In this document: piece by piece, positions 1 to 64,000 of the stretch | Layout of the letters: each line of letters begins with the position of its first letter | How positions within the stretch are numbered: the stretch's first letter is position 1 | Assembly: GCF_024199925.1 (NCBI RefSeq) | Contig: NZ_JANADR010000001.1 | Span: forward strand, 2,170,001 to 2,234,000 | Source of the DNA: Bradyrhizobium sp. CCGUVB1N3 | GTDB lineage: Bacteria; Pseudomonadota; Alphaproteobacteria; Rhizobiales; Xanthobacteraceae | Direction of reading: 5' to 3' | DNA length: 64,000 bases | Notes under the pieces: generated by a model | What the model was told of the DNA's origin: nothing | The model's database searches: none | The model's input: only the letters and a program-made list of their open reading frames with translations | Made by a program: the position numbers and the translations under genes

Positions 1-206
1 AAGGTGAAGGAACGGTCCGCATAGATGGTGATGATCACCGGGATCGGGGTGTTCTTCTCTTCCTTCTGGGTCTGGGCGTTGAACGCCTTGCAGAACTCCA
101 TGATGTTGAGACCGCGCTGACCAAGCGCGGGACCGATCGGGGGCGAAGGATTCGCCGCACCGGCCGGGACCTGAAGCTTCAGGTATCCGGTCACTTTCTT
201 TGCCAT
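1..206 (-). CDS. rplK: Ribosomal protein L11, N-terminal part (runs off window)
   Basis: The minus strand reads [20 protein letters not shown] and continues with [22 protein letters not shown], the proline-rich N-terminal domain of L11 that binds thiostrepton-class antibiotics and contacts 23S rRNA at the GTPase-associated centre. Only about 68 residues are inside the window; the C-terminal RNA-binding domain lies beyond position 1. It follows nusG on the same strand after 133 bases, the usual secE-nusG-rplK order, so it belongs to the ribosomal/transcription cluster. The identification is very secure; only the length cannot be seen. Confidence 0.97.
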
Positions 207-339
207 GTATCACTCCTGTTGTGCCGGCCCGAAGGCTGGCGGTTTCAGGTTCGTGGTCGGGATCAGATGCGGCTGGCAACCGCCCCTCTCCTCCCACGGC
301 CTCTCAAATGCGCAAGGCCCAAGCCTCACGCGTACCCGG

Positions 340-897
340 TCAGACCTTCTCGACCTGACCGAATTCCAGTTCCACGGGCGTTGCGCGGCCGAAGATCGAC
401 ACCGCGACCTTCAGGCGCGAACGCGCCTCGTCGATTTCCTCGACCACACCGGAGAACGAGGCGAACGGGCCATCGGCCACGCGCACGTTCTCGCCGATCT
501 CGAACGACACCGACGCCTTCGGCCGCTCCACGCCCTCCTGCACCTGGTGCAGGATGCGCATCGCCTCGGCTTCCGAGATCGGCATCGGCTTGTTTTCCGC
601 GCCAAGGAAGCCCGTAACCTTCGGGGTGTTCTTGATCAGATGGAACGCCTCGTCGGTCAGCTTCATCTTCACCAGCACGTAGCCCGGGAAGAACTTGCGC
701 TCGGCGTCGATCTTGCGGCCGCGGCGCACCTCCGTGACCTTCTCGGTCGGCACCAGCACCTGCTCGAAGAGTTCCTCGAGATTGCGCTGCTTGGCCTGCT
801 CGCGGATCGATTCGGCGACCTTCTTCTCGAAGTTCGAGTACGCGTGGACGATGTACCAGCGCTTGTCGGACGATTGAGTTGCTGCGGCTGTTGCCAT
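340..897 (-). CDS. nusG: Transcription termination/antitermination factor NusG
   Basis: This 185-residue protein binds RNA polymerase and couples it to Rho and to the leading ribosome. The N-terminal NGN domain shows KRWYIVHAYSNFEKKVAESI and the FFPGYVLVKM core; the C-terminal KOW domain carries VADGPFASFSGVVEEIDEAR. A longer open frame extends upstream, but the start at 897 fits the family length. Its ATG shares one base with the secE stop (TGATG), so the two are translationally coupled. Confidence 0.97.
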   Translation of the reverse strand: MATAAATQSSDKRWYIVHAYSNFEKKVAESIREQAKQRNLEELFEQVLVPTEKVTEVRRGRKIDAERKFFPGYVLVKMKLTDEAFHLIKNTPKVTGFLGAENKPMPISEAEAMRILHQVQEGVERPKASVSFEIGENVRVADGPFASFSGVVEEIDEARSRLKVAVSIFGRATPVELEFGQVEKV

Positions 898-1088
898 CAG
901 TGAATGCCCAAAAGAAGGGTGACGAGATAACGGATGATCTGGTCGGCGGCGAAGAAGAAGATCGACGCCAAGGCAACCATGACGAACACCATGATCGTGG
1001 TGATCGTCGTCTCGCGACGGGTCGGCCAGGTGACCTTCGCGGTCTCCGAGCGCACTTCCTGCAAGAACTTGAACGGGCTGACTGCCAT
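897..1088 (-). CDS. secE: Preprotein translocase subunit SecE
   Basis: This 63-residue protein is the short single-span form of SecE typical of alphaproteobacteria and part of the SecYEG channel. The conserved amphipathic segment FLQEVRSETAKVTWPTRRET precedes one transmembrane helix (about residues 30-58, ending TLLLGIH). It is first in the secE-nusG-rplK series and overlaps nusG by one base. The length and the KVTWPTR motif make the call firm. Confidence 0.96.
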   Translation of the reverse strand: MAVSPFKFLQEVRSETAKVTWPTRRETTITTIMVFVMVALASIFFFAADQIIRYLVTLLLGIH

Positions 1089-1434
1089 CGTTGATGTCCA
1101 ACGTCCGTCGTGAGACGAGAAAAGATTTAAAGGGATCCGAACAGCCGCCGTCTGCCCAACCCTCTTCGCTTGAAGGATGAGCCGGAAACCGGGCTCGATT
1201 GTTCGGGGATTTCAAGGCCGCGCCGGAGATCCGCGTCTAACGGGCCGGCTGCAGGTGGCCGGTATCTACTGCGGATGGGGGCAAAGGTCAAGGTATTGGC
1301 GCGCCGCACCTGACGGGATCGGCGTCTGACTCCCGTCCGCAGACCTGATCCGGATCAAGGGCTTATCGGACCGGCATGAAGCGCGATCCGAGCTTCGCCC
1401 TGCCTGTGGTCCTGTCCTGATTGTCGGGACTACC
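1089..1434. other. Gap between secE and tRNA-Trp, no gene seen
   Basis: These 346 bases hold no convincing gene; short open frames here have no family signature or ribosome binding site. The stretch must carry the secE promoter or the run-through from the tRNA. A near-palindrome TGATCCGGATCA lies around 1346-1357 and is close to, but not, a TTGA-N6-TCAA box because the first base is C. Confidence 0.5.
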
Positions 1435-1510
1435 TGGCAGGAGTGGCAGGGCTCGAACCTGCGACCCCCGGTTTTGGAGACCGGTGCTCTACCAATTGAG
1501 CTACACTCCT
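1435..1510 (-). tRNA. tRNA-Trp (anticodon CCA)
   Basis: The reverse complement folds into a full cloverleaf. The acceptor stem AGGAGTG pairs with CACTCCT, the D arm is GCTC...GAGC, the anticodon stem is CCGGT/ACCGG around CTCCAAA, and the T arm is GCAGG-TTCGAGC-CCTGC. The anticodon is CCA (Trp). The discriminator G and an encoded 3' CCA follow directly. Location just before secE is the usual one in proteobacteria. Confidence 0.97.
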
Positions 1511-1658
1511 ACGAACCCGCGTCGCCGCGGGTCAGGGGCGCTTTCAAGCACAGGGGGCGGCCGGTTTGCAAGGGAGAAGCGCAAGCGAGGCGCTTGTTCA
1601 CACCGCGACTTCCGGGCCACAGTTCATCCTGAACCAGAACAACAACCCGGGAGTGACA

Positions 1659-2882
1659 ATGAGCGCTCAAACCGCCTCGAAGCCGAAAATCGCGACACCG
1701 ACCCCGCCTTTGCCCGAGGCCAGGCCCGAAACGCTGGGTCTGTCGCGCCCCCGCCTCCAGGCGATGTCGGATGCCTTCAAGCGCGAGATCGACAAGGGAA
1801 CCGTTCCCGGCGTGAGCGTGCTGGTGGCGCGCCGCGGCCAGATCGGCTGGTTCGAGGCACTGGGCCGGCAGAGTCCTGCGGCCTCAGTTCCGATGGCGCA
1901 TGATTCGATCTTCCGCATCTTCTCGATGACCAAGCCGATCGTCTCGGTCGGCATCATGACGCTGGTCGAGGACGGCCATGTCCTGCTCAGCGATCCTCTC
2001 GCCAAGTACATCCCCGAATTCGCCAACCCCCAGGTCGGCGTCGTCAGCGGTGGCAAGCTCGAACTGGTTCCGGCCCACCGTCCGATCACGGTCCAGGACC
2101 TGCTCCGCCACACCTCCGGCATCACCTACGAGCATCAGGGCGACGGCCCCGTGCACAAGCTCTACCAGGAGTCCCGCGTCCGCAGCCGCAAGATCACCAA
2201 CGCCGAGCACGCCGCCCTGGTCGCGAGCTTCCCGCTGGTCTGCCAGCCCGGCGCGGAGTTCAACTACGGCCGCTCGACCGACATTCTCGGTCGCATCATC
2301 GAGGTCGTCAGCGGCAAGTCACTCGGCGCTTTCCTGAGCGAGCGCGTCCTCGGCCCCCTTCAGATGACCGAGACCGGTTTCTCGACCAGCGAGGCCAACG
2401 CCGCCCGCCTCGCCGAGCCCTTCCCCGCCGATCCCTGGACCGGCGACAAGATCGCCCTCTTCAACATGCTGGAAGCACCCGTGATGGAGTCCGGCGGCGG
2501 CGGTCTGGTCTCGACCACCTTGGACTACGCCCGCTTCGCGCTGATGCTGCGCAACGGCGGTACGCTCGATGGTGCGCGCATCATCGGCCGCAAGATGCTG
2601 GAGCTGATGGCCTCCGACCATCTCGGCCCGAATGTGAAGACCAACGGCACGCTGCTCGCACCGGGCCACGGCTTCGGCCTCGGCTTTGCCGTCCGCAGAG
2701 AGCCCGGCATCGCGCCCTTCCCCGGCAGCGTCGGCCAGTTCTTCTGGAGCGGGATCGCCGGCACCTTCTTCTGGATCGATCCGAAGGAGGATCTGGTCGC
2801 GGTGTTCATGAGCCAAGGCCCAGGGCAGCGCGACTATACGCGGACCTTGGTGCGGGATCTGGTGTACGCGGCGGTGGATTGA
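1659..2882 (+). CDS. Serine hydrolase, beta-lactamase class C-like (EstB type)
   Basis: This 407-residue enzyme belongs to the penicillin-binding-protein-like/class C beta-lactamase fold that includes esterases and peptidases. The nucleophile motif S-x-x-K appears as FSMTKPIVSVG about residue 85, a YxN-type element as EFNYGRSTDILGRIIE, and the C-terminal strand region has GHGFGLGFAV. There is no signal peptide, which favours a cytoplasmic esterase or amidase over a true beta-lactamase. The ATG at 1659 is chosen over the open-frame start at 1566 because GGGAG sits six bases before it. It is a single gene; substrate unknown. Confidence 0.88.
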   Translation: MSAQTASKPKIATPTPPLPEARPETLGLSRPRLQAMSDAFKREIDKGTVPGVSVLVARRGQIGWFEALGRQSPAASVPMAHDSIFRIFSMTKPIVSVGIMTLVEDGHVLLSDPLAKYIPEFANPQVGVVSGGKLELVPAHRPITVQDLLRHTSGITYEHQGDGPVHKLYQESRVRSRKITNAEHAALVASFPLVCQPGAEFNYGRSTDILGRIIEVVSGKSLGAFLSERVLGPLQMTETGFSTSEANAARLAEPFPADPWTGDKIALFNMLEAPVMESGGGGLVSTTLDYARFALMLRNGGTLDGARIIGRKMLELMASDHLGPNVKTNGTLLAPGHGFGLGFAVRREPGIAPFPGSVGQFFWSGIAGTFFWIDPKEDLVAVFMSQGPGQRDYTRTLVRDLVYAAVD

Positions 2883-2960
2883 CGGGACGCTGCGTCCTCG
2901 GTCTCGTGCCCCGTCGCTGAGCCGGGGCCCATACTTCAGCGAACTCAAATTCTCGGCTCA

Positions 2961-3017
2961 TGGGTCCCGGCTCTGCGGAGCAGCACTTCGTGCTGCACCG
3001 CGTCCGGGACACGAGAG
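2961..3017 (+). repeat. Dispersed 57-nt hairpin repeat, copy 1
   Basis: An imperfect palindrome between convergent genes. It opens TGGGTCCCGGCTCTGCG and closes GTCCGGGACACGAGAG, with an inner stem AGCAC-TTC-GTGCT. Near-identical copies lie at 7148-7204 and 7723-7779 and a shortened inverted copy at 7315-7352. REP-like; it may act as a transcript 3' end between 2882 and 3026. Confidence 0.85.
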
Positions 3018-3025
3018 TTATCACC

Positions 3026-3793
3026 TCAACTAATCGTCGCGCCGCCGTCGATGACCATGGTCTGGCCGGTCATGAAGTCGCCGGCCTTCGAGCCGAGGAA
3101 CACCGCCGCGCCCGCGATCTCGTCGGGGATGCCGATGCGCAGGAGCGGCGAGCGCGAGGTCGAGGCCTTCAGGTTCTCCGGATTGTCCCACAGCGCCTTC
3201 GCGAAATCGGTCTTGATCAGGCCGGGCGCGATGCAGTTCACGCGGATGTTGTGCTTGCCGTATTCGCAGGCAAGGTTGCGCGCGAGCTGCATGTCGGCGG
3301 CCTTTGAGATCGCGTAGGCACCGAGAATGGTCGAGCCCTTGAGGCCGCCGATCGAGGAGACGATGATGACCGAGCCGTCCTTGCGCTCGATCATCTGCGG
3401 CACCACCATCGAGATCAGCCAGTTGTTGGCGACGATGTTGTTGTCGAGGATTTTTCTGAACTGATCGTCGGAGATGCCGGCGAGCGGACCGTAATACGGG
3501 TTCGAGGCGGCGTTGCAGACCAGCACGTCGATCTTGCCGAAGGCGCGGTTGCTCTCGTCGACGAGGTCTTGCAGATTTTCCTTCGAGGAGATGTTGGCGG
3601 CGATAGCGACCGCAGTCCCCTTGCCGTACTTGTCGTTGATCCCCTTCGCCACCTCCTCGCAGACGTCGGCCTTGCGCGAGGAGATCACGACCTTGGCGCC
3701 GTGCTCGGCCATGCGCTCTGCGATCGCGAGCCCGATGCCGCGCGTCGATCCCGTGATGACGGCGACTTTTCCCTTCATGTCGAACAAGGTCAT
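3026..3793 (-). CDS. Short-chain dehydrogenase/reductase (SDR)
   Basis: This is a 255-residue classical SDR. The NAD(P)-binding TGSTRGIG lies at residues 14-21, the NAG-like motif appears as CNAAS around 93-97, and the catalytic Ser146/147, Tyr160 and Lys164 (YAISK) are all present, so it should be active. The C-terminal VIDGGATIS is usual for the family. The start at 3793 is preceded by GGGAGAG; the open frame extends 21 codons further without a site. It ends next to a hairpin repeat and is followed upstream by a histidine phosphatase on the same strand, so the two may be co-transcribed. Substrate not determined. Confidence 0.93.
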   Translation of the reverse strand: MTLFDMKGKVAVITGSTRGIGLAIAERMAEHGAKVVISSRKADVCEEVAKGINDKYGKGTAVAIAANISSKENLQDLVDESNRAFGKIDVLVCNAASNPYYGPLAGISDDQFRKILDNNIVANNWLISMVVPQMIERKDGSVIIVSSIGGLKGSTILGAYAISKAADMQLARNLACEYGKHNIRVNCIAPGLIKTDFAKALWDNPENLKASTSRSPLLRIGIPDEIAGAAVFLGSKAGDFMTGQTMVIDGGATIS

Positions 3794-3860
3794 GTTTCTC
3801 TCCCAGAATTGACGAGGTTGATTTGATGCTTGAGCTGCGGCCGCGCTCAGCGGCAATGGC

Positions 3861-4562
3861 TCACGCGAGTTTCTTGACTTCCGGCCCTGCGGGCTGATGC
3901 ATCGCGTTGTGCCTTTCGTCCGCGATCCACGGCTGCTGGTTCACCATCGGCAAGCGCCAGACGACGCGCTCTGCTGTTGCGAAATGATCGAGCCGCGTCA
4001 CCGAGACATTGTCGATATCGAAGGAGAGCCCCTTCTCAGGCTCGCCGCCGAGCGCGAGCCCCAGCGCCGCCTTGATCGTGCCGCCATGGGTAACCGCGAT
4101 CACATCCTGCCCAGCATGCTCGCGATTGATCCGTTCGATGGTGCGGCAAGTGCGGTTGTAGAGGTCCATGAAGCTTTCACCACCGGGCGCGGGCTCATTG
4201 ATGTCGGCGAACCAGCTACTGCCCGCGGGGCGGCTCGCGATGAAGGCGGCGCGATTCATGCCCTGCCACTGGCCGAGATTCTGCTCGGCGAAGTCCGCTT
4301 CCCAAATCATGGTCGCAGGCTTGGGAAAGCCGGCCGCCCAGATCGCTTCCGCCGTCTGATGGGTGCGCATCAGATTGCTCGAGTACCAGACCGCGTCGCG
4401 CGGCAGGATCTTCGCGACCGCCTCGAAGACCTCACTATCGCTGGTGTCGCAGGCGAGATCCTGCTGACCGTAGATGTTGCCACCGTCATTGCGCACCGGC
4501 GCGTGACGGACCCACCACCACCGCGTCGTGACGACTTTGGGCTTGTCGGAATCGGACATCAT
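3861..4562 (-). CDS. Histidine phosphatase family protein
   Basis: This 233-residue protein belongs to the phosphoglycerate mutase-like phosphatase branch. The N-terminal catalytic motif is WWVRHAPVRN with the phospho-accepting His; the second His is in VIAVTHGGTIKAALGLALGG; EPAPGGESFMDLYNR supplies the acidic acid/base region. Two adjacent ATGs lie at 4562 and 4559 behind AAAGGG; the earlier one is used. It sits between SDR genes and near a phosphotransferase/acyl-CoA dehydrogenase pair, so a phosphorylated acyl or sugar intermediate is a possible substrate. That last point is inference. Confidence 0.9.
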   Translation of the reverse strand: MMSDSDKPKVVTTRWWWVRHAPVRNDGGNIYGQQDLACDTSDSEVFEAVAKILPRDAVWYSSNLMRTHQTAEAIWAAGFPKPATMIWEADFAEQNLGQWQGMNRAAFIASRPAGSSWFADINEPAPGGESFMDLYNRTCRTIERINREHAGQDVIAVTHGGTIKAALGLALGGEPEKGLSFDIDNVSVTRLDHFATAERVVWRLPMVNQQPWIADERHNAMHQPAGPEVKKLA

Positions 4563-4696
4563 CGAAACCCTTTCATCCCGTTCGATGTCGCTGTACGTGA
4601 GTAACGAACGTGTCTCAAGACACTTTGCCGTTTGAAATTCTGTTTGAAATTCCGTCGCGCGGCAAGCGCCGCGCGTGAACATGAGGAGAGAAGCGC

Positions 4697-5482
4697 ATGG
4701 GCCGACTGCAAGGCAAATCCGTCATCATCACCGGCGCGGGCAGCGGCATCGGCCGCGCCGCCTCGCTGCTGTTCACGAAAGAAGGCGCAAGACTGATCGC
4801 GGTCGATCGCACCGAAGCCGTGAAGGAGACGGTCGAGGAGATCAAGCGCGCCGGCGGCACTGCAGAGGCCATGATGGCTGACGCGGGCTCCGAGAAGGAC
4901 GTCATGGCCGTCATCGACAAGGCGGTGAAGACGCATGGCCGGCTCGACGTGATCTGGGCCAATGCCGGCGTCTCCGGCGGGCTCGTGCCGCTCGCCGAGC
5001 AGACGGTCGAGCATTGGCAGGAGGTGTTGCGCGTCAACCTGATCGGCCCCTTCCTCGCGGTGAAGTACGCGATGCCGCACATGGTGCAGCAGCAATCGGG
5101 CGCGATCGTGCTGACGGCGTCGGTCGCGGGCCTCAAGGCCGGTGCCAGCGGTCATCCCTACGCCGCGAGCAAGGCCGGCGTGATCAGCCTGGTGCAGACC
5201 ACGGCCTATTCGCTCTCCGGCACCGGCGTGCGCATCAACGCGGTCTGCCCCGGGCTGATCGAAACCGGCATGACGAAGCCGATCTTCGATCGCGCCAAGG
5301 AGCGCGGCACCGCCGACAAGATCGGCCAGCTCAATCCGCTCAAGCGCCCCGGCCAGCCGCACGAGCTCGCGGCGATGGGCTTGTTCCTGGCGAGCGACGA
5401 GGCGTCGTACGTCAATGGCCAGGCGTTTCCGGTCGACGGCGGCCTCACCGCCTCGATGCCGTACGCCGGCAAGCCGGTTTAG
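4697..5482 (+). CDS. Short-chain dehydrogenase/reductase (SDR)
   Basis: This is a 261-residue classical SDR. TGAGSGIG at 12-19 is the dinucleotide-binding loop, WANAGV lies near 87-92, and Ser142, Tyr155 and Lys159 (YAASK) form the catalytic set. FPVDGGLTASMPY is the family C-terminal element. It is transcribed divergently from the histidine phosphatase with 134 bases between the starts. Related in fold to the SDR at 3026 but clearly a different paralogue. Reaction not identified. Confidence 0.93.
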   Translation: MGRLQGKSVIITGAGSGIGRAASLLFTKEGARLIAVDRTEAVKETVEEIKRAGGTAEAMMADAGSEKDVMAVIDKAVKTHGRLDVIWANAGVSGGLVPLAEQTVEHWQEVLRVNLIGPFLAVKYAMPHMVQQQSGAIVLTASVAGLKAGASGHPYAASKAGVISLVQTTAYSLSGTGVRINAVCPGLIETGMTKPIFDRAKERGTADKIGQLNPLKRPGQPHELAAMGLFLASDEASYVNGQAFPVDGGLTASMPYAGKPV

Positions 5483-5794
5483 GTTCACGACGCTTCGCGT
5501 TCCCTTTCCGTCATGGCCGGGCTTGTCCCGGCCACACACTCCACTGTCGTCCTGGCGAACGCCAGGACGCCCCCGGGGCTGATATCGCGTTTCAAGATGC
5601 ACGCGCCCTTCGATGGGACAAAAGCCCAAAAGTGATTTACCCGACGGCACAGGCGAGTTCTTTTTTCGAAGAACAACCCCATGCACAGTAGGATTGCGCC
5701 AGCTGGGGCGGGCTGATTTGCCCGACGGGCGCCGCTGTTGGTATGGTTCGTGCACGCGGCCGAGCCGCCACCCTCCCTTCCCAAGAACCCGACA
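5483..5794. repeat. Gap of 312 bases with two hairpins and a dispersed repeat
   Basis: No gene is seen. GGCCGGG (5515-5521) pairs with CCCGGCC (5527-5533), and GTCCTGGC (5549-5556) pairs perfectly with GCCAGGAC (5561-5568). From about 5630 to 5730 there is a second element carrying AACAACCCCATGCA and two copies of a TGATTT-CCCGACGG motif. Both motifs recur at 43413-43493, 38 kb away, one of them inverted. The promoter for the following deacetylase must be within or after this element. Confidence 0.75.
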
Positions 5795-6973
5795 ATGCCA
5801 AGCCAAAGACCCGACCGTATTCTCAAACTGCTCGCCGACCTCGTTGCCTTCGATACCGTCAGCGATCGCTCCAACCTTGCCCTGATCGCCTATATCGAGA
5901 GCTATCTCGCCTCGCACGGCATCAGTGGACAGCGGATCGTCGACGAGACCAGGCAGAAGGCCTCGCTCTGGGTCACCATCGGCCCGAACGACCGTCCCGG
6001 CTTCGTGCTGTCGGGGCATACCGACGTCGTGCCAGTCGTGGGCCAGACATGGACCCACGATCCGTTCAAGCTGATCGAGCGCGACGGCCGCCTTTACGGA
6101 CGCGGCACCACCGACATGAAGGGTTTTGTGGCGGTCTGCCTCGCCATGGTTCCGGAAATGACCGAGGCTGCCCTGAAGACCCCAATTCACCTTGCGATCT
6201 CCTATGATGAGGAGATCGGCTGCGTTGGCGTGCGGCCCATGCTGCGCGAGGTCGCCAAGAAGCAGGTCAAGCCACTCGGCTGCTTCGTCGGCGAGCCGAC
6301 CGAGATGAAGGTCATCATCGGTCACAAGGGCAAGCATGGCGTGCGCGCGACCTTCAAGGGTCTCGCCCGCCACTCCTCGATCGCGCCCGATGGCGTCAAC
6401 GCGATCGAATATGCAGCCGAGCTGATCACCGAGATCCGCCGCCGCGCCGTTCAGCTTGCGGCACAGAGATCACAGGACAGCCTCTACGATGTCCCGCACT
6501 CCACCCTGCTGACCAGCATCGTGCATGGCGGCGCCGCACTCAACATCGTGCCGGATACCTGCACCGTCGAGTTCGAATGCCGCGGCATCGGCATCACCGA
6601 GTCGAGAGAAGTGACGGATGCGATTGTCGCCTGGGCCAAGGCCGAGATCGAGCCCGCGATGAAGAAGCGCCACCCCGATTGCGGCATCGATTTCGAGGAG
6701 ATCCTCGACTATCCCGCCCTCGATACTCAAGCCGACAACGCGATCGTCACGCTCGCCAAGAAGCTCGCCGGCCGCAACGACCACGCCAAGGTCGCCTTCG
6801 GCACAGAAGCGAGCCTGTTTGCCAGCATGGCCGATATCGCCTCGGTGGTGATCGGTCCCGGCGCGATCGCGCAGGCACACACGCCGGACGAGTTCGTGGA
6901 GATGTCGGAGCTTGAGAAGTGCGGGGATTTCGTCGAGAAGCTGATCGCGCATTGCGCGGCGACGACGACGTAA
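5795..6973 (+). CDS. argE: Acetylornithine deacetylase (ArgE/M20 family)
   Basis: This 392-residue zinc-dependent amidohydrolase would remove the acetyl group from N-acetylornithine in arginine synthesis. Metal ligands and catalytic residues are visible in order: SGHTDVVPV (His, Asp), GRGTTDMKGF (bridging Asp), YDEEIGCVG (catalytic Glu pair), GEPTEM (Glu) and IGPGAIAQAHTPDEFVE (C-terminal His). The dimerisation domain occupies about residues 180-290 (GVRATFKGLARHSS). The start at 5795 (MPSQRP) is preferred to the open frame at 5738, which begins inside the repeat. It stands alone, not in an arg operon, so another N-acyl substrate is possible. Confidence 0.9.
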   Translation: MPSQRPDRILKLLADLVAFDTVSDRSNLALIAYIESYLASHGISGQRIVDETRQKASLWVTIGPNDRPGFVLSGHTDVVPVVGQTWTHDPFKLIERDGRLYGRGTTDMKGFVAVCLAMVPEMTEAALKTPIHLAISYDEEIGCVGVRPMLREVAKKQVKPLGCFVGEPTEMKVIIGHKGKHGVRATFKGLARHSSIAPDGVNAIEYAAELITEIRRRAVQLAAQRSQDSLYDVPHSTLLTSIVHGGAALNIVPDTCTVEFECRGIGITESREVTDAIVAWAKAEIEPAMKKRHPDCGIDFEEILDYPALDTQADNAIVTLAKKLAGRNDHAKVAFGTEASLFASMADIASVVIGPGAIAQAHTPDEFVEMSELEKCGDFVEKLIAHCAATTT

Positions 6974-7424
6974 TTTCGATTGCAGTCGTACGGTGGGCAG
7001 AGCGAAGCGTGCCCACCACTTGTGCGTCCGCAGAAAGCGGTGGGCACGGCGCTCACGCGCCTCTGCCCACCCTACGCGCCAGGCCGACTCGGGAAATGGG
7101 AATTTGAAGACTACAATTCCAAGCATTGAATTCCTTGGCCACATGACTGGGTCCCGGCTCTGCGGCGCACCACTTCGTGCTGCGCCGCGTCCGGGACACG
7201 AGAGTGCGGCCGACAGCGTCCGCGTCAGCCCAGCCGGCTACTTCCCTCGAGCACGGCGGATTAGGTTTCGCTAATCCGCCTACGAGGACGAATTGTAGAA
7301 GCCGCGTACCTAGTCTCGTGTCACGAAGTGACGCGCCGCAGAGCCGGGACCCGGAGGCGCTTGGCCACGCCGCCCAAATATGCAATTTTAAGTCGCAGCG
7401 CTATGAGGCGTCGATTGCACGAAC
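6974..7424. repeat. Repeat mosaic between argE and the GIY-YIG gene
   Basis: These 451 bases contain no gene but at least four palindromic units. GGTGGGCA (6992-6999) pairs with TGCCCACC (7010-7017), and a second GTGGGCA...TGCCCAC unit follows to about 7076. A 57-nt hairpin repeat copy lies at 7148-7204. GGCGGATTAG (7255-7264) pairs perfectly with CTAATCCGCC (7271-7280) across a six-base loop. A shortened inverted copy of the 57-nt repeat lies at 7315-7352. Confidence 0.85.
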
Positions 7425-7721
7425 ATGTCCTTCTTCGTTTACATCCTGGCAAGCAAGAGAAACGGCACTCTCTACATTGGAGTGACGAACGACCTCGCTC
7501 GCCGGATCACCGAGCATAAGGCAAAGCTCGTACCCGGTTTCACGCGACGGTACGACGTAACGCTGCTGGTCTACTTCGAAACCTTCGAGTCCGTCCTCGA
7601 AGCCCGGACGCGCGAGCATTCGCTGAAGCGTTGGCGGCGCGCCTGGAAGCTCAAATTGATTGAGCAACTCAATCCGGATTGGCGTGATCTGACGGATGAG
7701 CTGAATTCGCTGGCGACGTGA
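7425..7721 (+). CDS. GIY-YIG endonuclease-domain protein
   Basis: This is a 98-residue single-domain protein. The GIY-YIG signature is seen as FVYILASKRNGTLYIGVTNDL, with the conserved Arg in RRITEHK and the Glu in FETFESVLEARTREHSLKRW. Small UPF0213/YhbQ-like members of this family are widespread and lack an attached DNA-binding domain, so a homing role is not implied. It is embedded in a field of hairpin repeats, with copies both before it and two bases after its stop. That makes a link between the nuclease and repeat spread worth considering but unproven. Confidence 0.92.
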   Translation: MSFFVYILASKRNGTLYIGVTNDLARRITEHKAKLVPGFTRRYDVTLLVYFETFESVLEARTREHSLKRWRRAWKLKLIEQLNPDWRDLTDELNSLAT

Positions 7722-7722
7722 C

Positions 7723-7779
7723 TGGGTCCCGGCTCTGCGGAGCAGCACTTCGTGCTGCACCGCGTCCGGGACACGAGAG
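7723..7779 (+). repeat. Dispersed 57-nt hairpin repeat, third full copy
   Basis: Matches the copies at 2961-3017 and 7148-7204 over its whole length, beginning TGGGTCCCGGCTCTGCGG two bases after the GIY-YIG stop codon. It is an imperfect hairpin and could form the 3' end of that transcript. Confidence 0.85.
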
Positions 7780-7835
7780 AATGGCAAAAAAAAGCGCGGC
7801 CTCTTCGGCCGCGCCTCGCATTCTCAAACGCAGTC

Positions 7836-8894
7836 CTACACCGCCCCCGCCTTCTGCGCGTACTCCCACGAGGCCTTCGACAAGGGGACGGTGCGCTTGG
7901 CGGATTCGAGCGCCTTGGCGTTGGCGGCGGTGCCGTCGCGGATCCGGCCGGCGATACCCTGCGTGATCCCTGCAAGGCGGAAGAGGTTGTAGGAGAAGTA
8001 CCAGTTGAGATCCGGCACGCTCATCCCGGTCGCGTTGCAATAGATCTGCGCCGCCTCTTCCAGGCTCGGAATGTTCAGCGCCTTGATGTCCGCGCCTTCC
8101 AGGCCCGGCATGATCCACTGCATCAACAGATAGGTGAAGTCGGCCATGGGATCGCCGAGCGTCGACAGCTCCCAATCCAGCACGGCCTGCACGCGCGGTT
8201 CCGTCGCGTGGAAAATCATGTTGTCGAGCCGGTAGTCGCCATGGACGATCGAGACGCGCGCCTGTTCCGGCACGGTGCGCGGCAGCCATTCGGCGACCTT
8301 CTCGAACTCGGGAATGTGCTGGGTCTCGGATGCCCGGTACTGCTTGGTCCAGCGGTCGATCTGCCGCGCGAAATAATTGCCGGGCTTGCCGAAATCGCCA
8401 AGGCCGATCGCGGCGGGATCGAACATGTGCAGTTTCGCCAGCGTCTCGATCTTGCTGGTGAAGATTTGTCGGCGCGCCTCGCCCGTCTGGCTCGGCAGCG
8501 TCGGATCCCAGAACACCCGGCCCTCTTCCATCGACATGATGTAGAAGGCTGCCCCAATGATGCTGTCGTCCTGGCACAGCGCGTAGGCTTTCGCGACCGG
8601 AAAGCCCTGCTTTCCGAGCGCTGCGATCACGCGATATTCGCGATCGACCGCATGCGCCGACGGCAGCAATTTGCCGAACGGTTTTCGGCGCATCACGTAG
8701 GAACGGCCGGGCGTATCGAGCCGGTAAGTCGGGTTGGACTGGCCGCCCTTGAATTGCAGGACGACCAGCGGGCCTTGATAGCCTTCGACGTTCTCGCGCA
8801 TCCAGTTCTCGAGCCGCAGCTCGTCGAAACGATGCCGCTCCTCGACGGGCTTGGTGCCCGAGAACTCCTCGTCTTTCCTGACGCCGTCAGCCAC
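7836..8894 (-). CDS. Phosphotransferase (APH family, ACAD10/11 kinase-like)
   Basis: This 352-residue protein has the aminoglycoside-phosphotransferase kinase fold. The nucleotide-loop region is LQFKGGQSNPTYRLDT, the likely Lys is in YVMRRKPFGKLL, the catalytic loop is VSIVHGDYRLDNMIF, and the metal-binding segment is VLDWELSTLGDPMADF. The start is GTG at 8894 with GAGGGAG seven bases ahead. It lies just downstream of an acyl-CoA dehydrogenase on the same strand. The same two domains are fused in animal ACAD10 and ACAD11, where the kinase domain phosphorylates 4-hydroxyacyl-CoA. A matching role here is inference from that pairing; antibiotic resistance is unlikely. Confidence 0.9.
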   Translation of the reverse strand: MADGVRKDEEFSGTKPVEERHRFDELRLENWMRENVEGYQGPLVVLQFKGGQSNPTYRLDTPGRSYVMRRKPFGKLLPSAHAVDREYRVIAALGKQGFPVAKAYALCQDDSIIGAAFYIMSMEEGRVFWDPTLPSQTGEARRQIFTSKIETLAKLHMFDPAAIGLGDFGKPGNYFARQIDRWTKQYRASETQHIPEFEKVAEWLPRTVPEQARVSIVHGDYRLDNMIFHATEPRVQAVLDWELSTLGDPMADFTYLLMQWIMPGLEGADIKALNIPSLEEAAQIYCNATGMSVPDLNWYFSYNLFRLAGITQGIAGRIRDGTAANAKALESAKRTVPLSKASWEYAQKAGAV

Positions 8895-8923
8895 GATGAC
8901 GCTCCCTCATCTTATTGTCCATC

Positions 8924-8959
8924 ATTCCGGGGCTCGCACTGCGAGAACCCGGGATGACG
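8924..8959. repeat. Short hairpin repeat
   Basis: ATTCCGGGGCTCG pairs with CGAG-AACCCGGGAT around a short loop, in the 98-base gap between the dehydrogenase and phosphotransferase genes. Related sequences are at 10445-10475 and 10501-10532. It could attenuate read-through between the two genes. Confidence 0.65.
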
Positions 8960-8992
8960 GCGTAGAGAGCGCCACGTGCACTCTCCCCATTC

Positions 8993-10231
8993 TTAGTGCT
9001 TGGGAGAGTTTGCATACTTCCGGATTTCAAGTCTGGCAATGGCGCGGTTGTGCACCTCGTCCGGACCGTCGGCGAGGCGGAGCGTGCGGATGCCCGCATA
9101 GTCCTTGGCAAGACCGGCTTCATCCGAGACGCCGGCGCCGCCAAAGGCCTGGATCGCCTGGTCGATGATCTTCAGCGCCATGTTGGGGGCTGCGACCTTG
9201 ATCATGGCGATCTCGAGCTGCGCGCTCTTGTTGCCGACCTTGTCCATCATGTCGGCGGCCTTGAGGCACAAGAGGCGGTTCATCTCGATATCGGTGCGAG
9301 CCTCGCCGATCCGCTGCTCCCACACCGAGTGCTCGATGATCTTCTTACCGAAGGCGGAACGCGACATCAGCCGCTTCACCATCTTCTCCAGCGCCTCCTC
9401 GGCCTTGCCGATGGTGCGCATGCAGTGATGGATGCGGCCGGGGCCGAGACGCCCCTGCGCGATCTCGAAGCCGCGGCCTTCGCCGAGCAGCAGATTCGAG
9501 GCGGGAACGCGGACGTTCTCCAGCAGAACCTGGGCATGACCATGCGGCGCATCGTCGAAGCCGAACACCGGCAGCATTTTCTCGACCTTGATGCCGGGGG
9601 TGTCGAGCGGCACCAGGATCTGCGACTGCTGCTGATGCTTGGCCGCGTTGATGTCGGTCTTTCCCATCAGGATGGCGATCTTGCAGCGGGGGTCGCCGAC
9701 ACCGGACGACCACCATTTGCGGCCGTTGATGACGTAATGATCACCGTCGCGCTCGATGCGGGTCTCGATGTTGGTGGCGTCGGACGAAGCCACCGCCGGC
9801 TCCGTCATCAGGAAGGCGGAGCGGATCTCGCCGTCCATCAGCGGGCGCAGCCATTTGCGCTTCTGCTCCTTGGTGCCGTAACGGAACAGCACTTCCATGT
9901 TGCCGGTGTCGGGCGCAGAGCAGTTGAACACTTCCGAGGCCCAGGAGATGTGGCCCATCTGCTCCGAGAGCAGCGCGTATTCGAGATTGGTCAATCCCGC
10001 GCCGTGGAATTCGTCGTCGTCATGCTCCTTGGACGGCGGCAGAAACATGTTCCAGAGGCCTTCGGCCTTGGCCTTCTTCTTCAGATCCTCCAGCACCGGA
10101 ATGACCTTCCAGCGCTCGCCCGTGTGATCCTGCTGATTGTAGATGGGAACAGCGGGGCGCACGTGCTTGGTCATGAAGGACTGCACGCGTTCGAGCCATT
10201 CCTTCTGCTTGGGCGACATGTCGAAGTCCAT
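8993..10231 (-). CDS. Acyl-CoA dehydrogenase (ACAD10/11-like)
   Basis: This 412-residue flavoprotein covers the whole family. The N-terminal helical domain begins [17 protein letters not shown]; the FAD-binding beta domain has [20 protein letters not shown] and [20 protein letters not shown]; the C-terminal helices carry [20 protein letters not shown] and [20 protein letters not shown]. The ADGPDEVH ending is typical of the ACAD10/11 branch. The start at 10231 has GAGGAG ahead; the open frame runs 55 codons further without support. It heads a unit with the phosphotransferase, opposite a TetR gene that probably controls it. Confidence 0.94.
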
Positions 10232-10554
10232 GGGACGCTCCTCGTCTCTCTCTTTGAACAATCTTTTGTGCCGGACTGTCCTCCCGCCTCGCGCGGTCTG
10301 CAAGCCGCGACAGCGGGCTTGCGGGCCGCCTGTCGGAACCCGGCGTCGCAGTTGCGAACGGGTCCGGATTGCGGATTGACTTTTCCCGGCCTTCAAACGA
10401 TAGTTTCATACAACTGTTTGAATTGCAACTGCCCACGCTCGGGTCACTCCGGGGCAGCCCGCAGGGTTGAACCCGGAATCTAGAAGTTGTGGCGTGAGAT
10501 TTCCGGGTTCGACGCTCCGCGTCGCCCCGGAATGACGGAAAAAGGCTAGAAGCC
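10232..10554. promoter_or_regulatory. Divergent promoter region with candidate TetR operators
   Basis: These 323 bases separate the acyl-CoA dehydrogenase (-) from a TetR regulator (+) and contain no gene. Around 10392-10422 several nested dyads overlap: TTCAAAC (10392-10398) with GTTTGAA (10416-10422), AAAC-GATA-GTTT (10395-10406), and AGTT (10402-10405) with AACT (10412-10415). This AT-rich patch in a GC-rich gap is a good place for the regulator to bind. Between 10445 and 10532 lie two CCGGGTT/CCCCGGAAT hairpin repeats. Confidence 0.5.
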
Positions 10555-11217
10555 ATGGCCAGCGATCAGACCAGATCTGCCATTCTCGCCGCCGCCGAGC
10601 GGCTCTACGCGGACCGCGGCTTCGGCGACGTGACGCTGCGCGACATCGTCGCCGAGGCCAACGTCAACCTTGCAGCCGTGAACTACCATTTCGGCTCGAA
10701 GGACGAATTGATCGCCGAGTTGTTCGTGACGCGGAGCATCGCCCTCAATCGCGAGCGCCTTGCGGAACTCAAGGCGGCGGAAGAACAAGGCGGCGGCCGC
10801 GCCCCGATCGAAATGATCCTGCGCGCCCTGGTCGGCCCGACCCTGCACGGCTGCCTGGGGCCGGCAAACCAGCGCTCCACCGCGGCGCGCTTCATGATCC
10901 GCGCCTCCATTGAATCGGTGCCGCCGATCCGCCGCATCAAGAATCGCGAGATCGACCATTTGCGCAAGTTCGCCGCCGCGATGCGCCGCGCACTGCCCGA
11001 CCGCGGCGATGAGGAGATCTATTGGGGCCTGCACTTCGCGCTGGCCATGGCGCACCACACCATCCGCGAGAGCGAGCGGCTGACCAAGCTGTCGGACGGC
11101 CGATGCGATCTCGACGACGTCGACGGCATCATCGAGCGCGTGGTCGGGATGGCGATGATGGGACTGACCGCCGGCAAGGCGGAGAGCAAGACCCCGGCGA
11201 AAGTCGCCGCGCGGTAG
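10555..11217 (+). CDS. TetR/AcrR family transcriptional regulator
   Basis: This is a 220-residue repressor-type protein. The N-terminal helix-turn-helix covers about residues 5-50: RSAILAAAERLYADRGFGDV, then DIVAEANVNLAAVNYHFGSKDELI, the canonical recognition helix. The C-terminal ligand domain resembles the CerR/PsrA-like group (IRASIESVPPIRRIKNREID). It is transcribed away from the acyl-CoA dehydrogenase/phosphotransferase unit and is the likely local controller, perhaps answering to an acyl-CoA. Ligand unknown. Confidence 0.93.
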   Translation: MASDQTRSAILAAAERLYADRGFGDVTLRDIVAEANVNLAAVNYHFGSKDELIAELFVTRSIALNRERLAELKAAEEQGGGRAPIEMILRALVGPTLHGCLGPANQRSTAARFMIRASIESVPPIRRIKNREIDHLRKFAAAMRRALPDRGDEEIYWGLHFALAMAHHTIRESERLTKLSDGRCDLDDVDGIIERVVGMAMMGLTAGKAESKTPAKVAAR

Positions 11218-11224
11218 AGGCGCC

Positions 11225-11617
11225 CTACATCATTGCGATGCAATCGATCTCGACATCGAACGGGGCGAACCATTCGGGCGTGCAGACGAAGATCCGCGCC
11301 GGCGGATCGCTGGGGAAGTAGCGCGCATAGACCGCGTTAAAAGCGGCGAAGTGCTTGGTCGAGGTGCAATAGACGTTGCACTTCATGACATTGTCGAGGC
11401 CGGCGCCGGCGGTCTCCAGGCACAGCTTCATCTGCTCCATGATGATCTCGCTCTGCCGCTCGATCGGGACGGATGCGATCTCGCCGGTATCAGGGTCGAA
11501 TGGCGGCAGGCCGGCGACGAAGATCATGTTGCCGGCGCGCGTCACCGGCGACGTCGGCGCCTTCCAGCGGTCGAGAAAGGTCGAGATCGGCTCGACGCGC
11601 AGCGCTTCGCGTTTCAT
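11225..11617 (-). CDS. RidA family (YjgF/YER057c/UK114) protein
   Basis: This is a 130-residue protein of the enamine/imine deaminase family. Motifs seen: SPVTRAGNMIFVAGLPPFDP, IIMEQMKLCLETAGAGLDNVMKCNVY, and the C-terminal RIFVCTPEWFAPFDVEIDCI. The canonical RidA signature has an Arg in RxxxxV before the EIDCIA; here R-I-F-V-C-T is present, but the segment after it is atypical (PEWFAP), so the classical RidA activity is not certain. It ends eight bases after the convergent TetR gene. Confidence 0.88.
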   Translation of the reverse strand: MKREALRVEPISTFLDRWKAPTSPVTRAGNMIFVAGLPPFDPDTGEIASVPIERQSEIIMEQMKLCLETAGAGLDNVMKCNVYCTSTKHFAAFNAVYARYFPSDPPARIFVCTPEWFAPFDVEIDCIAMM

Positions 11618-11720
11618 GGGCAGACACCTTCGCTTGTAAACGTAACGGCAGCAGCCTACATCATCTCAAGGCCACGACGTTTCGCTTAAGATCGAAGTGT
11701 GTACGCGAGGGTTCCGTCGG

Positions 11721-11936
11721 CTACATCCGCTGCGGCATCTCCTCGGCCTCTTCCTTCGCCAGCAAGAGCAGCATCTCGATGCCCATCTCGCCTTCCTGCG
11801 GCGAGCGGATGAACTTGATTTCGTCGGCGGTCTTTTGCAGTTCCGCGACGATCGCCACGGCCTGGTTGGCCGTCGCCGCCTCGGTCGCCAGAACTGCCTT
11901 CTGGTTCTTCGCTTGATAACCGATCGTGTAGGACAT
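11721..11936 (-). CDS. Small hypothetical protein, 71 residues
   Basis: The sequence begins MSYTIGYQAKNQKAVLATEA and is rich in Ala, Glu and Gln, with likely beta-alpha-beta character and an acidic helical tail (LLLLAKEEAEEMPQRM). A strong ribosome binding site GGGAGGAA precedes the ATG at a good distance, which is the main support for a real gene. No family is recognised, no membrane segment or signal is seen. It is monocistronic between RidA and the autotransporter. Confidence 0.65.
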   Translation of the reverse strand: MSYTIGYQAKNQKAVLATEAATANQAVAIVAELQKTADEIKFIRSPQEGEMGIEMLLLLAKEEAEEMPQRM

Positions 11937-12112
11937 TCGATTCCTCCCTGCCGAACACCAGTTCGTCAGATGAAGAGATCGAATACGAGTCCGGATTGCG
12001 ACGAAAGCCGGGGCAACTACGGATCATCTGTGGACAAGGGAACGCTGGCCCTCTCCAACCCGCCGTCGCTCACCAGTTTCATCCGAAAGGTTCCCGTGAG
12101 TGCCAGGGCTCT

Positions 12113-14701
12113 TCAGGTTGGAGGCTGCACGGGCGACGAGTTCCGGTTTTCGCCTATGGCTCTTGTGCCAGCACAGGGCTCGCGCTCATCTTCTTTGAGG
12201 AGGCGCACGATCTCGGCGAGATAATATCTTCGCCAGCCCTTCTGGAGGTCTGTCAGCGCTTCAAGATCACGGTCTGTGAGGGCGAGCATGCAGACCCTTG
12301 CGCAAAAGCGTTCGTCCAGCACGTCTACAGATGCCGCAACCGGCCACCCCGCCGACGGCGCAATGCAAGGCCCCGTCGTCTTGACACAGGAGCTGGGGCG
12401 TTCGTGCACCCAGGCCACGTTTGCGAACGGCATCCACATCATGCCGTTGCCGACGTTGAAGCGGCCGTCGAACTTGGTGCCGAGGAAAACCGGCAGCGAG
12501 GACACGTTGTGCGACGCGTAGCTCAAGCCCAGCACGCCCGTTCCGGTCCCGGCCGTGCTGGTTTCGGTATAGGCCGCCTGCCACAACCGCGCGGCCTGCA
12601 CGGCTGCGAACGGCGTCACCGACACCCGGCTGAAATCATAGATCCGGCCGATCTCGAGCCGTCCGCCGAGTTGGTCGCTACCGAACGATCCCTTGGCGAT
12701 CTCGTCCGCGCCGATGCCGGTGATGGTGCGGGTCGTGGAGTTGTTGAAATGGCTATAGGCGAGCTGCGCTGAGACGTAGGTCGCGCCAAAACGCTGCATC
12801 GCGTAGGCGCCGACATGGGCACCGTCGAGCTTACCCGACGTGGCGCGATCGTCGACGTTGAACGTCGCGCTGGAGCCGCCGACGGCGATGCCGACCAGAA
12901 GGTCGGGACCGAAGAGATGATCGACGCCAGCCGCACCGCCCGTGATGCGATCGCTGAAGCCCGCGATACCAGCCGTTGCGTCGCCGGTGAGCGACTGGCC
13001 GGCGCCGAAGCCGGACGCCCAGACATTCCATTGCGGTTGCGCAAGCGGCGGTGCCTTCAGCGCGTTGAAGGCCGAGGTGACCGGCCGTTCCGCGGCGTAG
13101 CCGAGCGCGCCCGCGCCCGCGACGTCGCCGCGGTGGCCCGTGCGCCACGCGTCCATCTGGCCGTCCATGGACTGGCCGAACAGGGAGCCGGCGGCAAAGG
13201 CGGTGTTTTGCGTGCCGCTGGTGCCCTCGCCTGAGAGCTGGTCGAGCACGCGCAACGAGCCGGCCACCAGAAGCTGCGAATAGAACGTCGCAGCCGCGCC
13301 CGTGAGCGACGGCGAATAGCCGGCTTCGAGCGCGTTGCCGACCGCGCGCTGGTTCGCGGTCTCGCCCGCGATTGCGCCGAAGGCCTGGCGGGTCAGGGTC
13401 AGGTGGACGGAGGCGGCGCTATAGGTCGCGGCTGCGGTGAAGAAGACCGACGACGAGGTGACGCTGGCAAACTGGCCAGTGACCGAGGTAATGGTCTGGA
13501 CCACGTCGGTGTAGGTGGTCGACGACTGATAGAGCCCCGGCTGGAGCACCGCCCGCAAGGTGCCGTCGAGCTTGACCTGGCCGTCGGTCAAGAGCCCGTC
13601 ACGAAGGCCTGCACTGTCGACACGCAGCGCCAGCGTGCCCTGCGCGGTCTGGGTAAACGTGCCGCCGATGTAGAAGATGGCCGGTATGAGCGGCGTTGCC
13701 GGGTCGCTGATCGTGATCAACCCGGAATTGGTCAGGCTGACGCCACCACCACCCAAGAGAAAAATCTGTCCGTCCAGCGTGCCGTTATTGGTGACGGTGG
13801 TGCCGGTCGTGCCCAAGGAGAGCAGCGAAAAGCCGTTCCGACCGCCTATGATCGTACCGTTGTTGGTGATGATATCGTTGATGCCTTCAATATCCACCGC
13901 AGTTCCGTTCGTGCCGGGCGCATAGATCGTGCCATTGTTCGTCACCGTGGTGCCAATGTTCCAGACGGTGACGCCGAGTCCATCCTTGCCGAGGGCGGTG
14001 ATGGTGCCCTTGTTGATAAGCGTGTCGTCGGTCTGCGTGGCGACGCCCGTCGCGTTGAAGCCGGTGTTGCTGCCTACCGTGATGACACCCGAATTCCGGA
14101 TGATGTCACCGCCGTTCGTGACAATACCGTATGATCCCACTCCGGTGAGCGTGATGGTGCCGGAATTGGTGATCGTATTGCCACTACCGGCGTCCCCGAC
14201 ACCGGTGGCGCCTTGCGCCGTCGCATTGATCGTCCCCGTATTGGAGAGAGCGTTGTTATTTCCGAGCGCGAACATGGCGGTAGAACCGGCACCCACCGTG
14301 ATCGTACCGGTGTTGGTAAAGTTGTTGTTGTCCAAACCCTGCATACCGAGACTGCTGTTGCCAACGGCGATCGTGCCATTGTTGATCGCAGTGTTGCCGC
14401 TGCCGAGATTGAGCGCGATCTGGCTCGCGCCGACGGTGATCGAGGCATTCGGCTGAACCGTGACCGTCAGATTGTTTTCGGCACCCGTGCCGAACCCGGT
14501 GCTGCTCGCGCCGTCACAGGTGACGGTGCTGCCGGACTGCACACAGGCGGCGACCGCCTGACTTGCGGGGATCGCGACCATTGCAGCTGCTGACAACAAG
14601 AACGAAGAGGCCAGCGTTAGGGCGCGCCCGGATCGCGCTTTGGCGGCGAATGCCGGCAGTTGCCCAGACTTAATCCGCGCCGCGCCACTTCTCGATTTCA
14701 T
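12113..14701 (-). CDS. Autotransporter with truncated/replaced beta-barrel end
   Basis: This 862-residue protein has a long signal peptide (about residues 22-50, ending PASQAVAA). A passenger of about 400 residues follows, built of beta-helix repeats of the INNGTI / NTGTITVG type. The C-terminal barrel begins near WNVWASGFGAGQSLTGD and shows VSAQLAYSHFNN, VTPFAAVQAARLWQ and MMWMPFANVAWVHE. A normal barrel would continue about 80 residues more and end in an aromatic residue. Here it turns into an unrelated tail containing CVKTTGPCIAPS and a charged helix (TDLQKGWRRYYLAEIVRLL), ending in Thr. Function of the passenger is unknown; the outer-membrane insertion signal appears lost. A nested ATG at 12289 could start the tail separately (58 residues). 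Confidence 0.8.
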   Translation of the reverse strand: MKSRSGAARIKSGQLPAFAAKARSGRALTLASSFLLSAAAMVAIPASQAVAACVQSGSTVTCDGASSTGFGTGAENNLTVTVQPNASITVGASQIALNLGSGNTAINNGTIAVGNSSLGMQGLDNNNFTNTGTITVGAGSTAMFALGNNNALSNTGTINATAQGATGVGDAGSGNTITNSGTITLTGVGSYGIVTNGGDIIRNSGVITVGSNTGFNATGVATQTDDTLINKGTITALGKDGLGVTVWNIGTTVTNNGTIYAPGTNGTAVDIEGINDIITNNGTIIGGRNGFSLLSLGTTGTTVTNNGTLDGQIFLLGGGGVSLTNSGLITISDPATPLIPAIFYIGGTFTQTAQGTLALRVDSAGLRDGLLTDGQVKLDGTLRAVLQPGLYQSSTTYTDVVQTITSVTGQFASVTSSSVFFTAAATYSAASVHLTLTRQAFGAIAGETANQRAVGNALEAGYSPSLTGAAATFYSQLLVAGSLRVLDQLSGEGTSGTQNTAFAAGSLFGQSMDGQMDAWRTGHRGDVAGAGALGYAAERPVTSAFNALKAPPLAQPQWNVWASGFGAGQSLTGDATAGIAGFSDRITGGAAGVDHLFGPDLLVGIAVGGSSATFNVDDRATSGKLDGAHVGAYAMQRFGATYVSAQLAYSHFNNSTTRTITGIGADEIAKGSFGSDQLGGRLEIGRIYDFSRVSVTPFAAVQAARLWQAAYTETSTAGTGTGVLGLSYASHNVSSLPVFLGTKFDGRFNVGNGMMWMPFANVAWVHERPSSCVKTTGPCIAPSAGWPVAASVDVLDERFCARVCMLALTDRDLEALTDLQKGWRRYYLAEIVRLLKEDEREPCAGTRAIGENRNSSPVQPPT

Positions 14702-14996
14702 CAATTTCCCCCAGTTCTCTGCCGCCGAAGCGATTGTCTCGATCGTCGCCCATACCGATCGTCATCAGAACCTCACCGCAAACGTGCCCTTGACGCTCGA
14801 ATCTGGTGATTGGCGTTCTGCTGGAACGATAGTCGGAGGCTCGCGCGAGGGCTTGGACCCGCCTGACTTCGACTGGGCCTATATGCTACACATCGCCCGG
14901 TTCGCGGCGCGTGTTGCCGTCCGACAACACGGTGGGGGGCAGTCAGGGCACGAAGCCGTTGCGCTGTGGCGCGAGCAGCGGGGCTGACGGCGGGCG
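14702..14996. other. Upstream region of the autotransporter, no gene seen
   Basis: These 295 bases lie before the autotransporter start and after the stop of the next minus-strand gene upstream in the numbering. GGGGGA precedes the autotransporter ATG. No reliable open frame or clear operator is seen. Confidence 0.4.
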
Positions 14997-15875
14997 TCAG
15001 GCAAGCCCGAGCATGGCGCGCGCGTCATCCGAGCTCGCGACTGTGGCACCGAGGCTCTTCACGATCGCGGCGGCATGCGCGACCAGCTCGGCATTGGTCT
15101 TCGCCAGCACACCCTTGGACATATAGAGATTGTCCTCCATGCCGACGCGAACATGGCCGCCGAGCAGATAGGCCTGTGCGACCATCGGGAATTCGGCGCG
15201 GCCGATGCCGAAGCCGGACCAGATCGCACCCGGCGGCAAGAGGCTGCGCGCATAGAACATGGTCTCTGATGTCGCGGAGAAGCCGTATTTCACGCCGAGC
15301 ACAAGGGAGAACAGGCCCGGCCCCTTCAGCGTACCGTCGGCAAGGAGATCGCGCGCGAGGTGGCAGTCGCCGGAATCGAACAGCTCGATCTCCGGCAGCA
15401 CACCGGCCGCCTTCATGTGCTCCGCCATGATGCGGACGTTGCGCGGGGTGTTGATCACGACCTCGCCGCCGGAGTTCATGGTGTTGAGGTCGAGCGTGCA
15501 GATGTCGGGCTTGAGCAGCTCGATATGCTCGACGCGCTTCTCCGGCTGCAGCAGTGTCGTGCCGGGACCGGCGACGCGAGGGTCGTCATGCGAGGGTACG
15601 AAGCGTCCGCCCGGCCCGGTCGTGAGATTGATGACCAGGCTGTTGTTGCCGGCGCGGATGCGCTCGACGACGTCACGATAGAGATCGATCGACATCGACG
15701 GACGCCCGGTCGCGGGATCACGCACGTGGATGTGGACGATGGCCGCGCCGGCTTCGGCCGCTTCGAGCGCAGATGTCGCGATCTGCTCGGGCGTGATCGG
15801 CAGATACGGCGACTGCTCGGGTTTCGTCAGGTTGCCGGTGATCGCGCAGGTGATGATGGTCTTGCCGGTGGACAT
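14997..15875 (-). CDS. BKACE family beta-keto acid cleavage enzyme (DUF849)
   Basis: This 292-residue TIM-barrel zinc enzyme condenses a beta-keto acid with acetyl-CoA and cleaves it to acetoacetate and a new acyl-CoA. The N-terminus shows TIITCAITGNLTKPEQSPYLPI; the metal-binding His pair lies in AAIVHIHVRDP; the C-terminal part has GFGIGRAEFPMVAQ and RVGMEDNLYMSKG. It is 13 bases from a class III CoA-transferase on the same strand, so the pair probably activates and cleaves one substrate. Exact beta-keto acid unknown. Confidence 0.92.
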   Translation of the reverse strand: MSTGKTIITCAITGNLTKPEQSPYLPITPEQIATSALEAAEAGAAIVHIHVRDPATGRPSMSIDLYRDVVERIRAGNNSLVINLTTGPGGRFVPSHDDPRVAGPGTTLLQPEKRVEHIELLKPDICTLDLNTMNSGGEVVINTPRNVRIMAEHMKAAGVLPEIELFDSGDCHLARDLLADGTLKGPGLFSLVLGVKYGFSATSETMFYARSLLPPGAIWSGFGIGRAEFPMVAQAYLLGGHVRVGMEDNLYMSKGVLAKTNAELVAHAAAIVKSLGATVASSDDARAMLGLA

Positions 15876-15888
15876 GAAAATATCGCCC

Positions 15889-17118
15889 CTAGATCACGCC
15901 CTGCTTCTTCAACGCCTCGATCTTCTCCGCATCATAGCCGAGCTGTCCGCCGAGCACCTCCTGCGTGTGCTCCCCTAACAGCGGCGGCGCGCGATAGTCC
16001 GTCACCGGGGTCTCCGAGAACGTCAGCGCATTGCGGATCAGCGACAGTTCGGGCTCGAACTTGTGGTTGACCTTCACCCGCATGCCGCGCGACTGGACGT
16101 GCGGATCGCTAAATACCTGCTCGAAATCGTTGATCGGACCTGACGGCACGCCGGCCTCCTCCAACTTGTCCAGCCAGTAGGCCACCGGCTTCTTCAGGAA
16201 CAGACCAGCGAAGATCGCCATGATCTCCTTGCCGTGCACGACGCGGTCGTTGTTCTTGATGAAGCGCTTGTCGCTCGCGAGCTCGGGCTCGCCGAGCACG
16301 GCGCAGGTCCGCTGGAACTGACCGTCATTGCCGACCACCAGCATCAGTTCGCCGTCGGTACAGCGGAACACGCCGGCCGGCATGCCACCATTGCCCCAGG
16401 TGCCGCGGCGCGGCGGTGTCTTGCCGTTGACGAGGTAGATCTGCAGCCAGTGCGACAACGATGCGATGACGGTATCGAACAGGCAGACGTCGATGTGCTG
16501 CCCCTCCCCGCCATTGGCGTCGCGATGGTAGAGCGCCGAGAGAATCCCGATCGAGGTGTTCATGCCGGTCATGTAGTCGACGATCGACGGGCCGACCTTC
16601 ATCGGGCCCTCGCCAGGCTCGCCGTCGATATGGCCGGTGACGCTCATCAGGCCGCCCATAGCCTGCAGGATCGCATCATAGCCGGCGCGCGGCGCGTAAG
16701 GGCCGGTCTGGCCGAAGCCGGTCACCGAGCAATAGATGATGCCGGGGTTGATCGCCTTGATCGTCTCGTAGTCGAGCCCATAGCGCTTGAGATCGCCGAC
16801 CTTGTAGTTCTCCATGAAGACGTCGACATCCTTGGCAAGCTGCCGGATGATCGCCTGCCCTTCGGGCTTGGCGATGTTGACGGTGACAGACTTCTTGTTG
16901 CGGTTGGCGCAGAGGTAGAACGAGTTGTTGTTGTTCTGCTTGCCGTCGGGGTCAGCGAGGTAAGGCGGGCCGAAGGCGCGCGCGTCGTCGCCCGTGCCCG
17001 GCCGCTCGATCTTGATCACCTCCGCACCGAGATCGCCGAGCATCTGGGCCGATAAGGGCCCGGCGAGCACGCGCGTGAGGTCAAGGATCTTGATGCCTGA
17101 GAGCGGCAAGGCCGACAT
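15889..17118 (-). CDS. Class III CoA-transferase (CaiB/BaiF family)
   Basis: This is a 409-residue protein. The family start IKILDLTRVLAGPLSAQMLGDLGAEVIKIE is intact, with the catalytic Asp in GPSIVDYMTGMNTSIGILSAL (the usual D-x-x-x-G setting). The C-terminal half shows GVPSGPINDFEQVFSDPHVQSR. ATG 17118 is chosen over the open-frame start because GGAGGAAAC stands before it. It is upstream of the BKACE gene and downstream of an MFS transporter on the same strand, suggesting uptake, CoA activation and cleavage of one carboxylic acid. Confidence 0.94.
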   Translation of the reverse strand: MSALPLSGIKILDLTRVLAGPLSAQMLGDLGAEVIKIERPGTGDDARAFGPPYLADPDGKQNNNNSFYLCANRNKKSVTVNIAKPEGQAIIRQLAKDVDVFMENYKVGDLKRYGLDYETIKAINPGIIYCSVTGFGQTGPYAPRAGYDAILQAMGGLMSVTGHIDGEPGEGPMKVGPSIVDYMTGMNTSIGILSALYHRDANGGEGQHIDVCLFDTVIASLSHWLQIYLVNGKTPPRRGTWGNGGMPAGVFRCTDGELMLVVGNDGQFQRTCAVLGEPELASDKRFIKNNDRVVHGKEIMAIFAGLFLKKPVAYWLDKLEEAGVPSGPINDFEQVFSDPHVQSRGMRVKVNHKFEPELSLIRNALTFSETPVTDYRAPPLLGEHTQEVLGGQLGYDAEKIEALKKQGVI

Positions 17119-17259
17119 AAGGTTTCCTCCGGGAACTGGCGTTGGCGCGGCGGCCAAGGCCGGGCCGCGCTCCCTGCGGATACACTATTTTGGACCTGCG
17201 AGCCTTGCACTGGCGGCATGCCGCTATCCGCCAGCCGCCCGTAAGCTCGTCCTACGACA

Positions 17260-18465
17260 TCACACTGCGGCAGCCGTCGCGGCCCGCGGCCGGCGGCGGC
17301 CAAGGGCAATCAGGATCAGCACCGTGGCGCATGAGCAGATCATGGTCAGGCCGAGCAGGCCGCGGCTGCCGAAATGGACCAGCAGGGCTGCGAGAACCGG
17401 CGGCGACACGGCTGCGGCGAGATTGACCGGCAGGGCGATCACCGACATCGCCTTGGCGAATTCGGTCTGATCGTAGAACACGAGCGGAATCGTCGCCCGC
17501 GCCACCGCCATCGCGCCGCTGCCGAGGCCATAGAGCAGGATGAAAAGCGCAACGACCCAATATGCGCCGTTGCCCGCCATCAGGAGCAGCATGGCAAGCG
17601 GCAGCGCGGTGCCCGCGACCAGCCCGGTCGTGATCCCGTCCCAGCGTCCGCCGCCGAGGAAATCGATGCCGCGCGCGCTGACCTGGATCACGCCCAGCAT
17701 TGAGCCGAAGCCGACGGCCTCCGCCGGCGACAACCCCTCGGCCCTCAGGAGCTCGATGAAGACGGCGCCCAAGCCGAAGTTCACGAAGGCATTGAGCGCA
17801 ACCGCTGATACCACGAGGTGGAAGGTGCTCCTGGGAACTGGAGAAGCCGGCACGTCCCGTACCTTGGTGGGGGCCTCCTCACTCGCCTTGCGCCGGCGCG
17901 GTGCACCGAAGGCCAGGAGCGGCAGGCTGACGACGATCATCATGGCCGCATAGATCAGACACGTTCCGCGCCAGCCGGCGAGGCCGCTCAGGAACGACGT
18001 CGTCGGCCAGAAGATGCTGCCCGAAAGACCCGTCACCAACATCAATGCGCCGATCGCGTTCTTGGCGCGTGGGCCGGCAACCTCGTTCAGCATGATGTAG
18101 GCGCCGGTCGAGAGCGTGGCGCTGCCGGCCACACCGAGGACGATCCAGGCCGCGAAATAATGGATCGGTTCGTGCGCATAGGACAGGAACACAAAGCCCG
18201 GCGCGGTCACGACCGTGCCCACCATCATCACACGACGCGCGCCATGCCGCGTGAAGGATTTTGCGAGCCAGGGCGCGCACAGCCCCATGGCGACGTACAG
18301 AACCGACGTTCCCGCGAAGACCGCCGGAAGGCTCATATTGAGATCGGCTGCAAGATCGCGGCCGACGATGGCGGGAAGCCCGATCGTCCCCCATCCGACG
18401 AGTTGGGTGACGGCGAGCACCGCCATGACGCCAATCAGCTTCGTATCAAATTTCAAGCGACGCAT
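17260..18465 (-). CDS. MFS transporter
   Basis: This is a 401-residue membrane protein with about 12 hydrophobic spans, for example LIGVMAVLAVTQLVGWGTIG, YFAAWIVLGVAGSATLSTGA and LGLTMICSCATVLILIALG. The cytoplasmic loop between spans 6 and 7 holds GAPRRRKASEEAP. The start at 18465 (MRRLKF) places the first helix close to the N-terminus; a 54-codon extension in the open frame has no membrane or domain content. It probably serves the CoA-transferase/BKACE genes 141 bases downstream. Substrate unknown, likely an organic acid. Confidence 0.9.
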   Translation of the reverse strand: MRRLKFDTKLIGVMAVLAVTQLVGWGTIGLPAIVGRDLAADLNMSLPAVFAGTSVLYVAMGLCAPWLAKSFTRHGARRVMMVGTVVTAPGFVFLSYAHEPIHYFAAWIVLGVAGSATLSTGAYIMLNEVAGPRAKNAIGALMLVTGLSGSIFWPTTSFLSGLAGWRGTCLIYAAMMIVVSLPLLAFGAPRRRKASEEAPTKVRDVPASPVPRSTFHLVVSAVALNAFVNFGLGAVFIELLRAEGLSPAEAVGFGSMLGVIQVSARGIDFLGGGRWDGITTGLVAGTALPLAMLLLMAGNGAYWVVALFILLYGLGSGAMAVARATIPLVFYDQTEFAKAMSVIALPVNLAAAVSPPVLAALLVHFGSRGLLGLTMICSCATVLILIALGRRRPRAATAAAV

Positions 18466-18652
18466 TCCGCCCCAGGGCCGGATCCGACCGATCCGGTCAT
18501 TTCCGGATACACTATCTCCGACCCGCGCTGCACTGCGAACGCGGCATGACACTCCCCGCCACAATGGCGTTGACATGGCGACAACGGCCAATGAGCGCGA
18601 TTTGACAGTCCCGCGCGTCGCGGGCAACTCTTGCTCGTTTCGAGAATCAGTG

Positions 18653-19897
18653 ATGTCTCACGCCGAGTACGCTCCCAAACAGCTCCCAGTCCTCACGAGA
18701 CTGGCGATAGCGCTGCGCCGCATACCGGCAGTTGAATTTGCCTTCGCGAAATTCAAATCGCTGCTGCGTGGTCGAACGAACGACGAATCAGCTGTCGTCA
18801 GCGAGTTTCAGGCACCGGCCGCGGACGCCGCGAAGGACGATGTTGCGCGCGGCGCGGCCGAGGCGGAAACGGTTGAACCCGACACCGTGCAGGCGGGGCC
18901 CGACGGAACCGAGACCGCTGCGGCCGAACTGGTCGCTACCGACACAGTCGAAGCCGAGGAAATCGAGGCTCCTGCGACTGAGGCTCCTGCGACTGATGTC
19001 GCGGAGACCGCAACCGCGGAGACTGGCGCTGCCGAGATCGATGCAGATGAGCCGGTCACAACAAGCGTATGCGATAATGTCTCCCCTGCAATGGCGTCAG
19101 ACGATTTCCCCCGGCGCGAGATTGAGACCGTTGAAGGCGATGATCTCCCCGTTGAGGTCGAGATAGCTGAAATCGAATCTGCCCAGACGCCTCTTGTCGC
19201 AATCGAAAGCGCCGAGGCCGACTCGGCTGAGGCCGAGACAATCGAACCCGTCGCGCTCAGCACCGAAGACGTTACAGCTCATGTCGCACCATCAGAGGAC
19301 TCATCCGAGGCTGTTGTTGCCGAGACCGATGTTCTCCCGCTCGATTCCGCCGAGGCTGACATTGTCGGGGTCGAGGCAATTGAGACAGCGCCTTTTGAGA
19401 TCAAGACCGAGAGCGAGGCCGCTCAGCCCGATGTGATTGAGCCCGAGGCAGTCGAGGCTGCCCCCTCTCTCGTCGAAACCTTCGAGCGAGGTGCGGCTGA
19501 TCCCGATGCCGCGAAAACTGTCGCAGCCATCTCTGTCGAGACCGACGTGGTTCAACTCGACCTGGTCGACACCGATTCCGTCGAAGCGGCCCCCGTCGAG
19601 GCGGTCATCGCCAAAGCCGATATCGTCGCCTCAGCCGCCGTCACGAAATCCGACGATCTCTGTGATCGCGAGACGCTTATTCGCCGGCGCTGGAAGGAGA
19701 CCGGAATCAGGATGTGGCGTGGCACCGGGCAGTCCGTGCTGTGCATTCAAGGCCGCATCGCCCTGATGCCGCCGAAGCCCGGCGAGACGATGCCGGGCTA
19801 CGACAGGCTAGAGTTCAGGCTGATCAACGGCCTCATCATCTGCGAAGGGTTCGTCGTCGATCCACCAGAGCCGCCGCGAACTAGCCAGTTCACGTAA
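18653..19897 (+). CDS. Acidic low-complexity protein with small C-terminal domain
   Basis: This is a 414-residue protein of unknown function. Residues 1-45 are ordinary and basic (LTRLAIALRRIPAVEFAFAK). Residues about 50-330 are almost wholly Ala, Glu, Asp, Val, Thr and Ser with degenerate units such as ETVEPDTV, IEAPATEAPATD and AESAQTPLVAIESAEADSAE, predicted disordered and highly negative. A compact C-terminal 80 residues (LIRRRWKETGIRMWRGTGQS, then MPGYDRLEFRLINGLIICEG) looks folded. No signal or membrane span is seen. It runs against the divergent MFS gene and ends six bases from the NrtR-like gene. The reading frame is kept open over a region where the other frames are also open, so length is best judged by the C-terminal domain. 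Confidence 0.75.
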   Translation: MSHAEYAPKQLPVLTRLAIALRRIPAVEFAFAKFKSLLRGRTNDESAVVSEFQAPAADAAKDDVARGAAEAETVEPDTVQAGPDGTETAAAELVATDTVEAEEIEAPATEAPATDVAETATAETGAAEIDADEPVTTSVCDNVSPAMASDDFPRREIETVEGDDLPVEVEIAEIESAQTPLVAIESAEADSAEAETIEPVALSTEDVTAHVAPSEDSSEAVVAETDVLPLDSAEADIVGVEAIETAPFEIKTESEAAQPDVIEPEAVEAAPSLVETFERGAADPDAAKTVAAISVETDVVQLDLVDTDSVEAAPVEAVIAKADIVASAAVTKSDDLCDRETLIRRRWKETGIRMWRGTGQSVLCIQGRIALMPPKPGETMPGYDRLEFRLINGLIICEGFVVDPPEPPRTSQFT

Positions 19898-19903
19898 GGT
19901 CGC

Positions 19904-20638
19904 TCATTCCGGCGGATTGAACGTGCGGACGAAATACACCGGCTCCCTGCCCTTCTTCAGGCGATAGAGCTGCGCCGGCCGGTTCGGGCCGCGACGCATC
20001 TTGGCGATCGGCTCGATCATGTCGGCTGAGAGGATCCGCGTGCGGAAGGCGCTCTTTTCCAAGGGACGGTCGAGCACGATCTCGTAGACCCGCTGAAGAT
20101 CGGGCAGCGTGAATTCCGCCGACATCAGGTAGGCCGGCAGCGAGGTGTATTCGACCTTGTTGCGCAGGCGCTCGACGGCAGCAGTGAGTATCTCGCCGTG
20201 GTCGAAGGCGAGCTTCGGCTTGATCTTGCCCGCGACGATCGGAAACCATTGCGCGTCGGGTGCGAGCGCGGCCCGGCCCGCCACCTCCGGCATCAGCGCG
20301 AAATAGGCGTGCGTCGTCGACCAGCCGCGCGGGTCGCGTCCAGCGCTGCCCCAGCTTCCGAGTTGCTCGAGATAGGGGCTGGTCACGCCGGTCTTCTCCT
20401 TGAGCTTGCGCACCGCGCACGCTTCGAGATCGCGGTCCTTGGCGACATCGACGAAGCCGCCCGGCAGCGCGAAGGCCAGCGGGAACGGCTCGCCCGCGCC
20501 GGCCGGCCGCTGCACCAGGAGAACGTGAAGGCCCTCGTTCCGAATCGCAAAGATCACCACGTCGACCGTGGCCAGCGGCCGCGGGAAATCCAATTGCCCT
20601 GACTTTTCAGTGCGTTGTGCCTGATCTTTCGGCGCCAT
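19904..20638 (-). CDS. NrtR-like Nudix-fold transcriptional regulator
   Basis: This 244-residue protein has an N-terminal Nudix domain joined to a winged-helix domain. The Nudix box region GGFVDVAKDRDLEACAVRKL lacks the catalytic glutamates of a working REUxEE motif (RKLKEK instead). The downstream PYLEQLGSWG...RDPRGWSTTHAYFAL and the C-terminal EFTLPDLQRVYEIVLDRPLE and FRTRIL match the NrtR architecture (known NAD-metabolism repressors sensing ADP-ribose). ATG 20638 has GAGGAGG before it. It faces an SPFH-NAD-kinase-like operon across two palindromes, so it is the likely repressor of that operon and itself. Confidence 0.85.
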   Translation of the reverse strand: MAPKDQAQRTEKSGQLDFPRPLATVDVVIFAIRNEGLHVLLVQRPAGAGEPFPLAFALPGGFVDVAKDRDLEACAVRKLKEKTGVTSPYLEQLGSWGSAGRDPRGWSTTHAYFALMPEVAGRAALAPDAQWFPIVAGKIKPKLAFDHGEILTAAVERLRNKVEYTSLPAYLMSAEFTLPDLQRVYEIVLDRPLEKSAFRTRILSADMIEPIAKMRRGPNRPAQLYRLKKGREPVYFVRTFNPPE

Positions 20639-20675
20639 TGCGGCCTCCTCGACTTGTCGCTTGACAGTAACCGAC

Positions 20676-20718
20676 TTAGTTGTACAGTGCAACTTACTTA
20701 GTTGTTCAGAACAACTTA
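20676..20718. promoter_or_regulatory. Twin palindromic operators between NrtR-like gene and SPFH operon
   Basis: Site 1 is TTA-GTTGTAC-A-GTGCAAC-TTA (20676-20696), one mismatch from a perfect dyad. Site 2 is TTA-GTTGTTC-A-GAACAAC-TTA (20698-20718), a perfect 7-1-7 dyad. Their centres are 22 bases apart, two helical turns, so bound dimers would lie on one face. Site 2 ends 13 bases before the SPFH start codon, close to the ribosome site AGGAG. Confidence 0.85.
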
Positions 20719-20731
20719 TTAGGAGAAAGCA

Positions 20732-21778
20732 ATGTTCGGCGTCAGGTTCATCAAGGCCCAGCCCACCACCTATCTCATGAAGTACCGTGCCGGCGCCGTG
20801 GTTGCCGAGGGCGCGGGACTATCCGCGTTCTACTACGCGCCGGCCACCTCGCTCGTCGCCGTCCCCATCGGCAGCCGCGACGCCTCCTTCATCTTCCAGC
20901 AGATCGCACGCGACTTTCAGACCCTCACCGTTCAGGGCCACGTCACCTATCGCGTCAGCGAGCCGAAGAAGGCGGCCTCGATGCTCGACTTCACGCTGAA
21001 GTCCGACGGCAAGACCTATGAGAGCGACGACCCGGAGAAGCTGCCGCAGCGCATTCTCGGCACCGTCGAGGTATTGGCCCAGCAAGCGGTGAAGGAGCTG
21101 ACCTTGAGGGAAGCCCTGCAGGCTTCGGACCGCATCGCCGACATCATTGCGACCGGCTTGCGGGCTCGCGCCGACGTCGCTTCCCTCGGCCTCGAAATCC
21201 TCGGCGTCTCCATCCGCGGCATCAAGCCGACGCCAGACACCGCCAAGGCGCTGGAGGCGGAAGCGCGCGAGGCGATCCTGAAGAACGCGGACGAAGCGAT
21301 CTTCGCCCGCCGCAACTTTGCGGTCGAGCAGGAGCGCGCCATTCGCGAGAGCGAGCTCGACACCGAGATCGCGGTCGAGCAGAAGAAGCGCTCGATCCGC
21401 GAGACCCAGATGGACGCGGAGGCGAGTGTCGCCGCCAAGAAGAACGAGCTGCGCCAGGCCGGCATGGTCGCGGACATCGCGCTCGAGGGCAAGCGCAAGG
21501 ATTTTGTCGGCCTCAACGCCGAGAACACCCGCACGCTCGCGGATGCCGAGGCCTATCGCGTCGGCGCGCTGATGAAGATTTTCGAGGGCGTCGACACCCG
21601 CGTGATCCAGGCGCTTGCCTCTGCCGGCATGCAGCCGGGCCAGCTCATCGCGCAGGCCTTCACCGGCATTGCCGAGAAGGCCGAGAAGATCGGACAGCTC
21701 AACGTCTCGCCGGACTTGCTCAGCCAGTTGATGGAAAAGCCCAAGATGACGGAGGCCGCCAGTGCCCGCCGGCAATGA
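20732..21778 (+). CDS. SPFH/Band 7 domain protein
   Basis: This is a 348-residue protein of the prohibitin/flotillin-like SPFH superfamily. The domain covers about residues 20-190 (VVAEGAGLSAFYYAPATSLV, LTVQGHVTYRVSEPKKAASM, ILGVSIRGIKP). It is followed by a long charged coiled coil (about 195-270: EQERAIRESELDTEIAVEQK) and a C-terminal helical segment. No N-terminal transmembrane helix is present, unlike HflK/C or flotillins, so any membrane link is peripheral or through oligomerisation. It overlaps the following NAD-kinase-like gene by 17 bases, so the two are translationally coupled. Confidence 0.88.
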   Translation: MFGVRFIKAQPTTYLMKYRAGAVVAEGAGLSAFYYAPATSLVAVPIGSRDASFIFQQIARDFQTLTVQGHVTYRVSEPKKAASMLDFTLKSDGKTYESDDPEKLPQRILGTVEVLAQQAVKELTLREALQASDRIADIIATGLRARADVASLGLEILGVSIRGIKPTPDTAKALEAEAREAILKNADEAIFARRNFAVEQERAIRESELDTEIAVEQKKRSIRETQMDAEASVAAKKNELRQAGMVADIALEGKRKDFVGLNAENTRTLADAEAYRVGALMKIFEGVDTRVIQALASAGMQPGQLIAQAFTGIAEKAEKIGQLNVSPDLLSQLMEKPKMTEAASARRQ

Positions 21779-22697
21779 CCGCAAGATCGTGCTGGTGACG
21801 CGCAAGACCAGGCTGGAGGACCTGGTCGCGCGTTACCTGACCGCGGCGCAGGCGCGCTTCTATGTCGAGCATCTCGGCGCCGACTTCTCCGACTATGAGC
21901 GCGAGCACGAGGTCTATCGCGCGCAGCAGCACCTCGCTTTGCAAGTGCTGGAGCAATGGGGCCGCTACCAGGTGATCGAGCGCAGCTTCCTGCCGAACTT
22001 CATCTTCGCGCCCTCCGACATCGTGGTCGCGCTCGGCCAGGACGGCGTCGTCGCCAACACCATGAAGTATCTCGACGGCCATCCGCTGATCGGGCTCAAC
22101 CCGGACCCGGCGCGCCACGACGGCATCCTCCTGCCCTTCGCGCCGCGCGACCTCGCCAAGCTCCTGCCGGAGGTCGCTACTGAGAAGCGCGACAGCCAGG
22201 CGGTGACGATGGCAGAGGCGCGGCTCTCCGATGGTCAGGTGCTCCATGCCGTGAACGATCTCTTCGTCGGCGCCCGCACGCACACCTCCGCGATCTACGA
22301 GATTGCGACCGGCGAGACGAAGGAGCGGCAATCCTCGAGCGGGCTGATCGTCTCGACGGGGCTCGGCTCGACCGCCTGGTTCAAGAGCATCGTCACCGGC
22401 TCGCTTGCGATCGCAGGGCGATTCGGCCAGCCTTCTGAACCGGCGGCTTACGACGCCCTGCCCTGGGACGCGCAGGAGCTGCGTTTCGCGGTGCGCGAGC
22501 CCTTTCCCAGCCGCAACTCGCAAGTGGGTCTCGTCTGCGGCCGCCTCGCCTCCTCAGAGCAACTGCACATCCGTTCGCTGATGCCGGAAAACGGCGTCAT
22601 CTTCAGCGACGGCATCGAAGCCGATCGCCTCGAATTCAACGCCGGCGCCGAAGTCGCGATCGGAATCGCGGCGCGGCGGGGACGGTTGATCGTGTGA
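21762..22697 (+). CDS. NAD kinase-like protein (ATP-NAD/sugar kinase fold)
   Basis: This is a 311-residue protein. The phosphate-binding loop of NAD kinases (usually GGDG) appears as VALGQDGVVANTMKYL; the VNE/ND motif is LHAVNDLFVG; the glycine-rich GLGSTAWF matches the STGTA-type element of the diacylglycerol/NAD kinase fold. The start is GTG at 21762, with GGAGG six bases ahead inside the preceding gene. The change of GGDG to GQDG and the unusual partner (SPFH) suggest a divergent member whose substrate may not be NAD. It ends one base from a convergent BKACE gene. Confidence 0.82.
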   Translation: MPAGNDRKIVLVTRKTRLEDLVARYLTAAQARFYVEHLGADFSDYEREHEVYRAQQHLALQVLEQWGRYQVIERSFLPNFIFAPSDIVVALGQDGVVANTMKYLDGHPLIGLNPDPARHDGILLPFAPRDLAKLLPEVATEKRDSQAVTMAEARLSDGQVLHAVNDLFVGARTHTSAIYEIATGETKERQSSSGLIVSTGLGSTAWFKSIVTGSLAIAGRFGQPSEPAAYDALPWDAQELRFAVREPFPSRNSQVGLVCGRLASSEQLHIRSLMPENGVIFSDGIEADRLEFNAGAEVAIGIAARRGRLIV

Positions 22698-22698
22698 T

Positions 22699-23526
22699 CT
22701 ACCTCGCGATCCTGAGCGCTGCTCTTGCCTCCGCTGGCGTGGCGACGCGTCGGCCGTGGCGCGTCACCGCCTCACAGGCGAGGGTCACGAGCTCCGCGTT
22801 GCTTTTGGCCAGACGGTTTTTGTCAACCCTGATGTTATCCTCGAGCCCGGTGCGGACGGCATCGGCGCTCCGCGACAGCGCCCAACCCATGACCTCGGCT
22901 TGATGGCGCCCGATCCCGGCCGCGGTCCACGTCGCTTTCGGCATCAGCCGCTTGAGTTCCGCCAGAAGAATGTCGAGCACATGCTCGTCTGCCGGCATTG
23001 CGTTCTTGACGCCCATGACGAACTGCACGTGAGGATGCTCGTCGATCAGTCCCGCCTCGATCAGGCGGCGCGCGCCATGCAGGTGCGACAGATCGAATAT
23101 CTCGATTTCGGGGCGGATGCCGCCCGCCTTCATGCCGGTGGCGAGATGCTCGACCAGGGCAGCGCTGTTCTCATAGACGATCGTCGGAAAGTTCACCGAT
23201 CCGGTCGAGAGCGACGCCATCTCGGGCTTCAGATAGAGCGCCGACCCGCGCGCCGACGGATCGCGGCCGCGCCCTCCGGTCGAGAACTGAATGATCATCC
23301 CCGGACAATGCCTCTTGATGCCCTCCTGCACCTCTGCAAAACGCTGGGGATCGGAGGACGGCGTTTCGTCGTCGTTTCGAACGTGAATATGCGCAAGCGT
23401 CGCGCCGGCCTCGAAGGCCGCGTGCGTCGACTCGATCTGCTCGGCCGGCACGATCGGCACCGCGGGATTGTCCTTCTTGCGCGGAACGGAACCGGTGATC
23501 GCGACAGCAACAACAACGGGATTCAT
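22699..23526 (-). CDS. BKACE family beta-keto acid cleavage enzyme (DUF849), second copy
   Basis: This is a 275-residue paralogue of the enzyme at 14997. It shows VVVAVAITGSVPRKKDNPAV, the metal-binding ATLAHIHVRNDD, and the C-terminal TAAGIGRHQAEVMGWALSRS and RTGLEDNIRVDKNRLAKSN. The substrate-pocket segments differ clearly from the first copy, so a different beta-keto acid is likely. It lies downstream of an MHS-type transporter on the same strand, with a hairpin between them. Confidence 0.91.
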   Translation of the reverse strand: MNPVVVAVAITGSVPRKKDNPAVPIVPAEQIESTHAAFEAGATLAHIHVRNDDETPSSDPQRFAEVQEGIKRHCPGMIIQFSTGGRGRDPSARGSALYLKPEMASLSTGSVNFPTIVYENSAALVEHLATGMKAGGIRPEIEIFDLSHLHGARRLIEAGLIDEHPHVQFVMGVKNAMPADEHVLDILLAELKRLMPKATWTAAGIGRHQAEVMGWALSRSADAVRTGLEDNIRVDKNRLAKSNAELVTLACEAVTRHGRRVATPAEARAALRIAR

Positions 23527-23580
23527 CTCTCAACTCCTTGGGTGCCGACATCACACGTCATGCGATTGCCGAAAACTCTG

Positions 23581-23608
23581 CCGCTGCGGGCCGGCTTGGC
23601 CGCAGCGG
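23581..23608 (-). terminator. Hairpin downstream of the MHS transporter
   Basis: CCGCTGCGG (23581-23589) pairs perfectly with CCGCAGCGG (23600-23608) around a ten-base loop. On the minus strand it is followed by CAGAGTTTTCGG, a short T tract, placing it as a likely intrinsic terminator for the transporter gene and separating it from the BKACE gene. Read the other way it precedes CAGTTCTTTCC. Confidence 0.55.
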
Positions 23609-23689
23609 CAGTTCTTTCCTTCATTTATAGGACGGCGGCAACATCCGAGATCATGCCGCAGCTACGTTGACCTCCGTCTCCCGCGGCCG

Positions 23690-25087
23690 TCAGGTCAGTG
23701 CCGCGGCAGTCCCGCCTGTCGTCTCCGCACGCCTCCGCTCATAGTCTGCCCTTGGCATCGGCACGGCATCGGGATTGCCGAGATCGTCGAGGCTGATCCG
23801 GTATGTCTCCCTGGCAGTCACCGCTGCGAGGGCGGCAATCACCGTGATGCCGAAGGCGATGGCTCCCACCGTGAGCGGGATGTTGGCCGATCCGGGAGGC
23901 GCCACGGTCGCAAACAAAGCGGGAAGCAGCGCGGTGATGGTCGTGCCTATGTTTTGCGAGATCGCCATCGCCGAAACCCGGGTGCGCGTCGGAAACAGCT
24001 CGGGATAGAAGCTGGGGAAGATCGCGTTGTAGCCCTGATAGACCACACCCCACATCAGGAGCGACAACAGGATCGCCAAGGGCACATTCTTGATGCTGAT
24101 TGCATAGAGATAGCCGAAGGCGAGCAGGCCGGAGCAGAGTGCGCCGACGATGATCGGAGGCTTGCGGCCGACCTTGTCGGAAAGGTTGCCGACGAAGGGA
24201 ATGACGAACACCGCCAGCATGTTTCCGAGGACCGGAATCCAGAGGTAGACGTCCTTCGCAAAACCGATTCCGTAGGCGGACTGGACGGCGTAGGCTGCGC
24301 CGAAAATGGTCGTGACCACCGGAATGACATTCATCAGCGCCATGCAGATGACCCTGAGCATGTCCTTCCAGTTCAGCTTGATGGCCTGAATGATCGGAGC
24401 CCGCGGGGTTTCTCCGCGCTCATCTTCCCTGGCGAAGGCAGGTGTCTCGTCAACCTCACGGCGGATGATGTAGCCGGCGACGATGACGAAGAAGCTGAGC
24501 AGGAAGGGTATCCGCCACCCCCAGCTGTTGAAGGCCTCGGTGGGCATGTAGGCCGCGAGCGGCAGAAAGACCGCCGCCGCAAGGATCTGTCCGGCCTGCA
24601 CGCCCTGGAGCGTGAAGCTCGCATAGAATCCGCGCCGCCCGAATGGCGCGTGCTCAAGGATCATCGAGCTTGCGCCGGAGATCTCGCCGGCAACGGCAAA
24701 ACCCTGCACGAGACGCAAGGTGACGAGCAGGATCGGCGCCCAGATGCCGACCTGCTGGTATGTCGGCAGGATACCGACGGCCATCGTCGAGACGCCCATC
24801 AGGAACATGCAGATGATGAGAACCGTTTTCCGGCCATGGGTATCGCCCCAGTGCCCGAGAACGAAGGCACCGATCGGCCGGGCCACATATCCGACACCGT
24901 ACGTTGCCAGCGATGCGACGATGGCAACCGTGGGATTCTCTGACGGGAAGAAGATCTGCGGGAAGATCAGCGACGCTGCGGTCGCGTAGATAAAGAAATC
25001 ATAATATTCAAGCGCCGATCCAATCCAGCCGCTCGCGGCAGCCTTCTTGGACTGACCCATGTCGTGGATCGCTCGAGCCGTGGTCAT
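23690..25087 (-). CDS. MFS transporter, metabolite:H+ symporter (MHS) type
   Basis: This is a 465-residue, 12-span symporter like KgtP/ProP/ShiA. Family markers: IGSALEYYDFFIYATAASLI at the N-terminus, GHWGDTHGRKTVL after span 2, LVQGFAVAGEISGASSMILE in span 4-5, and NLSDKVGRKPPII. ATG 25087 is preferred over the TTG two codons upstream since GGAGGAAAC is then ten bases ahead. It probably imports a carboxylate for the neighbouring BKACE enzyme; identity unknown. Confidence 0.92.
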   Translation of the reverse strand: MTTARAIHDMGQSKKAAASGWIGSALEYYDFFIYATAASLIFPQIFFPSENPTVAIVASLATYGVGYVARPIGAFVLGHWGDTHGRKTVLIICMFLMGVSTMAVGILPTYQQVGIWAPILLVTLRLVQGFAVAGEISGASSMILEHAPFGRRGFYASFTLQGVQAGQILAAAVFLPLAAYMPTEAFNSWGWRIPFLLSFFVIVAGYIIRREVDETPAFAREDERGETPRAPIIQAIKLNWKDMLRVICMALMNVIPVVTTIFGAAYAVQSAYGIGFAKDVYLWIPVLGNMLAVFVIPFVGNLSDKVGRKPPIIVGALCSGLLAFGYLYAISIKNVPLAILLSLLMWGVVYQGYNAIFPSFYPELFPTRTRVSAMAISQNIGTTITALLPALFATVAPPGSANIPLTVGAIAFGITVIAALAAVTARETYRISLDDLGNPDAVPMPRADYERRRAETTGGTAAALT

Positions 25088-25501
25088 GTGCAAGTTTCCT
25101 CCGACCTGTTTGCTGGCGTCCCGTGAGCGGGCTTCATGGATATGTTGGGCAGCAATGTCCGATCGCGCGGCGGGCTTTCCGCTTGCGTTTATCGACTGCC
25201 GGGACGTGTCTGGTTCGCTGCAACAATAGGCTTTCGGCGGGCTAACACAATTACCCAGTTATGCGATAAACCTAACATCATGTTATTCGTGGCCGAGGCG
25301 CGGTCCTGGCGGCGAACACGCAACAGCGGCCGGTGTGATCGACGTCGATCACGCGCTCGCAATCGGCGCGGATGGACAGCTTGCGCCCAAGTACGATCCG
25401 GAAAGATGTGCGGCGGTGTATCGCCAGCAGATTCTCCGTCAATTTGGAGGCCTGCTTCGCCCGCTCAATGGAATCCGGATGGGTGAGTCTTCAGGCCGGA
25501 C
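25088..25501. promoter_or_regulatory. 414-base gap with AT-rich operator-like palindrome
   Basis: No convincing gene. TAACAT-C-ATGTTA (25273-25285) is a perfect 6-1-6 dyad in an AT-rich patch (about 25245-25290) about 190 bases upstream of the MHS transporter, the kind of site used by GntR or LysR regulators. A plus-strand open segment from about 25335 to 25490 (IDVDHALAIGADGQLAPKYD, then AAVYRQQILRQF) has protein-like composition and may be the remnant of a lost gene; no family is recognised. Confidence 0.4.
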
Positions 25502-25963
25502 TCATTTCATGGAGATCGTGATCGCGCTGAGGTTGGCGGCGACTTCCATGCCTGCCTTCGGCCCTTGCAGCACGATCGTTACGCCCCTCTCGTTGCGCAA
25601 ATGGACACCGTTGACGCCGCCGACCAGGGCGAAGCCGCCGCCGACCGAGCTATAAGTGCCGGTGAAATCACTGACCTCGCGGATGCCCGAGGCCCAGCCA
25701 TCCAGGCGGCTGATCGTGGCGCCTGCCGTGATGCCAAGGCTCAGGCCTGACACGCTGAACGGATAGTTGCGGCCACGCCAGGTCAGCACGCCGCTGCCGG
25801 CGCCGCCGCCGACCAAGAGGCCCGCTTTCACGATCTTGACGCTAACGTGGCCGGCGGCCTGTGCGAACGACGGCGTCACCGGAACAACGAAGGCAAGCAA
25901 TGCCATCGCCGCCAGGCAGCCCAGAAAAAAGCGCCGCGCTACTCTCTTATTGTTTTGCGGCAT
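25502..25963 (-). CDS. Secreted hypothetical protein, paralogue of the one at 34474
   Basis: This 153-residue protein has a signal peptide (about residues 10-36, LGCLAAMALLAFVVPVTPSF then AQA). The mature part carries KAGLLVGGGAGSGVLTWRGR, NYPFSVSGLSLGITAGATI and the C-terminal TIVLQGPKAGMEVAANLSAI. The gene at 34474 repeats the same order of motifs, so they form one family; the Gly-rich pattern is reminiscent of SYLF/DUF1134-type domains, but that link is weak. It overlaps the DUF2950 gene by 17 bases and is last in the FixK-box operon starting at 28543. Confidence 0.82.
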   Translation of the reverse strand: MPQNNKRVARRFFLGCLAAMALLAFVVPVTPSFAQAAGHVSVKIVKAGLLVGGGAGSGVLTWRGRNYPFSVSGLSLGITAGATISRLDGWASGIREVSDFTGTYSSVGGGFALVGGVNGVHLRNERGVTIVLQGPKAGMEVAANLSAITISMK

Positions 25964-26861
25964 CGACCTTCTTCCAGGTCTGGTCCGGATTGAACAAGAT
26001 CATGCGGCTCGCAATGCTATCGGTGCGAGGACCGAGATCCTTCTGGTAGACCGTCCCGCCGTGATTGACCACGAAGGTCATCACGCCGGAATTGCCGTAC
26101 TCGGCGGGATAGGCGACCAGCGCATAACCGCCGATCATCTTGCCCTTGACGACGTAGTCGAGGGTGCCGCCCGGCGCGTTAGGCCCCTGTCCCTTGAGGA
26201 TCCTGAAATAGTAGCCGTGATAGGGCGCGCCCTGCCCTTCCATCTTGTAACCCTCGCGCGAGGCTTCCGCAGCGAATTCGCCGAGCGGGCTTGGGTCACT
26301 ATCGTCGCGCCAGAACAGCCCATCCTTCTTGCCGGGCGTCGAGACGATGCGCTGCGCATAGACGCCGACGCCTTCGCCGCGGTCTTTCTCGGCATAGTCA
26401 TTCTGGGCATCGACATAGGCGAGCGCAGCCTGGATCGCATCGAGCTCATTGCGGCCGATGCGGCGATAGAGCACCTCGATCCGCCCCTGATCCACGTCGA
26501 ATTCCCAGCCCGTCTCGGAGTTGACCAAAGGAATCGGGAACGGAAAATCGTCCTGGCCGAGCACCAGCGTGGCCTTCTTGTTTCCCTCCGCCTTGATCGC
26601 ATGCTTGGCATCGTACATCGACGTGAAGCGTCGACGAATGTCGGCGTCGGCAACCTCGTCACCGGAGGAGACAATGTCGTCGGCGTTCCTGCCGAGCACT
26701 TTCAGGATATCGCCCGGCCCGCTCTTCACAGCCGCGGCGAGCGCTGCGGCTGCATCCTCCGGAGTCGGATACGATTGCTGCGCTTGCGATGGCAAGCTGA
26801 ACAACGCGAGCGCCATGACGGCCGGCAAGGCCGCGCGTTGAAGCGACTTCAGACCGATCAT
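25947..26861 (-). CDS. DUF2950 family exported protein
   Basis: This 304-residue protein has a signal peptide (ALPAVMALALFSLPSQAQQ). DUF2950 motifs follow: YPTPEDAAAALAAAVKSG, LVNSETGWEFDVDQGRIEVL, RRIGRNELDAIQAALAYVDA, GYYFRILKGQGPNAPGG and MTFVVNHGGTVYQKDLGP. ATG 26861 has GGAGGTGA ahead and overlaps the DUF3300 stop by four bases (ATGA), so the two are coupled. DUF2950 and DUF3300 genes are commonly adjacent; their biochemical function is not known, but an envelope role is likely. Confidence 0.92.
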   Translation of the reverse strand: MIGLKSLQRAALPAVMALALFSLPSQAQQSYPTPEDAAAALAAAVKSGPGDILKVLGRNADDIVSSGDEVADADIRRRFTSMYDAKHAIKAEGNKKATLVLGQDDFPFPIPLVNSETGWEFDVDQGRIEVLYRRIGRNELDAIQAALAYVDAQNDYAEKDRGEGVGVYAQRIVSTPGKKDGLFWRDDSDPSPLGEFAAEASREGYKMEGQGAPYHGYYFRILKGQGPNAPGGTLDYVVKGKMIGGYALVAYPAEYGNSGVMTFVVNHGGTVYQKDLGPRTDSIASRMILFNPDQTWKKVDAAKQ

Positions 26862-28543
26862 GGCATCACCTCCGCAGGGATTTTTGCACCGCCGGCGAGC
26901 CAATCGCTGTACGTGCGGAATTTCAGTCCGAGCTTTTCGTAGTAGACGCGCAGATACCCGTCGCTGCCGCGGGTCACCGCGTCAGGCATCACGCGCTCGA
27001 CCTCCTGCGCCATGACGCCGACATAGGCCTTGTGGCTGCCGATATAGCTGAAGCGGTAGTAGCCGAGGCCATTGGCGAGATGACCGAGCAGGATGATGTC
27101 GTGCTTCAACGCGATATCCGAACGCCGGCCACCGCCGCCGCCGCGCCCGCCTCCACCAAAGCCACCTCCTCCACCGCCGCGCATTGCCATTCCGCCACCA
27201 CCGCCGCGCCCGGCGAAGCTCGCGCCACCGCCGCCACGGGGCATGCTCGCCATGCTCGAGCGGCCACGTGCTGAAGCTGCGGCAGCCGCCCGGCCGGACG
27301 AGACGTTCATGGCGCCGCCGCGATTGCCACCGCCGCCGCGGTTCGCGGTGCCGGCACCGCCGCGATTGGCCGCCTTGGCGCGGTCGCCACCGCCCTTCGC
27401 GCCAGCTCGATCGCCGCCACCTTTGGCACGGTCGCCGCCGCCCTTGGCGCGATCGCCAGCGCCGGCGCGATCTCCGCCACGATTACCTGCACGATCTCCT
27501 GCTCGATCGCCTGCGCGGTCCCCTGCACGATCTCCCGCGCGATCTCCTGCACGATCTCCGGCGCCTGGCCGATCCTGTCCGGGCTTCAGGACCTGCTGGC
27601 CATCGCGGCCGCGAAAATCCATCCGGTCTGCCGCGCCGGCCTTGATGTTGGTGTTGCCGAAGCGCTGCTGCACGTTCACGTTGTTGTAGCGCACGCCCTG
27701 GCGATGCGCCGGATTGTGCTGCCAGCCGCTTGCGATGTTCGTCGTCCGGCGATTGACGTAGACGTTGCGGTTGCCCCAATTGCAGCCACCGCCCCAGTAG
27801 TTGCCCCAACGCCCGATCGCCCAGGCCGTGCCGAAAGCGAGACCTGCCGCCACCACGCCTGCGCCGATATAGGACGGGTAGCCGAAGTAGTATGGCGGAT
27901 ACTCCGCATAAGGCCAGCTTCCGTAGACCGTGGCGGGATCGTAGTACGGGACGTACATCGTCTCGGGATCGGCCTGCTGGATGACCACCACCTGCTTGTC
28001 GTCCTGCGTTTGCACACTGACCTTCTGCTGCTTGGTCGTGACCAGCTTCTTGTTGTCATAGGCCTTGTTGCGCAGGCGCTGGATCGCATCCATCACGTCC
28101 GGCTGCTGTGCGAGGAAGGCGTCGCCGAGGTTCTTGGTCCATTCGAGCTTGTCGCTCATCATGGTCAGGACATCGGCCGTGCTGGCGAGCGCCTTGATGC
28201 TGTCGTCCCAGGATTGCTTCTCGACCTCTGCCTTCAACGCATCGCCCTTCAGGTTCTTGCGCTCCTTCAGCCAGCGATCGGCCTGCACGACCTCCAGCGG
28301 ATAGGTCGAGGCAGCCAGCACGTTGGCGAGCAGCTCGTCCGGATAGAGCGCGATCGGCGCGACCAGCGCCTCGAGCTGCTCCGGCTTCAACAGCTCCGCG
28401 GCCGGCTGTGCTTGACTTGCTGGCGGCGCCTGGCTTGCCGGCGGTGCCGACGTACTCGGGGCGGCCGGGGTCTGCGCCGATGCGGCGACGGGCATCGCGA
28501 TCATCAGCGCAAGCGCGATCAGGGTCTTGCCGCAACGAAACAT
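26858..28543 (-). CDS. DUF3300 protein with GDRA repeats and S74-like C-terminal domain
   Basis: This is a 561-residue exported protein. The signal peptide is residues 1-23 (LIALALMIAMPVAASAQ). DUF3300 covers about 50-250 (EQLEALVAPIALYPDELLAN, STYPLEVVQADRWLKE, ADPETMYVPYYDPATVYGSW). A disordered Arg/Gly/Asp region includes six tandem GDRA units and later KGGGDRA and RGGGG units. The last 75 residues (SDIALKHDIILLGHLANGLG, then GVMAQEVERVMPDAV) resemble the S74 intramolecular chaperone/tailspike-type domain. First gene of an operon with DUF2950 and the gene at 25502; a FixK box lies 64 bases upstream of the start. Confidence 0.9.
   Translation of the reverse strand: MFRCGKTLIALALMIAMPVAASAQTPAAPSTSAPPASQAPPASQAQPAAELLKPEQLEALVAPIALYPDELLANVLAASTYPLEVVQADRWLKERKNLKGDALKAEVEKQSWDDSIKALASTADVLTMMSDKLEWTKNLGDAFLAQQPDVMDAIQRLRNKAYDNKKLVTTKQQKVSVQTQDDKQVVVIQQADPETMYVPYYDPATVYGSWPYAEYPPYYFGYPSYIGAGVVAAGLAFGTAWAIGRWGNYWGGGCNWGNRNVYVNRRTTNIASGWQHNPAHRQGVRYNNVNVQQRFGNTNIKAGAADRMDFRGRDGQQVLKPGQDRPGAGDRAGDRAGDRAGDRAGDRAGDRAGNRGGDRAGAGDRAKGGGDRAKGGGDRAGAKGGGDRAKAANRGGAGTANRGGGGNRGGAMNVSSGRAAAAASARGRSSMASMPRGGGGASFAGRGGGGGMAMRGGGGGGFGGGGRGGGGGRRSDIALKHDIILLGHLANGLGYYRFSYIGSHKAYVGVMAQEVERVMPDAVTRGSDGYLRVYYEKLGLKFRTYSDWLAGGAKIPAEVMP
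27473..27562 (-). repeat. 12-nt tandem repeat encoding GDRA units
   Basis: Degenerate 12-base units (variants of CGATCTCCTGCA on the plus strand) are repeated in frame inside the DUF3300 gene and encode the (A)GDR array. Unit number is probably variable between strains because of slippage. Confidence 0.8.
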
Positions 28544-28600
28544 TGCACGCTCTCCCTTGGCATTTCGGCAGGGAGCATCGGGCCGGGACGAATGCGTTCT

Positions 28601-28614
28601 TTGATGAAGATCAA
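28601..28614. promoter_or_regulatory. FixK/FNR-type box upstream of the DUF3300 operon
   Basis: TTGATGAAGATCAA matches TTGA-N6-TCAA exactly. Its centre is 64 bases upstream of the DUF3300 start codon, suitable for a class II activator site around -41.5. Confidence 0.85.
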
Positions 28615-28674
28615 AGAAAGCGGATGCCGGATTTGTTGCGGCGCGACAATTCTCTGCGGCTGAACCGTTTCGGC

Positions 28675-30567
28675 CTAGCGCGTGAGCGGCAGTTTGATCG
28701 TAAGCAGCGCGCCACCCGACAGCCTGTTCTCCGCGATGATCTGTCCGCGATGGGCCTCGATGATGGTCCTGGCGATGGCGAGCCCCATGCCCATGCCTTG
28801 CGGCTTGGTGGTGAAGAACGGATTGAAGACGTTCTTGAGATCGCCGGCGGCTATGCCGGGTCCGCTGTCGCCGATCCTGATTTCTGCGAAGGAGCCTGAC
28901 AGCGCCGTCGTAACAGTCACCTCCCGTACCTTCGCCTCCGCCTCGGAGATCGCGTCGATCGCATTGATGATCAGGTTGAGAATGACCTGCTGAAGCTGGA
29001 CCGGATCGCCCCTGACGCGCACCACGCTGGCGGCGGGTGTGAACTTCAAAGCGATCTTGTGCCGGTCGGTCACGGCGGTCAGAAATCCGATCGCCTCACC
29101 GACGGTTTCATTCAGATCGATATCGGCGATCTCGAACGGCGTCTTCTTCAGGACGCTGCGCAGCCTGCGGATCACCTCGCTCGCACGCTGATCGTCGCGC
29201 CTGATGTCGGCAAGGATCTCCCTGATCTCGTCGAGATTGGGGGACGCCCCCTTCAGCATGAGCTCGGCCGTCTCGGCGTTGGTGAGGATCGAGCCGAGCG
29301 GCTGATTCAATTCGTGCGCGATCGACGTCGTCAGCTCGCCGGCCGCCGCGTAGCGATTGACATGCGCGAGCTCCGCCAGGCGCTGCCGGGATTCGACCTC
29401 CGCGACGCGGCGCCGCCACCGCTCATGAAGCAGGCCGCTGATCAGGCCAGTCTGCAACAGGATCACCGCTGCGATCAGCGCCATCTGCCAGCGGTAGACC
29501 TCCCAGACGCTCGGCTCGCGAAACAGGACCTCACTGCCGGGAGGCAGATTGCTTTCGCTGATGCCCCAGCGCTGCATCTCACGCCAGTTATATCGCGGTG
29601 GCGCAAATTGGAGCGTTTCGATCTTGATGTTGCCCGGCTTCTCGCCACCGAGGATACGGATAGCAACGTCGACGGTCTTCCGGCTGGTTGCAGCCGTTGA
29701 ATGCATGGGGCCGCCGACGGTCTGGCCATCGAAGAAGGCATCCTGATAGGAAAAGATCGGCGCGTTGGCGACAGTCCGCAATCGGCGCAAGGCGACGTCG
29801 CCTTCATGCGTGACACCTGCACCGTCGACCGACATCAGGCCCCAGAACAAGACCGTATGCGGCGCAAGCGATGACGCGCGCTTGAGGATGTCCTGGAACG
29901 AAAGCCCCGAATACCAATCAAACGACACCCTGTTTTCGAACGGCTTCGCATCCTTCTTGATCTCCTCAAGCCAGAACTTCTCAACGGGAGAGGCCCCCAG
30001 CACGACGGCGATCGTCTGCGTGGCGGGCAGGACATGAAGGATGCTGGCAAAAATTGCCTGGAAGTCGTTATGAATCGAGATGACCGTGTCGTTGTCGGTC
30101 AGTCCCGTGCGATCGACCAGGCGCTGCTCGACTGCGGTCAGGACCATCGGTGTGTCGGGGAAAAGCTGCTTGCGATATTTCTGGGCGAATCTCGCCGCAG
30201 GCGCCCCGACGCTGACGACGATATCGGGCGGGCAGCTCTCATAGAGCGAGCGCAGATAATCGACGAAGGGTTCTTCCGGACCGGGATTGTTGAACCGCGC
30301 CGTCAGCAGCGTGTGCTCCTGAATGTCCAGCGGCCACGGCGCTTGGCGCTCGAGATCGGCCTTGATGGCCCGCGCGAATTCACTCCACGGACGAAATTCC
30401 CGTCCGAAAGAATGAAGCAGCAGCACCCGCTTGGGCTGGCCCTGATCGGCAGCGCTCGCCGGCCCGAGCCCGGTAAGGGCCAAGACCAATACGCACAGAC
30501 AGAGCCGTGCGGCCGCAGCCGGCCAGCCTCGTCTGACCACAGCAATGATCGGGATGCGCCCGCTCAT
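28675..30567 (-). CDS. Sensor histidine kinase with periplasmic ABC-substrate-binding-like domain
   Basis: This 630-residue membrane kinase has a signal/first span at about 12-36 (LCLCVLVLALTGLGPASAA). A periplasmic region to about 350 resembles ABC sugar/substrate-binding proteins (RVLLLHSFGREFRPWSEF, DTPMVLTAVEQ, TVLFWGLMSVDGAG). A second span follows (WQMALIAAVILLQTGLISGL). Then come HisKA with phospho-accepting His418 in SIAHELNQPLGS and the ATPase domain with LQQVILNLIINAIDAI, DSGPGIAAG and GMGMGLAIART. ATG 30567 is used because GAGGAAGAGG precedes it. No receiver is attached; candidate partners are the response regulators at 37177 and 37699. Ligand unknown. Confidence 0.9.
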   Translation of the reverse strand: MSGRIPIIAVVRRGWPAAAARLCLCVLVLALTGLGPASAADQGQPKRVLLLHSFGREFRPWSEFARAIKADLERQAPWPLDIQEHTLLTARFNNPGPEEPFVDYLRSLYESCPPDIVVSVGAPAARFAQKYRKQLFPDTPMVLTAVEQRLVDRTGLTDNDTVISIHNDFQAIFASILHVLPATQTIAVVLGASPVEKFWLEEIKKDAKPFENRVSFDWYSGLSFQDILKRASSLAPHTVLFWGLMSVDGAGVTHEGDVALRRLRTVANAPIFSYQDAFFDGQTVGGPMHSTAATSRKTVDVAIRILGGEKPGNIKIETLQFAPPRYNWREMQRWGISESNLPPGSEVLFREPSVWEVYRWQMALIAAVILLQTGLISGLLHERWRRRVAEVESRQRLAELAHVNRYAAAGELTTSIAHELNQPLGSILTNAETAELMLKGASPNLDEIREILADIRRDDQRASEVIRRLRSVLKKTPFEIADIDLNETVGEAIGFLTAVTDRHKIALKFTPAASVVRVRGDPVQLQQVILNLIINAIDAISEAEAKVREVTVTTALSGSFAEIRIGDSGPGIAAGDLKNVFNPFFTTKPQGMGMGLAIARTIIEAHRGQIIAENRLSGGALLTIKLPLTR

Positions 30568-30658
30568 CCTCTTCCTCAGCAGCTTCGATCGGCTGCACCT
30601 TGAGCCTATGTTACCGCAAAACGGGTAACGGCCAACAGCCTCGCCCAAAGCTCCCGCT

Positions 30659-31891
30659 TCAGTGCCCGCTCAACACCAGCGTCTTGATCGGCATCAAGAG
30701 CGCCTGGATGCGGAGCAGCAGCGCGTGCACGAGGCCGACCCCGTCGACCACGTGCAGCGCGATGGCGCGGCCGGTGCTGGTATGCTCGGCGGAAATCTCC
30801 TCGTGATTGCTGGTGTAGGCGTTGACGATGCAGCTACTCCCGGGCGTTACGCCTTCGAGCCCGCCCTTGTAGAGCGGCTCCAGGAAGACGAGGATCGTGC
30901 CGGGCTTTGCGGCGTTTTGCGCTTCGAGCAGTTGCTCGCCGGCACGGAACTGTCCTGCAGCAATGTAGTCCTGCACCGTCGTGACCACCATCGGGATAAT
31001 GACCCATGGCCTGGATATGCAGGTCGCTTCCGCCACCATGCCTTCCTTCATCACCCCCGCCTCGATCTGGCCGAAGCCGGCCTGAAGGACCTTCCTGCCG
31101 GCGCCCTCCGGAATGAGCACGCCCGCCGGCCGCATCAGCTGGTTGACGACATCACCTACGCGGATCAGGAACTGCTCGACCCGGCCGTCAACGCCGGCGC
31201 GGACGATGGTCTTGTCGAGATCGACCTGGGCCTGGTCGAGAGCAGCCTGGGCGCTCGCCTTCTGGGCCGGCAGAAGCGTCGACACCTGCAAGGCGGCCGA
31301 TTCCTTCACGGCGGTCGCCGCATCGATGCCGGCCTGCCGTTGATCGACCAACACCTGGAGCTTTTCGATGTCCCGCTGCGGCACGATACCGGGGTTGCGG
31401 CGCTGCAATTCGGACTTGGTGTCGAGCTCGTCCTTGGCCTGCTGCCAATTGGCCTTGGCTTCCTGGATCTGGGCTTCGGCCTTGACGACATCCGACTGCG
31501 CCGAGATCATTGCCGCATCGACCTCGGCGACCTTCCGCCTGGAGGTCTCATAGGCGGCCTGTTGCTTGGAACTGTCCAGCGTGAACAGCACGTCGCCCTT
31601 CTTCACCTCCTGGCTGAAGCCGACCTTGACCTCTGCAACCCGCCCCGAGCCTTCGGGCAGGATCGGCACGGTCCGGAAATAGAGCGTCGCCGAGTCGGTC
31701 GCTGGGTGGAAATAGAAGATCATGGTAATCAGCGACACCGTGAGCATCAGGCAACCCGTGATGCCCCATCGCAGCTCATACCAGACAGAGAAAAATGTGA
31801 TCTCCTTGCCGAAGCGCTTGCCCTGGACATAGCGGCGGTAGAGATAGTCCGGCACGATGGTGAGGAGCGAGCAGAACATAAGCTCAAACAT
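30659..31891 (-). CDS. HlyD family membrane-fusion/secretion protein
   Basis: This is a 410-residue periplasmic adaptor. One N-terminal span (about 35-58, WGITGCLMLTVSLITMIFYF) is followed by the lipoyl-like half AEVKVGFSQEVKKGDVLFTL, a long coiled coil (about 95-215, KVAEVDAAMISAQSDVVKAE), and the second half VDGRVEQFLIRVGDVVNQLM. The first helices before the span (LLTIVPDYLYRRYVQGKRFG) resemble the YibH/YiaV subgroup. It overlaps the small membrane-protein gene by eight bases, the same pairing seen for YiaV and YiaW. No transporter or outer-membrane channel gene is adjacent. Confidence 0.9.
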   Translation of the reverse strand: MFELMFCSLLTIVPDYLYRRYVQGKRFGKEITFFSVWYELRWGITGCLMLTVSLITMIFYFHPATDSATLYFRTVPILPEGSGRVAEVKVGFSQEVKKGDVLFTLDSSKQQAAYETSRRKVAEVDAAMISAQSDVVKAEAQIQEAKANWQQAKDELDTKSELQRRNPGIVPQRDIEKLQVLVDQRQAGIDAATAVKESAALQVSTLLPAQKASAQAALDQAQVDLDKTIVRAGVDGRVEQFLIRVGDVVNQLMRPAGVLIPEGAGRKVLQAGFGQIEAGVMKEGMVAEATCISRPWVIIPMVVTTVQDYIAAGQFRAGEQLLEAQNAAKPGTILVFLEPLYKGGLEGVTPGSSCIVNAYTSNHEEISAEHTSTGRAIALHVVDGVGLVHALLLRIQALLMPIKTLVLSGH

Positions 31892-32339
31892 GGCTGTGCT
31901 CCTTCTCCTTCGCGACACTGGACTTGTCTGCCGGTGGCGGGCTGACCGCATCGCCGGTTTGTGAGCTTGCTGTGGCCTCGCCGGCTCCTCCCGGCGACGC
32001 ATCGGCGATCTTCTCGACGGAATCGGCGATGCTGCGCAACGGCGTGCCGAAGTCGGGGATGTCGATCAACGCGAGCAACAGGCCGGCCACCCAAAAGATA
32101 TGCATATGCGTGAACAGCGAGATCAGGCCGAGCACCGCGACAAATTCGAATTGCAGCTTCTGCGATTTGTGCGCCATCCGCTCGGGCAGGCTGTGCAGCT
32201 TCCAATACAGCGTGCCGACCCAGAGTAGGGTGCCAATCAGGAATATCCCCATCACCACCATCAGCGGGTCCACCCCGCTTCCAGGCGCGAGATAGAACGG
32301 CAGATGGTGCGGAGCCATCGGATGAAGCTGGTCGTTCAA
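31884..32339 (-). CDS. Small membrane protein coupled to the HlyD gene
   Basis: This roughly 151-residue protein has two or three spans (VVMGIFLIGTLLWVGTLYW, FVAVLGLISLFTHMHIFWVA and the following segment) and a long, soluble Ser/Pro/Ala-rich tail. A TTG at 32339 behind GGGGAGA is the best start; an ATG at 32318 lacks a binding site and a GTG at 32387 is further out. It takes the place that DUF3302 (YiaW) has beside YiaV but is not clearly that family. A FixK box lies 81 bases upstream. Confidence 0.75.
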   Translation of the reverse strand: MNDQLHPMAPHHLPFYLAPGSGVDPLMVVMGIFLIGTLLWVGTLYWKLHSLPERMAHKSQKLQFEFVAVLGLISLFTHMHIFWVAGLLLALIDIPDFGTPLRSIADSVEKIADASPGGAGEATASSQTGDAVSPPPADKSSVAKEKEHSHV

Positions 32340-32413
32340 TGGTCTCTCCCCAATCCGGAACGGAGTTGCACATCGCGTTGCGATCACTCTGACTACCCCA
32401 GTGTGGATTTTGC

Positions 32414-32427
32414 TTGATTTGAATCAA
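32414..32427. promoter_or_regulatory. FixK/FNR-type box between divergent operons
   Basis: TTGATTTGAATCAA is an exact TTGA-N6-TCAA site. It lies 81 bases from the membrane protein/HlyD start on one side and 79 bases from the gene at 32500 on the other, so it could serve both directions. Confidence 0.85.
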
Positions 32428-32499
32428 GGGAAGGCTAGCCGCCGGGCCTAGCTTTCCGCGAACACCGAACTGCCAACGCCCAATCAGGAGCCGTCAGCC

Positions 32500-32955
32500 A
32501 TGCCCGGCCTCGATGATCTTATTCCCAATGCCACGCAGATCCGGAAAGAAGCAGCCCTCAAGGAAGCCCAGAAGGCAGAAGAATATGCCCGCCTTGCCGC
32601 CGCCGCCGAGGCTGAAAAGCACGCCTTGATCGAGCGGCTGACCAAACCGTCCGGCAAGACCGAGGAGGAGAAGATCAAGCTCGCCTCGACTATCATCCAG
32701 CGTGCAGTGCGAAACGGCCTGACCGAGGTCCAGGTCTATCGCTTCCCCAACACGCTGTGCACCGACAAGGGCCGCGCCATCAACCAGCAGGAAAAGGGCT
32801 GGGAGAACACGCTGACCGGCATCCCCAAGGAAATCTTCCAGCTCTGGACCGACCACCTTAAACCGCGCGGCTATCGCATCGCCTACCAGATCATCGATTT
32901 TCCGGGCGGTGTCCCCGGCGATATCGGCGTCACCATCTCCTGGGGAGACGATTGA
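32500..32955 (+). CDS. Conserved hypothetical protein preceding PPK2
   Basis: This is a 151-residue soluble protein. The N-terminal half is a charged helix (KEAALKEAQKAEEYARLAAA), the second half a mixed domain (VRNGLTEVQVYRFPNTLCTD, GIPKEIFQLWTDHLKPRGYR, ending ISWGDD). AGGAG precedes the start. Not recognised as a named family. It lies 43 bases before the PPK2 gene on the same strand and behind a FixK box, so it probably acts in the same response. Confidence 0.8.
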   Translation: MPGLDDLIPNATQIRKEAALKEAQKAEEYARLAAAAEAEKHALIERLTKPSGKTEEEKIKLASTIIQRAVRNGLTEVQVYRFPNTLCTDKGRAINQQEKGWENTLTGIPKEIFQLWTDHLKPRGYRIAYQIIDFPGGVPGDIGVTISWGDD

Positions 32956-32998
32956 CGGCTCCCAAGCCGCATTCGAGGTGAGCAGCGAAAGGACAGGC

Positions 32999-33799
32999 AT
33001 GGCCAAGGACGAGTCCGACAAGCGAATGAAGCGCAAGGAGTACGAGAAGGAGCTCGAAAAGCTCCAGGTCGACCTTTGCCATCTCCAGGATTATGTGAGG
33101 GAGAAGAAGCTCCGGGTGATCGTCCTGTTTGAGGGCCGAGATGCCGCCGGGAAAGGCGGCACCATCAAGGCGATCACCGAGAAAGTCAGTCCGCGCGTGT
33201 TTCGCGTCGTCGCCCTTCCCGCGCCGTCGGACCGTCAAAAGACGCAGCTCTTCTTCCAACGCTACATGGAGCAGTTCCCCGCCGGCGGCGAGATCGTGAT
33301 CTTCGACCGAAGCTGGTACAACCGCGCCGGCGTCGAATATGTGATGGGCTTCTGTACGCCCGCCGAGCACGATCGCTTTCTCGATCTCTGCCCGCAGATG
33401 GAAAAATACGTCATCGAAGGCGGCATCATCCTCGTCAAGATCTGGCTCGAAGTCGGGATGGACGAGCAGGAGCGCCGCTTCCACGCCCGCATCGATGATC
33501 CGGTGCGGCAATGGAAGCTGAGCCCGATGGATCTGGAGTCCTACCGGCGCTGGTATGACTACTCGCGAGCTCGCGATCTGATGCTCAGAAAGACCAGCAC
33601 GAAGCACGCGCCCTGGCACATCATCCGCTCCGACGACAAGCGGCGGGCGCGGCTGAACTGCATCGCGCACCTGCTCAAGGCGATCCCTTACAAGCGCGTC
33701 AAGAAAGACAAGATCACGCTGCCGCCACGCTCGGACAAGGGTCGTTACAACGACCAGGCGAGCCTGCGCGGGCTGAAGTTCGTCGAAGAGCGTTATTGA
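32999..33799 (+). CDS. ppk2: Polyphosphate kinase 2
   Basis: This 266-residue PPK2 family enzyme transfers phosphate between polyphosphate and nucleoside diphosphates. The Walker A motif is VLFEGRDAAGKGGTIKAITE, the Walker B is IVIFDRSWYNRAGVEYVMG, and the lid region has LPAPSDRQKTQLFFQRYMEQ. KIWLEVGMDEQERRFHARID and SPMDLESYRRWYDYSRARD are further family blocks. ATG 32999 is preceded by AAAGGA; the longer open frame overlaps the previous gene. Under FixK-type control it would make GTP or ATP from polyphosphate when respiration is short of oxygen. Nucleotide preference cannot be told from sequence alone. Confidence 0.95.
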   Translation: MAKDESDKRMKRKEYEKELEKLQVDLCHLQDYVREKKLRVIVLFEGRDAAGKGGTIKAITEKVSPRVFRVVALPAPSDRQKTQLFFQRYMEQFPAGGEIVIFDRSWYNRAGVEYVMGFCTPAEHDRFLDLCPQMEKYVIEGGIILVKIWLEVGMDEQERRFHARIDDPVRQWKLSPMDLESYRRWYDYSRARDLMLRKTSTKHAPWHIIRSDDKRRARLNCIAHLLKAIPYKRVKKDKITLPPRSDKGRYNDQASLRGLKFVEERY

Positions 33800-33801
33800 G
33801 C

Positions 33802-33830
33802 GCATCAGGCCGCATGGTGCGGCCTGATGC
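33802..33830. terminator. Bidirectional hairpin terminator
   Basis: GCATCAGGCCGCA (33802-33814) pairs perfectly with TGCGGCCTGATGC (33818-33830) around a three-base loop. It lies directly after the ppk2 stop and before the stop of the convergent gene at 33841, the expected place for a shared terminator. It lacks a long T tract on either side. Confidence 0.75.
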
Positions 33831-33840
33831 GACCTCTGCC

Positions 33841-34284
33841 TCAATAATGATAGGGATATTGCCGCGGGCAAACCCAGCTGCCGTCGGAGTCCTGATAGCA
33901 GCCGCTGTTGTAGTTGTTGTTGTAGTAGCCGTACGCACCGTACGCTGCGGCTCCGGCCGCTGCGGCTCCAACCGCGGCGGCGCCATAAGCGGGTCCGCGC
34001 CAGCCATAGCCATAGCCCGGACGATAACCGGGATAGCCGGCGATCGGACGGCCCGGACGCGCGCCTCCCGCGACGCGATAGCCGCCACCACCCTGGATGC
34101 GCCCGGCATGAACGGCGCCGCCCCGGTACCCGCCGCCTGCGCGCATACCACCACCGTGGAAACCACCGCCGCCGCCGCGGACGCCGCCACCACCGCCGCC
34201 CCGGCGAGCGAAGGCATCGTCTGGAACGAGGCAAGCCGTAAGAAGAACGAACGCCGCAATAGCGGCGAGAAGATAACGAAGCAT
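33841..34284 (-). CDS. Gly/Tyr-rich exported protein
   Basis: This is a 147-residue protein. The N-terminal MLRYLLAAIAAFVLLTACLV is a signal sequence with a possible lipobox (LLTAC), so it may be a lipoprotein. The mature part is RGGGGGGVRGGGGGFHGGGM, then Gly/Ala/Tyr-rich, ending in a small conserved block SGCYQDSDGSWVCPRQYPYH with two Cys. GGAGGA precedes the ATG at 34284. A FixK box is 112 bases upstream. Similar Gly-rich proteins occur near DUF3300 genes; function unknown. Confidence 0.8.
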   Translation of the reverse strand: MLRYLLAAIAAFVLLTACLVPDDAFARRGGGGGGVRGGGGGFHGGGMRAGGGYRGGAVHAGRIQGGGGYRVAGGARPGRPIAGYPGYRPGYGYGWRGPAYGAAAVGAAAAGAAAYGAYGYYNNNYNSGCYQDSDGSWVCPRQYPYHY

Positions 34285-34389
34285 GGCGTGTCCTCCATTG
34301 ATTGGGGTGCCGTCGTTCGCTCTTCGATGATGCCGCGCGACAAGCGACCAGCACCTGACGATAGCGTCGGGTGCTGGTCGTGCTAGAAC

Positions 34390-34403
34390 TTGACCTAGAT
34401 CAA
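34390..34403. promoter_or_regulatory. FixK/FNR-type box upstream of the Gly-rich gene
   Basis: TTGACCTAGATCAA is an exact TTGA-N6-TCAA site centred 112 bases upstream of the start at 34284 and pointing into that gene. Confidence 0.8.
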
Positions 34404-34473
34404 CGGAACCGGAGCATTTGAACAAAACACAGTGTTCCGTCCGGCCGCGTCGGCGCGGCCCGATCACCGAGGC

Positions 34474-34908
34474 CTATTTCAGCTTGATCGTGACTCCACC
34501 GACCGCAGCCGACACTTCGGCGCCGACTTTCGGCCCGCTGAGTTGCAGGATCACGCCGTTGGCGTTTTGCAACTGAACGGCGCCGGCGCCCGCCGCAACC
34601 GCGCCACCCGCTCCACCCGCCGCATATGAGCCCTCGATGGATGCTGGCCCCTTGAGATTGAGAGCTCGTCCGACAAATTTTGTCGTCGAGGCGCCAATCG
34701 TGAAACCGACACTCATACCCGACACCGTGAACGGATAGTGCTTGCCGCGCAAGGTCAGCACACCCTCGCCGCCGCCGACGCCGACGATCAGCCCGCCTTT
34801 GGTGAAGACGACTGCAACCTGTCCCGTCTCGGCGCGCGACGGCGTGCTGAAACCGGCAACGCCTGCGAGCAAGGCGACCAGAGCGGCGCGGATGGCAGTT
34901 TTTCTCAT
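34474..34908 (-). CDS. Secreted hypothetical protein, paralogue of the one at 25502
   Basis: This 144-residue protein has a signal peptide (AALVALLAGVAGFSTPSRA). The mature sequence TKGGLIVGVGGGEGVLTLRG, HYPFTVSGMSVGFTIGASTT and VILQLSGPKVGAEVSAAVGG aligns motif by motif with the protein at 25502. GGGGAAAG precedes ATG 34908; the open frame extends further upstream through the FixK box, so the shorter start is preferred. It has its own FixK box 88 bases upstream. Confidence 0.82.
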   Translation of the reverse strand: MRKTAIRAALVALLAGVAGFSTPSRAETGQVAVVFTKGGLIVGVGGGEGVLTLRGKHYPFTVSGMSVGFTIGASTTKFVGRALNLKGPASIEGSYAAGGAGGAVAAGAGAVQLQNANGVILQLSGPKVGAEVSAAVGGVTIKLK

Positions 34909-34989
34909 GACTTTCTTTCCCCTTTGGTTTGGACGACGAGTTATTGGGCGAGGTGATGCGGGATCGTGGGTGCGGCGCGCGGTGCTCCA

Positions 34990-35003
34990 TTGATCCAAGT
35001 CAA
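34990..35003. promoter_or_regulatory. FixK/FNR-type box upstream of the secreted protein
   Basis: TTGATCCAAGTCAA is an exact TTGA-N6-TCAA site centred 88 bases from the start at 34908. It lies in the 180-base gap after the SulP gene. Confidence 0.82.
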
Positions 35004-35088
35004 CGGTCGCGCGCGATGTCGTGACGCCTTTGACTGCGCAGCGCCATCCCGTTGCAATGCAACACAACACAACGACGCAATCTGGAGA

Positions 35089-36798
35089 TCAGAGCGCTCT
35101 TTGGGCAGCGTCGGGCTGCCCTTCGCCGAGAACGCTGTCGAGCGAGCGCAGCCACTGGCCGCTGTCGGTCTTCTCCGCCAGCCCTTCGGCCCGCAACAGG
35201 TCGCGCAGCTGCGCATGCGCGCCGACGATGCAAAAGGCGACGCGGCGCGTCGCGAGTTCATCATAGAGATCGCGCAGCATGCGCGCGCCGGCGAGATCGA
35301 TATAGGGCGATGCCGAGAGATCGCAGGCGACGAGCCGGATGTCCGGCGACCTCTTGAGCGCGATCAGGACCGTATCAAGGATCGTCTCGGCATTGATGTA
35401 GAGCAGCGAGGCTTCGGGCCGGAACGCGATGACTCCAACGAGGGGCTCGACGCCTTGGTGTCTGGCACTGTCGGAGTAACGGCCGCTGCCGGGCAGCCGG
35501 CCGAGGAACGCCACGTTCGGCTGCGAGGCGCGCGCCAGCAACAGGAAGATCGACGCAATCGACGCTAGCAGGACGCCTTGCAGGATGCCAAGCAGGAGCA
35601 CCGACACGAGCGCAATCGATGCGGCATAGAAGTCGATCCGGCTGACCTGCCACATCCGCAGCAGCGCGCGGACGTCCACCAGCTTGTAGACGGCGGCAAA
35701 GACGATGGCCGCGAGCACGGCCTTGGGCAGGTTGGTCAACAGCCCCGTGAAGAACAGGAGACACAGGCCAAGCGTCACCGAGCAGATGATCAACGCCAGC
35801 GGCGTCCGCGCGCCCGCGCTATCATTGACGGCGGATTGCGACAGGCCCCCGGCGACGGGATAGCCGTGGCCGAAGGCGGCGGCAAGGTTTGCCGCGCCCA
35901 GTCCCAGAAATTCCTGCCGCGCGTCGAGGCCATAGCCATGCTTGGCGGCAAAGCTGCGCGCCGCCGAGACGCCTTCGATGTAGGCCAGCAGCACGCATCC
36001 TGCCGCGAGCGGAAACAGATCGTCGAATTCCAGAAGACCAAATGTCGGCACCCCAATCGCGGGCAGTCCCTCGGGAATCTTGCCGGTCACGGGGACGCCA
36101 TGGGACGCAAAGCCGAGGAGTGTCGCCACCACGATCGACAGCGCCACGATGGTGATACCGACCGGCCGTCCCGGCAGAAAGCGTTCGCCAAGCAGGAGGA
36201 GCATGAGCGCGACCGCGCCAATCGCCAGAATGAGGAGATTGATCTCGCCGAGCTGGCCGGCAAGCTTGATGGCGCGGTCGAAAAAATTGTGGCCGCCGCC
36301 GGGAACGCCGAACAGGCTCGGCAACTGGCTCATGATGATGGTGAGCCCGGCTCCGGCCTTGAAGCCGACCAGGATGCTGTCGCTGACCAGGCGGACGAGA
36401 ACGCTGAGCTTGAACAGCCAGGCGATGAAGCACAAGACCGCCACCGCGAAGGCTGCGAGGCTTGCAATCTGCGCGTATCGCACCGCGTCGCCGCCAGCGA
36501 GCGCACCCACGGTGCTGGCGATCATCAGCGAGATCGCCGAGGTCGGGCCGACCGCGAGCTGCCGCGATGAGCCGAGCAACGCATAGCCGATGCCACCCAG
36601 CAGATAGCCGTAGACGCCGACCTGCGGCGGCAGGCCGGCCAGCGCGGCATAGGCGAGCGAGACCGGAATGGCGTAGGCGGCGAGCGTGACGCCGGCGATC
36701 GCGTCCGAAGCCAGCCACTCGCCTCGATAGGCGGCGAGCCAGCCCGACGGCGGGAACAACCGCATCCAGCTCACGCGCGGCTCGAGCGGTCCGATCAT
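35089..36798 (-). CDS. SulP family anion transporter with STAS domain
   Basis: This is a 569-residue SLC26/SulP transporter. The membrane part (about 1-420) opens LASDAIAGVTLAAYAIPVSL and has VGPTSAISLMIASTVGALAG, AYIEGVSAARSFAAKHGYGL and LGLGAANLAAAFGHGYPVAG. The cytoplasmic STAS domain (about 435-550) includes LVACDLSASPYIDLAGARML. Substrate may be sulfate, bicarbonate or a dicarboxylate. Its start overlaps the stop of a short upstream frame by four bases, and a FixK box lies further up. Confidence 0.94.
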   Translation of the reverse strand: MIGPLEPRVSWMRLFPPSGWLAAYRGEWLASDAIAGVTLAAYAIPVSLAYAALAGLPPQVGVYGYLLGGIGYALLGSSRQLAVGPTSAISLMIASTVGALAGGDAVRYAQIASLAAFAVAVLCFIAWLFKLSVLVRLVSDSILVGFKAGAGLTIIMSQLPSLFGVPGGGHNFFDRAIKLAGQLGEINLLILAIGAVALMLLLLGERFLPGRPVGITIVALSIVVATLLGFASHGVPVTGKIPEGLPAIGVPTFGLLEFDDLFPLAAGCVLLAYIEGVSAARSFAAKHGYGLDARQEFLGLGAANLAAAFGHGYPVAGGLSQSAVNDSAGARTPLALIICSVTLGLCLLFFTGLLTNLPKAVLAAIVFAAVYKLVDVRALLRMWQVSRIDFYAASIALVSVLLLGILQGVLLASIASIFLLLARASQPNVAFLGRLPGSGRYSDSARHQGVEPLVGVIAFRPEASLLYINAETILDTVLIALKRSPDIRLVACDLSASPYIDLAGARMLRDLYDELATRRVAFCIVGAHAQLRDLLRAEGLAEKTDSGQWLRSLDSVLGEGQPDAAQRAL

Positions 36799-36899
36799 GC
36801 GTGCACCTCGGACAAACCAGCTTCGCGGCGCAGCAGCACGACCTCGACCAGCTCATCGCGGAGGATCGACGAACCGGCGGCGATGTTCACTGAGCTCAT
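36795..36899 (-). CDS. Possible 34-residue leader ORF before SulP
   Basis: The short frame starting MSSVNIAAGSSILRDELVEV ends with an ATGA overlap of the SulP start, which would couple their translation. A longer version to 37058 would run through the FixK box, so the ATG at 36899, 71 bases after the box centre, fits better. No clear ribosome site or family; it could equally be untranslated leader. Confidence 0.35.
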   Translation of the reverse strand: MSSVNIAAGSSILRDELVEVVLLRREAGLSEVHA

Positions 36900-36963
36900 G
36901 TCCGAGATATCGGCTGTCGCAGGACGCACATATTTCGATAGGCAGCGTCCCCGCCCGCCAGGC

Positions 36964-36977
36964 TTGATCTGGATCAA
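36964..36977. promoter_or_regulatory. FixK/FNR-type box upstream of SulP
   Basis: TTGATCTGGATCAA is an exact TTGA-N6-TCAA site. It is 71 bases from the short frame at 36899 and 172 from the SulP start. The remainder of 36978-37176 shows no gene. Confidence 0.82.
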
Positions 36978-37176
36978 GCAATCCCTGGATTTCGCGCATG
37001 AGATCGCGGCACACCTGCCGGGGGCAAATGCGACCATGGACACTCTCGGGTGTATCACCGCGATGCGGCTACTTCACGACCTCGATGCCGCTCGCACAAT
37101 TCGCCTCCGTTCATAAGGGCGCGCCGGCGAAGACGCTGGAGCAGGACATCGAGGAATGAACCGGCGCGAAAGCGGT

Positions 37177-37605
37177 CTAGCGCCTGTCTTCGCGGGCGCG
37201 TTCGATCAGGTCCACGAGTGATTGCGCGGTAAAGGGCTTGGTCAGGTAGGCCACGCATCCCGATGCGACCGCGGCCGAGCGATTCCTCTCGCAGTCGTTT
37301 CCGGTAATATAGATCACGGGCGCCGAGACGCCCTTGTCGGCAATCCGCTCACGCAGGTTGATGCCTGATTGATCGTTCAGATTAATGTCGATGATGATGC
37401 ATATGGCGCTGTCGAACTCGGCATGATCGAGCAGCGCGGCTGCGGAATCGAACAGCAGCGTCGTGAAGCCGTGCTCGCGCAGAAGCCGCTTGATGCTGAT
37501 GCGCACCGACGCATCATCGTCGACAACGAACACCGATCTGCGGGTCGACACGAGATTCGGCCTTTTTGGCTGCGAGAAACCGTCGCTTGCAACGCTTGCT
37601 TGCAA
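37177..37605 (-). CDS. Single-domain response regulator
   Basis: This is a protein of up to 142 residues with only a receiver domain. VFVVDDDASVRISIKRLLRE gives the acidic pocket, Asp73 in IIIDINLNDQSG is the phosphorylation site, Thr in VIYITGND and Lys123 in AYLTKPF complete the set. No output domain, so it may be a phosphorelay shuttle or compete for a kinase. The TTG at 37605 lacks strong support; an internal GTG at residue 19 is an alternative. It sits beside the FixJ-like regulator on the same strand. Confidence 0.85.
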   Translation of the reverse strand: MQASVASDGFSQPKRPNLVSTRRSVFVVDDDASVRISIKRLLREHGFTTLLFDSAAALLDHAEFDSAICIIIDINLNDQSGINLRERIADKGVSAPVIYITGNDCERNRSAAVASGCVAYLTKPFTAQSLVDLIERAREDRR

Positions 37606-37698
37606 GGCTAGCGGGCCCCACAGAGCACGCTGTCACCCGTCCTTCATATTGTCCCTAGGTATAGTTACGGCGGGGAACCTGCCTAAAATGCCGAGCGA

Positions 37699-38337
37699 TC
37701 AACCGCGCCTATCGCCCCTGGGATCAAGCATGCCAAGGCGCTCCGCGATCGATACCAGTTCCGCGAGCGAATGAACCTGCATCTTTTCCATCACCTGGTG
37801 GCGATGCGCCTTTACGGTGCGCTCGGTGGTTCCGAGCTCGTGAGCAACCTGCTTGTTGATCTTGCCGCGCACGATCAGATCGAACACCTGCCGCTCGCGC
37901 GGAGTCAGTGCGGCCGCCAGCCCCATGAGCGAATCGAGCTTGCTGCGCTCGCTGCGTGCGACTTCGTGCCGGGCCATGGCGCGCTCGATCGCGTCGATCA
38001 ACTGCTCCGACGAGACCGGCTTGGTCAGAAAATCCTCGGCGCCCGCCTTGATGGCGCGCACGGTCGTTGCCGTGTCGGCGTGCCCGGTGAGGAAGACGAT
38101 CGGCAGCGTCGAGCCCAGCTCGATCAGACGGCGTTGCAGCTCCGGGCCGCTCAGCCCCGGTATTTGCACGTCGAGCAGAATGCATCCCAGCCTGTCGGGG
38201 CCAGGCAATCGATCGAGCAGCTCCTGCGCCGCTGCGTACGTTGCAACATCATAGCCGGCAAGCTTCAACCGGCGTTCGATCGCCGTCCGAAACGAAGCGT
38301 CGTCGTCGACCACGTGCACCAGCCCTGGCAAGCTCAC
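37699..38337 (-). CDS. FixJ/NarL-type response regulator with LuxR HTH
   Basis: This is a 212-residue protein. Receiver: VHVVDDDASFRTAIERRLKL, Asp56 in ILLDVQIPGLSG, Thr in VFLTGHAD, Lys106 in FLTKPVSS. LuxR-type output: LTPRERQVFDLIVRGKINKQ, TERTVKAHRHQVMEKM. GTG 38337 is the likely start. In rhizobia FixJ activates fixK under low oxygen; a FixJ-like gene 315 bases from a FixK-like gene fits that cascade. No FixL-type PAS-heme kinase is in the window. Confidence 0.9.
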   Translation of the reverse strand: MSLPGLVHVVDDDASFRTAIERRLKLAGYDVATYAAAQELLDRLPGPDRLGCILLDVQIPGLSGPELQRRLIELGSTLPIVFLTGHADTATTVRAIKAGAEDFLTKPVSSEQLIDAIERAMARHEVARSERSKLDSLMGLAAALTPRERQVFDLIVRGKINKQVAHELGTTERTVKAHRHQVMEKMQVHSLAELVSIAERLGMLDPRGDRRG

Positions 38338-38652
38338 CTCTCAAAGCAACGAGCGACATTGGAGACGCAAAGTCAGTCGGCGATCAAGTAACCCATATGG
38401 ATGATACCGGGCACAGCGGGCAATCCATCGATAGAACCGCGAATCTCAAAATGATATTCTGCGACGATCGTGATTTCTCATTTTATGCAAGAGATATTCC
38501 AGCGCCTGTCCTTTGGTACAATGGCCCTGGAGACAATGGCTGGAAATACCGCCTTCGTCGTAAGTCAACCCAAGCGGGAATGGGATAGCGCGGCACATTC
38601 CTCGCCATGAATTGCCTGAGACCAATTCAGCGATGGATTGAGGAGTTGGCCC
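38338..38652. promoter_or_regulatory. Divergent gap between FixJ-like and FixK-like genes
   Basis: These 315 bases have lower GC than the surroundings (about 38390-38530) and hold no convincing gene. They should contain both promoters, possibly FixJ-type sites ahead of the FixK-like gene. No TTGA-N6-TCAA box was found here, so autoregulation of the FixK-like gene through that site is not supported. Confidence 0.45.
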
Positions 38653-39336
38653 ATGTTCGTACGCATCACGACCGACCCGCTGCCCCGCCCCAATTCACTG
38701 CAGGATCTCGGAATGAGCAGTGACTCAAATCCGATCGTCAGTTTAAGCGAATTTACCTACAAGAAAGGCAACGAGATCTACGGCGAGAAGGAGCCCGCCG
38801 AGTACATCTACCAGGTCAAGACGGGCGCGGTGCGAAGCTACAAGCTGCTGTCGGACGGGCGCCGTCAGATCGGCGCGTTTCACCTCGCCGGTGATATCTT
38901 CGGGCTCGAGAACGGCCGCACGCATCGCTTCACCGCAGAAGCTGTCGTCGATACCACCGTGCGCCTGATCAAGCGGCACAGCCTGGAGACCGTGGCAGAG
39001 AGCGACGCCGTGGTTGCCAGGAACCTGCTCCGCATGACCACGACCAATCTGCAGCACGCGGAAGATCACATGCTGCTGCTCGGCCGCAAGACGTCGCTGG
39101 AACGGGTCGCGGCCTTCCTGATCGAGATGGATACGCGGCTAACTGCCGCAGGGGTCCTGGCGCTGCCGATGTCGCGGCGCGACATCGCCGACTATCTCGG
39201 CCTCACCCTTGAGACGGTCTCGCGGGCGATATCGCACCTGCACGAGCTCGGCATCCTCGGCTTCGTCGGCAATACCCAGCGCCAGATCGTGCTGCTGGAC
39301 CGCCGGCAGCTCGCTAACCTCGATCTTCAGAACTGA
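38653..39336 (+). CDS. FixK-like Crp/Fnr family regulator
   Basis: This is a 227-residue protein. The cyclic-nucleotide-binding-like beta-roll is about 30-125 (IYQVKTGAVRSYKLLSDGRR, IGAFHLAGDIFGLENGRTHR). The C-terminal winged helix has LPMSRRDIADYLGLTLETVS, with Glu187, Ser190 and Arg191 giving the E-x-x-S-R recognition pattern that reads TTGA half-sites. There is no Cys anywhere, so it cannot carry an Fe-S cluster as FNR does or the oxidation-sensitive Cys of FixK2. GAGGAG precedes ATG 38653. It is the obvious candidate to act on the nine boxes in this region. Confidence 0.92.
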   Translation: MFVRITTDPLPRPNSLQDLGMSSDSNPIVSLSEFTYKKGNEIYGEKEPAEYIYQVKTGAVRSYKLLSDGRRQIGAFHLAGDIFGLENGRTHRFTAEAVVDTTVRLIKRHSLETVAESDAVVARNLLRMTTTNLQHAEDHMLLLGRKTSLERVAAFLIEMDTRLTAAGVLALPMSRRDIADYLGLTLETVSRAISHLHELGILGFVGNTQRQIVLLDRRQLANLDLQN

Positions 39337-39772
39337 AACCTTCGGCCTTGATCGCCGCGAGGTGCTGCAGCGTCTTGCGCAGCACCTCGAACAGCACGGC
39401 GGTCGACCAGCCGAACAGCAGGATGCCGTTCATCGCGGTCATCGGGCCGACCAGCCGCCAGTCCGGCACCGGCGTGATATCGCCGTAGCCGAGCGTGGTG
39501 TAATTGACGAAGGCGAAATAGAGCAGATCGCTGCCCTCTGGCGCTGCGCCGACGATTCGGTAAGCGATCGCCCAGACGAGAATTTCGAGCGTATGAGCCA
39601 CCATCAGAACAGCCGCGGTCGCGACCATCACGGCCATCAGATGCGATCGCGGCCAGATCGTGTGGCGTAAGCCGGCAGAGCGCGCGATACCGATGGCGCC
39701 GACGGTCACCAATGCGTGGATCATGATATTGGCGAGGCTGACGATGGTGCCGATCAGGAATTGAAGCGCCAT
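39314..39772 (-). CDS. Two-span potassium channel-type protein
   Basis: This is a 152-residue membrane protein with the ion-channel (Ion_trans_2) layout. Spans include ANIMIHALVTVGAIGIA, LMAVMVATAAVLMVAHTLE and MTAMNGILLFGWSTAVLFEV. The pore loop and selectivity filter are FVNYTTLGYGDITPVPDWR (TTLGYGD). No regulatory RCK domain. Its 3' end overlaps the convergent FixK-like gene by 23 bases. Could release K+ or set membrane potential on energy stress (inference). Confidence 0.9.
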   Translation of the reverse strand: MALQFLIGTIVSLANIMIHALVTVGAIGIARSAGLRHTIWPRSHLMAVMVATAAVLMVAHTLEILVWAIAYRIVGAAPEGSDLLYFAFVNYTTLGYGDITPVPDWRLVGPMTAMNGILLFGWSTAVLFEVLRKTLQHLAAIKAEGFSSEDRG

Positions 39773-39813
39773 CGTCCTCTCTCGTGTCGGGGGATGCCGT
39801 TTCTGTACGGTGC

Positions 39814-40161
39814 CTAGCTCTTCGGCGTGAACATGCCGCTCGCCGCCTTCATCGCGGACTCGCCCATGTTGCGCGTCTGGTCGGTCAGCGAGCGCATCTG
39901 GTCCTGGAAGAACTCGGACTGGATCCTGAGCGCCTCCTGCATGTCTTTGGCCTGGACGAGCTTGTCACCCAAGTCGAAGGTCGCGGAGACGTTGCGCTGC
40001 ATATGGCTGCAGAACTCCTTGGCTTGATTCGCGATCGGCAGCGGCGAGGAGCTCAGGCCTCTCTCCAGCAGCTCAAAATACTCGGTGTTGGCCTTGCGCA
40101 GACGGCCAAGCGCTTCGCTCAGCATCGCACGCATATTCTCGGTCGATGGGATGTCCGCCAT
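39814..40161 (-). CDS. Phasin family protein
   Basis: This is a 115-residue helical protein. PSTENMRAMLSEALGRLRKA and NTEYFELLERGLSSSPLPIA, then AKDMQEALRIQSEFFQDQMR, match the Phasin_2 pattern. Phasins coat polyhydroxyalkanoate granules. Short length, no Cys clusters or signal. A FixK box lies 98 bases upstream. Together with the PHA-synthase-like DUF3141 gene it suggests carbon storage as part of this response. Confidence 0.85.
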   Translation of the reverse strand: MADIPSTENMRAMLSEALGRLRKANTEYFELLERGLSSSPLPIANQAKEFCSHMQRNVSATFDLGDKLVQAKDMQEALRIQSEFFQDQMRSLTDQTRNMGESAMKAASGMFTPKS

Positions 40162-40252
40162 GATGTTGCTCCTTGAGGGTTATGCCGCAAGCCCGCCGAA
40201 CTAAGCCCCAAAATAGCCGGCGTACAAGGCCGGCAGTTCGCCTCGGGGTGCT

Positions 40253-40266
40253 TTGATTTAGCTCAA
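40253..40266. promoter_or_regulatory. FixK/FNR-type box between phasin and hydrolase genes
   Basis: TTGATTTAGCTCAA is an exact TTGA-N6-TCAA site, 98 bases from the phasin start on the minus strand and 104 from the gene at 40364 on the plus strand. Confidence 0.82.
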
Positions 40267-40363
40267 TGGAATCCCCGACCAGAGATCGAAGATCGCAGCG
40301 ATCAGACACGGGAGCCGGTCGTCGCAATGCCCTTCCTCAATCACGGCTCACATCGGAGCGGCG

Positions 40364-40936
40364 ATGAGCTGTTTTGCGGAGCTCTCGCCACAACTGCTCC
40401 TGATCGGCAACGCCTTGCGCACCGGGCTGATCCTTGGCGGCACCGGCTATCTTCAGGATCTGCTGCTGCCGATCAACCTGTCCGACCAGTGGCTGAAGCC
40501 GCTTTTGGACAGGCTCGATAGCGTCAAGCGGCAGGGCTGGCTCGTCAACGACGTCTACGCGCTCCAGAACCTGATGGAGTCCTTTCTCGACTTCCGACCG
40601 CTGACGCGGCAGCTCTCGTCCATCGCGGTCCCGACCATGATCCTCAACGGCGAGTTCGACTTCCTGACGCCGCGGGCGCTGCACGAAACCCTGCGGGTCG
40701 AAATCCCCAACAGCTCGCTGGTCATCATCCCAAAGGCCTATCACGCCTTCACGCTCGAGAAAGGAACCCTCACCGCCGATCTGCTCGCGCGCTTCGCCGA
40801 AGACGTGCTCGCCGGACGCTGGCAAGGCAACAAGGCGATCTGGGTCGCGCCAGAAGAGCCGGGTGGCGAGCTCGCGCCGTTTCCGGCAGACTACGACCAT
40901 CTGCGTGCAATTCCCGTGAAGAGGACGCCGACATGA
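40364..40936 (+). pseudogene. 5'-truncated alpha/beta hydrolase
   Basis: This 190-residue frame corresponds to the C-terminal two thirds of an alpha/beta hydrolase. After PQLLLIGNALRTGLILGGTG come a lid region and the acidic residue in TMILNGEFDFLTPRALHE, and the catalytic His in IPKAYHAFTLEKG. The N-terminal strands and the nucleophile elbow (GxSxG) are missing; the match breaks just upstream of the ATG. The frame is intact and overlaps the next gene by four bases (ATGA), so it may still be translated. I think it is a deletion product that kept the FixK promoter rather than a working enzyme. Confidence 0.65.
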
Positions 40937-41547
40937 GCGGATTTTTCGGACCACTCGATGCCGAGAGCCGCGTACCACCGCACCAGCAGACGCGCGTTGC
41001 GGCATTCCTCATCTCCGCCCACGGCGCGCTGGCGCGACAGTCGGCATTCACCTTGCCCACAAAGCTCGATTCCGCATGGCAGACCGAGCTGAACACGCAG
41101 CTCTTCCGGGAGACCGAGATCGTCTCTCTTCTGATGCGCGCAACGAGTTGGGCGCCTGACCCTGGCCTGGGCTATATGACCGTGGCCTGGGAAAGCGCGT
41201 GGTTTCCGGCGCCGGTCTACGAGATTTCGGACTGGCCCCTGGCAGTGGCAGCCGGCCTTGCGACGCTCGCCCACGCTGTCCACGCGGCTATTCGGCCGGC
41301 AGCACTGTTACCGGCCGAAGCAAATCCCGAGGATCCGTTCGCAATGGCGCTGCGCCACATCGAGTTCGAAAGCGGCCGCCTGCTCCAGGCACAAATCCTG
41401 TCGCTGAAGGGTCCCGACCTCGTGCCATTTCGCGACGCCGTCAACTCCTCCCTCGAACGGCGTCACACCGAGGTGCGCAAGCTTTGGCACGACATGCTGC
41501 AAAGCATCGGCATCGCCGTCGGCAATTCAAATGATGGGGAGGCTTGA
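40933..41547 (+). CDS. Conserved hypothetical protein, 204 residues
   Basis: A soluble protein without a recognised family. Visible parts: an N-terminal MSGFFGPLDAESRVPPHQQT, a Trp/Pro-rich centre (TSWAPDPGLGYMTVAWESAW), an Ala-rich helix (LAVAAGLATLAHAVHAAIRP), and a charged C-terminal helix (VNSSLERRHTEVRKLWHDML). Its start overlaps the truncated hydrolase stop by four bases. The stop codon itself lies in the next FixK box. Confidence 0.7.
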   Translation: MSGFFGPLDAESRVPPHQQTRVAAFLISAHGALARQSAFTLPTKLDSAWQTELNTQLFRETEIVSLLMRATSWAPDPGLGYMTVAWESAWFPAPVYEISDWPLAVAAGLATLAHAVHAAIRPAALLPAEANPEDPFAMALRHIEFESGRLLQAQILSLKGPDLVPFRDAVNSSLERRHTEVRKLWHDMLQSIGIAVGNSNDGEA

Positions 41548-41557
41548 TGCAAATCAA
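41544..41557. promoter_or_regulatory. FixK/FNR-type box upstream of the CoA-transferase genes
   Basis: TTGATGCAAATCAA is an exact TTGA-N6-TCAA site centred 74 bases before the subunit A start; it overlaps the stop codon of the gene before it. Confidence 0.82.
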
Positions 41558-41624
41558 AGGCGCGCGGTGACAGCCGGAAAACATCCGCTCGCTGCTACCC
41601 ACGCGCCGCATCGGAGTTGCCGCC

Positions 41625-42272
41625 ATGAAGGCCGTTTCCGTCGAAGAAGCTGTTGCAATGATCCCGGCAGGCGCGAGTGTCATGGTCGGCGGGTTCATGG
41701 GGGTCGGAACTCCGGAGCGCCTGCTCGATGAAGTCGTCCGGCAGCAGAAGACCGGGCTGTCGCTCATCTGCAATGACGCAGCCATACCCGGCAAAGGCGT
41801 CGGCAAGCTGTTCGATGCCGCGCTGGTCTCACGGCTGACCGCGACCCATATTGGTCTCAATCCGAAGGCGCAGCAGCAGATGCTGGCAAACCAGGTCGCT
41901 GTCGATCTCGTTCCCCAGGGCACGTTCGTCGAGCGCATTCGCGCGGGCGGATGCGGCCTCGGCGGCGTTCTGACCCCGACCGGCGTCGGCACGCTGGTCG
42001 CCGAAGGCAAGCGCCAGATCGAGGTCGACGGCAAGCCGTTCCTGCTCGAGACTGCGCTACGGGCGCAGTTCGCGCTGGTGCATGCCTTTCTCGCCGATTA
42101 TCTCGGCAACCTCGCTTATGCCCTCACCTCCCGCAACTTCAATCCCGTGATGGCGATGGCCGCCGACACCGTCATCGTCACGGCTGACAACATCGTGCCG
42201 GTCGGTGTCATCGCGCCCGATCACGTCGTGACGCCGGCGCCCCTCGTCGATTTCCTCATCACGAACGGGTGA
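41625..42272 (+). CDS. scoA: 3-oxoacid CoA-transferase subunit A
   Basis: This 215-residue protein is the alpha subunit of a class I CoA-transferase (SCOT/AtoD type). VSVEEAVAMIPAGASVMVGG then FMGVGTPERLLDEVVR is the family start; GTFVERIRAGGCGLGGVLTP and KRQIEVDGKPFLLETALRAQ follow. The enzyme moves CoA between succinyl-CoA or acetyl-CoA and acetoacetate or another 3-oxo acid. It is four bases before subunit B. FixK-type control fits use of acetoacetate/PHB at low oxygen. Confidence 0.94.
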   Translation: MKAVSVEEAVAMIPAGASVMVGGFMGVGTPERLLDEVVRQQKTGLSLICNDAAIPGKGVGKLFDAALVSRLTATHIGLNPKAQQQMLANQVAVDLVPQGTFVERIRAGGCGLGGVLTPTGVGTLVAEGKRQIEVDGKPFLLETALRAQFALVHAFLADYLGNLAYALTSRNFNPVMAMAADTVIVTADNIVPVGVIAPDHVVTPAPLVDFLITNG

Positions 42273-42276
42273 GATC

Positions 42277-42927
42277 ATGGATGCACAGACCATCATCGCC
42301 CGGCGCGTCGCCAAGGAACTGAAGAGCGGCAACCTCGTCAATCTCGGTATCGGCATTCCGACGCTGGTCGCGAACTACGTTCCGCCTGATCTGAAAGTGT
42401 TCTTTCAATCGGAGAACGGCCTCATCGGCACCGGACCGATCCCGGAGCAAGGCATGGCCCATCCGACGCTGACGGACGCCGGCGGGCGCCCGATCAGCGC
42501 CCTGCCCGGCGCCAGCACCTTCGACAGCGCGATGTCGTTCGGACTGATCCGCGGCGGCCACGTCGACATCACCGTGCTCGGTGGCCTCCAGGTCGACGCG
42601 CACGGCCACCTCGCCAACTGGATGATCCCCGGCAAGATGGTGCCGGGCATGGGCGGGGCGATGGATCTCGTCAGCGGCGCCAAACGCGTCATCGTCGCCA
42701 TGCAGCACGCGGCCAAGGGCAAATCGAAGATCGTGGCCAAATGCACCCTGCCGCTGACGTCGGCACGGCCGGTGAGCTTGGTCGTCACCGACATGGCCGT
42801 GATCGGCTTTCCCGACGGCAGGGCGACGCTGCTTGAAACCGCACCGGGCGTCAGCATCGGCGAGGTAATGGCGGTGACCGATGCCGAGCTGACCGTTCCC
42901 GACAGCGTCCCGGAAATGAAGATCTGA
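42277..42927 (+). CDS. scoB: 3-oxoacid CoA-transferase subunit B
   Basis: This 216-residue beta subunit carries the catalytic Glu46 in VFFQSENGLIGTGP (the SENG motif), preceded by NLGIGIPTLVANYVPPDLK. Further blocks are GGHVDITVLGGLQVDAHGHL, ANWMIPGKMVPGMGGAMDLV and SVMAVTDAELT-like C-terminal residues. It works as a heteromer with the gene before it. A 27-base piece of this gene (42689-42715) is found again at 45578-45604. Confidence 0.94.
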   Translation: MDAQTIIARRVAKELKSGNLVNLGIGIPTLVANYVPPDLKVFFQSENGLIGTGPIPEQGMAHPTLTDAGGRPISALPGASTFDSAMSFGLIRGGHVDITVLGGLQVDAHGHLANWMIPGKMVPGMGGAMDLVSGAKRVIVAMQHAAKGKSKIVAKCTLPLTSARPVSLVVTDMAVIGFPDGRATLLETAPGVSIGEVMAVTDAELTVPDSVPEMKI

Positions 42928-42939
42928 CGAGGTCGGGCC

Positions 42940-43398
42940 ATGCGGGTATTCAGTGACTTCAAGGAGATCAAAGCCGCGGTTGGCACCGAAATCGGCGCCA
43001 GCGACTGGGTCGAGATCAGCCAGGATCGCATCAACCGGTTCGCCGAGGCGACCTGCGACGAGCAGTGGATCCATGTTGACCAGGAGCGCGCGAGCAAGGA
43101 GATGCCGGGCGGCAAGACCATCGCGCACGGGCTGTTGTCACTGGCGCTCGCGCCGCTCTTCATCCGCTCGGTGATCGGCCTGAAGGGCCTGCGTAACACC
43201 CTCAACTACGGCGCGGACCGGATACGCTACCTGGCCCCAGTCCCCGCCGGCTCAAAGCTGCGCGGCCGCGTCACGGTCGCCGAGGCCGAGGACGTGCCGC
43301 CGGATGGCCTGCGCGTGAACTATCATCTCGTGATCGAAATCGAAGGCGGCAAGAAACCGGCCTGCGTCGCCGAGCTGATCGCCCTGCACTACCGCTGA
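42940..43398 (+). CDS. MaoC/NodN-type dehydratase
   Basis: This is a 152-residue hot-dog protein. The hydratase motif is RFAEATCDEQWIHVDQERAS, with the catalytic Asp/His pair in this block. KTIAHGLLSLALAPLFIRSV and LNYGADRIRYLAPVPAGSKL are typical of the NodN/R-specific enoyl-CoA hydratase group. It follows scoB by 12 bases. It could supply (R)-3-hydroxyacyl-CoA for PHA or feed oxidation. Confidence 0.9.
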   Translation: MRVFSDFKEIKAAVGTEIGASDWVEISQDRINRFAEATCDEQWIHVDQERASKEMPGGKTIAHGLLSLALAPLFIRSVIGLKGLRNTLNYGADRIRYLAPVPAGSKLRGRVTVAEAEDVPPDGLRVNYHLVIEIEGGKKPACVAELIALHYR

Positions 43399-43844
43399 AA
43401 ACAAAAACTGAAAAACAACCCCATGCAAAGTAGACCTGGGGGCTAGCGCGCTACGGAATTACCGAAAATAACTTGACGCGTCGGGCAAATCACCGGTACG
43501 ATGCCATGATCAGCCCCAAATGTCCCGACCGGGCGTCCCAGGCCGTCCACCGACCCATAAATGGGTTGGTTGTGTCCAGTGGCACGCCTGATGTCCGCTG
43601 ACAGCGGCTCAGCAGCGGTCGTTGCTGGAGGTCGCCGAAGGGGCCAGAAGAAGACATGCCAACGAGCATCAATCAGACTTCTTAGGTTGAGTAAGGCTGG
43701 CCGGCAGCTCAACCCTCAACACCATCGTGTAGCAATGCCCGATACTGTGCTTTGAGCCAACGTTGTGAAGGAAGGCCGACCTCCGCTGGCCGGGATCAGC
43801 CAGCGAGACGGCCCCTGAAGATTAAGCCTCTTCGAAGATAAGCC
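43399..43844. repeat. 446-base gap with dispersed repeat copy
   Basis: No gene is supported. From 43413 to 43493 the sequence carries AACAACCCCATGCA and, inverted, CGTCGGGCAAATCAC; both motifs occur in the element at 5630-5730. The rest (43500-43840) has lower GC and small broken frames. This marks the left side of the segment with the VIT-like and porin genes. Confidence 0.6.
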
Positions 43845-44525
43845 ATGGGGTGTTTGACCACGATGTCAGAGGCTTCCGCTTCTCCGTTCCGTAACGTGCT
43901 GGATCCGATGGAGCGGATCTCAGAGACCTTGTTCGGCCTGATCATGGCTCTCACCTTCATCTGCTCGCTCGGTATCGCAACGGGAGCTAACATCAATATT
44001 CAAACGATGCTGATCGGAGCGCTCGGCTGCAATTTGGCTTGGGGTATTGTTGACGGCGGTCTCTATCTTCTGGCTCGCATCAACGACCGAGGAGACAAGA
44101 TTTTGACACTCCGCGCGATACGGCAGGCGCCGGATCCCGAAACAGCGCGGCGCGTCATCGCCGGCGCACTGCCGCCAGAATTAGCGGCGATCTTACCTCT
44201 GGAGCAATTGGAATTGATGCGGCAAAAATTGCAACACTTGCCCGAGCCGCCTCCCGGTCCAGGACTGACGAAGGAAGACTGGACCGGAGCGCTGGGTCTA
44301 TGCTTGTTGAGCTTTCTTTCGACTTTCCCGGTGGTAACCCCGTTCCTATTCCTGAGCGACGCCAGACTGGCGCTGCGCGTCTCCTACGCCGTCACTATCG
44401 TTATGCTGTTCTGCTGTGGTTACGTGTTCGGAATTCACAGCGGGCTGCGGTCCTGGGCGGCAGGTCTAGCGATGGTGGCTGTTGGTGGTGCGCTGGTTGG
44501 GATCGCGGTGGCTCTTGGAGGATAA
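43845..44525 (+). CDS. VIT1/CCC1-type membrane protein
   Basis: This 226-residue (220 from the ATG at 43863) protein has about five spans: ETLFGLIMALTFICSLGIAT, IGALGCNLAWGIVDGGLYLL, then after a cytoplasmic stretch LGLCLLSFLSTFPVVTPFLF, YAVTIVMLFCCGYVFGIHSG and AAGLAMVAVGGALVGIAVAL. The layout and the N-terminal SETLFGLIMAL...GCNLAWGIVD segment suggest the vacuolar iron transporter-like group. Metal-binding residues of true VIT1 are not obvious. Start uncertain; neither ATG has a strong binding site. It precedes the porin-like gene by six bases. Confidence 0.75.
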   Translation: MGCLTTMSEASASPFRNVLDPMERISETLFGLIMALTFICSLGIATGANINIQTMLIGALGCNLAWGIVDGGLYLLARINDRGDKILTLRAIRQAPDPETARRVIAGALPPELAAILPLEQLELMRQKLQHLPEPPPGPGLTKEDWTGALGLCLLSFLSTFPVVTPFLFLSDARLALRVSYAVTIVMLFCCGYVFGIHSGLRSWAAGLAMVAVGGALVGIAVALGG

Positions 44526-44531
44526 TCGACG

Positions 44532-45473
44532 GTGCTGCAGCAGAGCGTTGCATCGGTTCAGCGTGTGCGCGGTGCCTTGTTCGCTGCGTTGGTTGGGTTG
44601 TGGCTTGCGCCGATGACCGGCGCTCTGGCGCAGCCCGTTCCTCCAAGTCCAGGCGGTGCGCTCGGCCTTGGCAATCGCGGATGGTCCGCGGCCGACCCCA
44701 ACCGCGAAACATCAGCAAACGAGCTCGAATTCAGCGCGCGCGCGGGCGTTGCATCCGATTACATTTATCGCGGGATTACGCTGTCCGATCATGGGCTCGC
44801 GGCGGGCGCCGCCTTCGAAACAAGATTTAGCCCGCTATACGTCGGTACCACGGTGGCCACCGTCAAACTACCGACCCAGCCAGCCGCCGAGTTCACCTTT
44901 GCAGGCGGTATCCGCCCGAAGATCGCAACGATCGATTTTGATTTTGGCGTCACCTATTTCGCCTATCCCGGCGAGAGGCTTCCCGGCGAGACCAACGGCA
45001 TCAACTATTGGGAGGCGGTTATCCGCGGCGATCGGCGCGTCGGCGAACAGGTCCGCATCGCCGCTGGCTACGCCTATTCTCCCAACGTCTCGAATACAGG
45101 CGCCTGGAGTCAATATGTCGCGGCCGGCGTCGGCTATGATGTGCCGGACCGGCTGCTGCCGCAGAACCTGGCCGTATCATTCACCACCGCTGTCGGCTAC
45201 TCCTGGTTCGGCAATCAGAGTCCGCAACTCGGCGGCTTCCAGTTGCCGGCCTATCTCAATTGGCAGGCGGGCGTAACCTTCACCCACAAGGCCTTCAACC
45301 TCGACCTGCGCTACTACGACACCAATCTGTCGAAGGAAAACTGCTTCGTCTTTACAGGCGATCCTAATGCGCGGCCAGGTGGCCGCGTTAATCTCGTCAC
45401 GAATCCGGATGGCCTGGTCTCGAACTGGTGCGGCGCGGCGTTCGTTGCGAAGGCCTGGTTTGCATTTAACTAG
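44532..45473 (+). CDS. TorF family putative porin
   Basis: This 313-residue exported protein has a signal peptide ending about residue 34 (LWLAPMTGALAQP). Mature part: ELEFSARAGVASDYIYRGIT (the typical start of this family), TFAGGIRPKIATIDFDFGVT, and many alternating beta strands to AAFVAKAWFAFN. Two Cys near the end (ENCF, NWCG) could form a disulfide. GTG start at 44532. It is the last gene of a two-gene unit with the VIT-like protein, so metal or anion exchange across both membranes is possible. Confidence 0.85.
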   Translation: MLQQSVASVQRVRGALFAALVGLWLAPMTGALAQPVPPSPGGALGLGNRGWSAADPNRETSANELEFSARAGVASDYIYRGITLSDHGLAAGAAFETRFSPLYVGTTVATVKLPTQPAAEFTFAGGIRPKIATIDFDFGVTYFAYPGERLPGETNGINYWEAVIRGDRRVGEQVRIAAGYAYSPNVSNTGAWSQYVAAGVGYDVPDRLLPQNLAVSFTTAVGYSWFGNQSPQLGGFQLPAYLNWQAGVTFTHKAFNLDLRYYDTNLSKENCFVFTGDPNARPGGRVNLVTNPDGLVSNWCGAAFVAKAWFAFN

Positions 45474-45814
45474 CCCTAGCAGAGCATCGCATGTCGGTAT
45501 TGGGTCCTGAACGTCAAAACTCCAAGTGATGCTTCAAGTTATCTGCTTTCAGGTAGGCATTGCCCTGTTGGTGAGCCTCATCGTCGCCATGCAGCACGCG
45601 GCCAGGCCGTGTGCCCCACAAATGGATTGGTCCATGCACCGCGGCCTGCGCCATGCCCGGATTGTGACCGTTCTACTCCGGCCGGCCTGCCGCTCCTGGC
45701 ATTCTCGTTCTTCCTGCTGGTGCCGCTGTTCTACTTCGCGCCCGACACGCTGACCGACTTCGTGGGCCAGAAAGGACATCGTCATGCCGGCTCGCGAGTG
45801 ATAAACTCCGGCAT
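45474..45814. pseudogene. 341-base gap with gene debris
   Basis: No intact gene. At 45578-45604 there is a 27-base exact match to the inside of scoB (42689-42715). From about 45680 to 45775 a plus-strand frame reads TPAGLPLLAFSFFLLVPLFY then FAPDTLTDFVGQKGH, which looks like the end of a membrane protein whose rest is lost. The region reads as a recombination scar on the right side of the inserted segment. Confidence 0.5.
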
Positions 45815-48800
45815 ATGAACCCATCATCCAAGTTCGGCGCTGGTGGGGACGGCGGCCTCCGGGTGTTGTGGCAGGACAGCGAACGCGTCGTCTGCCGGGA
45901 ATGGTGGCTGGGCGCCGATGGCCGGCGCAAGGCCGTGCTGGCCGTGCGGCCCGCCGCCGAGCACCCAACGCCCGCGAGCCTCGATCGCCTTGGCCACGAA
46001 TTCGGATTGAAGGACGAGCTGGACGGTGCCTGGGCGGTGCGGCCGCTGGACCTCAGGCGCGATGGCCGGCGGACCATGCTGGTGCTCGAGGACTCCGGCG
46101 GCGAGCCGCTCGCCGCGCTGCTCGGCGGCCCCATGGAGGTGGGACGGTTCCTGCGCCTCGCCATCGGCATCTCTTCGGCCCTGGGGCAGCTCCACCAGCG
46201 TGGTCTTGCCCACAAGGACCTCAAGCCGGCCCACATCATGGTGAACGGCGCGGGCAGCGAGGTGCGGCTCACCGGCTTCGGCCTCGCCTCGCGCCTGCCG
46301 CGCGAGCGACAGGCGCCCGATCCGCCTGAGTCGATTGCGGGGACGCTCGCCTACATGGCGCCCGAACAGACCGGACGCATGAACCGCTCGATCGATTCCC
46401 GCAGCGACCTCTACGCGCTCGGTGTCACGCTGTACCAAATGCTCACGGGCTCGCTGCCGTTCACCGCTTCCGATCCCATGGAATGGGTGCACTGCCACGT
46501 CGCCAGAAAGCCGGTGGCACCGAGCGAGCGGTTGGAGAATGTCCCGACCGCGCTCTCCCAGATCATCATGAAGCTGCTCGCCAAGGCCGCTGAGGAGCGT
46601 TACCAGACAGCCGCCGGCGTCGAGAGTGATCTTCGGCACTGTCTGGCCGAATGGGAGCGTCAGGGGCGCATCGACCCGTTTGCGCTCGGCGACCACGACG
46701 CGCCGGACCGGCTTTTGATCCCCGAGAAGCTGTACGGGAGAGGACGCGAGGTCGAGACGTTGCTCGCCGCCTTCGATCGCATCGTCGAGAGCGGCTCGCC
46801 GGAGCTGGTCCTGGTCTCCGGATATTCCGGCATCGGCAAATCCTCGGTCGTCCATGAGCTGCACAAGGTGCTCGTGCCGCGACACGGCCTGTTTGCGTCA
46901 GGCAAATTCGACCAGTACAGGCGCGACATCCCCTATATGACGCTCGCTCAGGCTTTTCAGAGTCTCGTCCGGCCTCTTCTCGGCAAAAGCGACGCCGAGC
47001 TAAGCGGTTGGCGCGACGCCCTGCAGGAGGCGCTGGGCCCGAACGGACGGCTCATGATCGACGTCGTCCCCGAGTTGAAGCTCATCATCGGAGAACAGCC
47101 ACCCGTCCCTGAGCTTGCGGCACAGGACGCGCAACGGCGCTTCCAGCTGGTGTTTCGGCGACTTATCGGTGTCTTCGCACGGCCGGAACATCCCCTGGCC
47201 CTGTTTCTCGACGACTTGCAATGGCTCGACGCGGCGACGCTCGATCTGCTCGAGGATCTGTTGACCCGGTCGGATCTGCAGCACCTCATGCTGATCGGTG
47301 CCTATCGCAACAACGAAGTCACTGCCGCCCATCCGTTGATGCGGAAGCTCGACGCCATCAAGAGCGCTGGCGGAAAGGTGGCGGAGATCACGCTTGCACC
47401 CCTCGCTCGTGAGCACCTTGGGCAGCTCATGGTGGATGCGCTGCGCTGCGAGCCGGAGCGCGCCGCGCCGCTCGCTCAACTGGTGCATGAGAAGACGGGC
47501 GGTAATCCGTTTTTTGCCGTTCAGTTCATTTCTTCGCTGGCCGAAGAGGGAATGCTCGCCTTCGATCATGATGCCGCGAGTTGGTCCTGGGATCTCGACC
47601 GCATTCAATCCAAACAATATACCGACAACGTCGTTGACCTTGTGGTCGGTAAGTTTACCCGCCTGCCAATCGAAACGCAGAACGCATTGCGGCGACTGGC
47701 TTGTCTCGGAAACATCGCCGAGAGCAAGACCCTTTCGCTCGTCCACGGGACTTCTGAGGAGCACGTCCACGCGGCCCTGCAGCCGGCCGTCCGCCAGGAA
47801 TTTGTCGAGCGCCTGGCCGGCGGCTACCGGTTCGTCCACGATCGCGTTCAGGAAGCCGCATATTCGCTGATCCCGGAGGCGCTGCGCAGCGAAGCGCACC
47901 TTCGAATTGGGAGACTGCTCGCGGCGCACATCCCTCCCGAGAAACGCGAGGAAGCGATCTTCGACATTGTCAATCACCTCAACCGCGGCGCAACGCTGAT
48001 CACGGCACCGGAGGAGCGCGAGCGGCTGGCCGAGCTCAACCTGATCGCGGGCAAGCGCGCCAAGGCCTCTACCGCTTATGCCTCGGCGCTCACCTATCTC
48101 GCCGCCGGCGCGGCACTGCTGCCGGAAGACCAGTGGGAGCGCCGGCATGAACTGATCTTCGAGCTGGAGCTGTACCGGGCCGAATGCGAGTTCGTGACGG
48201 GCGCTCTGACTGAAGCGGACGAGCGCCTGGCTGCGCTTGCTCCGCGCACCGCAACGACGGTGCAGCGAGCAACCGTGGCGTGTTTGCGCGTGGATCTGTA
48301 TATGACCATCGATCAGAGCGACCGCGCCATAGCAGTCGGTCTGGACTACCTCCAGCACCTGGGCATCGACTGGTCCTCGCATCCAACAAAAGAGGAGGCA
48401 CACCGCGAATACGAGCGCATCTGGTCGCAGCTCGGGAACCGCACGATCGAGGAGCTTGTCGAGTTACCCTTGATGAGCGATCCGGAATCGCTTGCGACAG
48501 TCGACGTCCTGATAAGGATCGCACTGCCCGCCTTCTTTACGTCGTCCCATTTGGGAACCTTGGCAACCTGTAGAGCCGTCAACCTCAGTCTCGAGCACGG
48601 CCACAGCGACGCCTCGTGTCCCGCCTATGAGCTGCTTGCCATGTTGGCCGGGCCGTATTTCGGCAACTACGATGCCGGATTTCGATTTGGCCGCCTCGGC
48701 TGTGAGCTCGTCGAACAACCGGAGCTGAAGCGCTTCCAGGGGAGGACACTCGAGGTTTTCGGGTTCATCGTGCCCTGGACGAGACATGTCCGGACCGGCC

Positions 48801-51800
48801 GTGATCTTTTGCGTCGCTCGTTTGAAATCGCAAACCGTGTCGGCGATCTCACTTATGCGGGATACGGCTGTGCACAGCTGAACACCAATCTCCTCATGGC
48901 AGGCGATCCGCTCGTAGAGGCGCAAATCGAAGCGGAAAAGAGTCTCGAGTTTGCGCAGAAATTCCGGTTTGGTGTTGTCGTCGGTTGGATCACCGGGCAG
49001 CTCGCCCTGATCCGGACGTTGCGTGGCCTGACGACGAAATTTGGTACCTTTGACGACAGGAGGTTCGATGAACGTGCGTTCGAGCACCATCTGTCGATTC
49101 ACCCGGCATTGGAGCTTCCCGAATGCTGGTACTGGATACGAAAGCTGCAGGCACGCTTTCTTGCCGGCGACTATGCGGCTGCTGTCGATGCTTCGTCGAG
49201 GGCGCAACCGCTGCCCTGGCCATCGCTGGCACACCAGGAAACGGCGGAGTATCACTTCTACGGCGCCCTCGCGCGCGCCTCATCGTGGGACATCGCAGCG
49301 GCCGACGAGCGGCAGCAGCATTTGGAGCCCCTGGCCGCGCACCACCGACAGCTCGAGATCTGGGCAGCGAATTGCCCGGAGAATTTCGAGAACCGCGCCG
49401 CGCTCGTAGGGGCCGAGATCGCGCGGATCGAAGGCCGCGAGCTCGAGGCCGAGCGTCTATACGAGAAAGCGCTCCACTCGGCGCGCGCTAACGGCTTTGT
49501 TCATAACGAAGCGCTTGCGTACGAGCTGGCGGCGCGCTTCTACGCGGCGCGCGGGTTCGATGAGTTCGCGCGCGTGTATCTGACAAGCGCGCGCGATGGC
49601 TATCTCCGTTGGGGTGCCCTTGGCAAGGTGCGGCAGCTCGACGAGATGTATCCGAACCTTCGTAAGGAAGTGCCAGCGCCCGCTGCGACGGGCACGATCG
49701 GCACCCCAGTCGAACACCTCGACCTCGCGACCGTGATCAAGGTGTCGCAGTCCGTCTCGGGCGAGATCGTGCTGGATAAGCTAATCGACACACTCATACG
49801 CACCGCGATCACTCAGGCTGGCGCCGAGCGTGGCCTGTTGATTCTTTCGCGAGGGCTTGAGCAGCGAACCGCGGCAGAAGCCACGACCAGCGGCGACGCG
49901 GTCATCGTGCAACTGCGCGAGGAGACCGTAACTGCAGCAATGTTGCCGGAGTCGGTTCTACATTACGCCTTGCGCACGCAGGAGGGTGTGATCCTCGATG
50001 ATGCCGCGGCCCAGAACCCGTTCTCCGCAGATCCGTATATCCATCAGCACCGTGCTCGTTCGATTCTCTGCTTGCCTTTGCTCAACCGGGGCAAGCTCAT
50101 CGGGGCGCTCTATCTGGAGAACAACCTGACCCCTCGCGTCTTCGCGCCGGCCCGCATCGCGGCGCTGAAGTTGCTGGCCTCGCAAGCGGCGATCGCGCAG
50201 GAGAATAACCGTTTGTACCGAGATCTCGCTGAGCGCGAAGCGAAGATTCGGCGCCTGGTCGATGCCAATATCATCGGCATCGTCATCTGGGATTTCGACG
50301 GTCGGATCATCGAGGCCAATGACGCGTTTCTCCGCATCATCGGCTACGACCGAGACGCTCTCGTCTCGGGTCGCATACGCTGGACGGAGCTCACGCCGCC
50401 GGAATGGCTTGACCGCGATGAACAACGCTGGGTGCCCGAGTTGAAGAGGACCGGGAGTTCGCAGCCGTTCGAGAAGGAGTATTTCCGGAAAGACGGGAGC
50501 CGTGTTCCCGTGCTGATCGGCGCGGCGACTTTCCAGGAAGGCGGGAACCAGGGTGTCGCATTCGTGCTAAATTTGACGGAGCGCAAGCGCGCAGAGGAGC
50601 GCCTTCGGGTGCAGCACACGGTCGCGCAGATCTTGGCGGAGGCAGTCACGATCGAAGAGGCCACTCCGAGAATACTGCAGGCTATGGGCGAGTGTCTGGG
50701 ATGGGACGTGGGCGCGCTCTGGCGCGTGGACCGAGAGGCCGAGGCGCTGCGCTGTGTCGAGCTTTGGCATAGATCATCGATAGCCGTCCCGGAATTTGAA
50801 AGAGCTGGTTGGGAGTTCACCTTCGTTCCGGGGGTGGGACTACCGGGCCGGGTGTGGTCCAGCCTCAAGCCCGAATACGTTCCCGATGTCGTTCCTGATC
50901 CGAACTTTCCGCGCGGGCTCATTGCCCAACGCGAAGGACTGCACGCCGCCGTCGGCTTTCCTATCCTGCTCGGAGGGGACGTCTTTGGCGTGATCGAGTT
51001 TTTCAGTCGCGAGATCCGGCAGCCCGATCAGGAACTGCTCAATATGCTGGCTACCATCGGCAGCCAGATCGGTCAATTTATCGAGCGCAAGCGCGCCGAG
51101 ACGGAATTGCGCGAGTCGGAACAGAATTACCGCACGTTGTTCGAATCGATTGACGAGGGTTTTTGCACGATTGAAGTTTTGTTCGACCAGCACGAAAAGC
51201 CGCTCGACTATCGCTTCGTGCAAATCAGCCCGTCGTTTGAACGGCATACAGGAATCAAGAATGCCGCCGGCAGACGGATGCGCGAAATCGCGCCACAACA
51301 CGAAGAACATTGGTTCGAGATTTACGGCAGGATCGCCCTGACGGGTGAGCCGATGCGCTTTGAAAATGAAGCCAAACAACTCGGACGCTGGTATGACGTC
51401 TGCGCGTTCCGGGTCGAAGACCCCAAGCGCAGACGCGTCGGAATCCTTTTCAATGATATTACCGAGCGCAAGCAGGCGGAAGCCGAAGCACGAAACAGCG
51501 AGCGCCGCTATCGCGAAGTGCAGGCGGAGCTGGCGCACGCGAGCCGCGTCGCGACAATGGGGCAGCTCATGGCCTCGATTGCCCATGAAATCAGACAGCC
51601 GATTACTGCGACTGTCACCAACGCACAGGCCGGGTTGAACTGGCTCGCTGCTCAACCGCCGGATCTGGCGGAGGTCCGAAAGACGCTCGGTTGGATCGTC
51701 AGCGACGGCAGGCGAGCCGACGACGTCATCAGCCGGATCCGGGCCCTTATGAAGAAGACGCCGCCGCGAAAGGAGGACCTGGACATCAACGAGGCGGTGC

Positions 51801-52219
51801 TTGAGGTCATAGCCCTGACCCGTGCCGAAATGGTGAAGAACGGCGTCTCGGTACGGACGGAACTCGCGGAGCGATTGCCGCTCATTCAAGCGGATCGGGT
51901 CCAACTGCAACAAGTGGTCCTCAACTTGATCGTCAACGCCGTCGAAGCAATGAGCGGCGTCGGCGAAGGGGCGCGGGAGTTGCTGATCAGCACCGACAGA
52001 GATGGGTTGAATGGCGTGCTCGTCAGCCTGCGGGATTCGGGTCCGGGACTGGATCCGGCGAATCTCGAGCACATCTTCAACGCGTTCTACACGACCAAGT
52101 CCGGTGGTATGGGCATGGGATTATCAATTTGCCGTTCGATCGTCGAAGCGCAGGGGGGACGCATATGGGCGGGCGCGAATGAGCCTTGTGGCGCAGTCTT
52201 TCAATTCACCCTGCTCTAG
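45815..52219 (+). CDS. Giant hybrid Ser/Thr-kinase-like / AAA ATPase / GAF-PAS sensor histidine kinase
   Basis: This is a 2134-residue soluble protein. Order: Ser/Thr-kinase-like domain about 15-285; AAA/NACHT-like ATPase about 305-650 with Walker A GYSGIGKSS (336-344) and Walker B LFLDDLQWLD; a long TPR-like helical region to about 1290; GAF (1298-1470); PAS (1471-1590); GAF (1596-1755); PAS (1769-1890); HisKA with His1924 in SIAHEIRQPIT; ATPase to the end (QQVVLNLIVNAVEAM, DSGPGLDP, GMGMGLS). The kinase-like part has HKDLKPAH but the usual Lys is Arg45 (VLAVRP) and DFG is GFG (154-156), so it is probably not a working kinase. No span, no receiver. Follows gene debris; no operon partner. Confidence 0.93.
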   Translation: MNPSSKFGAGGDGGLRVLWQDSERVVCREWWLGADGRRKAVLAVRPAAEHPTPASLDRLGHEFGLKDELDGAWAVRPLDLRRDGRRTMLVLEDSGGEPLAALLGGPMEVGRFLRLAIGISSALGQLHQRGLAHKDLKPAHIMVNGAGSEVRLTGFGLASRLPRERQAPDPPESIAGTLAYMAPEQTGRMNRSIDSRSDLYALGVTLYQMLTGSLPFTASDPMEWVHCHVARKPVAPSERLENVPTALSQIIMKLLAKAAEERYQTAAGVESDLRHCLAEWERQGRIDPFALGDHDAPDRLLIPEKLYGRGREVETLLAAFDRIVESGSPELVLVSGYSGIGKSSVVHELHKVLVPRHGLFASGKFDQYRRDIPYMTLAQAFQSLVRPLLGKSDAELSGWRDALQEALGPNGRLMIDVVPELKLIIGEQPPVPELAAQDAQRRFQLVFRRLIGVFARPEHPLALFLDDLQWLDAATLDLLEDLLTRSDLQHLMLIGAYRNNEVTAAHPLMRKLDAIKSAGGKVAEITLAPLAREHLGQLMVDALRCEPERAAPLAQLVHEKTGGNPFFAVQFISSLAEEGMLAFDHDAASWSWDLDRIQSKQYTDNVVDLVVGKFTRLPIETQNALRRLACLGNIAESKTLSLVHGTSEEHVHAALQPAVRQEFVERLAGGYRFVHDRVQEAAYSLIPEALRSEAHLRIGRLLAAHIPPEKREEAIFDIVNHLNRGATLITAPEERERLAELNLIAGKRAKASTAYASALTYLAAGAALLPEDQWERRHELIFELELYRAECEFVTGALTEADERLAALAPRTATTVQRATVACLRVDLYMTIDQSDRAIAVGLDYLQHLGIDWSSHPTKEEAHREYERIWSQLGNRTIEELVELPLMSDPESLATVDVLIRIALPAFFTSSHLGTLATCRAVNLSLEHGHSDASCPAYELLAMLAGPYFGNYDAGFRFGRLGCELVEQPELKRFQGRTLEVFGFIVPWTRHVRTGRDLLRRSFEIANRVGDLTYAGYGCAQLNTNLLMAGDPLVEAQIEAEKSLEFAQKFRFGVVVGWITGQLALIRTLRGLTTKFGTFDDRRFDERAFEHHLSIHPALELPECWYWIRKLQARFLAGDYAAAVDASSRAQPLPWPSLAHQETAEYHFYGALARASSWDIAAADERQQHLEPLAAHHRQLEIWAANCPENFENRAALVGAEIARIEGRELEAERLYEKALHSARANGFVHNEALAYELAARFYAARGFDEFARVYLTSARDGYLRWGALGKVRQLDEMYPNLRKEVPAPAATGTIGTPVEHLDLATVIKVSQSVSGEIVLDKLIDTLIRTAITQAGAERGLLILSRGLEQRTAAEATTSGDAVIVQLREETVTAAMLPESVLHYALRTQEGVILDDAAAQNPFSADPYIHQHRARSILCLPLLNRGKLIGALYLENNLTPRVFAPARIAALKLLASQAAIAQENNRLYRDLAEREAKIRRLVDANIIGIVIWDFDGRIIEANDAFLRIIGYDRDALVSGRIRWTELTPPEWLDRDEQRWVPELKRTGSSQPFEKEYFRKDGSRVPVLIGAATFQEGGNQGVAFVLNLTERKRAEERLRVQHTVAQILAEAVTIEEATPRILQAMGECLGWDVGALWRVDREAEALRCVELWHRSSIAVPEFERAGWEFTFVPGVGLPGRVWSSLKPEYVPDVVPDPNFPRGLIAQREGLHAAVGFPILLGGDVFGVIEFFSREIRQPDQELLNMLATIGSQIGQFIERKRAETELRESEQNYRTLFESIDEGFCTIEVLFDQHEKPLDYRFVQISPSFERHTGIKNAAGRRMREIAPQHEEHWFEIYGRIALTGEPMRFENEAKQLGRWYDVCAFRVEDPKRRRVGILFNDITERKQAEAEARNSERRYREVQAELAHASRVATMGQLMASIAHEIRQPITATVTNAQAGLNWLAAQPPDLAEVRKTLGWIVSDGRRADDVISRIRALMKKTPPRKEDLDINEAVLEVIALTRAEMVKNGVSVRTELAERLPLIQADRVQLQQVVLNLIVNAVEAMSGVGEGARELLISTDRDGLNGVLVSLRDSGPGLDPANLEHIFNAFYTTKSGGMGMGLSICRSIVEAQGGRIWAGANEPCGAVFQFTLL

Positions 52220-52347
52220 AGCATGATCCGGAAAAGTGTGGAGCGGTTTTCCCTCGCGACAAACGCGGTACGCGTTTGCGCGGAGATCATGCTCAAACAA
52301 CAACCTAAAGCGCGACGACGATTCATCCTAATCTCATCGCGCTTTAG
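52217..52347. repeat. Paired palindromic repeats after the giant kinase
   Basis: GAGCATGATCCGGAAAAG near 52220 and GATCATGCTC at about 52284-52293 form the arms of a long imperfect dyad. From about 52308 TAAAGCGCGACGACGATTC and ATCGCGCTTTA form a second. Both are of the dispersed intergenic type and may end the transcript. The rest of the gap to 52453 shows nothing. Confidence 0.65.
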
Positions 52348-52453
52348 AACGAGACGAGATCGTTCCCGCTGAATACGCCGGCCAGTGCCGGCGGCATGAG
52401 AGAGCCGATGCGGGGAGATTGCCTCCTGCGGTCTGGTGTACGGTCGCCTCCCC

Positions 52454-53242
52454 TCAATCGATGATGTGATAGCCGCCGTCGATGTAGAGAACGCCGCCGG
52501 TCATCAGCTTGGCGCCGTCGAGCGCCAGGAACGCGGTGGCATTGCCGACGTCATCGATGCTGACGAGACTGCGTGAGGGCGCTTTCGACTGCGCCTTGTC
52601 CATGAGCTCGTCGAACTCCGGAATGCCTGATGCCGCACGCGTCGCCAGCGGTCCCGGCGAGATCGCGTGCACGCGGATGCCCTTCGGCCCGAGCTCCGCC
52701 GCGGCGTAGCGGACGGCCGCTTCCAGCGCCGCTTTCGCCACGCCCATGATGTTGTAGTTCTCCACGACCACCTGACTGCCATAATAGGTCATGGTAAACA
52801 TGGTGCCGCCGTTCTTCATCAGCGGCTCCGCCAGATGGGCCATGCGCAGGAACGACCAGCAGGAGACGTCCATGGTCTTGAGAAAGCCCTCGCGGCCGAC
52901 GTCGACCACGCGTCCGTGCAGCGCTTCCTTCGGCGAGAAGGCGATGGAATGCAGCAGGAAATCGAGTTGCCCCCATTCCTTCTGAATGCGCTCGAACACC
53001 TGCTCGATCTGGCCTTCGGCCATCACGTCCATCGGCATGAAGATCGGCGCCTCCAGCGCCTGCGCCAGCGGCTCGACATGCTTCTTTGCGCGATCATTCA
53101 GATAGGTCACGGCGAGCTCGGCGCCGAGCGCGCGAAACGCCCGTGCGCAGCCCCAGGCGATCGACTGATCGTTGGCGATGCCAACGACGAGGCCCTTCTT
53201 CCCCTTCAGCGCGACCTTCGTCTCCGGATACACGGGAATCAT
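52454..53242 (-). CDS. fabI: Enoyl-ACP reductase FabI
   Basis: This 262-residue enzyme does the NADH-dependent last step of fatty-acid elongation. Cofactor site: [20 protein letters not shown]; active-site segment [20 protein letters not shown] has the Tyr and Lys at the FabI Y-x6-K spacing region; the C-terminal [17 protein letters not shown] is typical. It is coupled to ackA by a four-base overlap (ATGA), which is unusual for a housekeeping fabI and suggests a second, condition-specific copy acting under FixK-type control. Confidence 0.93.
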
Positions 53243-54462
53243 GACACCCTCTCAGATCTGGCGTTTTGCGATTTTCCGTTCATCAGCAGCGCCAACGTGT
53301 GCTGCGCGATCATCAGCTCCTCGTCGGTCGGCACGACGTAGACGGGAACGAGGCTGTTCGGTCGCGAAACCAGCCGCGAGTGGCGCGCGTTCTCGGCAGC
53401 ATCGAGTGCGACGCCGAGCCAGCCGAGCTGCTCGGCGACGCGCGCACGAATGCCGGCTGAGTTCTCACCGATGCCGGCGGTAAAGACGAACGCGTCGAGG
53501 CCCTGCAAGGCGGCCGCGAGCATCCCGGCACTGAGGCCGATCCGGTAGACGAAGTAGTCGATCGCGAGCTTTGCGCGCGGGTCCGTGCTCGCTTCCAGCT
53601 CCCGCATGTCGTTGCTGACGCCGGACAGGCCCTTCAATCCGCAATCGCGGTAGAGGAAGTCCTGCACTTTCGCAGCCGACATGCCCTTCTCGGAGATCAG
53701 ATAAAGCACCACGCCGGGATCGAGCTGACCGGGACGCGTGCCCATTGGCAGGCCGTCCAGTGCCGTAAACCCCATGGTGCTCTCGACGCTCTGTCCGCCC
53801 TTCATGGCGCACATCGACGCGCCGCTGCCGAGATGCGCAACGATCACCCGCCGCTTGGCGATGTCGGGCGCGATCTGCGGCAAGGTTTTCGAAATGTATT
53901 CGTAGGAGAGGCCATGAAAGCCATAGCGCCGCACGCCTTCGGCATGGAGCTGATGCGGGATCGCGTAGTGATCGGCAAGCGGCCCATGGCTGCGGTGAAA
54001 CGCGGTGTCGAAGCAGGCGACCTGCGGAAGCGCGGGGAAATTCGCAAGGATCGAACGGATCGGCGCCAGGTTGTGCGGCTGGTGCAGCGGCGCCAGCGGG
54101 ACGAAGCGCTCCAGGCGCGCCACCACGCCGTGATCGATCAGGACAGGCCGCTCAAACTCCGGCCCGCCATGCACGACGCGATGCCCGACAGCCAGCGGAT
54201 GGACGCGAGCCTCGTTCCTTAGCCACTCGCCCGCGACCTCCATCGCGGCCGGTACGTCCGGGACCGCCTCGATCGGATAGGCGCGATCGGCCAGGGGATC
54301 GCCGCCCGCTCCGCTCGCCCGCAGGCGCGGCCGGCTGCCGATGCCATCCATCTGCCCCTTGATCTGTCGCCGCAGCGTGCCCTCGCTCTCGACCGAGTAG
54401 ACCTGGAACTTGACGCTCGACGAGCCGGCATTGATGACGAGGATCGTATCCATGACATTCAC
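53239..54462 (-). CDS. ackA: Acetate kinase
   Basis: This 407-residue enzyme makes ATP and acetate from acetyl phosphate. Blocks: [110 protein letters not shown] and [20 protein letters not shown]; catalytic residues appear intact. The GTG at 54462 overlaps the pta stop (GTGA); the ATG at 54453 (MDTILV) is an alternative start. Gives substrate-level ATP when respiration is limited. Confidence 0.96.
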
Positions 54463-55421
54463 GCAGCAACTGTCGGCGCCTTCTGGCGCCTTGCATAGGC
54501 ATAGAGTGCGGCCACGGCGCAGGACGCCATCCGGGCCCGCGGACTGTCGGCCCGCGACGTCAGAACGACCGGCACGCGCGCGCCGAGCACGATGCCGGCG
54601 CCATCCGCTTTGGCGAAGTAGGCGAGATTCTTCGCCAGCATGTTGCCGGCCTCGAGATCTGGCACGACCAGAATCTGTGCCCGGCCCGCCACCTCGGACT
54701 TGATGCCCTTGATCCTCGCGGCCTCGACATCGATGGCGTTGTCGAAGGCCAGCGGACCGTCGAGCAGGCCGCCGGTGATCTGGCCACGATCGGCCATCTT
54801 GCAGAGCGCGGCGGCCTCGATCGTGGACGGAATTTTCGACGTCACCGTCTCGACCGCCGACAGGATCGCCACCCTCGGCATCTTGCCGAAGCCGGCAATA
54901 TTGTAGAGGTCGATCGCGTTCTGGATGATGTCGCGCTTGGCGTCGAGATCGGGGAAGATGTTGATGGCCGCATCGGTGACGAAAATGGTCTCGGCATAGG
55001 CCGGCACGTCCATGATGAAGACGTGGCTGATGCGCCGGTCAGTGCGCAGGCCGCCGGTTTTGGCCGTGACGGCGCGCATCAGCTCGTCGGTATGCAGGCT
55101 ACCCTTCATCAGCAACTCGCCGCGGGCCTCGTGGATCAACTCGACGCCCTTGGCGGCTGCCGCGTCGCTGTGCGGCGCGTCGACGATCTCATACCCGGCG
55201 ATGTCGAGACCAAACCTGCTCGCAGTCTCCTTGATCTTCCGCTCCGGACCGACGAGCACGGGCCGGATGATACCGGCACTCGCGCTGTCGACAGCGCCGC
55301 GCAGCGATGTCTCGTCACAGGGGTGGACCACAATGGTCGGCGTGGGCGGCACGGCCTTGGCGGCTGCGATCAGGCGGTCGTATTTGCTGCCCGCATGCGT
55401 TTTCGTCGTGTCGGCCGACAT
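54459..55421 (-). CDS. pta: Phosphate acetyl/butyryltransferase
   Basis: This is a 320-residue single-domain PTA/PTB enzyme. [74 protein letters not shown] and [19 protein letters not shown] blocks are visible, with [20 protein letters not shown] near the end. Acts with ackA: acyl-CoA plus phosphate to acyl phosphate. The short form could favour acetyl- or butyryl-CoA; the ackA coupling favours acetyl. It follows the DUF3141 gene by 44 bases. Confidence 0.93.
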
Positions 55422-55465
55422 GGTGCTGCTCCCAATTCTGCCAATCTGCGCTACGACGCTTTTGG

Positions 55466-57715
55466 CTATGACGCTTTTGCCTTCGGATCGAAAGGGGCGA
55501 CGTTCGACTCGCCTTCCTCACCGACACCGAAGAGCTCGGCAACCTGCTTCAGGCGCTTTGCCCGCTCGCCGGTGATGTCCTCGCTCGCGGACAGCACCTC
55601 GCGCATCGCTGCGAAAGCCCCGCGCCGCTGATTGACGTCGTCAGGCAACATCTTCGGGATCGCAGCCAAGGCACGGTCCCGGTCGAGCAGCAACATGAAG
55701 AATTGCTCGCGAACCAGCATCTTGAACTCAGCCAGCGTCAACCGGGCTCCCGCATGGTCGCGCCGAACCTGGCGCAGCGCCTCGATGCTCCGCTCATCCA
55801 CCATGCCGCGCGCCGATCCGACGTAGAGCAGCGCACGAATGGCCGCCTCGCGAAGGCCGCCTTCGCCGATCTTCGACTTCAGCTCGGCGATCCGCTTCTC
55901 CAGCATCGCTCGGTGTTCGGCCGTCATCTCCCGCCGGCCGGATGGCGCGGCGTTCGGATCCACTCCGACCGCAGCCTGCAAGGCGGGCGAGCCATAGACG
56001 TTGAGGAAGATGGCCTCGCTCAGCGCCTCCTGCGAATCCCGCCAGCTATCCAGCGCGTGAACGATCTGCTTGGACATCTGTTCCTGGAATGCCAGGAACG
56101 GATTGTCGTTCGAGACCGGCTTGCGCTTGTCCTCGACCGCGTCAGCGGCTGATTTCACCGCCGACATCCATGGATTCTGACTGCTGAAGGCTTCATATTG
56201 CAGTCGCAGCGGGTGCATGTTGCGCGCCAGCTCCGCCATTTGCGGGGTCACCATGCCCTTGATCCAGGGCTGAACGTACCTTTGATAGGCCGCGAGATTG
56301 AGTTCCGAGACGCGCTTGGCGGCGGCAAACCGGCGCTCGTCCTCCGGCGAGTTGCCACCCATGGCGCGGATATCGTCGAGCGTCCGCGCCTCGCAGCGCA
56401 TGATCCATTGGCCGGTCGCGAGATCGGCATTGACGGTATCGGAACCCCTCGCCTCGAAGGTTGCTTCATAGAGCCCGGGTGGCAGCACGTCGATGAGGTC
56501 GATATTGCTCGAGAATTCGGCGTGCTCCTTCTTGGCGACGCCGCCTGACACGAAGATGCCGAGATGGCCGATACTTTCGTGCACGGTATAGACGACCGTC
56601 TGCCCATAGGCCCTGATCTCATCGACGTCGGCATAGCATTCGAAGATCCAGTCCAATGCCTGCTGCGGCGGGGTGATGTTGTCGCCCTTGGAGCAGAACA
56701 CCACGATCGGCGAGCGGATGTTGCGCAGATCCACCTTCTGGCCGTCAGACATCTCGATCTTGCCGGCCGCGAGATTGTTGCCGACGAACAGCTCGTCGAC
56801 GATGAACTGGATCTCCTCGGCATTGAGGTTGACGTGCCCACCCCACCAGCGCTCGAATTCGAGGTAGCGATCGGCCTCGGTGTCGACCTTGGAGTAGACG
56901 TTATATTGCTTGCTCCAGAGCGTGTTCGAGGGATTCTGGTTCTCGAAGTTCTGCACCAGCCAGGCGCCATCGAACTTGCCGCCGCCGAGATCGCTCGCCA
57001 GCGCCGTGAGCCAGCTTCCGCCGAGCAGCCCGCCCGAATAGCGCATGGGATATTTGCCATGCACGCCTGCCCAATAAGCGAGCGGCGCGCCCGCGATGAT
57101 AAGCGGTCCGAAAAGTTCCGGCCGCAGCGAAGCCAGGATCATGACGGCCCATCCGGCCTGGCAGTTGCCGATCACGCAGGGCTTGCCGTCTGCCCCGGGA
57201 TGACGGCTGATGACCGTCTCGATGAATAGTGCTTCTGCGCGGGCGATGCGCTCGATGGTTTGTCCCGGCATCGGTTCCGGAAGGAAGCCGATGAAATAGC
57301 AGGGATGTCCCGCCTTCATCGCCACACCGATCTCGCTGTCGGCCTTGAAACCGCCGATGCCCGGCCCGTGGCCCGCACGGGGATCGACCACGACAAATGG
57401 CCGCCGCCTCATATCGATTTCGACGCCCCTGGGCGGAACGATGCGAACGAGCGCATAGTTGACCGGCTCGTCCAGCTTGCGGCCGTCCATGATCAATTCG
57501 GCGGCATATTGCAGAACGTGTGGCGCGGTCTGCGCGACATGTTCCCGGTATTGGTCACCGCGCTGACGCATGATGTCCAGGAACAGGACGCTGCGCTGGC
57601 CCGCATCCACCAGATATTCGACGGCCGACGCAACCAGACCAGACATGGGACCGCCGGGGAGTTGTGGTTTGTCCAGTTGTGATTTGTCCAGTTGCTGTGC
57701 TTTGTCCATGGACAT
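55466..57715 (-). CDS. DUF3141 protein, PHA synthase-like alpha/beta hydrolase
   Basis: This is a 749-residue protein. The N-terminal part has VASAVEYLVDAGQRSVLFLD and PFVVVDPRAGHGPGIGGFK. The lipase-like box has Cys as nucleophile, CVIGNCQAGWAVMILASLRP, as in PhaC synthases. IVVFCSKGDNITPPQQALDW holds the acid and VHESIGHLGIFVSGGVAKKE the His. A long helical C-terminal half (about 480-749) is extra. ATG 57715 with GAGG ahead is chosen over TTG 57748. It heads the DUF3141-pta-ackA-fabI operon, with a FixK box 62 bases upstream. PHA polymerisation or depolymerisation is a guess from the fold. Confidence 0.9.
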   Translation of the reverse strand: MSMDKAQQLDKSQLDKPQLPGGPMSGLVASAVEYLVDAGQRSVLFLDIMRQRGDQYREHVAQTAPHVLQYAAELIMDGRKLDEPVNYALVRIVPPRGVEIDMRRRPFVVVDPRAGHGPGIGGFKADSEIGVAMKAGHPCYFIGFLPEPMPGQTIERIARAEALFIETVISRHPGADGKPCVIGNCQAGWAVMILASLRPELFGPLIIAGAPLAYWAGVHGKYPMRYSGGLLGGSWLTALASDLGGGKFDGAWLVQNFENQNPSNTLWSKQYNVYSKVDTEADRYLEFERWWGGHVNLNAEEIQFIVDELFVGNNLAAGKIEMSDGQKVDLRNIRSPIVVFCSKGDNITPPQQALDWIFECYADVDEIRAYGQTVVYTVHESIGHLGIFVSGGVAKKEHAEFSSNIDLIDVLPPGLYEATFEARGSDTVNADLATGQWIMRCEARTLDDIRAMGGNSPEDERRFAAAKRVSELNLAAYQRYVQPWIKGMVTPQMAELARNMHPLRLQYEAFSSQNPWMSAVKSAADAVEDKRKPVSNDNPFLAFQEQMSKQIVHALDSWRDSQEALSEAIFLNVYGSPALQAAVGVDPNAAPSGRREMTAEHRAMLEKRIAELKSKIGEGGLREAAIRALLYVGSARGMVDERSIEALRQVRRDHAGARLTLAEFKMLVREQFFMLLLDRDRALAAIPKMLPDDVNQRRGAFAAMREVLSASEDITGERAKRLKQVAELFGVGEEGESNVAPFDPKAKAS

Positions 57716-57770
57716 GTTCCGACCTCGCTGTCGCGCTGCGTCATTCAAGGTGCGTGGCCGCTGGCAAGCG

Positions 57771-57784
57771 TTGATCTAGGTCAA
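57771..57784. promoter_or_regulatory. FixK/FNR-type box upstream of the DUF3141-pta-ackA-fabI operon
   Basis: TTGATCTAGGTCAA is an exact TTGA-N6-TCAA site, 62 bases from the DUF3141 start on the minus strand and 84 from the GNAT start on the plus strand. Confidence 0.87.
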
Positions 57785-57861
57785 CGTCGGGGGGCCTTCA
57801 AAGCGATGACGAGATATGGCGCTCGGCAGCGATCCCGGCCGAGGCGGTATTGGGACCCCCA

Positions 57862-58383
57862 ATGGCAGAGCCCGCGAACTATTCAGCCCAGGAGTTTCTG
57901 AAGGACGGGAGCCCGGTCGAGATCAGGGCGCTCAGTCCTAACGATGAGGCGGAGATGCTTGCCGCGATCGAGCGGACGAGCCCGCAATCTCTGCAGCGTC
58001 GCTTCTTTGCCATGAAGCGCCACTTCTCGGACAAGGAGCGGGCCTTCTTCATGCATGTCGATTTCAAAAATCACGTCGCGCTCGCTGCCCTTGTCCGCGG
58101 AAGCAACGGCGAGATGATTGTCGGGGGTGGCCGTTACATCGTGTTCGAGCCCGGGGTCGCAGAGATGGCCTTCGTCGTGATCGATGCCTTCCAGGGACGC
58201 GGACTCGGCTCGCTCCTGATGCGGCACCTGATCCAGATTGCGCGCGACGGCGGATTGCGGGAGTTGACCGCGGAAGTCCTTCCCGAGAACACAGGCATGC
58301 TGAAAGTGTTCGAAAGGTACGGCTTCAAGCCGGCCGCGCGCCGTGACCCGCAGACGGTCCATCTCGCCCTTGAGCTCGGCTAA
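57862..58383 (+). CDS. GNAT family N-acetyltransferase
   Basis: This is a 173-residue acetyltransferase. The N-terminal part (VEIRALSPNDEAEMLAAIER, TSPQSLQRRFFAMKRHFSDK) resembles the GNAT domain attached to protein-acetyltransferase Pat enzymes. The acetyl-CoA loop is VVIDAFQGRGLGSLLMRHLI, followed by LTAEVLPENTGMLKVFERYG. It lacks the acyl-CoA synthetase-like part of Pat. Sharing a FixK box with pta/ackA, it might modify metabolic enzymes with acetyl-CoA or acetyl phosphate in the same state (inference). It converges on the AI-2E gene with three bases between stops. Confidence 0.9.
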   Translation: MAEPANYSAQEFLKDGSPVEIRALSPNDEAEMLAAIERTSPQSLQRRFFAMKRHFSDKERAFFMHVDFKNHVALAALVRGSNGEMIVGGGRYIVFEPGVAEMAFVVIDAFQGRGLGSLLMRHLIQIARDGGLRELTAEVLPENTGMLKVFERYGFKPAARRDPQTVHLALELG

Positions 58384-58386
58384 GCC

Positions 58387-59475
58387 TCAGCCGCTCGTCG
58401 CTTTTTCCACCGGCGCGCCGCTGTCGATGCGGATCCACGCTGCGGCGAGCTCCCAGGCCACCGACAGAATGATCGGCCCGATGAAAAGGCCGATGATCCC
58501 GTGCGCGAGCGTTCCTCCGATCACACCGATCAGGATCACGAGCGTTGGCGTGGTGAGGCCCCGCCCCATCACAAGCGGCTTCAGGATGTTGTCGAGGAAG
58601 CCGACAAGGACGAGGAACACCGTCAGGAGCAGCGCCGTCGTCACGTCCTTGTCCATCCAGATCCAGATGATCACGGGCAGCAGGACGATCAGGGGGCCGA
58701 TCTGCACGATCGACAGCAGCAGGACGACGAAAGCCAGCAGGCCCGCGCTTGGAATATCGGCCAGCTTGAAACCGATGCCGGCCAGCAAGGCCTGAATGAT
58801 CGCGACGCCGATCACGCCCTGCGCCACTGCCCGGATCGTCGCACCCGCCAATTCCAGAAAATGCTCGCTCTGCTCCGGCACGATCCGGGTCAGGAAACCA
58901 CGGGTCACCGCCACGAGCTGCGGTCCGAAAGGAAGGAGAATGCCGGAGACGAGGACGGAGACCAGGAACTGCAGCGTGCCGAGACCGGCATCACCTGCAA
59001 GCGACAGCAGCGGTCCCGCGAGCGGCTTCAGATAGGGCGCAATCTCGCGCAATACCGCCCGTACGTTGGTGTAGGCCTGATTCCAGAGTTCGTAGAGCTG
59101 TGGGCCGATCAATGGCCAGCTCTTGACGCGTTCCGGCGCCGGCTGAAGCACGACATCACCGGTGCCGAGCTGGCTTGCCAGATCCTTCACGCCCTCCACC
59201 GCGCTTACGCCAAGCCAGGCTGCCGGACCGACAACGATACCGAGCGCGATGAGCGTCAGGATCGCCGCTGCCGTCCTCGGACGCCCGCCGAGCATTTTGG
59301 CGAGCCAGCTGAAGGCCGGATAGAACGCGACCGCTAGCACCGCGCTCCAGGTCAGGATCGACACGAAGGGACGGATGATGACGAACGTCCAGATGATCAG
59401 CAAAGCGAGCAAGCCAAGCCGGATCAGGAGCTGGATGATGTCTTCGGCGGACAAGAGCTGACGAAGCGTCTTCAC
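58387..59475 (-). CDS. AI-2E family transporter (PerM/YdiK type)
   Basis: This is a 362-residue membrane protein with about eight spans in the 2-3-1-2 arrangement of the family. ILTWSAVLAVAFYPAFSWLA, AAILTLIALGIVVGPAAWLG, GVIGVAIIQALLAGIGFKLA, LLSIVQIGPLIVLLPVIIWI and the C-terminal GMI-like GRGLTTPTLVILIGVIGGTL are visible. Members export AI-2 or act as Na+/H+ antiporters; which applies is unknown. A FixK box lies 67 bases upstream. Confidence 0.92.
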   Translation of the reverse strand: MKTLRQLLSAEDIIQLLIRLGLLALLIIWTFVIIRPFVSILTWSAVLAVAFYPAFSWLAKMLGGRPRTAAAILTLIALGIVVGPAAWLGVSAVEGVKDLASQLGTGDVVLQPAPERVKSWPLIGPQLYELWNQAYTNVRAVLREIAPYLKPLAGPLLSLAGDAGLGTLQFLVSVLVSGILLPFGPQLVAVTRGFLTRIVPEQSEHFLELAGATIRAVAQGVIGVAIIQALLAGIGFKLADIPSAGLLAFVVLLLSIVQIGPLIVLLPVIIWIWMDKDVTTALLLTVFLVLVGFLDNILKPLVMGRGLTTPTLVILIGVIGGTLAHGIIGLFIGPIILSVAWELAAAWIRIDSGAPVEKATSG

Positions 59476-59535
59476 GGCGGACTCTCATCTCAGGGCAGCT
59501 TTTGCAAAAATATCGATCGGCCTCGCGCGGCCCTG

Positions 59536-59549
59536 TTGACCCAGATCAA
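59536..59549. promoter_or_regulatory. FixK/FNR-type box upstream of the AI-2E transporter
   Basis: TTGACCCAGATCAA is an exact TTGA-N6-TCAA site centred 67 bases before the start at 59475. Confidence 0.85.
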
Positions 59550-59591
59550 TGATCGCCCCTCCGGCGAACGCGGATTCCGCCAGGACTGCCC

Positions 59592-61919
59592 CTAGAACGC
59601 GCCGGCCATCGTTACCCGAAAGGTCAGCGGCTCGACCGGGTGGATGATGTAGTCTATCACGCCATTCTGGCACACGGCCGCCGGCGCCGTCTGCTGCACG
59701 TAGCAGAGATTGTAGAGGGAGTCCGTCTTCAGCAGCGAGCCGTAGGCATAGGTGATCTGGTTGGCTTTGGTGTTGAAGAGATTGAGCACGTCGAGCTGGA
59801 TGCGCCAGCCATTGTCGGTCCGATAGCCGAGCCGCGCATTGACGATGCTGGTCGGCTGCGAGCGGAACGCGTTGTCCTCGGTCAGCGGACTGGAGGCGAG
59901 ATAGCGCCAGCGCACAGCGCCGAACCAGCCGGTCTTCTCGCCGAGCGTGATACCCGCGGACGCCACCATGGCCGGCGCGTTCGGAATGTAGTTGCCGGGC
60001 GCGTTGCCGATCTGCGCCTCGGGGAACCCTGCGAGCGAGGCATAGACCGCCGCCGGCTCGCCGTCATAGCCGCGAAAGCGCGCATGCGTCATCGCCAGAT
60101 CGGCGTCGATGTCGATCCAGGATCTTGGGCGATAATGGTTGGTCCATTCGAATCCGTAACGCCGGCTCGCGCGGCTCGCCGAAGTATCGCCGGCATCGCC
60201 CGAGAACAGGATCTCGGAATCTTGGTCGAGGATGAAGACGCTGAGCGAAGTGTCGAGATCGGGAACGATCCTGCTGCGCACGCCGACCTCCGCGCCTTTG
60301 GTGCGCACCAGCAGCGGCGACGGCGACAATTTTGTGCCGGGATCGCTGGGGTCTTCCGTCGTCGTCGCGCCGCGCGCGTCATTCGAATGCATGCCGTAGC
60401 CGACGCCGAGGGAGAACTCGGTCTTGTCAAAGGGACCAAGAACCATCCGGAACTTGGGACTGCCGAGCGCCGCATTGGCGCGGCCGCTATTGTTAGCGTC
60501 GTACAGCGAGGTGACGTCGGCCGCATAGTAATCGCCGCGCCAGCCGGCCGTGGTCCGAAGCCAGTCTGTCCAGCGCACGGTGCTCTCGGCATAGACGCCG
60601 ACGCTGCCCTCGCCGACCTTGTCGCTGCGGATGTTCGACAGGAAGTCGCGCTGAAACGTTCGCGTCAGCGCGAGGTCGATCGCATCGTAGCGCGATTGCA
60701 GACCGATGCTGGTCTCGACGGGCAGGCCCGCAAGCGAACCGTTCAACGTGCGCGCGATGTTGGCGCCGGCCATCAGCCGGTCGTCGTGCTGGTGGAACTG
60801 GTCGCCAAAAGTCTGGTCGCTGAGGACATAGGTGAAGTTGTTGTAGAGATCGAGCTCGCTCTTGACGACATAGGCATTCGCCTTCCACACCCCCTTGTCG
60901 TCGCTTTGCGCAAGGCGCGCCGACAGCGCGAAGCGATTGGTGTTGCCGCCATCGCTCGGATCCTCCGATCCGAACCGGTCGAGCAGGCCCGAGGTGATCG
61001 CGCGCTGCGGCACCTGGTCGGTCGAATTCCATTTGTTGGCATAGGCCATGCCGGTGATCGAGACGCCATCGGTCGCCGTTCCCTGGCTGTAGCGCATGAG
61101 CCCGTTGAGCTTGCGCATTTTGTCGGGATTGTCCCACGGGCCATCATAGGTGCCGGCCTCGCCTGCGATCAGCAGCGAGCCATCGCCCAGCTTCACCGAA
61201 TTCATGCCAAGGAAGCGGCGATAGCCGAAGCTGCCGGCGGTCATCTGCGCCAGGCCCTTCACGGTGCGATCGATCAGGTCGATGTGCACGCTGCCGACCG
61301 AAGAGAAATCACCTTCATCGGCGAAGTACGGCCCCTTGCGCACATCCATCGCAGCGACCGTTTCCGGGATCAGCCAGTTGAGATCGGCGTAGCCCTGCCC
61401 GTGGGCATGGGTGCGCATGTTGACGGGCACGTCGTCGACGTAGATCGCCAGATCAGTGCCGTGATCGAGATTATAGCCACGCAGAAAATACTGGTTGGCT
61501 TTACCCTCGCCGGAATGCTGGGTCACGATCAGGCCGGGCACCGCCTCCAGCACTTCGCCGGGACGCGTCACGGGGCGTGCGTTGAGATCTTCGCCCGAGA
61601 CCGTGATCTCACTCGCCATGCTCGGCGGCGCGTATGCACCGGAGGCCACGTTGCGCACGTCCGATCCCGCCGCAGCTGTCGGCTGCGCCACGATATTTCG
61701 ATTGGCGGCGGTCGGCTTGCTGGCGCGATGCGGCGATGGCCGCTTCTTTGGCCGCACGGCTTCTCCGCTCGTCACCTGGATCGGCGGCAGCTCGCGTGCC
61801 GCGGTGCTGTTTTGCGCCTCGGCGCGGCCGCCGTCGCAAGCCAGAACGCAGGCAGAGAGCAGCAATCGCGTGCCGTATCGCCGACCGCGCGCGATGAGAT
61901 TAGGCCACCTCGACGGCAT
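59592..61919 (-). CDS. TonB-dependent receptor, probable nickel uptake
   Basis: This is a 775-residue outer-membrane receptor. Signal peptide to about residue 35 (LLLSACVLACDGGRAEA). Plug domain about 100-220: SMASEITVSGEDLNARPVTR, GEVLEAVPGLIVTQHSGEGK, NQYFLRGYNLDHGTDLAIYV. The barrel then runs to a terminal aromatic, ending LTFRVTMAGAF. His-rich THAHGQGYADLNW in the plug loop may touch metal. It overlaps the NiCoT gene by 20 bases and so shares its NikR-type promoter. Nickel as substrate is inference from that link. Confidence 0.92.
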   Translation of the reverse strand: MPSRWPNLIARGRRYGTRLLLSACVLACDGGRAEAQNSTAARELPPIQVTSGEAVRPKKRPSPHRASKPTAANRNIVAQPTAAAGSDVRNVASGAYAPPSMASEITVSGEDLNARPVTRPGEVLEAVPGLIVTQHSGEGKANQYFLRGYNLDHGTDLAIYVDDVPVNMRTHAHGQGYADLNWLIPETVAAMDVRKGPYFADEGDFSSVGSVHIDLIDRTVKGLAQMTAGSFGYRRFLGMNSVKLGDGSLLIAGEAGTYDGPWDNPDKMRKLNGLMRYSQGTATDGVSITGMAYANKWNSTDQVPQRAITSGLLDRFGSEDPSDGGNTNRFALSARLAQSDDKGVWKANAYVVKSELDLYNNFTYVLSDQTFGDQFHQHDDRLMAGANIARTLNGSLAGLPVETSIGLQSRYDAIDLALTRTFQRDFLSNIRSDKVGEGSVGVYAESTVRWTDWLRTTAGWRGDYYAADVTSLYDANNSGRANAALGSPKFRMVLGPFDKTEFSLGVGYGMHSNDARGATTTEDPSDPGTKLSPSPLLVRTKGAEVGVRSRIVPDLDTSLSVFILDQDSEILFSGDAGDTSASRASRRYGFEWTNHYRPRSWIDIDADLAMTHARFRGYDGEPAAVYASLAGFPEAQIGNAPGNYIPNAPAMVASAGITLGEKTGWFGAVRWRYLASSPLTEDNAFRSQPTSIVNARLGYRTDNGWRIQLDVLNLFNTKANQITYAYGSLLKTDSLYNLCYVQQTAPAAVCQNGVIDYIIHPVEPLTFRVTMAGAF

Positions 61920-62943
61920 CGACGGGCCCGGCGCGGGCGAACGCGACGCGATAGGTGACGATGGAGACGACCCAGGCGAGCACGAACAGCGCGATCACCG
62001 CGAAGCCGAAATTGGCGAGTGAACCGTTGAGGCTTTCGATCAACGTCCACAGCGCGCCGTCGAGGCCAAAACGCTGGCCGATCAGGCCGAGCGCCTCGAC
62101 GCCCCCGATGAACAGCGCGACCACCACGGAGGCACCGGTGATGGTGAGGTTGTACCAGAGCTTGCGCAGGGGATCGACGAAGGCCCAGCGATAGGCGCTC
62201 ACCATCAGCGTCGAATCGGCCGTGTCGACCAGTGCCATGCCGGTGGCGAACAGTGCGGGAAACACCAGCACCTCGGACAGCGAGGCGCCGCGCGCGGCTT
62301 CCGTCGCGGAGATGCTGAGCAAACCGACCTCGGTCGCGGTGTCGAAGCCGAGCCCGAACAGGAAGCCGAGCGGATACATGTGCCATGATTTCGAGACCAT
62401 GCGAAACATCGGCGCGAGCAGCCGCGCCAGGAGGCCACGGCCGGCCAGCAGCGCCTCAATGCCTTCTGCATCATGGGTGCCATGGGCGCGCACCGCGCGC
62501 AGCGTCCGCCACAGGCCGACGAAGATCGCAAGATTAAGCACGGCGATCAGCAGCAGGAAGAGCGCGGACACCGAGGTGCCGATCACGCCGCCGACGGTCT
62601 TGAGCAGGCTGTCGCCGCCGAGCCTCACGACGCCAAGGCAGAGCAGCAGCGTGGCAACGACGACCACCGTGGAATGGCCGAGCGCAAAATAGAGGCCGGC
62701 GCTTTTCGGCGCATCGCCCGCGTGCATCAGCTTGCGCACGACGTTGTCGATCGCCGCGATGTGATCGGCATCCACGGCGTGGCGCAGGCCGAACACCCAG
62801 GCGAGCAGCGCGGTCGCCATGATCGCGGGCCGGTCGGCGAACAGCGCGAAGGCCCAAGCCCATGCGGCGATATTGGCGAGGATAAGTCCCGCGAACAGCA
62901 GCAGGGTGCCGGATTTGCCCCCCTGCCCAGACCCCTTCGTCAC
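61900..62943 (-). CDS. Nickel/cobalt permease (NiCoT, HoxN/HupN/NixA family)
   Basis: This is a 347-residue inner-membrane transporter with eight spans. The metal-binding signature in span 2 is FGLRHAVDADHIAAIDNVVR; other family motifs are YFALGHSTVVV, LGFLFGLGFDTATEVGLLSI and LFATGMALVDTADSTLMVSA. GTG start at 62943 with GGAG-type bases ahead. The exact NikR operator 28 bases upstream makes nickel the likely substrate. Nickel is needed for hydrogenase and urease; neither is in the window. Confidence 0.95.
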   Translation of the reverse strand: MTKGSGQGGKSGTLLLFAGLILANIAAWAWAFALFADRPAIMATALLAWVFGLRHAVDADHIAAIDNVVRKLMHAGDAPKSAGLYFALGHSTVVVVATLLLCLGVVRLGGDSLLKTVGGVIGTSVSALFLLLIAVLNLAIFVGLWRTLRAVRAHGTHDAEGIEALLAGRGLLARLLAPMFRMVSKSWHMYPLGFLFGLGFDTATEVGLLSISATEAARGASLSEVLVFPALFATGMALVDTADSTLMVSAYRWAFVDPLRKLWYNLTITGASVVVALFIGGVEALGLIGQRFGLDGALWTLIESLNGSLANFGFAVIALFVLAWVVSIVTYRVAFARAGPVDAVEVA

Positions 62944-62970
62944 GCGACCCGCTCCGTCCTGCCGTACCCC

Positions 62971-63000
62971 GGTATGATCTTTCTATCGAACTATCATACC
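62971..63000 (-). promoter_or_regulatory. NikR-type operator
   Basis: GGTATGAT (62971-62978) and ATCATACC (62993-63000) are a perfect dyad. Its core GTATGA-N16-TCATAC is identical to the known E. coli NikR operator. It lies 28 bases upstream of the NiCoT start, where a bound nickel-loaded repressor would block transcription of permease and receptor. Confidence 0.88.
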
Positions 63001-63011
63001 CGGGGGCAAGC

Positions 63012-64000
63012 CTAGATATTGCTCTCAAACGCGTCCCGCTGGGCTGGCGTCAGATGCAGGCCATGCTTGGTGCGACGATCCAGGAAGTCGGCCGGACTTT
63101 TGGCCCATTCTTTTTCGCGCAAATACGCGGCTTCGCGTTCATAGAAGTCGCCGCCGAAATGACGCCCGAGATCGGCGGAGATGCGGGCCGAGCCCAACAG
63201 CTCACGCGCGCGCGTCCCGTAAAGGCGCGCATAGTGATGGATCAGCTTGCGCGGAAGGTCGGGATAATCGCGCGCGAGGTTGACGACGAAACTATCGAAG
63301 GGACCGCCGATGTCGCCGCCCGGCAGCGGCGCTCCCGCTGTCCATGCCGGCGACATTTTTGGAAACCAGGCCTCCAGACGCCCGAGCGCATGCTCGGCGA
63401 GCCGGCGATAGGTCGTGATCTTGCCCCCGAAGATCGACAGCAGCGGCGGCGTGTCGGGCGTGCCGTGAACCTCGAAAACATAGTCGCGCGTCACCGCGGA
63501 CGGATTGTCCGCGTTGTCGTCGTAGAGCGGCCGTACGCCGGAGAAGGCATGGACCACTTCGCTTGCGCGCGGCGGAGCCCGGAAGTAGCGGCTCAGGACC
63601 TTGAGCAGATAGTCGATCTCGCCGTCGTCGATCGCGACGTCCTCGGCGCGGCCGTCGTAGGGAATGTCCGTGGTGCCGATCAGCGCGAGATCGTCCTCAT
63701 AGGGATTGACGAAGATGACGCGGCGATCCTCGTTCTGAAGCAGGTAGGCCTGCGGCCCGCTCCAGAATTTCGGCACCACCACATGGCTCCCCTTGACCAG
63801 CCGGACATTGTGCGACGAGTTCAGGCCGGCGACGCCCTGCACGACGTCCTGCACCCAGGGACCTGCCGCATTGACGAGCGCACGCGCGCGAACGAACTCC
63901 GGGCCGCCGTCCTCGCCCTGCATCTCCAGACGCCAGGCGTCCCCTTCCCGGCGCGCGCTCACCGCGCGGGTGCGCGGCAGGATTTTGGCGCCGCTCTGCG
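63012..64000 (-). CDS. glpD: Glycerol-3-phosphate dehydrogenase, C-terminal part (runs off window)
   Basis: About 330 C-terminal residues of the FAD-dependent enzyme that oxidises glycerol 3-phosphate at the membrane. Seen: ARALVNAAGPWVQDVVQGVA, HNVRLVKGSHVVVPKFW, VIFVNPYEDDLALIGTTDIP, VVHAFSGVRPLYDDNADNPS, LLSIFGGKITTYRRLAEHAL and the C-terminal helical domain to AQRDAFESNI. The frame continues to the edge (QSGAKILPRTRAV), so the N-terminal FAD loop is outside. It ends 12 bases before the NikR site and belongs to a different unit. Confidence 0.94.
   Translation of the reverse strand, partial: QSGAKILPRTRAVSARREGDAWRLEMQGEDGGPEFVRARALVNAAGPWVQDVVQGVAGLNSSHNVRLVKGSHVVVPKFWSGPQAYLLQNEDRRVIFVNPYEDDLALIGTTDIPYDGRAEDVAIDDGEIDYLLKVLSRYFRAPPRASEVVHAFSGVRPLYDDNADNPSAVTRDYVFEVHGTPDTPPLLSIFGGKITTYRRLAEHALGRLEAWFPKMSPAWTAGAPLPGGDIGGPFDSFVVNLARDYPDLPRKLIHHYARLYGTRARELLGSARISADLGRHFGGDFYEREAAYLREKEWAKSPADFLDRRTKHGLHLTPAQRDAFESNI

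Follow-up and report, generated by a model that had tools for sequence, protein, structure and literature searches.

A conserved cluster of FixK/FNR boxes around a FixK2 paralogue in Bradyrhizobium, a probable low-oxygen regulon island

The FixLJ-FixK2 regulon of B. diazoefficiens and the locus described here have in common the box, the kind of activator, a response to low oxygen (predicted in the present case) and PHB genes among the targets. The targets of that regulon are also clustered, as with bll4634-blr4655 (Table 2 of PMC9104804); as far as the accessible part of that paper goes, the table, which is limited to what two mutant profiles share, contains none of the operons discussed below. 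Bradyrhizobium has several copies of FixK, with five in strain BTAi1, and one box can be read by several regulators (both from the available part of PMC4999443). Judging by gene numbering, bll3466 is probably the B. diazoefficiens counterpart of the fixK gene of this locus, and it is very likely that the same island is present in that species as blr3456-3459, blr3464, bll3466 and blr3474. Expression of bll3466 is activated by FixK2 and depends on both FixK2 and RegR; its transcript increases in microoxia, where the Bll3466 protein was not detected (accessible part of PMC6515984). The blr3456-3459 operon responds to PhaR.

Density and conservation of the boxes

The 64-kb window (the whole stretch of DNA analysed) contains 10 exact TTGA-N6-TCAA sites, compared to 0.49 expected (the mean of 100 shuffles, the largest of which gave 3). 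All nine boxes listed in the first-pass annotation are exact matches to the pattern and intergenic. The tenth, at 30684..30697, was absent from that list; it lies inside the HlyD-like gene, in the coding 3' end and 116 bp ahead of a gene for a 630-aa kinase, and is probably non-functional, as none of the four relatives scored at the kinase gene conserves it. Across the whole genome, a split pattern located 204 sites (198 on C1, 4 on C2 and 2 on C3) versus 41 for the reversed pattern. The genome scan that had been proposed as a check for exceptional density found the cluster in the window to be the densest, with both the highest 31-kb count (10) and the highest 13-kb count (8), while placing the 198 C1 sites uniformly 20,000 times, a procedure blind to base composition and gene structure, gave maxima of 8 and 7, respectively. 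Since a second cluster at C1:9198405-9211018 holds 7 sites in 12.6 kb, the density in the window is the highest in the genome but is not alone. The cluster was originally presented as a single 31-kb island; it consists of two blocks, with no exact box between 43.4 and 52.4 kb. The genes of the intervening block (VIT, Gcw_chp and a 2134-aa hybrid kinase; 43845..52219, plus strand) had no orthologue in the islands fetched from 20 relatives. The proposed spacing of 60-110 bases between box and start codon is roughly right, at 55-105 bp for most genes with the start codons called in this analysis, although SulP is at 165 bp.

The left block begins with the box at 28601..28614 before the DUF3300-DUF2950 genes (25947-28543, minus strand; Pfam), where all three scored orthologues are boxed. 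The box at 32414..32427 separates the minus-strand HlyD-like (30659-31891) and DUF3302-like (31884-32318) genes, assigned by Pfam (the DUF3302 match, at 19.9 of 32 bits, stays under the curated cut-off), from a plus-strand pair spanning 32500..33799, and is present in 16/16 and 17/17 scored relatives. The second gene of this pair, at 32999-33799, encodes a PPK2 (Pfam; NCBIfam PPK2 model passed). PPK2 had been named as a target; a box does lie upstream, with PPK2 standing behind a 151-aa gene that could be assigned to no known family (32500-32955). The structure model for this gene is middling (pLDDT 72), and none of its PDB matches reaches an E value of 0.001. The likely target of the box at 34390..34403 is a glycine-rich 147-aa protein with a signal-like start (33841..34284, minus strand), which begins 105 bp from it. 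An EipA-like gene (34474..34908, minus strand; Pfam, below cut-off) and the gene for a SulP transporter (35089..36798, minus strand; Pfam) are separated by the box at 34990..35003, and another box, at 36964..36977, lies upstream of SulP, between it and the FixJ-like gene. Both intervals flanking SulP are boxed in all 18 scored relatives (SulP was not found in two of the 20, G035 and G045), with just 2 of the 18 having a box no more than 300 bp from SulP; a box lies within 300 bp of the EipA-like gene in only 3 of 20 relatives because other genes intervene. The box at 40253..40266, between the phasin gene (39814..40161, minus strand; NCBIfam phasin_2 passed) and a shortened alpha/beta-hydrolase gene, is not conserved within 300 bp of either (1/7 and 0/8 relatives). 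The last box of this block, at 41544..41557, precedes genes for CoA-transferase A, CoA-transferase B and a MaoC-like hydratase (41625..43398, plus strand; Pfam, NCBIfam) and is found in 10/10 scored relatives.

In the right block, the box at 57771..57784 precedes both the minus-strand DUF3141 operon (52454..57715) and a plus-strand GNAT gene (57862-58383), with 10/10 and 6/6 scored relatives boxed, and the box at 59536..59549 precedes an AI-2E family transporter gene (58387..59475, minus strand; Pfam; 15/16). Upstream alignments show the box standing out from its surroundings. The per-gene counts exclude orthologues with <55% identity, <60% coverage or <250 bp of upstream DNA. Together, the orthologous islands of the 20 relatives (701,008 bases) contain 135 boxes and no match to the reversed pattern, and 77 of 80 DUF3141 loci, some of them in other genera, carry a box. 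Boxes are also scattered in relatives at genes unboxed here (ion channel 6/20, AckA 2/12, Pta 1/10). A chance origin of the cluster is contradicted by the shuffles, by the random placements and by conservation, both in the relatives and at DUF3141 loci; nothing was found in its favour, and because the boxes are conserved we reject it, and consider its probability close to nil. The island with its FixK/FNR boxes is thus conserved in Bradyrhizobium and beyond.

The island FixK and its promoter

The FixK-like regulator noted in the first-pass annotation (38653..39336, plus strand) has a cNMP-like domain and a CRP-type HTH, and matched FixK2 (4i2o) at 286 bits, the next best match being 85. It is 70% identical to the FixK2 of the same genome, retains the DNA-reading helix of FixK2, and lies away from fixLJ and fixNOQP, beside which C1:2987931 is found. 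The Caulobacter-built NCBIfam FixK model NF050806 was not passed (225.5 of 300 bits); the genome's own FixK2 also falls below this cut-off (233.1), indicating that the model does not cover Bradyrhizobium. At the position of the FixK2 redox-switch Cys183, serine is found in 30 of 30 island orthologues and cysteine in 17 of 17 FixK2 proteins. The island FixK contains no cysteine at all, and hence no FNR-type N-terminal cysteine cluster. The idea that it lost Cys183 was dropped: serine (or threonine) is also present there in the FNR-type protein of this genome and in homologues from the Sinorhizobium side, so FixK2 may instead have gained the cysteine. Given this serine, and since a C183S variant of FixK2 withstands oxidation and shows higher activity in vitro (accessible part of PMC9104804), the island FixK would be expected to resist oxidation.

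The boxes alone cannot tell which regulator reads them, because the same genome also encodes a canonical FixL-FixJ-FixK2 system (with FixL, FixJ, FixN, FixP and FixG beside FixK2 passing NCBIfam cut-offs), a further FixK paralogue, and a protein of the FNR type that has a cysteine cluster. It is quite possible, if somewhat short of an even chance, that FixK2 and/or the FNR-type protein are the only readers, that the island FixK has a modulating role, such as negative feedback on fixK2, and that its being next to the boxes is not causal. Of 11 genomes that lack an island-type FixK, 8 keep the box at DUF3141, the failure to detect Bll3466 under microoxia points the same way, and negative feedback on fixK2 by bll3466 has been proposed (accessible part of PMC4064962). 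In contrast, fixK lies within the box cluster in all 20 islands compared; this is weak evidence, as the relatives were picked from genomes in which a long contig carries an island fixK and the synteny is partly by choice.

Despite the reported FixK2 dependence of bll3466, the fixK, FixJ-like and lone-receiver (37177..37533, minus strand; Pfam) genes of the island have no FixK box, even with the looser pattern TTG[AC]N6[TG]CAA (0/21, 0/21 and 0/19). The fixK promoter instead contains, in the interval that separates fixK from the FixJ-like gene, a tandem repeat with a period of about 15 bp (38513..38539, plus strand). This candidate operator has no second copy in the genome even when up to 3 mismatches are allowed. 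Genus-wide, 39 of 42 matches to the repeat, two of which overlap (G052), are upstream of FixK-like genes; the survey covered 77 FixK-like entries, 39 of at least 81% (full length) and 38 of 67-81% (some partial), leaving aside listed FixK2-type, weaker and unlisted entries. Of 30 promoters, 27 were scored and 23 conform to a two-unit rule; among the other four, the second unit is weak in one, and in three the script had anchored on the second unit.

The adjacent FixJ-like protein (37699..38313, minus strand; start possibly 38337) belongs to the FixJ family according to Pfam and has the receiver residues. The earlier designation as FixJ-like holds at the family level but not against the NCBIfam FixJ equivalog model (177.6 bits versus a 255-bit cut-off), on which the genome's real FixJ, 41% identical to the island protein, scores 345.7 bits. 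A direct copy of FixJ was rejected on this failure and on the closest paralogue in the genome being C1:5624624 (61%). This response regulator plausibly binds the tandem repeat. Binding of the repeat by RegR instead appears unlikely. RegR binds the bll3466 promoter fragment from -160 to +58, which would cover the repeat if it is positioned as in this strain, and is needed for bll3466 expression; however, the RegR boxes proposed at -78 and -88 look different from the repeat by eye (both from the accessible part of PMC4064962). RegR also controls many genes, yet the repeat is unique in the genome. In 28 of 30 loci the repeat has the FixJ-like gene next to it; a divergently oriented local regulator would be expected to show this arrangement, although synteny alone would give the same pattern.

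Target genes and their metabolism

The pta-ackA genes, named earlier as a target, lie in the boxed DUF3141 operon, which encodes DUF3141, a phosphotransacylase, an acetate/propionate-type kinase and a FabI-like reductase (Pfam, NCBIfam). The DUF3141 protein did not pass the NCBIfam PHA synthase models (25.9 of 365 and 22.5 of 623 bits), and a search of PDB sequences gave nothing meaningful; as to the Cys-Asp-His catalytic residues of a PHA synthase, Cys185, Asp345 and His384 are invariant in 19 sequences, but the GxCxG form reads GNCQA. There is a close to even chance, falling slightly below it, that the enzymes are an ordinary acetate overflow route and unrelated stress genes sharing a box, rather than a storage-polymer fermentation. 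The phosphotransacylase scores above the cut-off of PRK11890, a phosphate acetyltransferase subfamily, and below that of the phosphate butyryltransferase model TIGR02706 (305.3 of 410.5 bits), the kinase is of the acetate/propionate type, and blr3457/blr3458 have been treated as Pta-Ack (PMC10888616). However, the closest solved structure of the phosphotransacylase is a phosphate butyryltransferase (222.8 bits, versus 58.6 for the best acetyltransferase), the neighbouring genes encode phasin, CoA-transferase, MaoC and DUF3141, and the operon responds to the PHB regulator PhaR according to published work.

The island among known low-oxygen systems

Taken together, the stretch is probably a low-oxygen regulon island conserved in Bradyrhizobium and related bacteria, with boxes used by FixK-family activators; the low-oxygen role is suggested by the type of box and by published work on B. 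diazoefficiens. As oxygen falls, promoters holding most of the nine intergenic boxes would be activated by FixK-family proteins; these would be FixK2, acting in the FixL-FixJ cascade, and most likely also the paralogue encoded in the island. Energy shortage could then be met by polyphosphate use through PPK2, granules and acyl-CoA would be handled by phasin, CoA-transferase, MaoC and DUF3141, and ATP may be made from acyl-phosphate by the phosphotransacylase and kinase. A more elaborate version is speculative and on balance improbable: the orphan FixJ-like regulator would fire the FixK2-related activator from its dedicated tandem-repeat operator, and this activator, without the redox cysteine, would read FixK2 boxes after oxidation silences FixK2, keeping storage-polymer fermentation (PHB to short-chain acid and ATP) on while cells, in nodules for instance, move between low oxygen and bursts of oxidation.

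Since relatives have conserved boxes in front of the same storage and energy genes, the island is a real gene set, not unprecedented in kind, with an unusual local regulator; the FixK2 paralogue with serine at the redox-switch position and the unique tandem-repeat element in its promoter are new. One FixK copy is tied to one neighbourhood, is without the braking cysteine of FixK2 and has its own promoter element, which makes the division of labour among FixK proteins testable in a laboratory strain. In addition, an uncharacterised operon (DUF3141, phosphotransacylase, kinase, FabI) is linked to FixK/FNR boxes in several genera, offering a concrete hypothesis for how ATP could be obtained from stored polymer without oxygen. 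Among other systems, the DosR dormancy regulon of Mycobacterium tuberculosis is likewise a set of genes for survival at low oxygen in which one regulator has many sites, here a response regulator with a different box. The lxa locus of Burkholderia cenocepacia is also clustered, with about 50 genes raised in low oxygen (accessible part of PMC9733578), but encodes six universal stress proteins, a Usp domain being found in none of the 30 proteins scanned from the island stretch. The available literature on Bll3466 describes it as FixK2- and RegR-dependent and gives no account of a regulon of its own, of Ser183 or of the repeat. Unlike the FixLJ-FixK2 regulon, the island has its own FixK with Ser183, a regulator of the FixJ family distinct from FixJ, and a promoter that carries a tandem repeat.

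Density and conservation of the FixK boxes

The first-pass annotation listed nine exact TTGA-N6-TCAA sites (boxes), all of which were recovered by scanning the window, together with a tenth at 30684 that had been overlooked. These 10 boxes compare with a mean of 0.49 and a maximum of 3 in the shuffled window. The window (G000:C1:2170001-2234000) lies within a 10.44-Mb genome containing 204 boxes versus 41 matches to the reversed pattern. With the positions of all 204 boxes resolved by splitting the pattern, the densest cluster in the genome was that of the window (10 in 31 kb, 8 in 13 kb), while the best windows in 20,000 uniform placements held at most 8 (31 kb) and 7 (13 kb). Equal density elsewhere had been proposed as evidence against an island; the genome scan does not bear this out, with the window ranking first and a second cluster at C1:9198405-9211018 coming near (7 boxes in 12.6 kb). 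The second cluster (locus L180) looks like another box island. It also encodes an FNR-type protein with a group of cysteines near the N terminus.

Stretches of 35-36 kb around the island fixK were compared in 20 relatives, out of 78 further genomes of the genus. These contained 135 boxes and 0 reversed matches in 701,008 bases, and the box forms a peak of conservation in the upstream alignments. When a box was scored if it lay within 300 bp upstream of a scored orthologue, boxes preceded the 151-aa gene (17/17 relatives scored), DUF3302 (16/16), CoA-transferase A (10/10), DUF3141 (10/10), GNAT (6/6), DUF3300 (3/3) and AI-2E (15/16). Few boxes were found within this distance of the EipA-like (3/20), SulP (2/18) and phasin (1/7) genes, and none upstream of eight alpha/beta-hydrolase orthologues; some genes unboxed in the window are boxed in some relatives (ion channel, 6/20; AckA, 2/12; Pta, 1/10). 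The low scores at some genes arise in part because neighbouring genes changed. The EipA-like/SulP and SulP/FixJ-like intervals each contain a box in all 18 scored relatives, and the genes beside these boxes in the relative G046 encode a decarboxylase, two Asp-Al exchanger-type permeases, DUF1275 and alpha/beta hydrolases. The island boxes persisted as adjoining genes were gained and lost. Outside this set of relatives, 77 of 80 DUF3141 loci carry a box, either in the 300 bp before the aligned start or shortly after it. The boxed loci extend to Sinorhizobium/Ensifer, to Bosea and to one MAG each of Xanthobacteraceae and Nitrobacter; L072, L074 and L076 lack a box. Together the 80 loci hold 359 boxes versus 4 reversed matches.

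Gene content and possible metabolic role

Pfam models were applied to 30 proteins (25947-62943), and NCBIfam models were also used. The stretch encodes DUF3300 and DUF2950; a 630-aa histidine kinase; DUF3302-like and HlyD-like proteins; a 151-aa protein (32500-32955) before PPK2; a Gly-rich 147-aa protein (33841-34284, minus strand) adjoining the box at 34390; an EipA-like protein and SulP; a lone receiver and the FixJ-like and FixK-like regulators; an ion channel and a phasin; CoA-transferase A and B and MaoC; FabI-like, kinase, phosphotransacylase and DUF3141 proteins; and GNAT, AI-2E, a TonB receptor and NicO. The 151-aa protein matched no Pfam or NCBIfam model, and its fold model had no structural match; 39 of its residues are invariant across 22 sequences, one of which comes from Bosea and is 39% identical. 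No exact box occurs in the block at 43845-52219, whose three genes encode VIT, Gcw_chp and a hybrid kinase of 2134 aa with Pkinase, AAA, GAF, PAS, HisKA and HATPase domains. None of the three genes has an orthologue in the islands of the 20 relatives, and the block appears to be a lineage-specific insertion that divides the island. The alpha/beta-hydrolase gene (40327-40936) is shortened relative to relatives, in which the protein starts MPFL-HGS approximately 80 bp past the box (307 aa in G046); in the window the same start at 40327 is soon out of frame, and only a downstream 190-aa frame remains.

The phosphotransacylase is closest among PDB entries to phosphate butyryltransferase 7vg9 (222.8 bits, versus 58.6 bits for acetyltransferases), passes the phosphate acetyltransferase subfamily model and falls below the butyryltransferase cut-off. 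The operon kinase is of the acetate/propionate type, the MaoC protein is similar to Rv0130, and the FabI-like protein passes a FabI model. The nearest named DUF3141 locus is that of Bradyrhizobium iriomotense NBRC 102520 (94%), which makes the window's host probably a Bradyrhizobium. In DUF3141, Cys185, Asp345 and His384 are invariant in 19 sequences, with GNCQA instead of GxCxG; DUF3141 has been grouped with the Cys-Asp-His PHA-synthase cluster (PMC11878206). A coherent reading is that the island supports a putative polymer-to-acid fermentation with ATP gain.

Because the numbering of the B. diazoefficiens genes fits the island gene order in relatives, we infer that blr3456-blr3459, blr3464, bll3466 and blr3474 are orthologous to island genes. 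In that species, blr3456-blr3459 are listed as a single operon, for which PhaR sites are predicted and both change columns give 7.2; a phaR mutant shows strong induction of pta (blr3457) and ackA (blr3458), and blr3464 encodes the phasin PhaP6 (PMC10888616). The gene blr3474 encodes an Arg/Lys/Orn decarboxylase (PMC8632152). Table 2 of PMC9104804, which is confined to genes shared by two mutant profiles, includes none of these genes. The island of G046 (L138:3707-7673, L138:10221-11975) also encodes a decarboxylase of the Orn/Lys/Arg type together with permeases of the Asp-Al exchanger type; these are absent from the window's island and are perhaps a proton-motive decarboxylation pair.

The tandem repeat before the island fixK

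The FixJ-like gene (37699-38313, minus strand) and the island fixK (38653-39336) are divergent, and between them (38513-38539) the fixK upstream alignment contains a tandem repeat, TTGGTACAATG-N2-CCTnnGGACAATGG, whose units recur approximately every 15 bp. At three or fewer mismatches it occurs once in its own genome; across the genus, 38 of 79 genomes yield 42 matches, of which two overlap. The reversed control gave 0 matches in both scans. Of the 42 matches, 39 have a FixK-like gene 108-143 bp downstream, and the repeat is present at 35 of 39 island-type fixK genes versus 3 of the next 38 FixK-like entries. A FixJ-like gene stands on the opposite side in 28 of 30 loci examined; the copies in L261 and L274 lack both a FixK-like and a FixJ-like gene, and the second FixK paralogue of the window's genome lacks the repeat, with no FixJ-like gene in its 15-kb stretch. 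The FixJ-like protein retains the receiver aspartates and lysine, and we propose that it may bind the repeat. The rival explanation is that RegR binds it instead: the B. diazoefficiens FixK-like gene bll3466 is RegR-dependent, and RegR binds its promoter (PMC4064962).

The first-pass annotation called the regulator FixJ-like, which holds at the level of the family; it is not FixJ itself, as it fails the curated model and is 41% identical to the genome's real FixJ. Repeat copies away from any FixK gene (L274, ~1501-1584; L061, ~4228-4301) lie within approximately 85 bp of a FixK box, and at G052:C1:3854603-3854644 two overlapping matches form three units before another FixK paralogue.

Candidate readers of the boxes

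The genome contains 27 CRP-type HTH matches, 20 of them above the cut-off. FixL, FixJ, FixN, FixP and FixG are encoded at C1:2978000-2988500, each passing its model, and among these fix genes is FixK2 with its redox cysteine. This FixK2 and the island FixK are paralogues with 70% identity, and the best solved-structure match of the island protein is FixK2 4i2o (286 bits). At the FixK2 Cys183 position, all 30 island FixK orthologues have Ser, while Cys is present in 17 of 17 FixK2-clade proteins (clade support 100/100) and in two more FixK2-type proteins (L218 and L229). Since Ser is also found in four other genus paralogues, the second FixK paralogue, the genome's FNR-type protein and, apart from one with Thr, the Sinorhizobium-side homologues, Cys183 may be a gain in FixK2 rather than a loss in the island FixK. 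A C183S FixK2 resists oxidation and has higher in vitro activity (PMC9104804), and the sequence of the island FixK predicts redox behaviour unlike that of FixK2.

FixK and FnrN share conserved contact residues (PMC4999443); therefore, the reader cannot be identified from the boxes alone. An island-type FixK was found in 1 of 12 genomes checked (the Nitrobacter MAG), and 8 of the other 11 still carry the box at DUF3141. The observed box cluster is confirmed and strengthened, and the earlier interpretation as a FixK low-oxygen island is partly supported: the boxes are conserved, with the local FixK as one candidate reader. In B. diazoefficiens, bll3466 is activated by FixK2 (PMC9104804), its transcript increases in microoxia with the protein not detected (PMC6515984), and negative feedback on fixK2 was earlier proposed as its role (PMC4064962). 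In the passages of open literature examined, neither the island as a whole, nor Ser at the Cys183 position, nor the repeat was described. The region is a FixK-box regulon island, a known type of locus, here with a local regulator whose predicted redox behaviour differs from that of FixK2.
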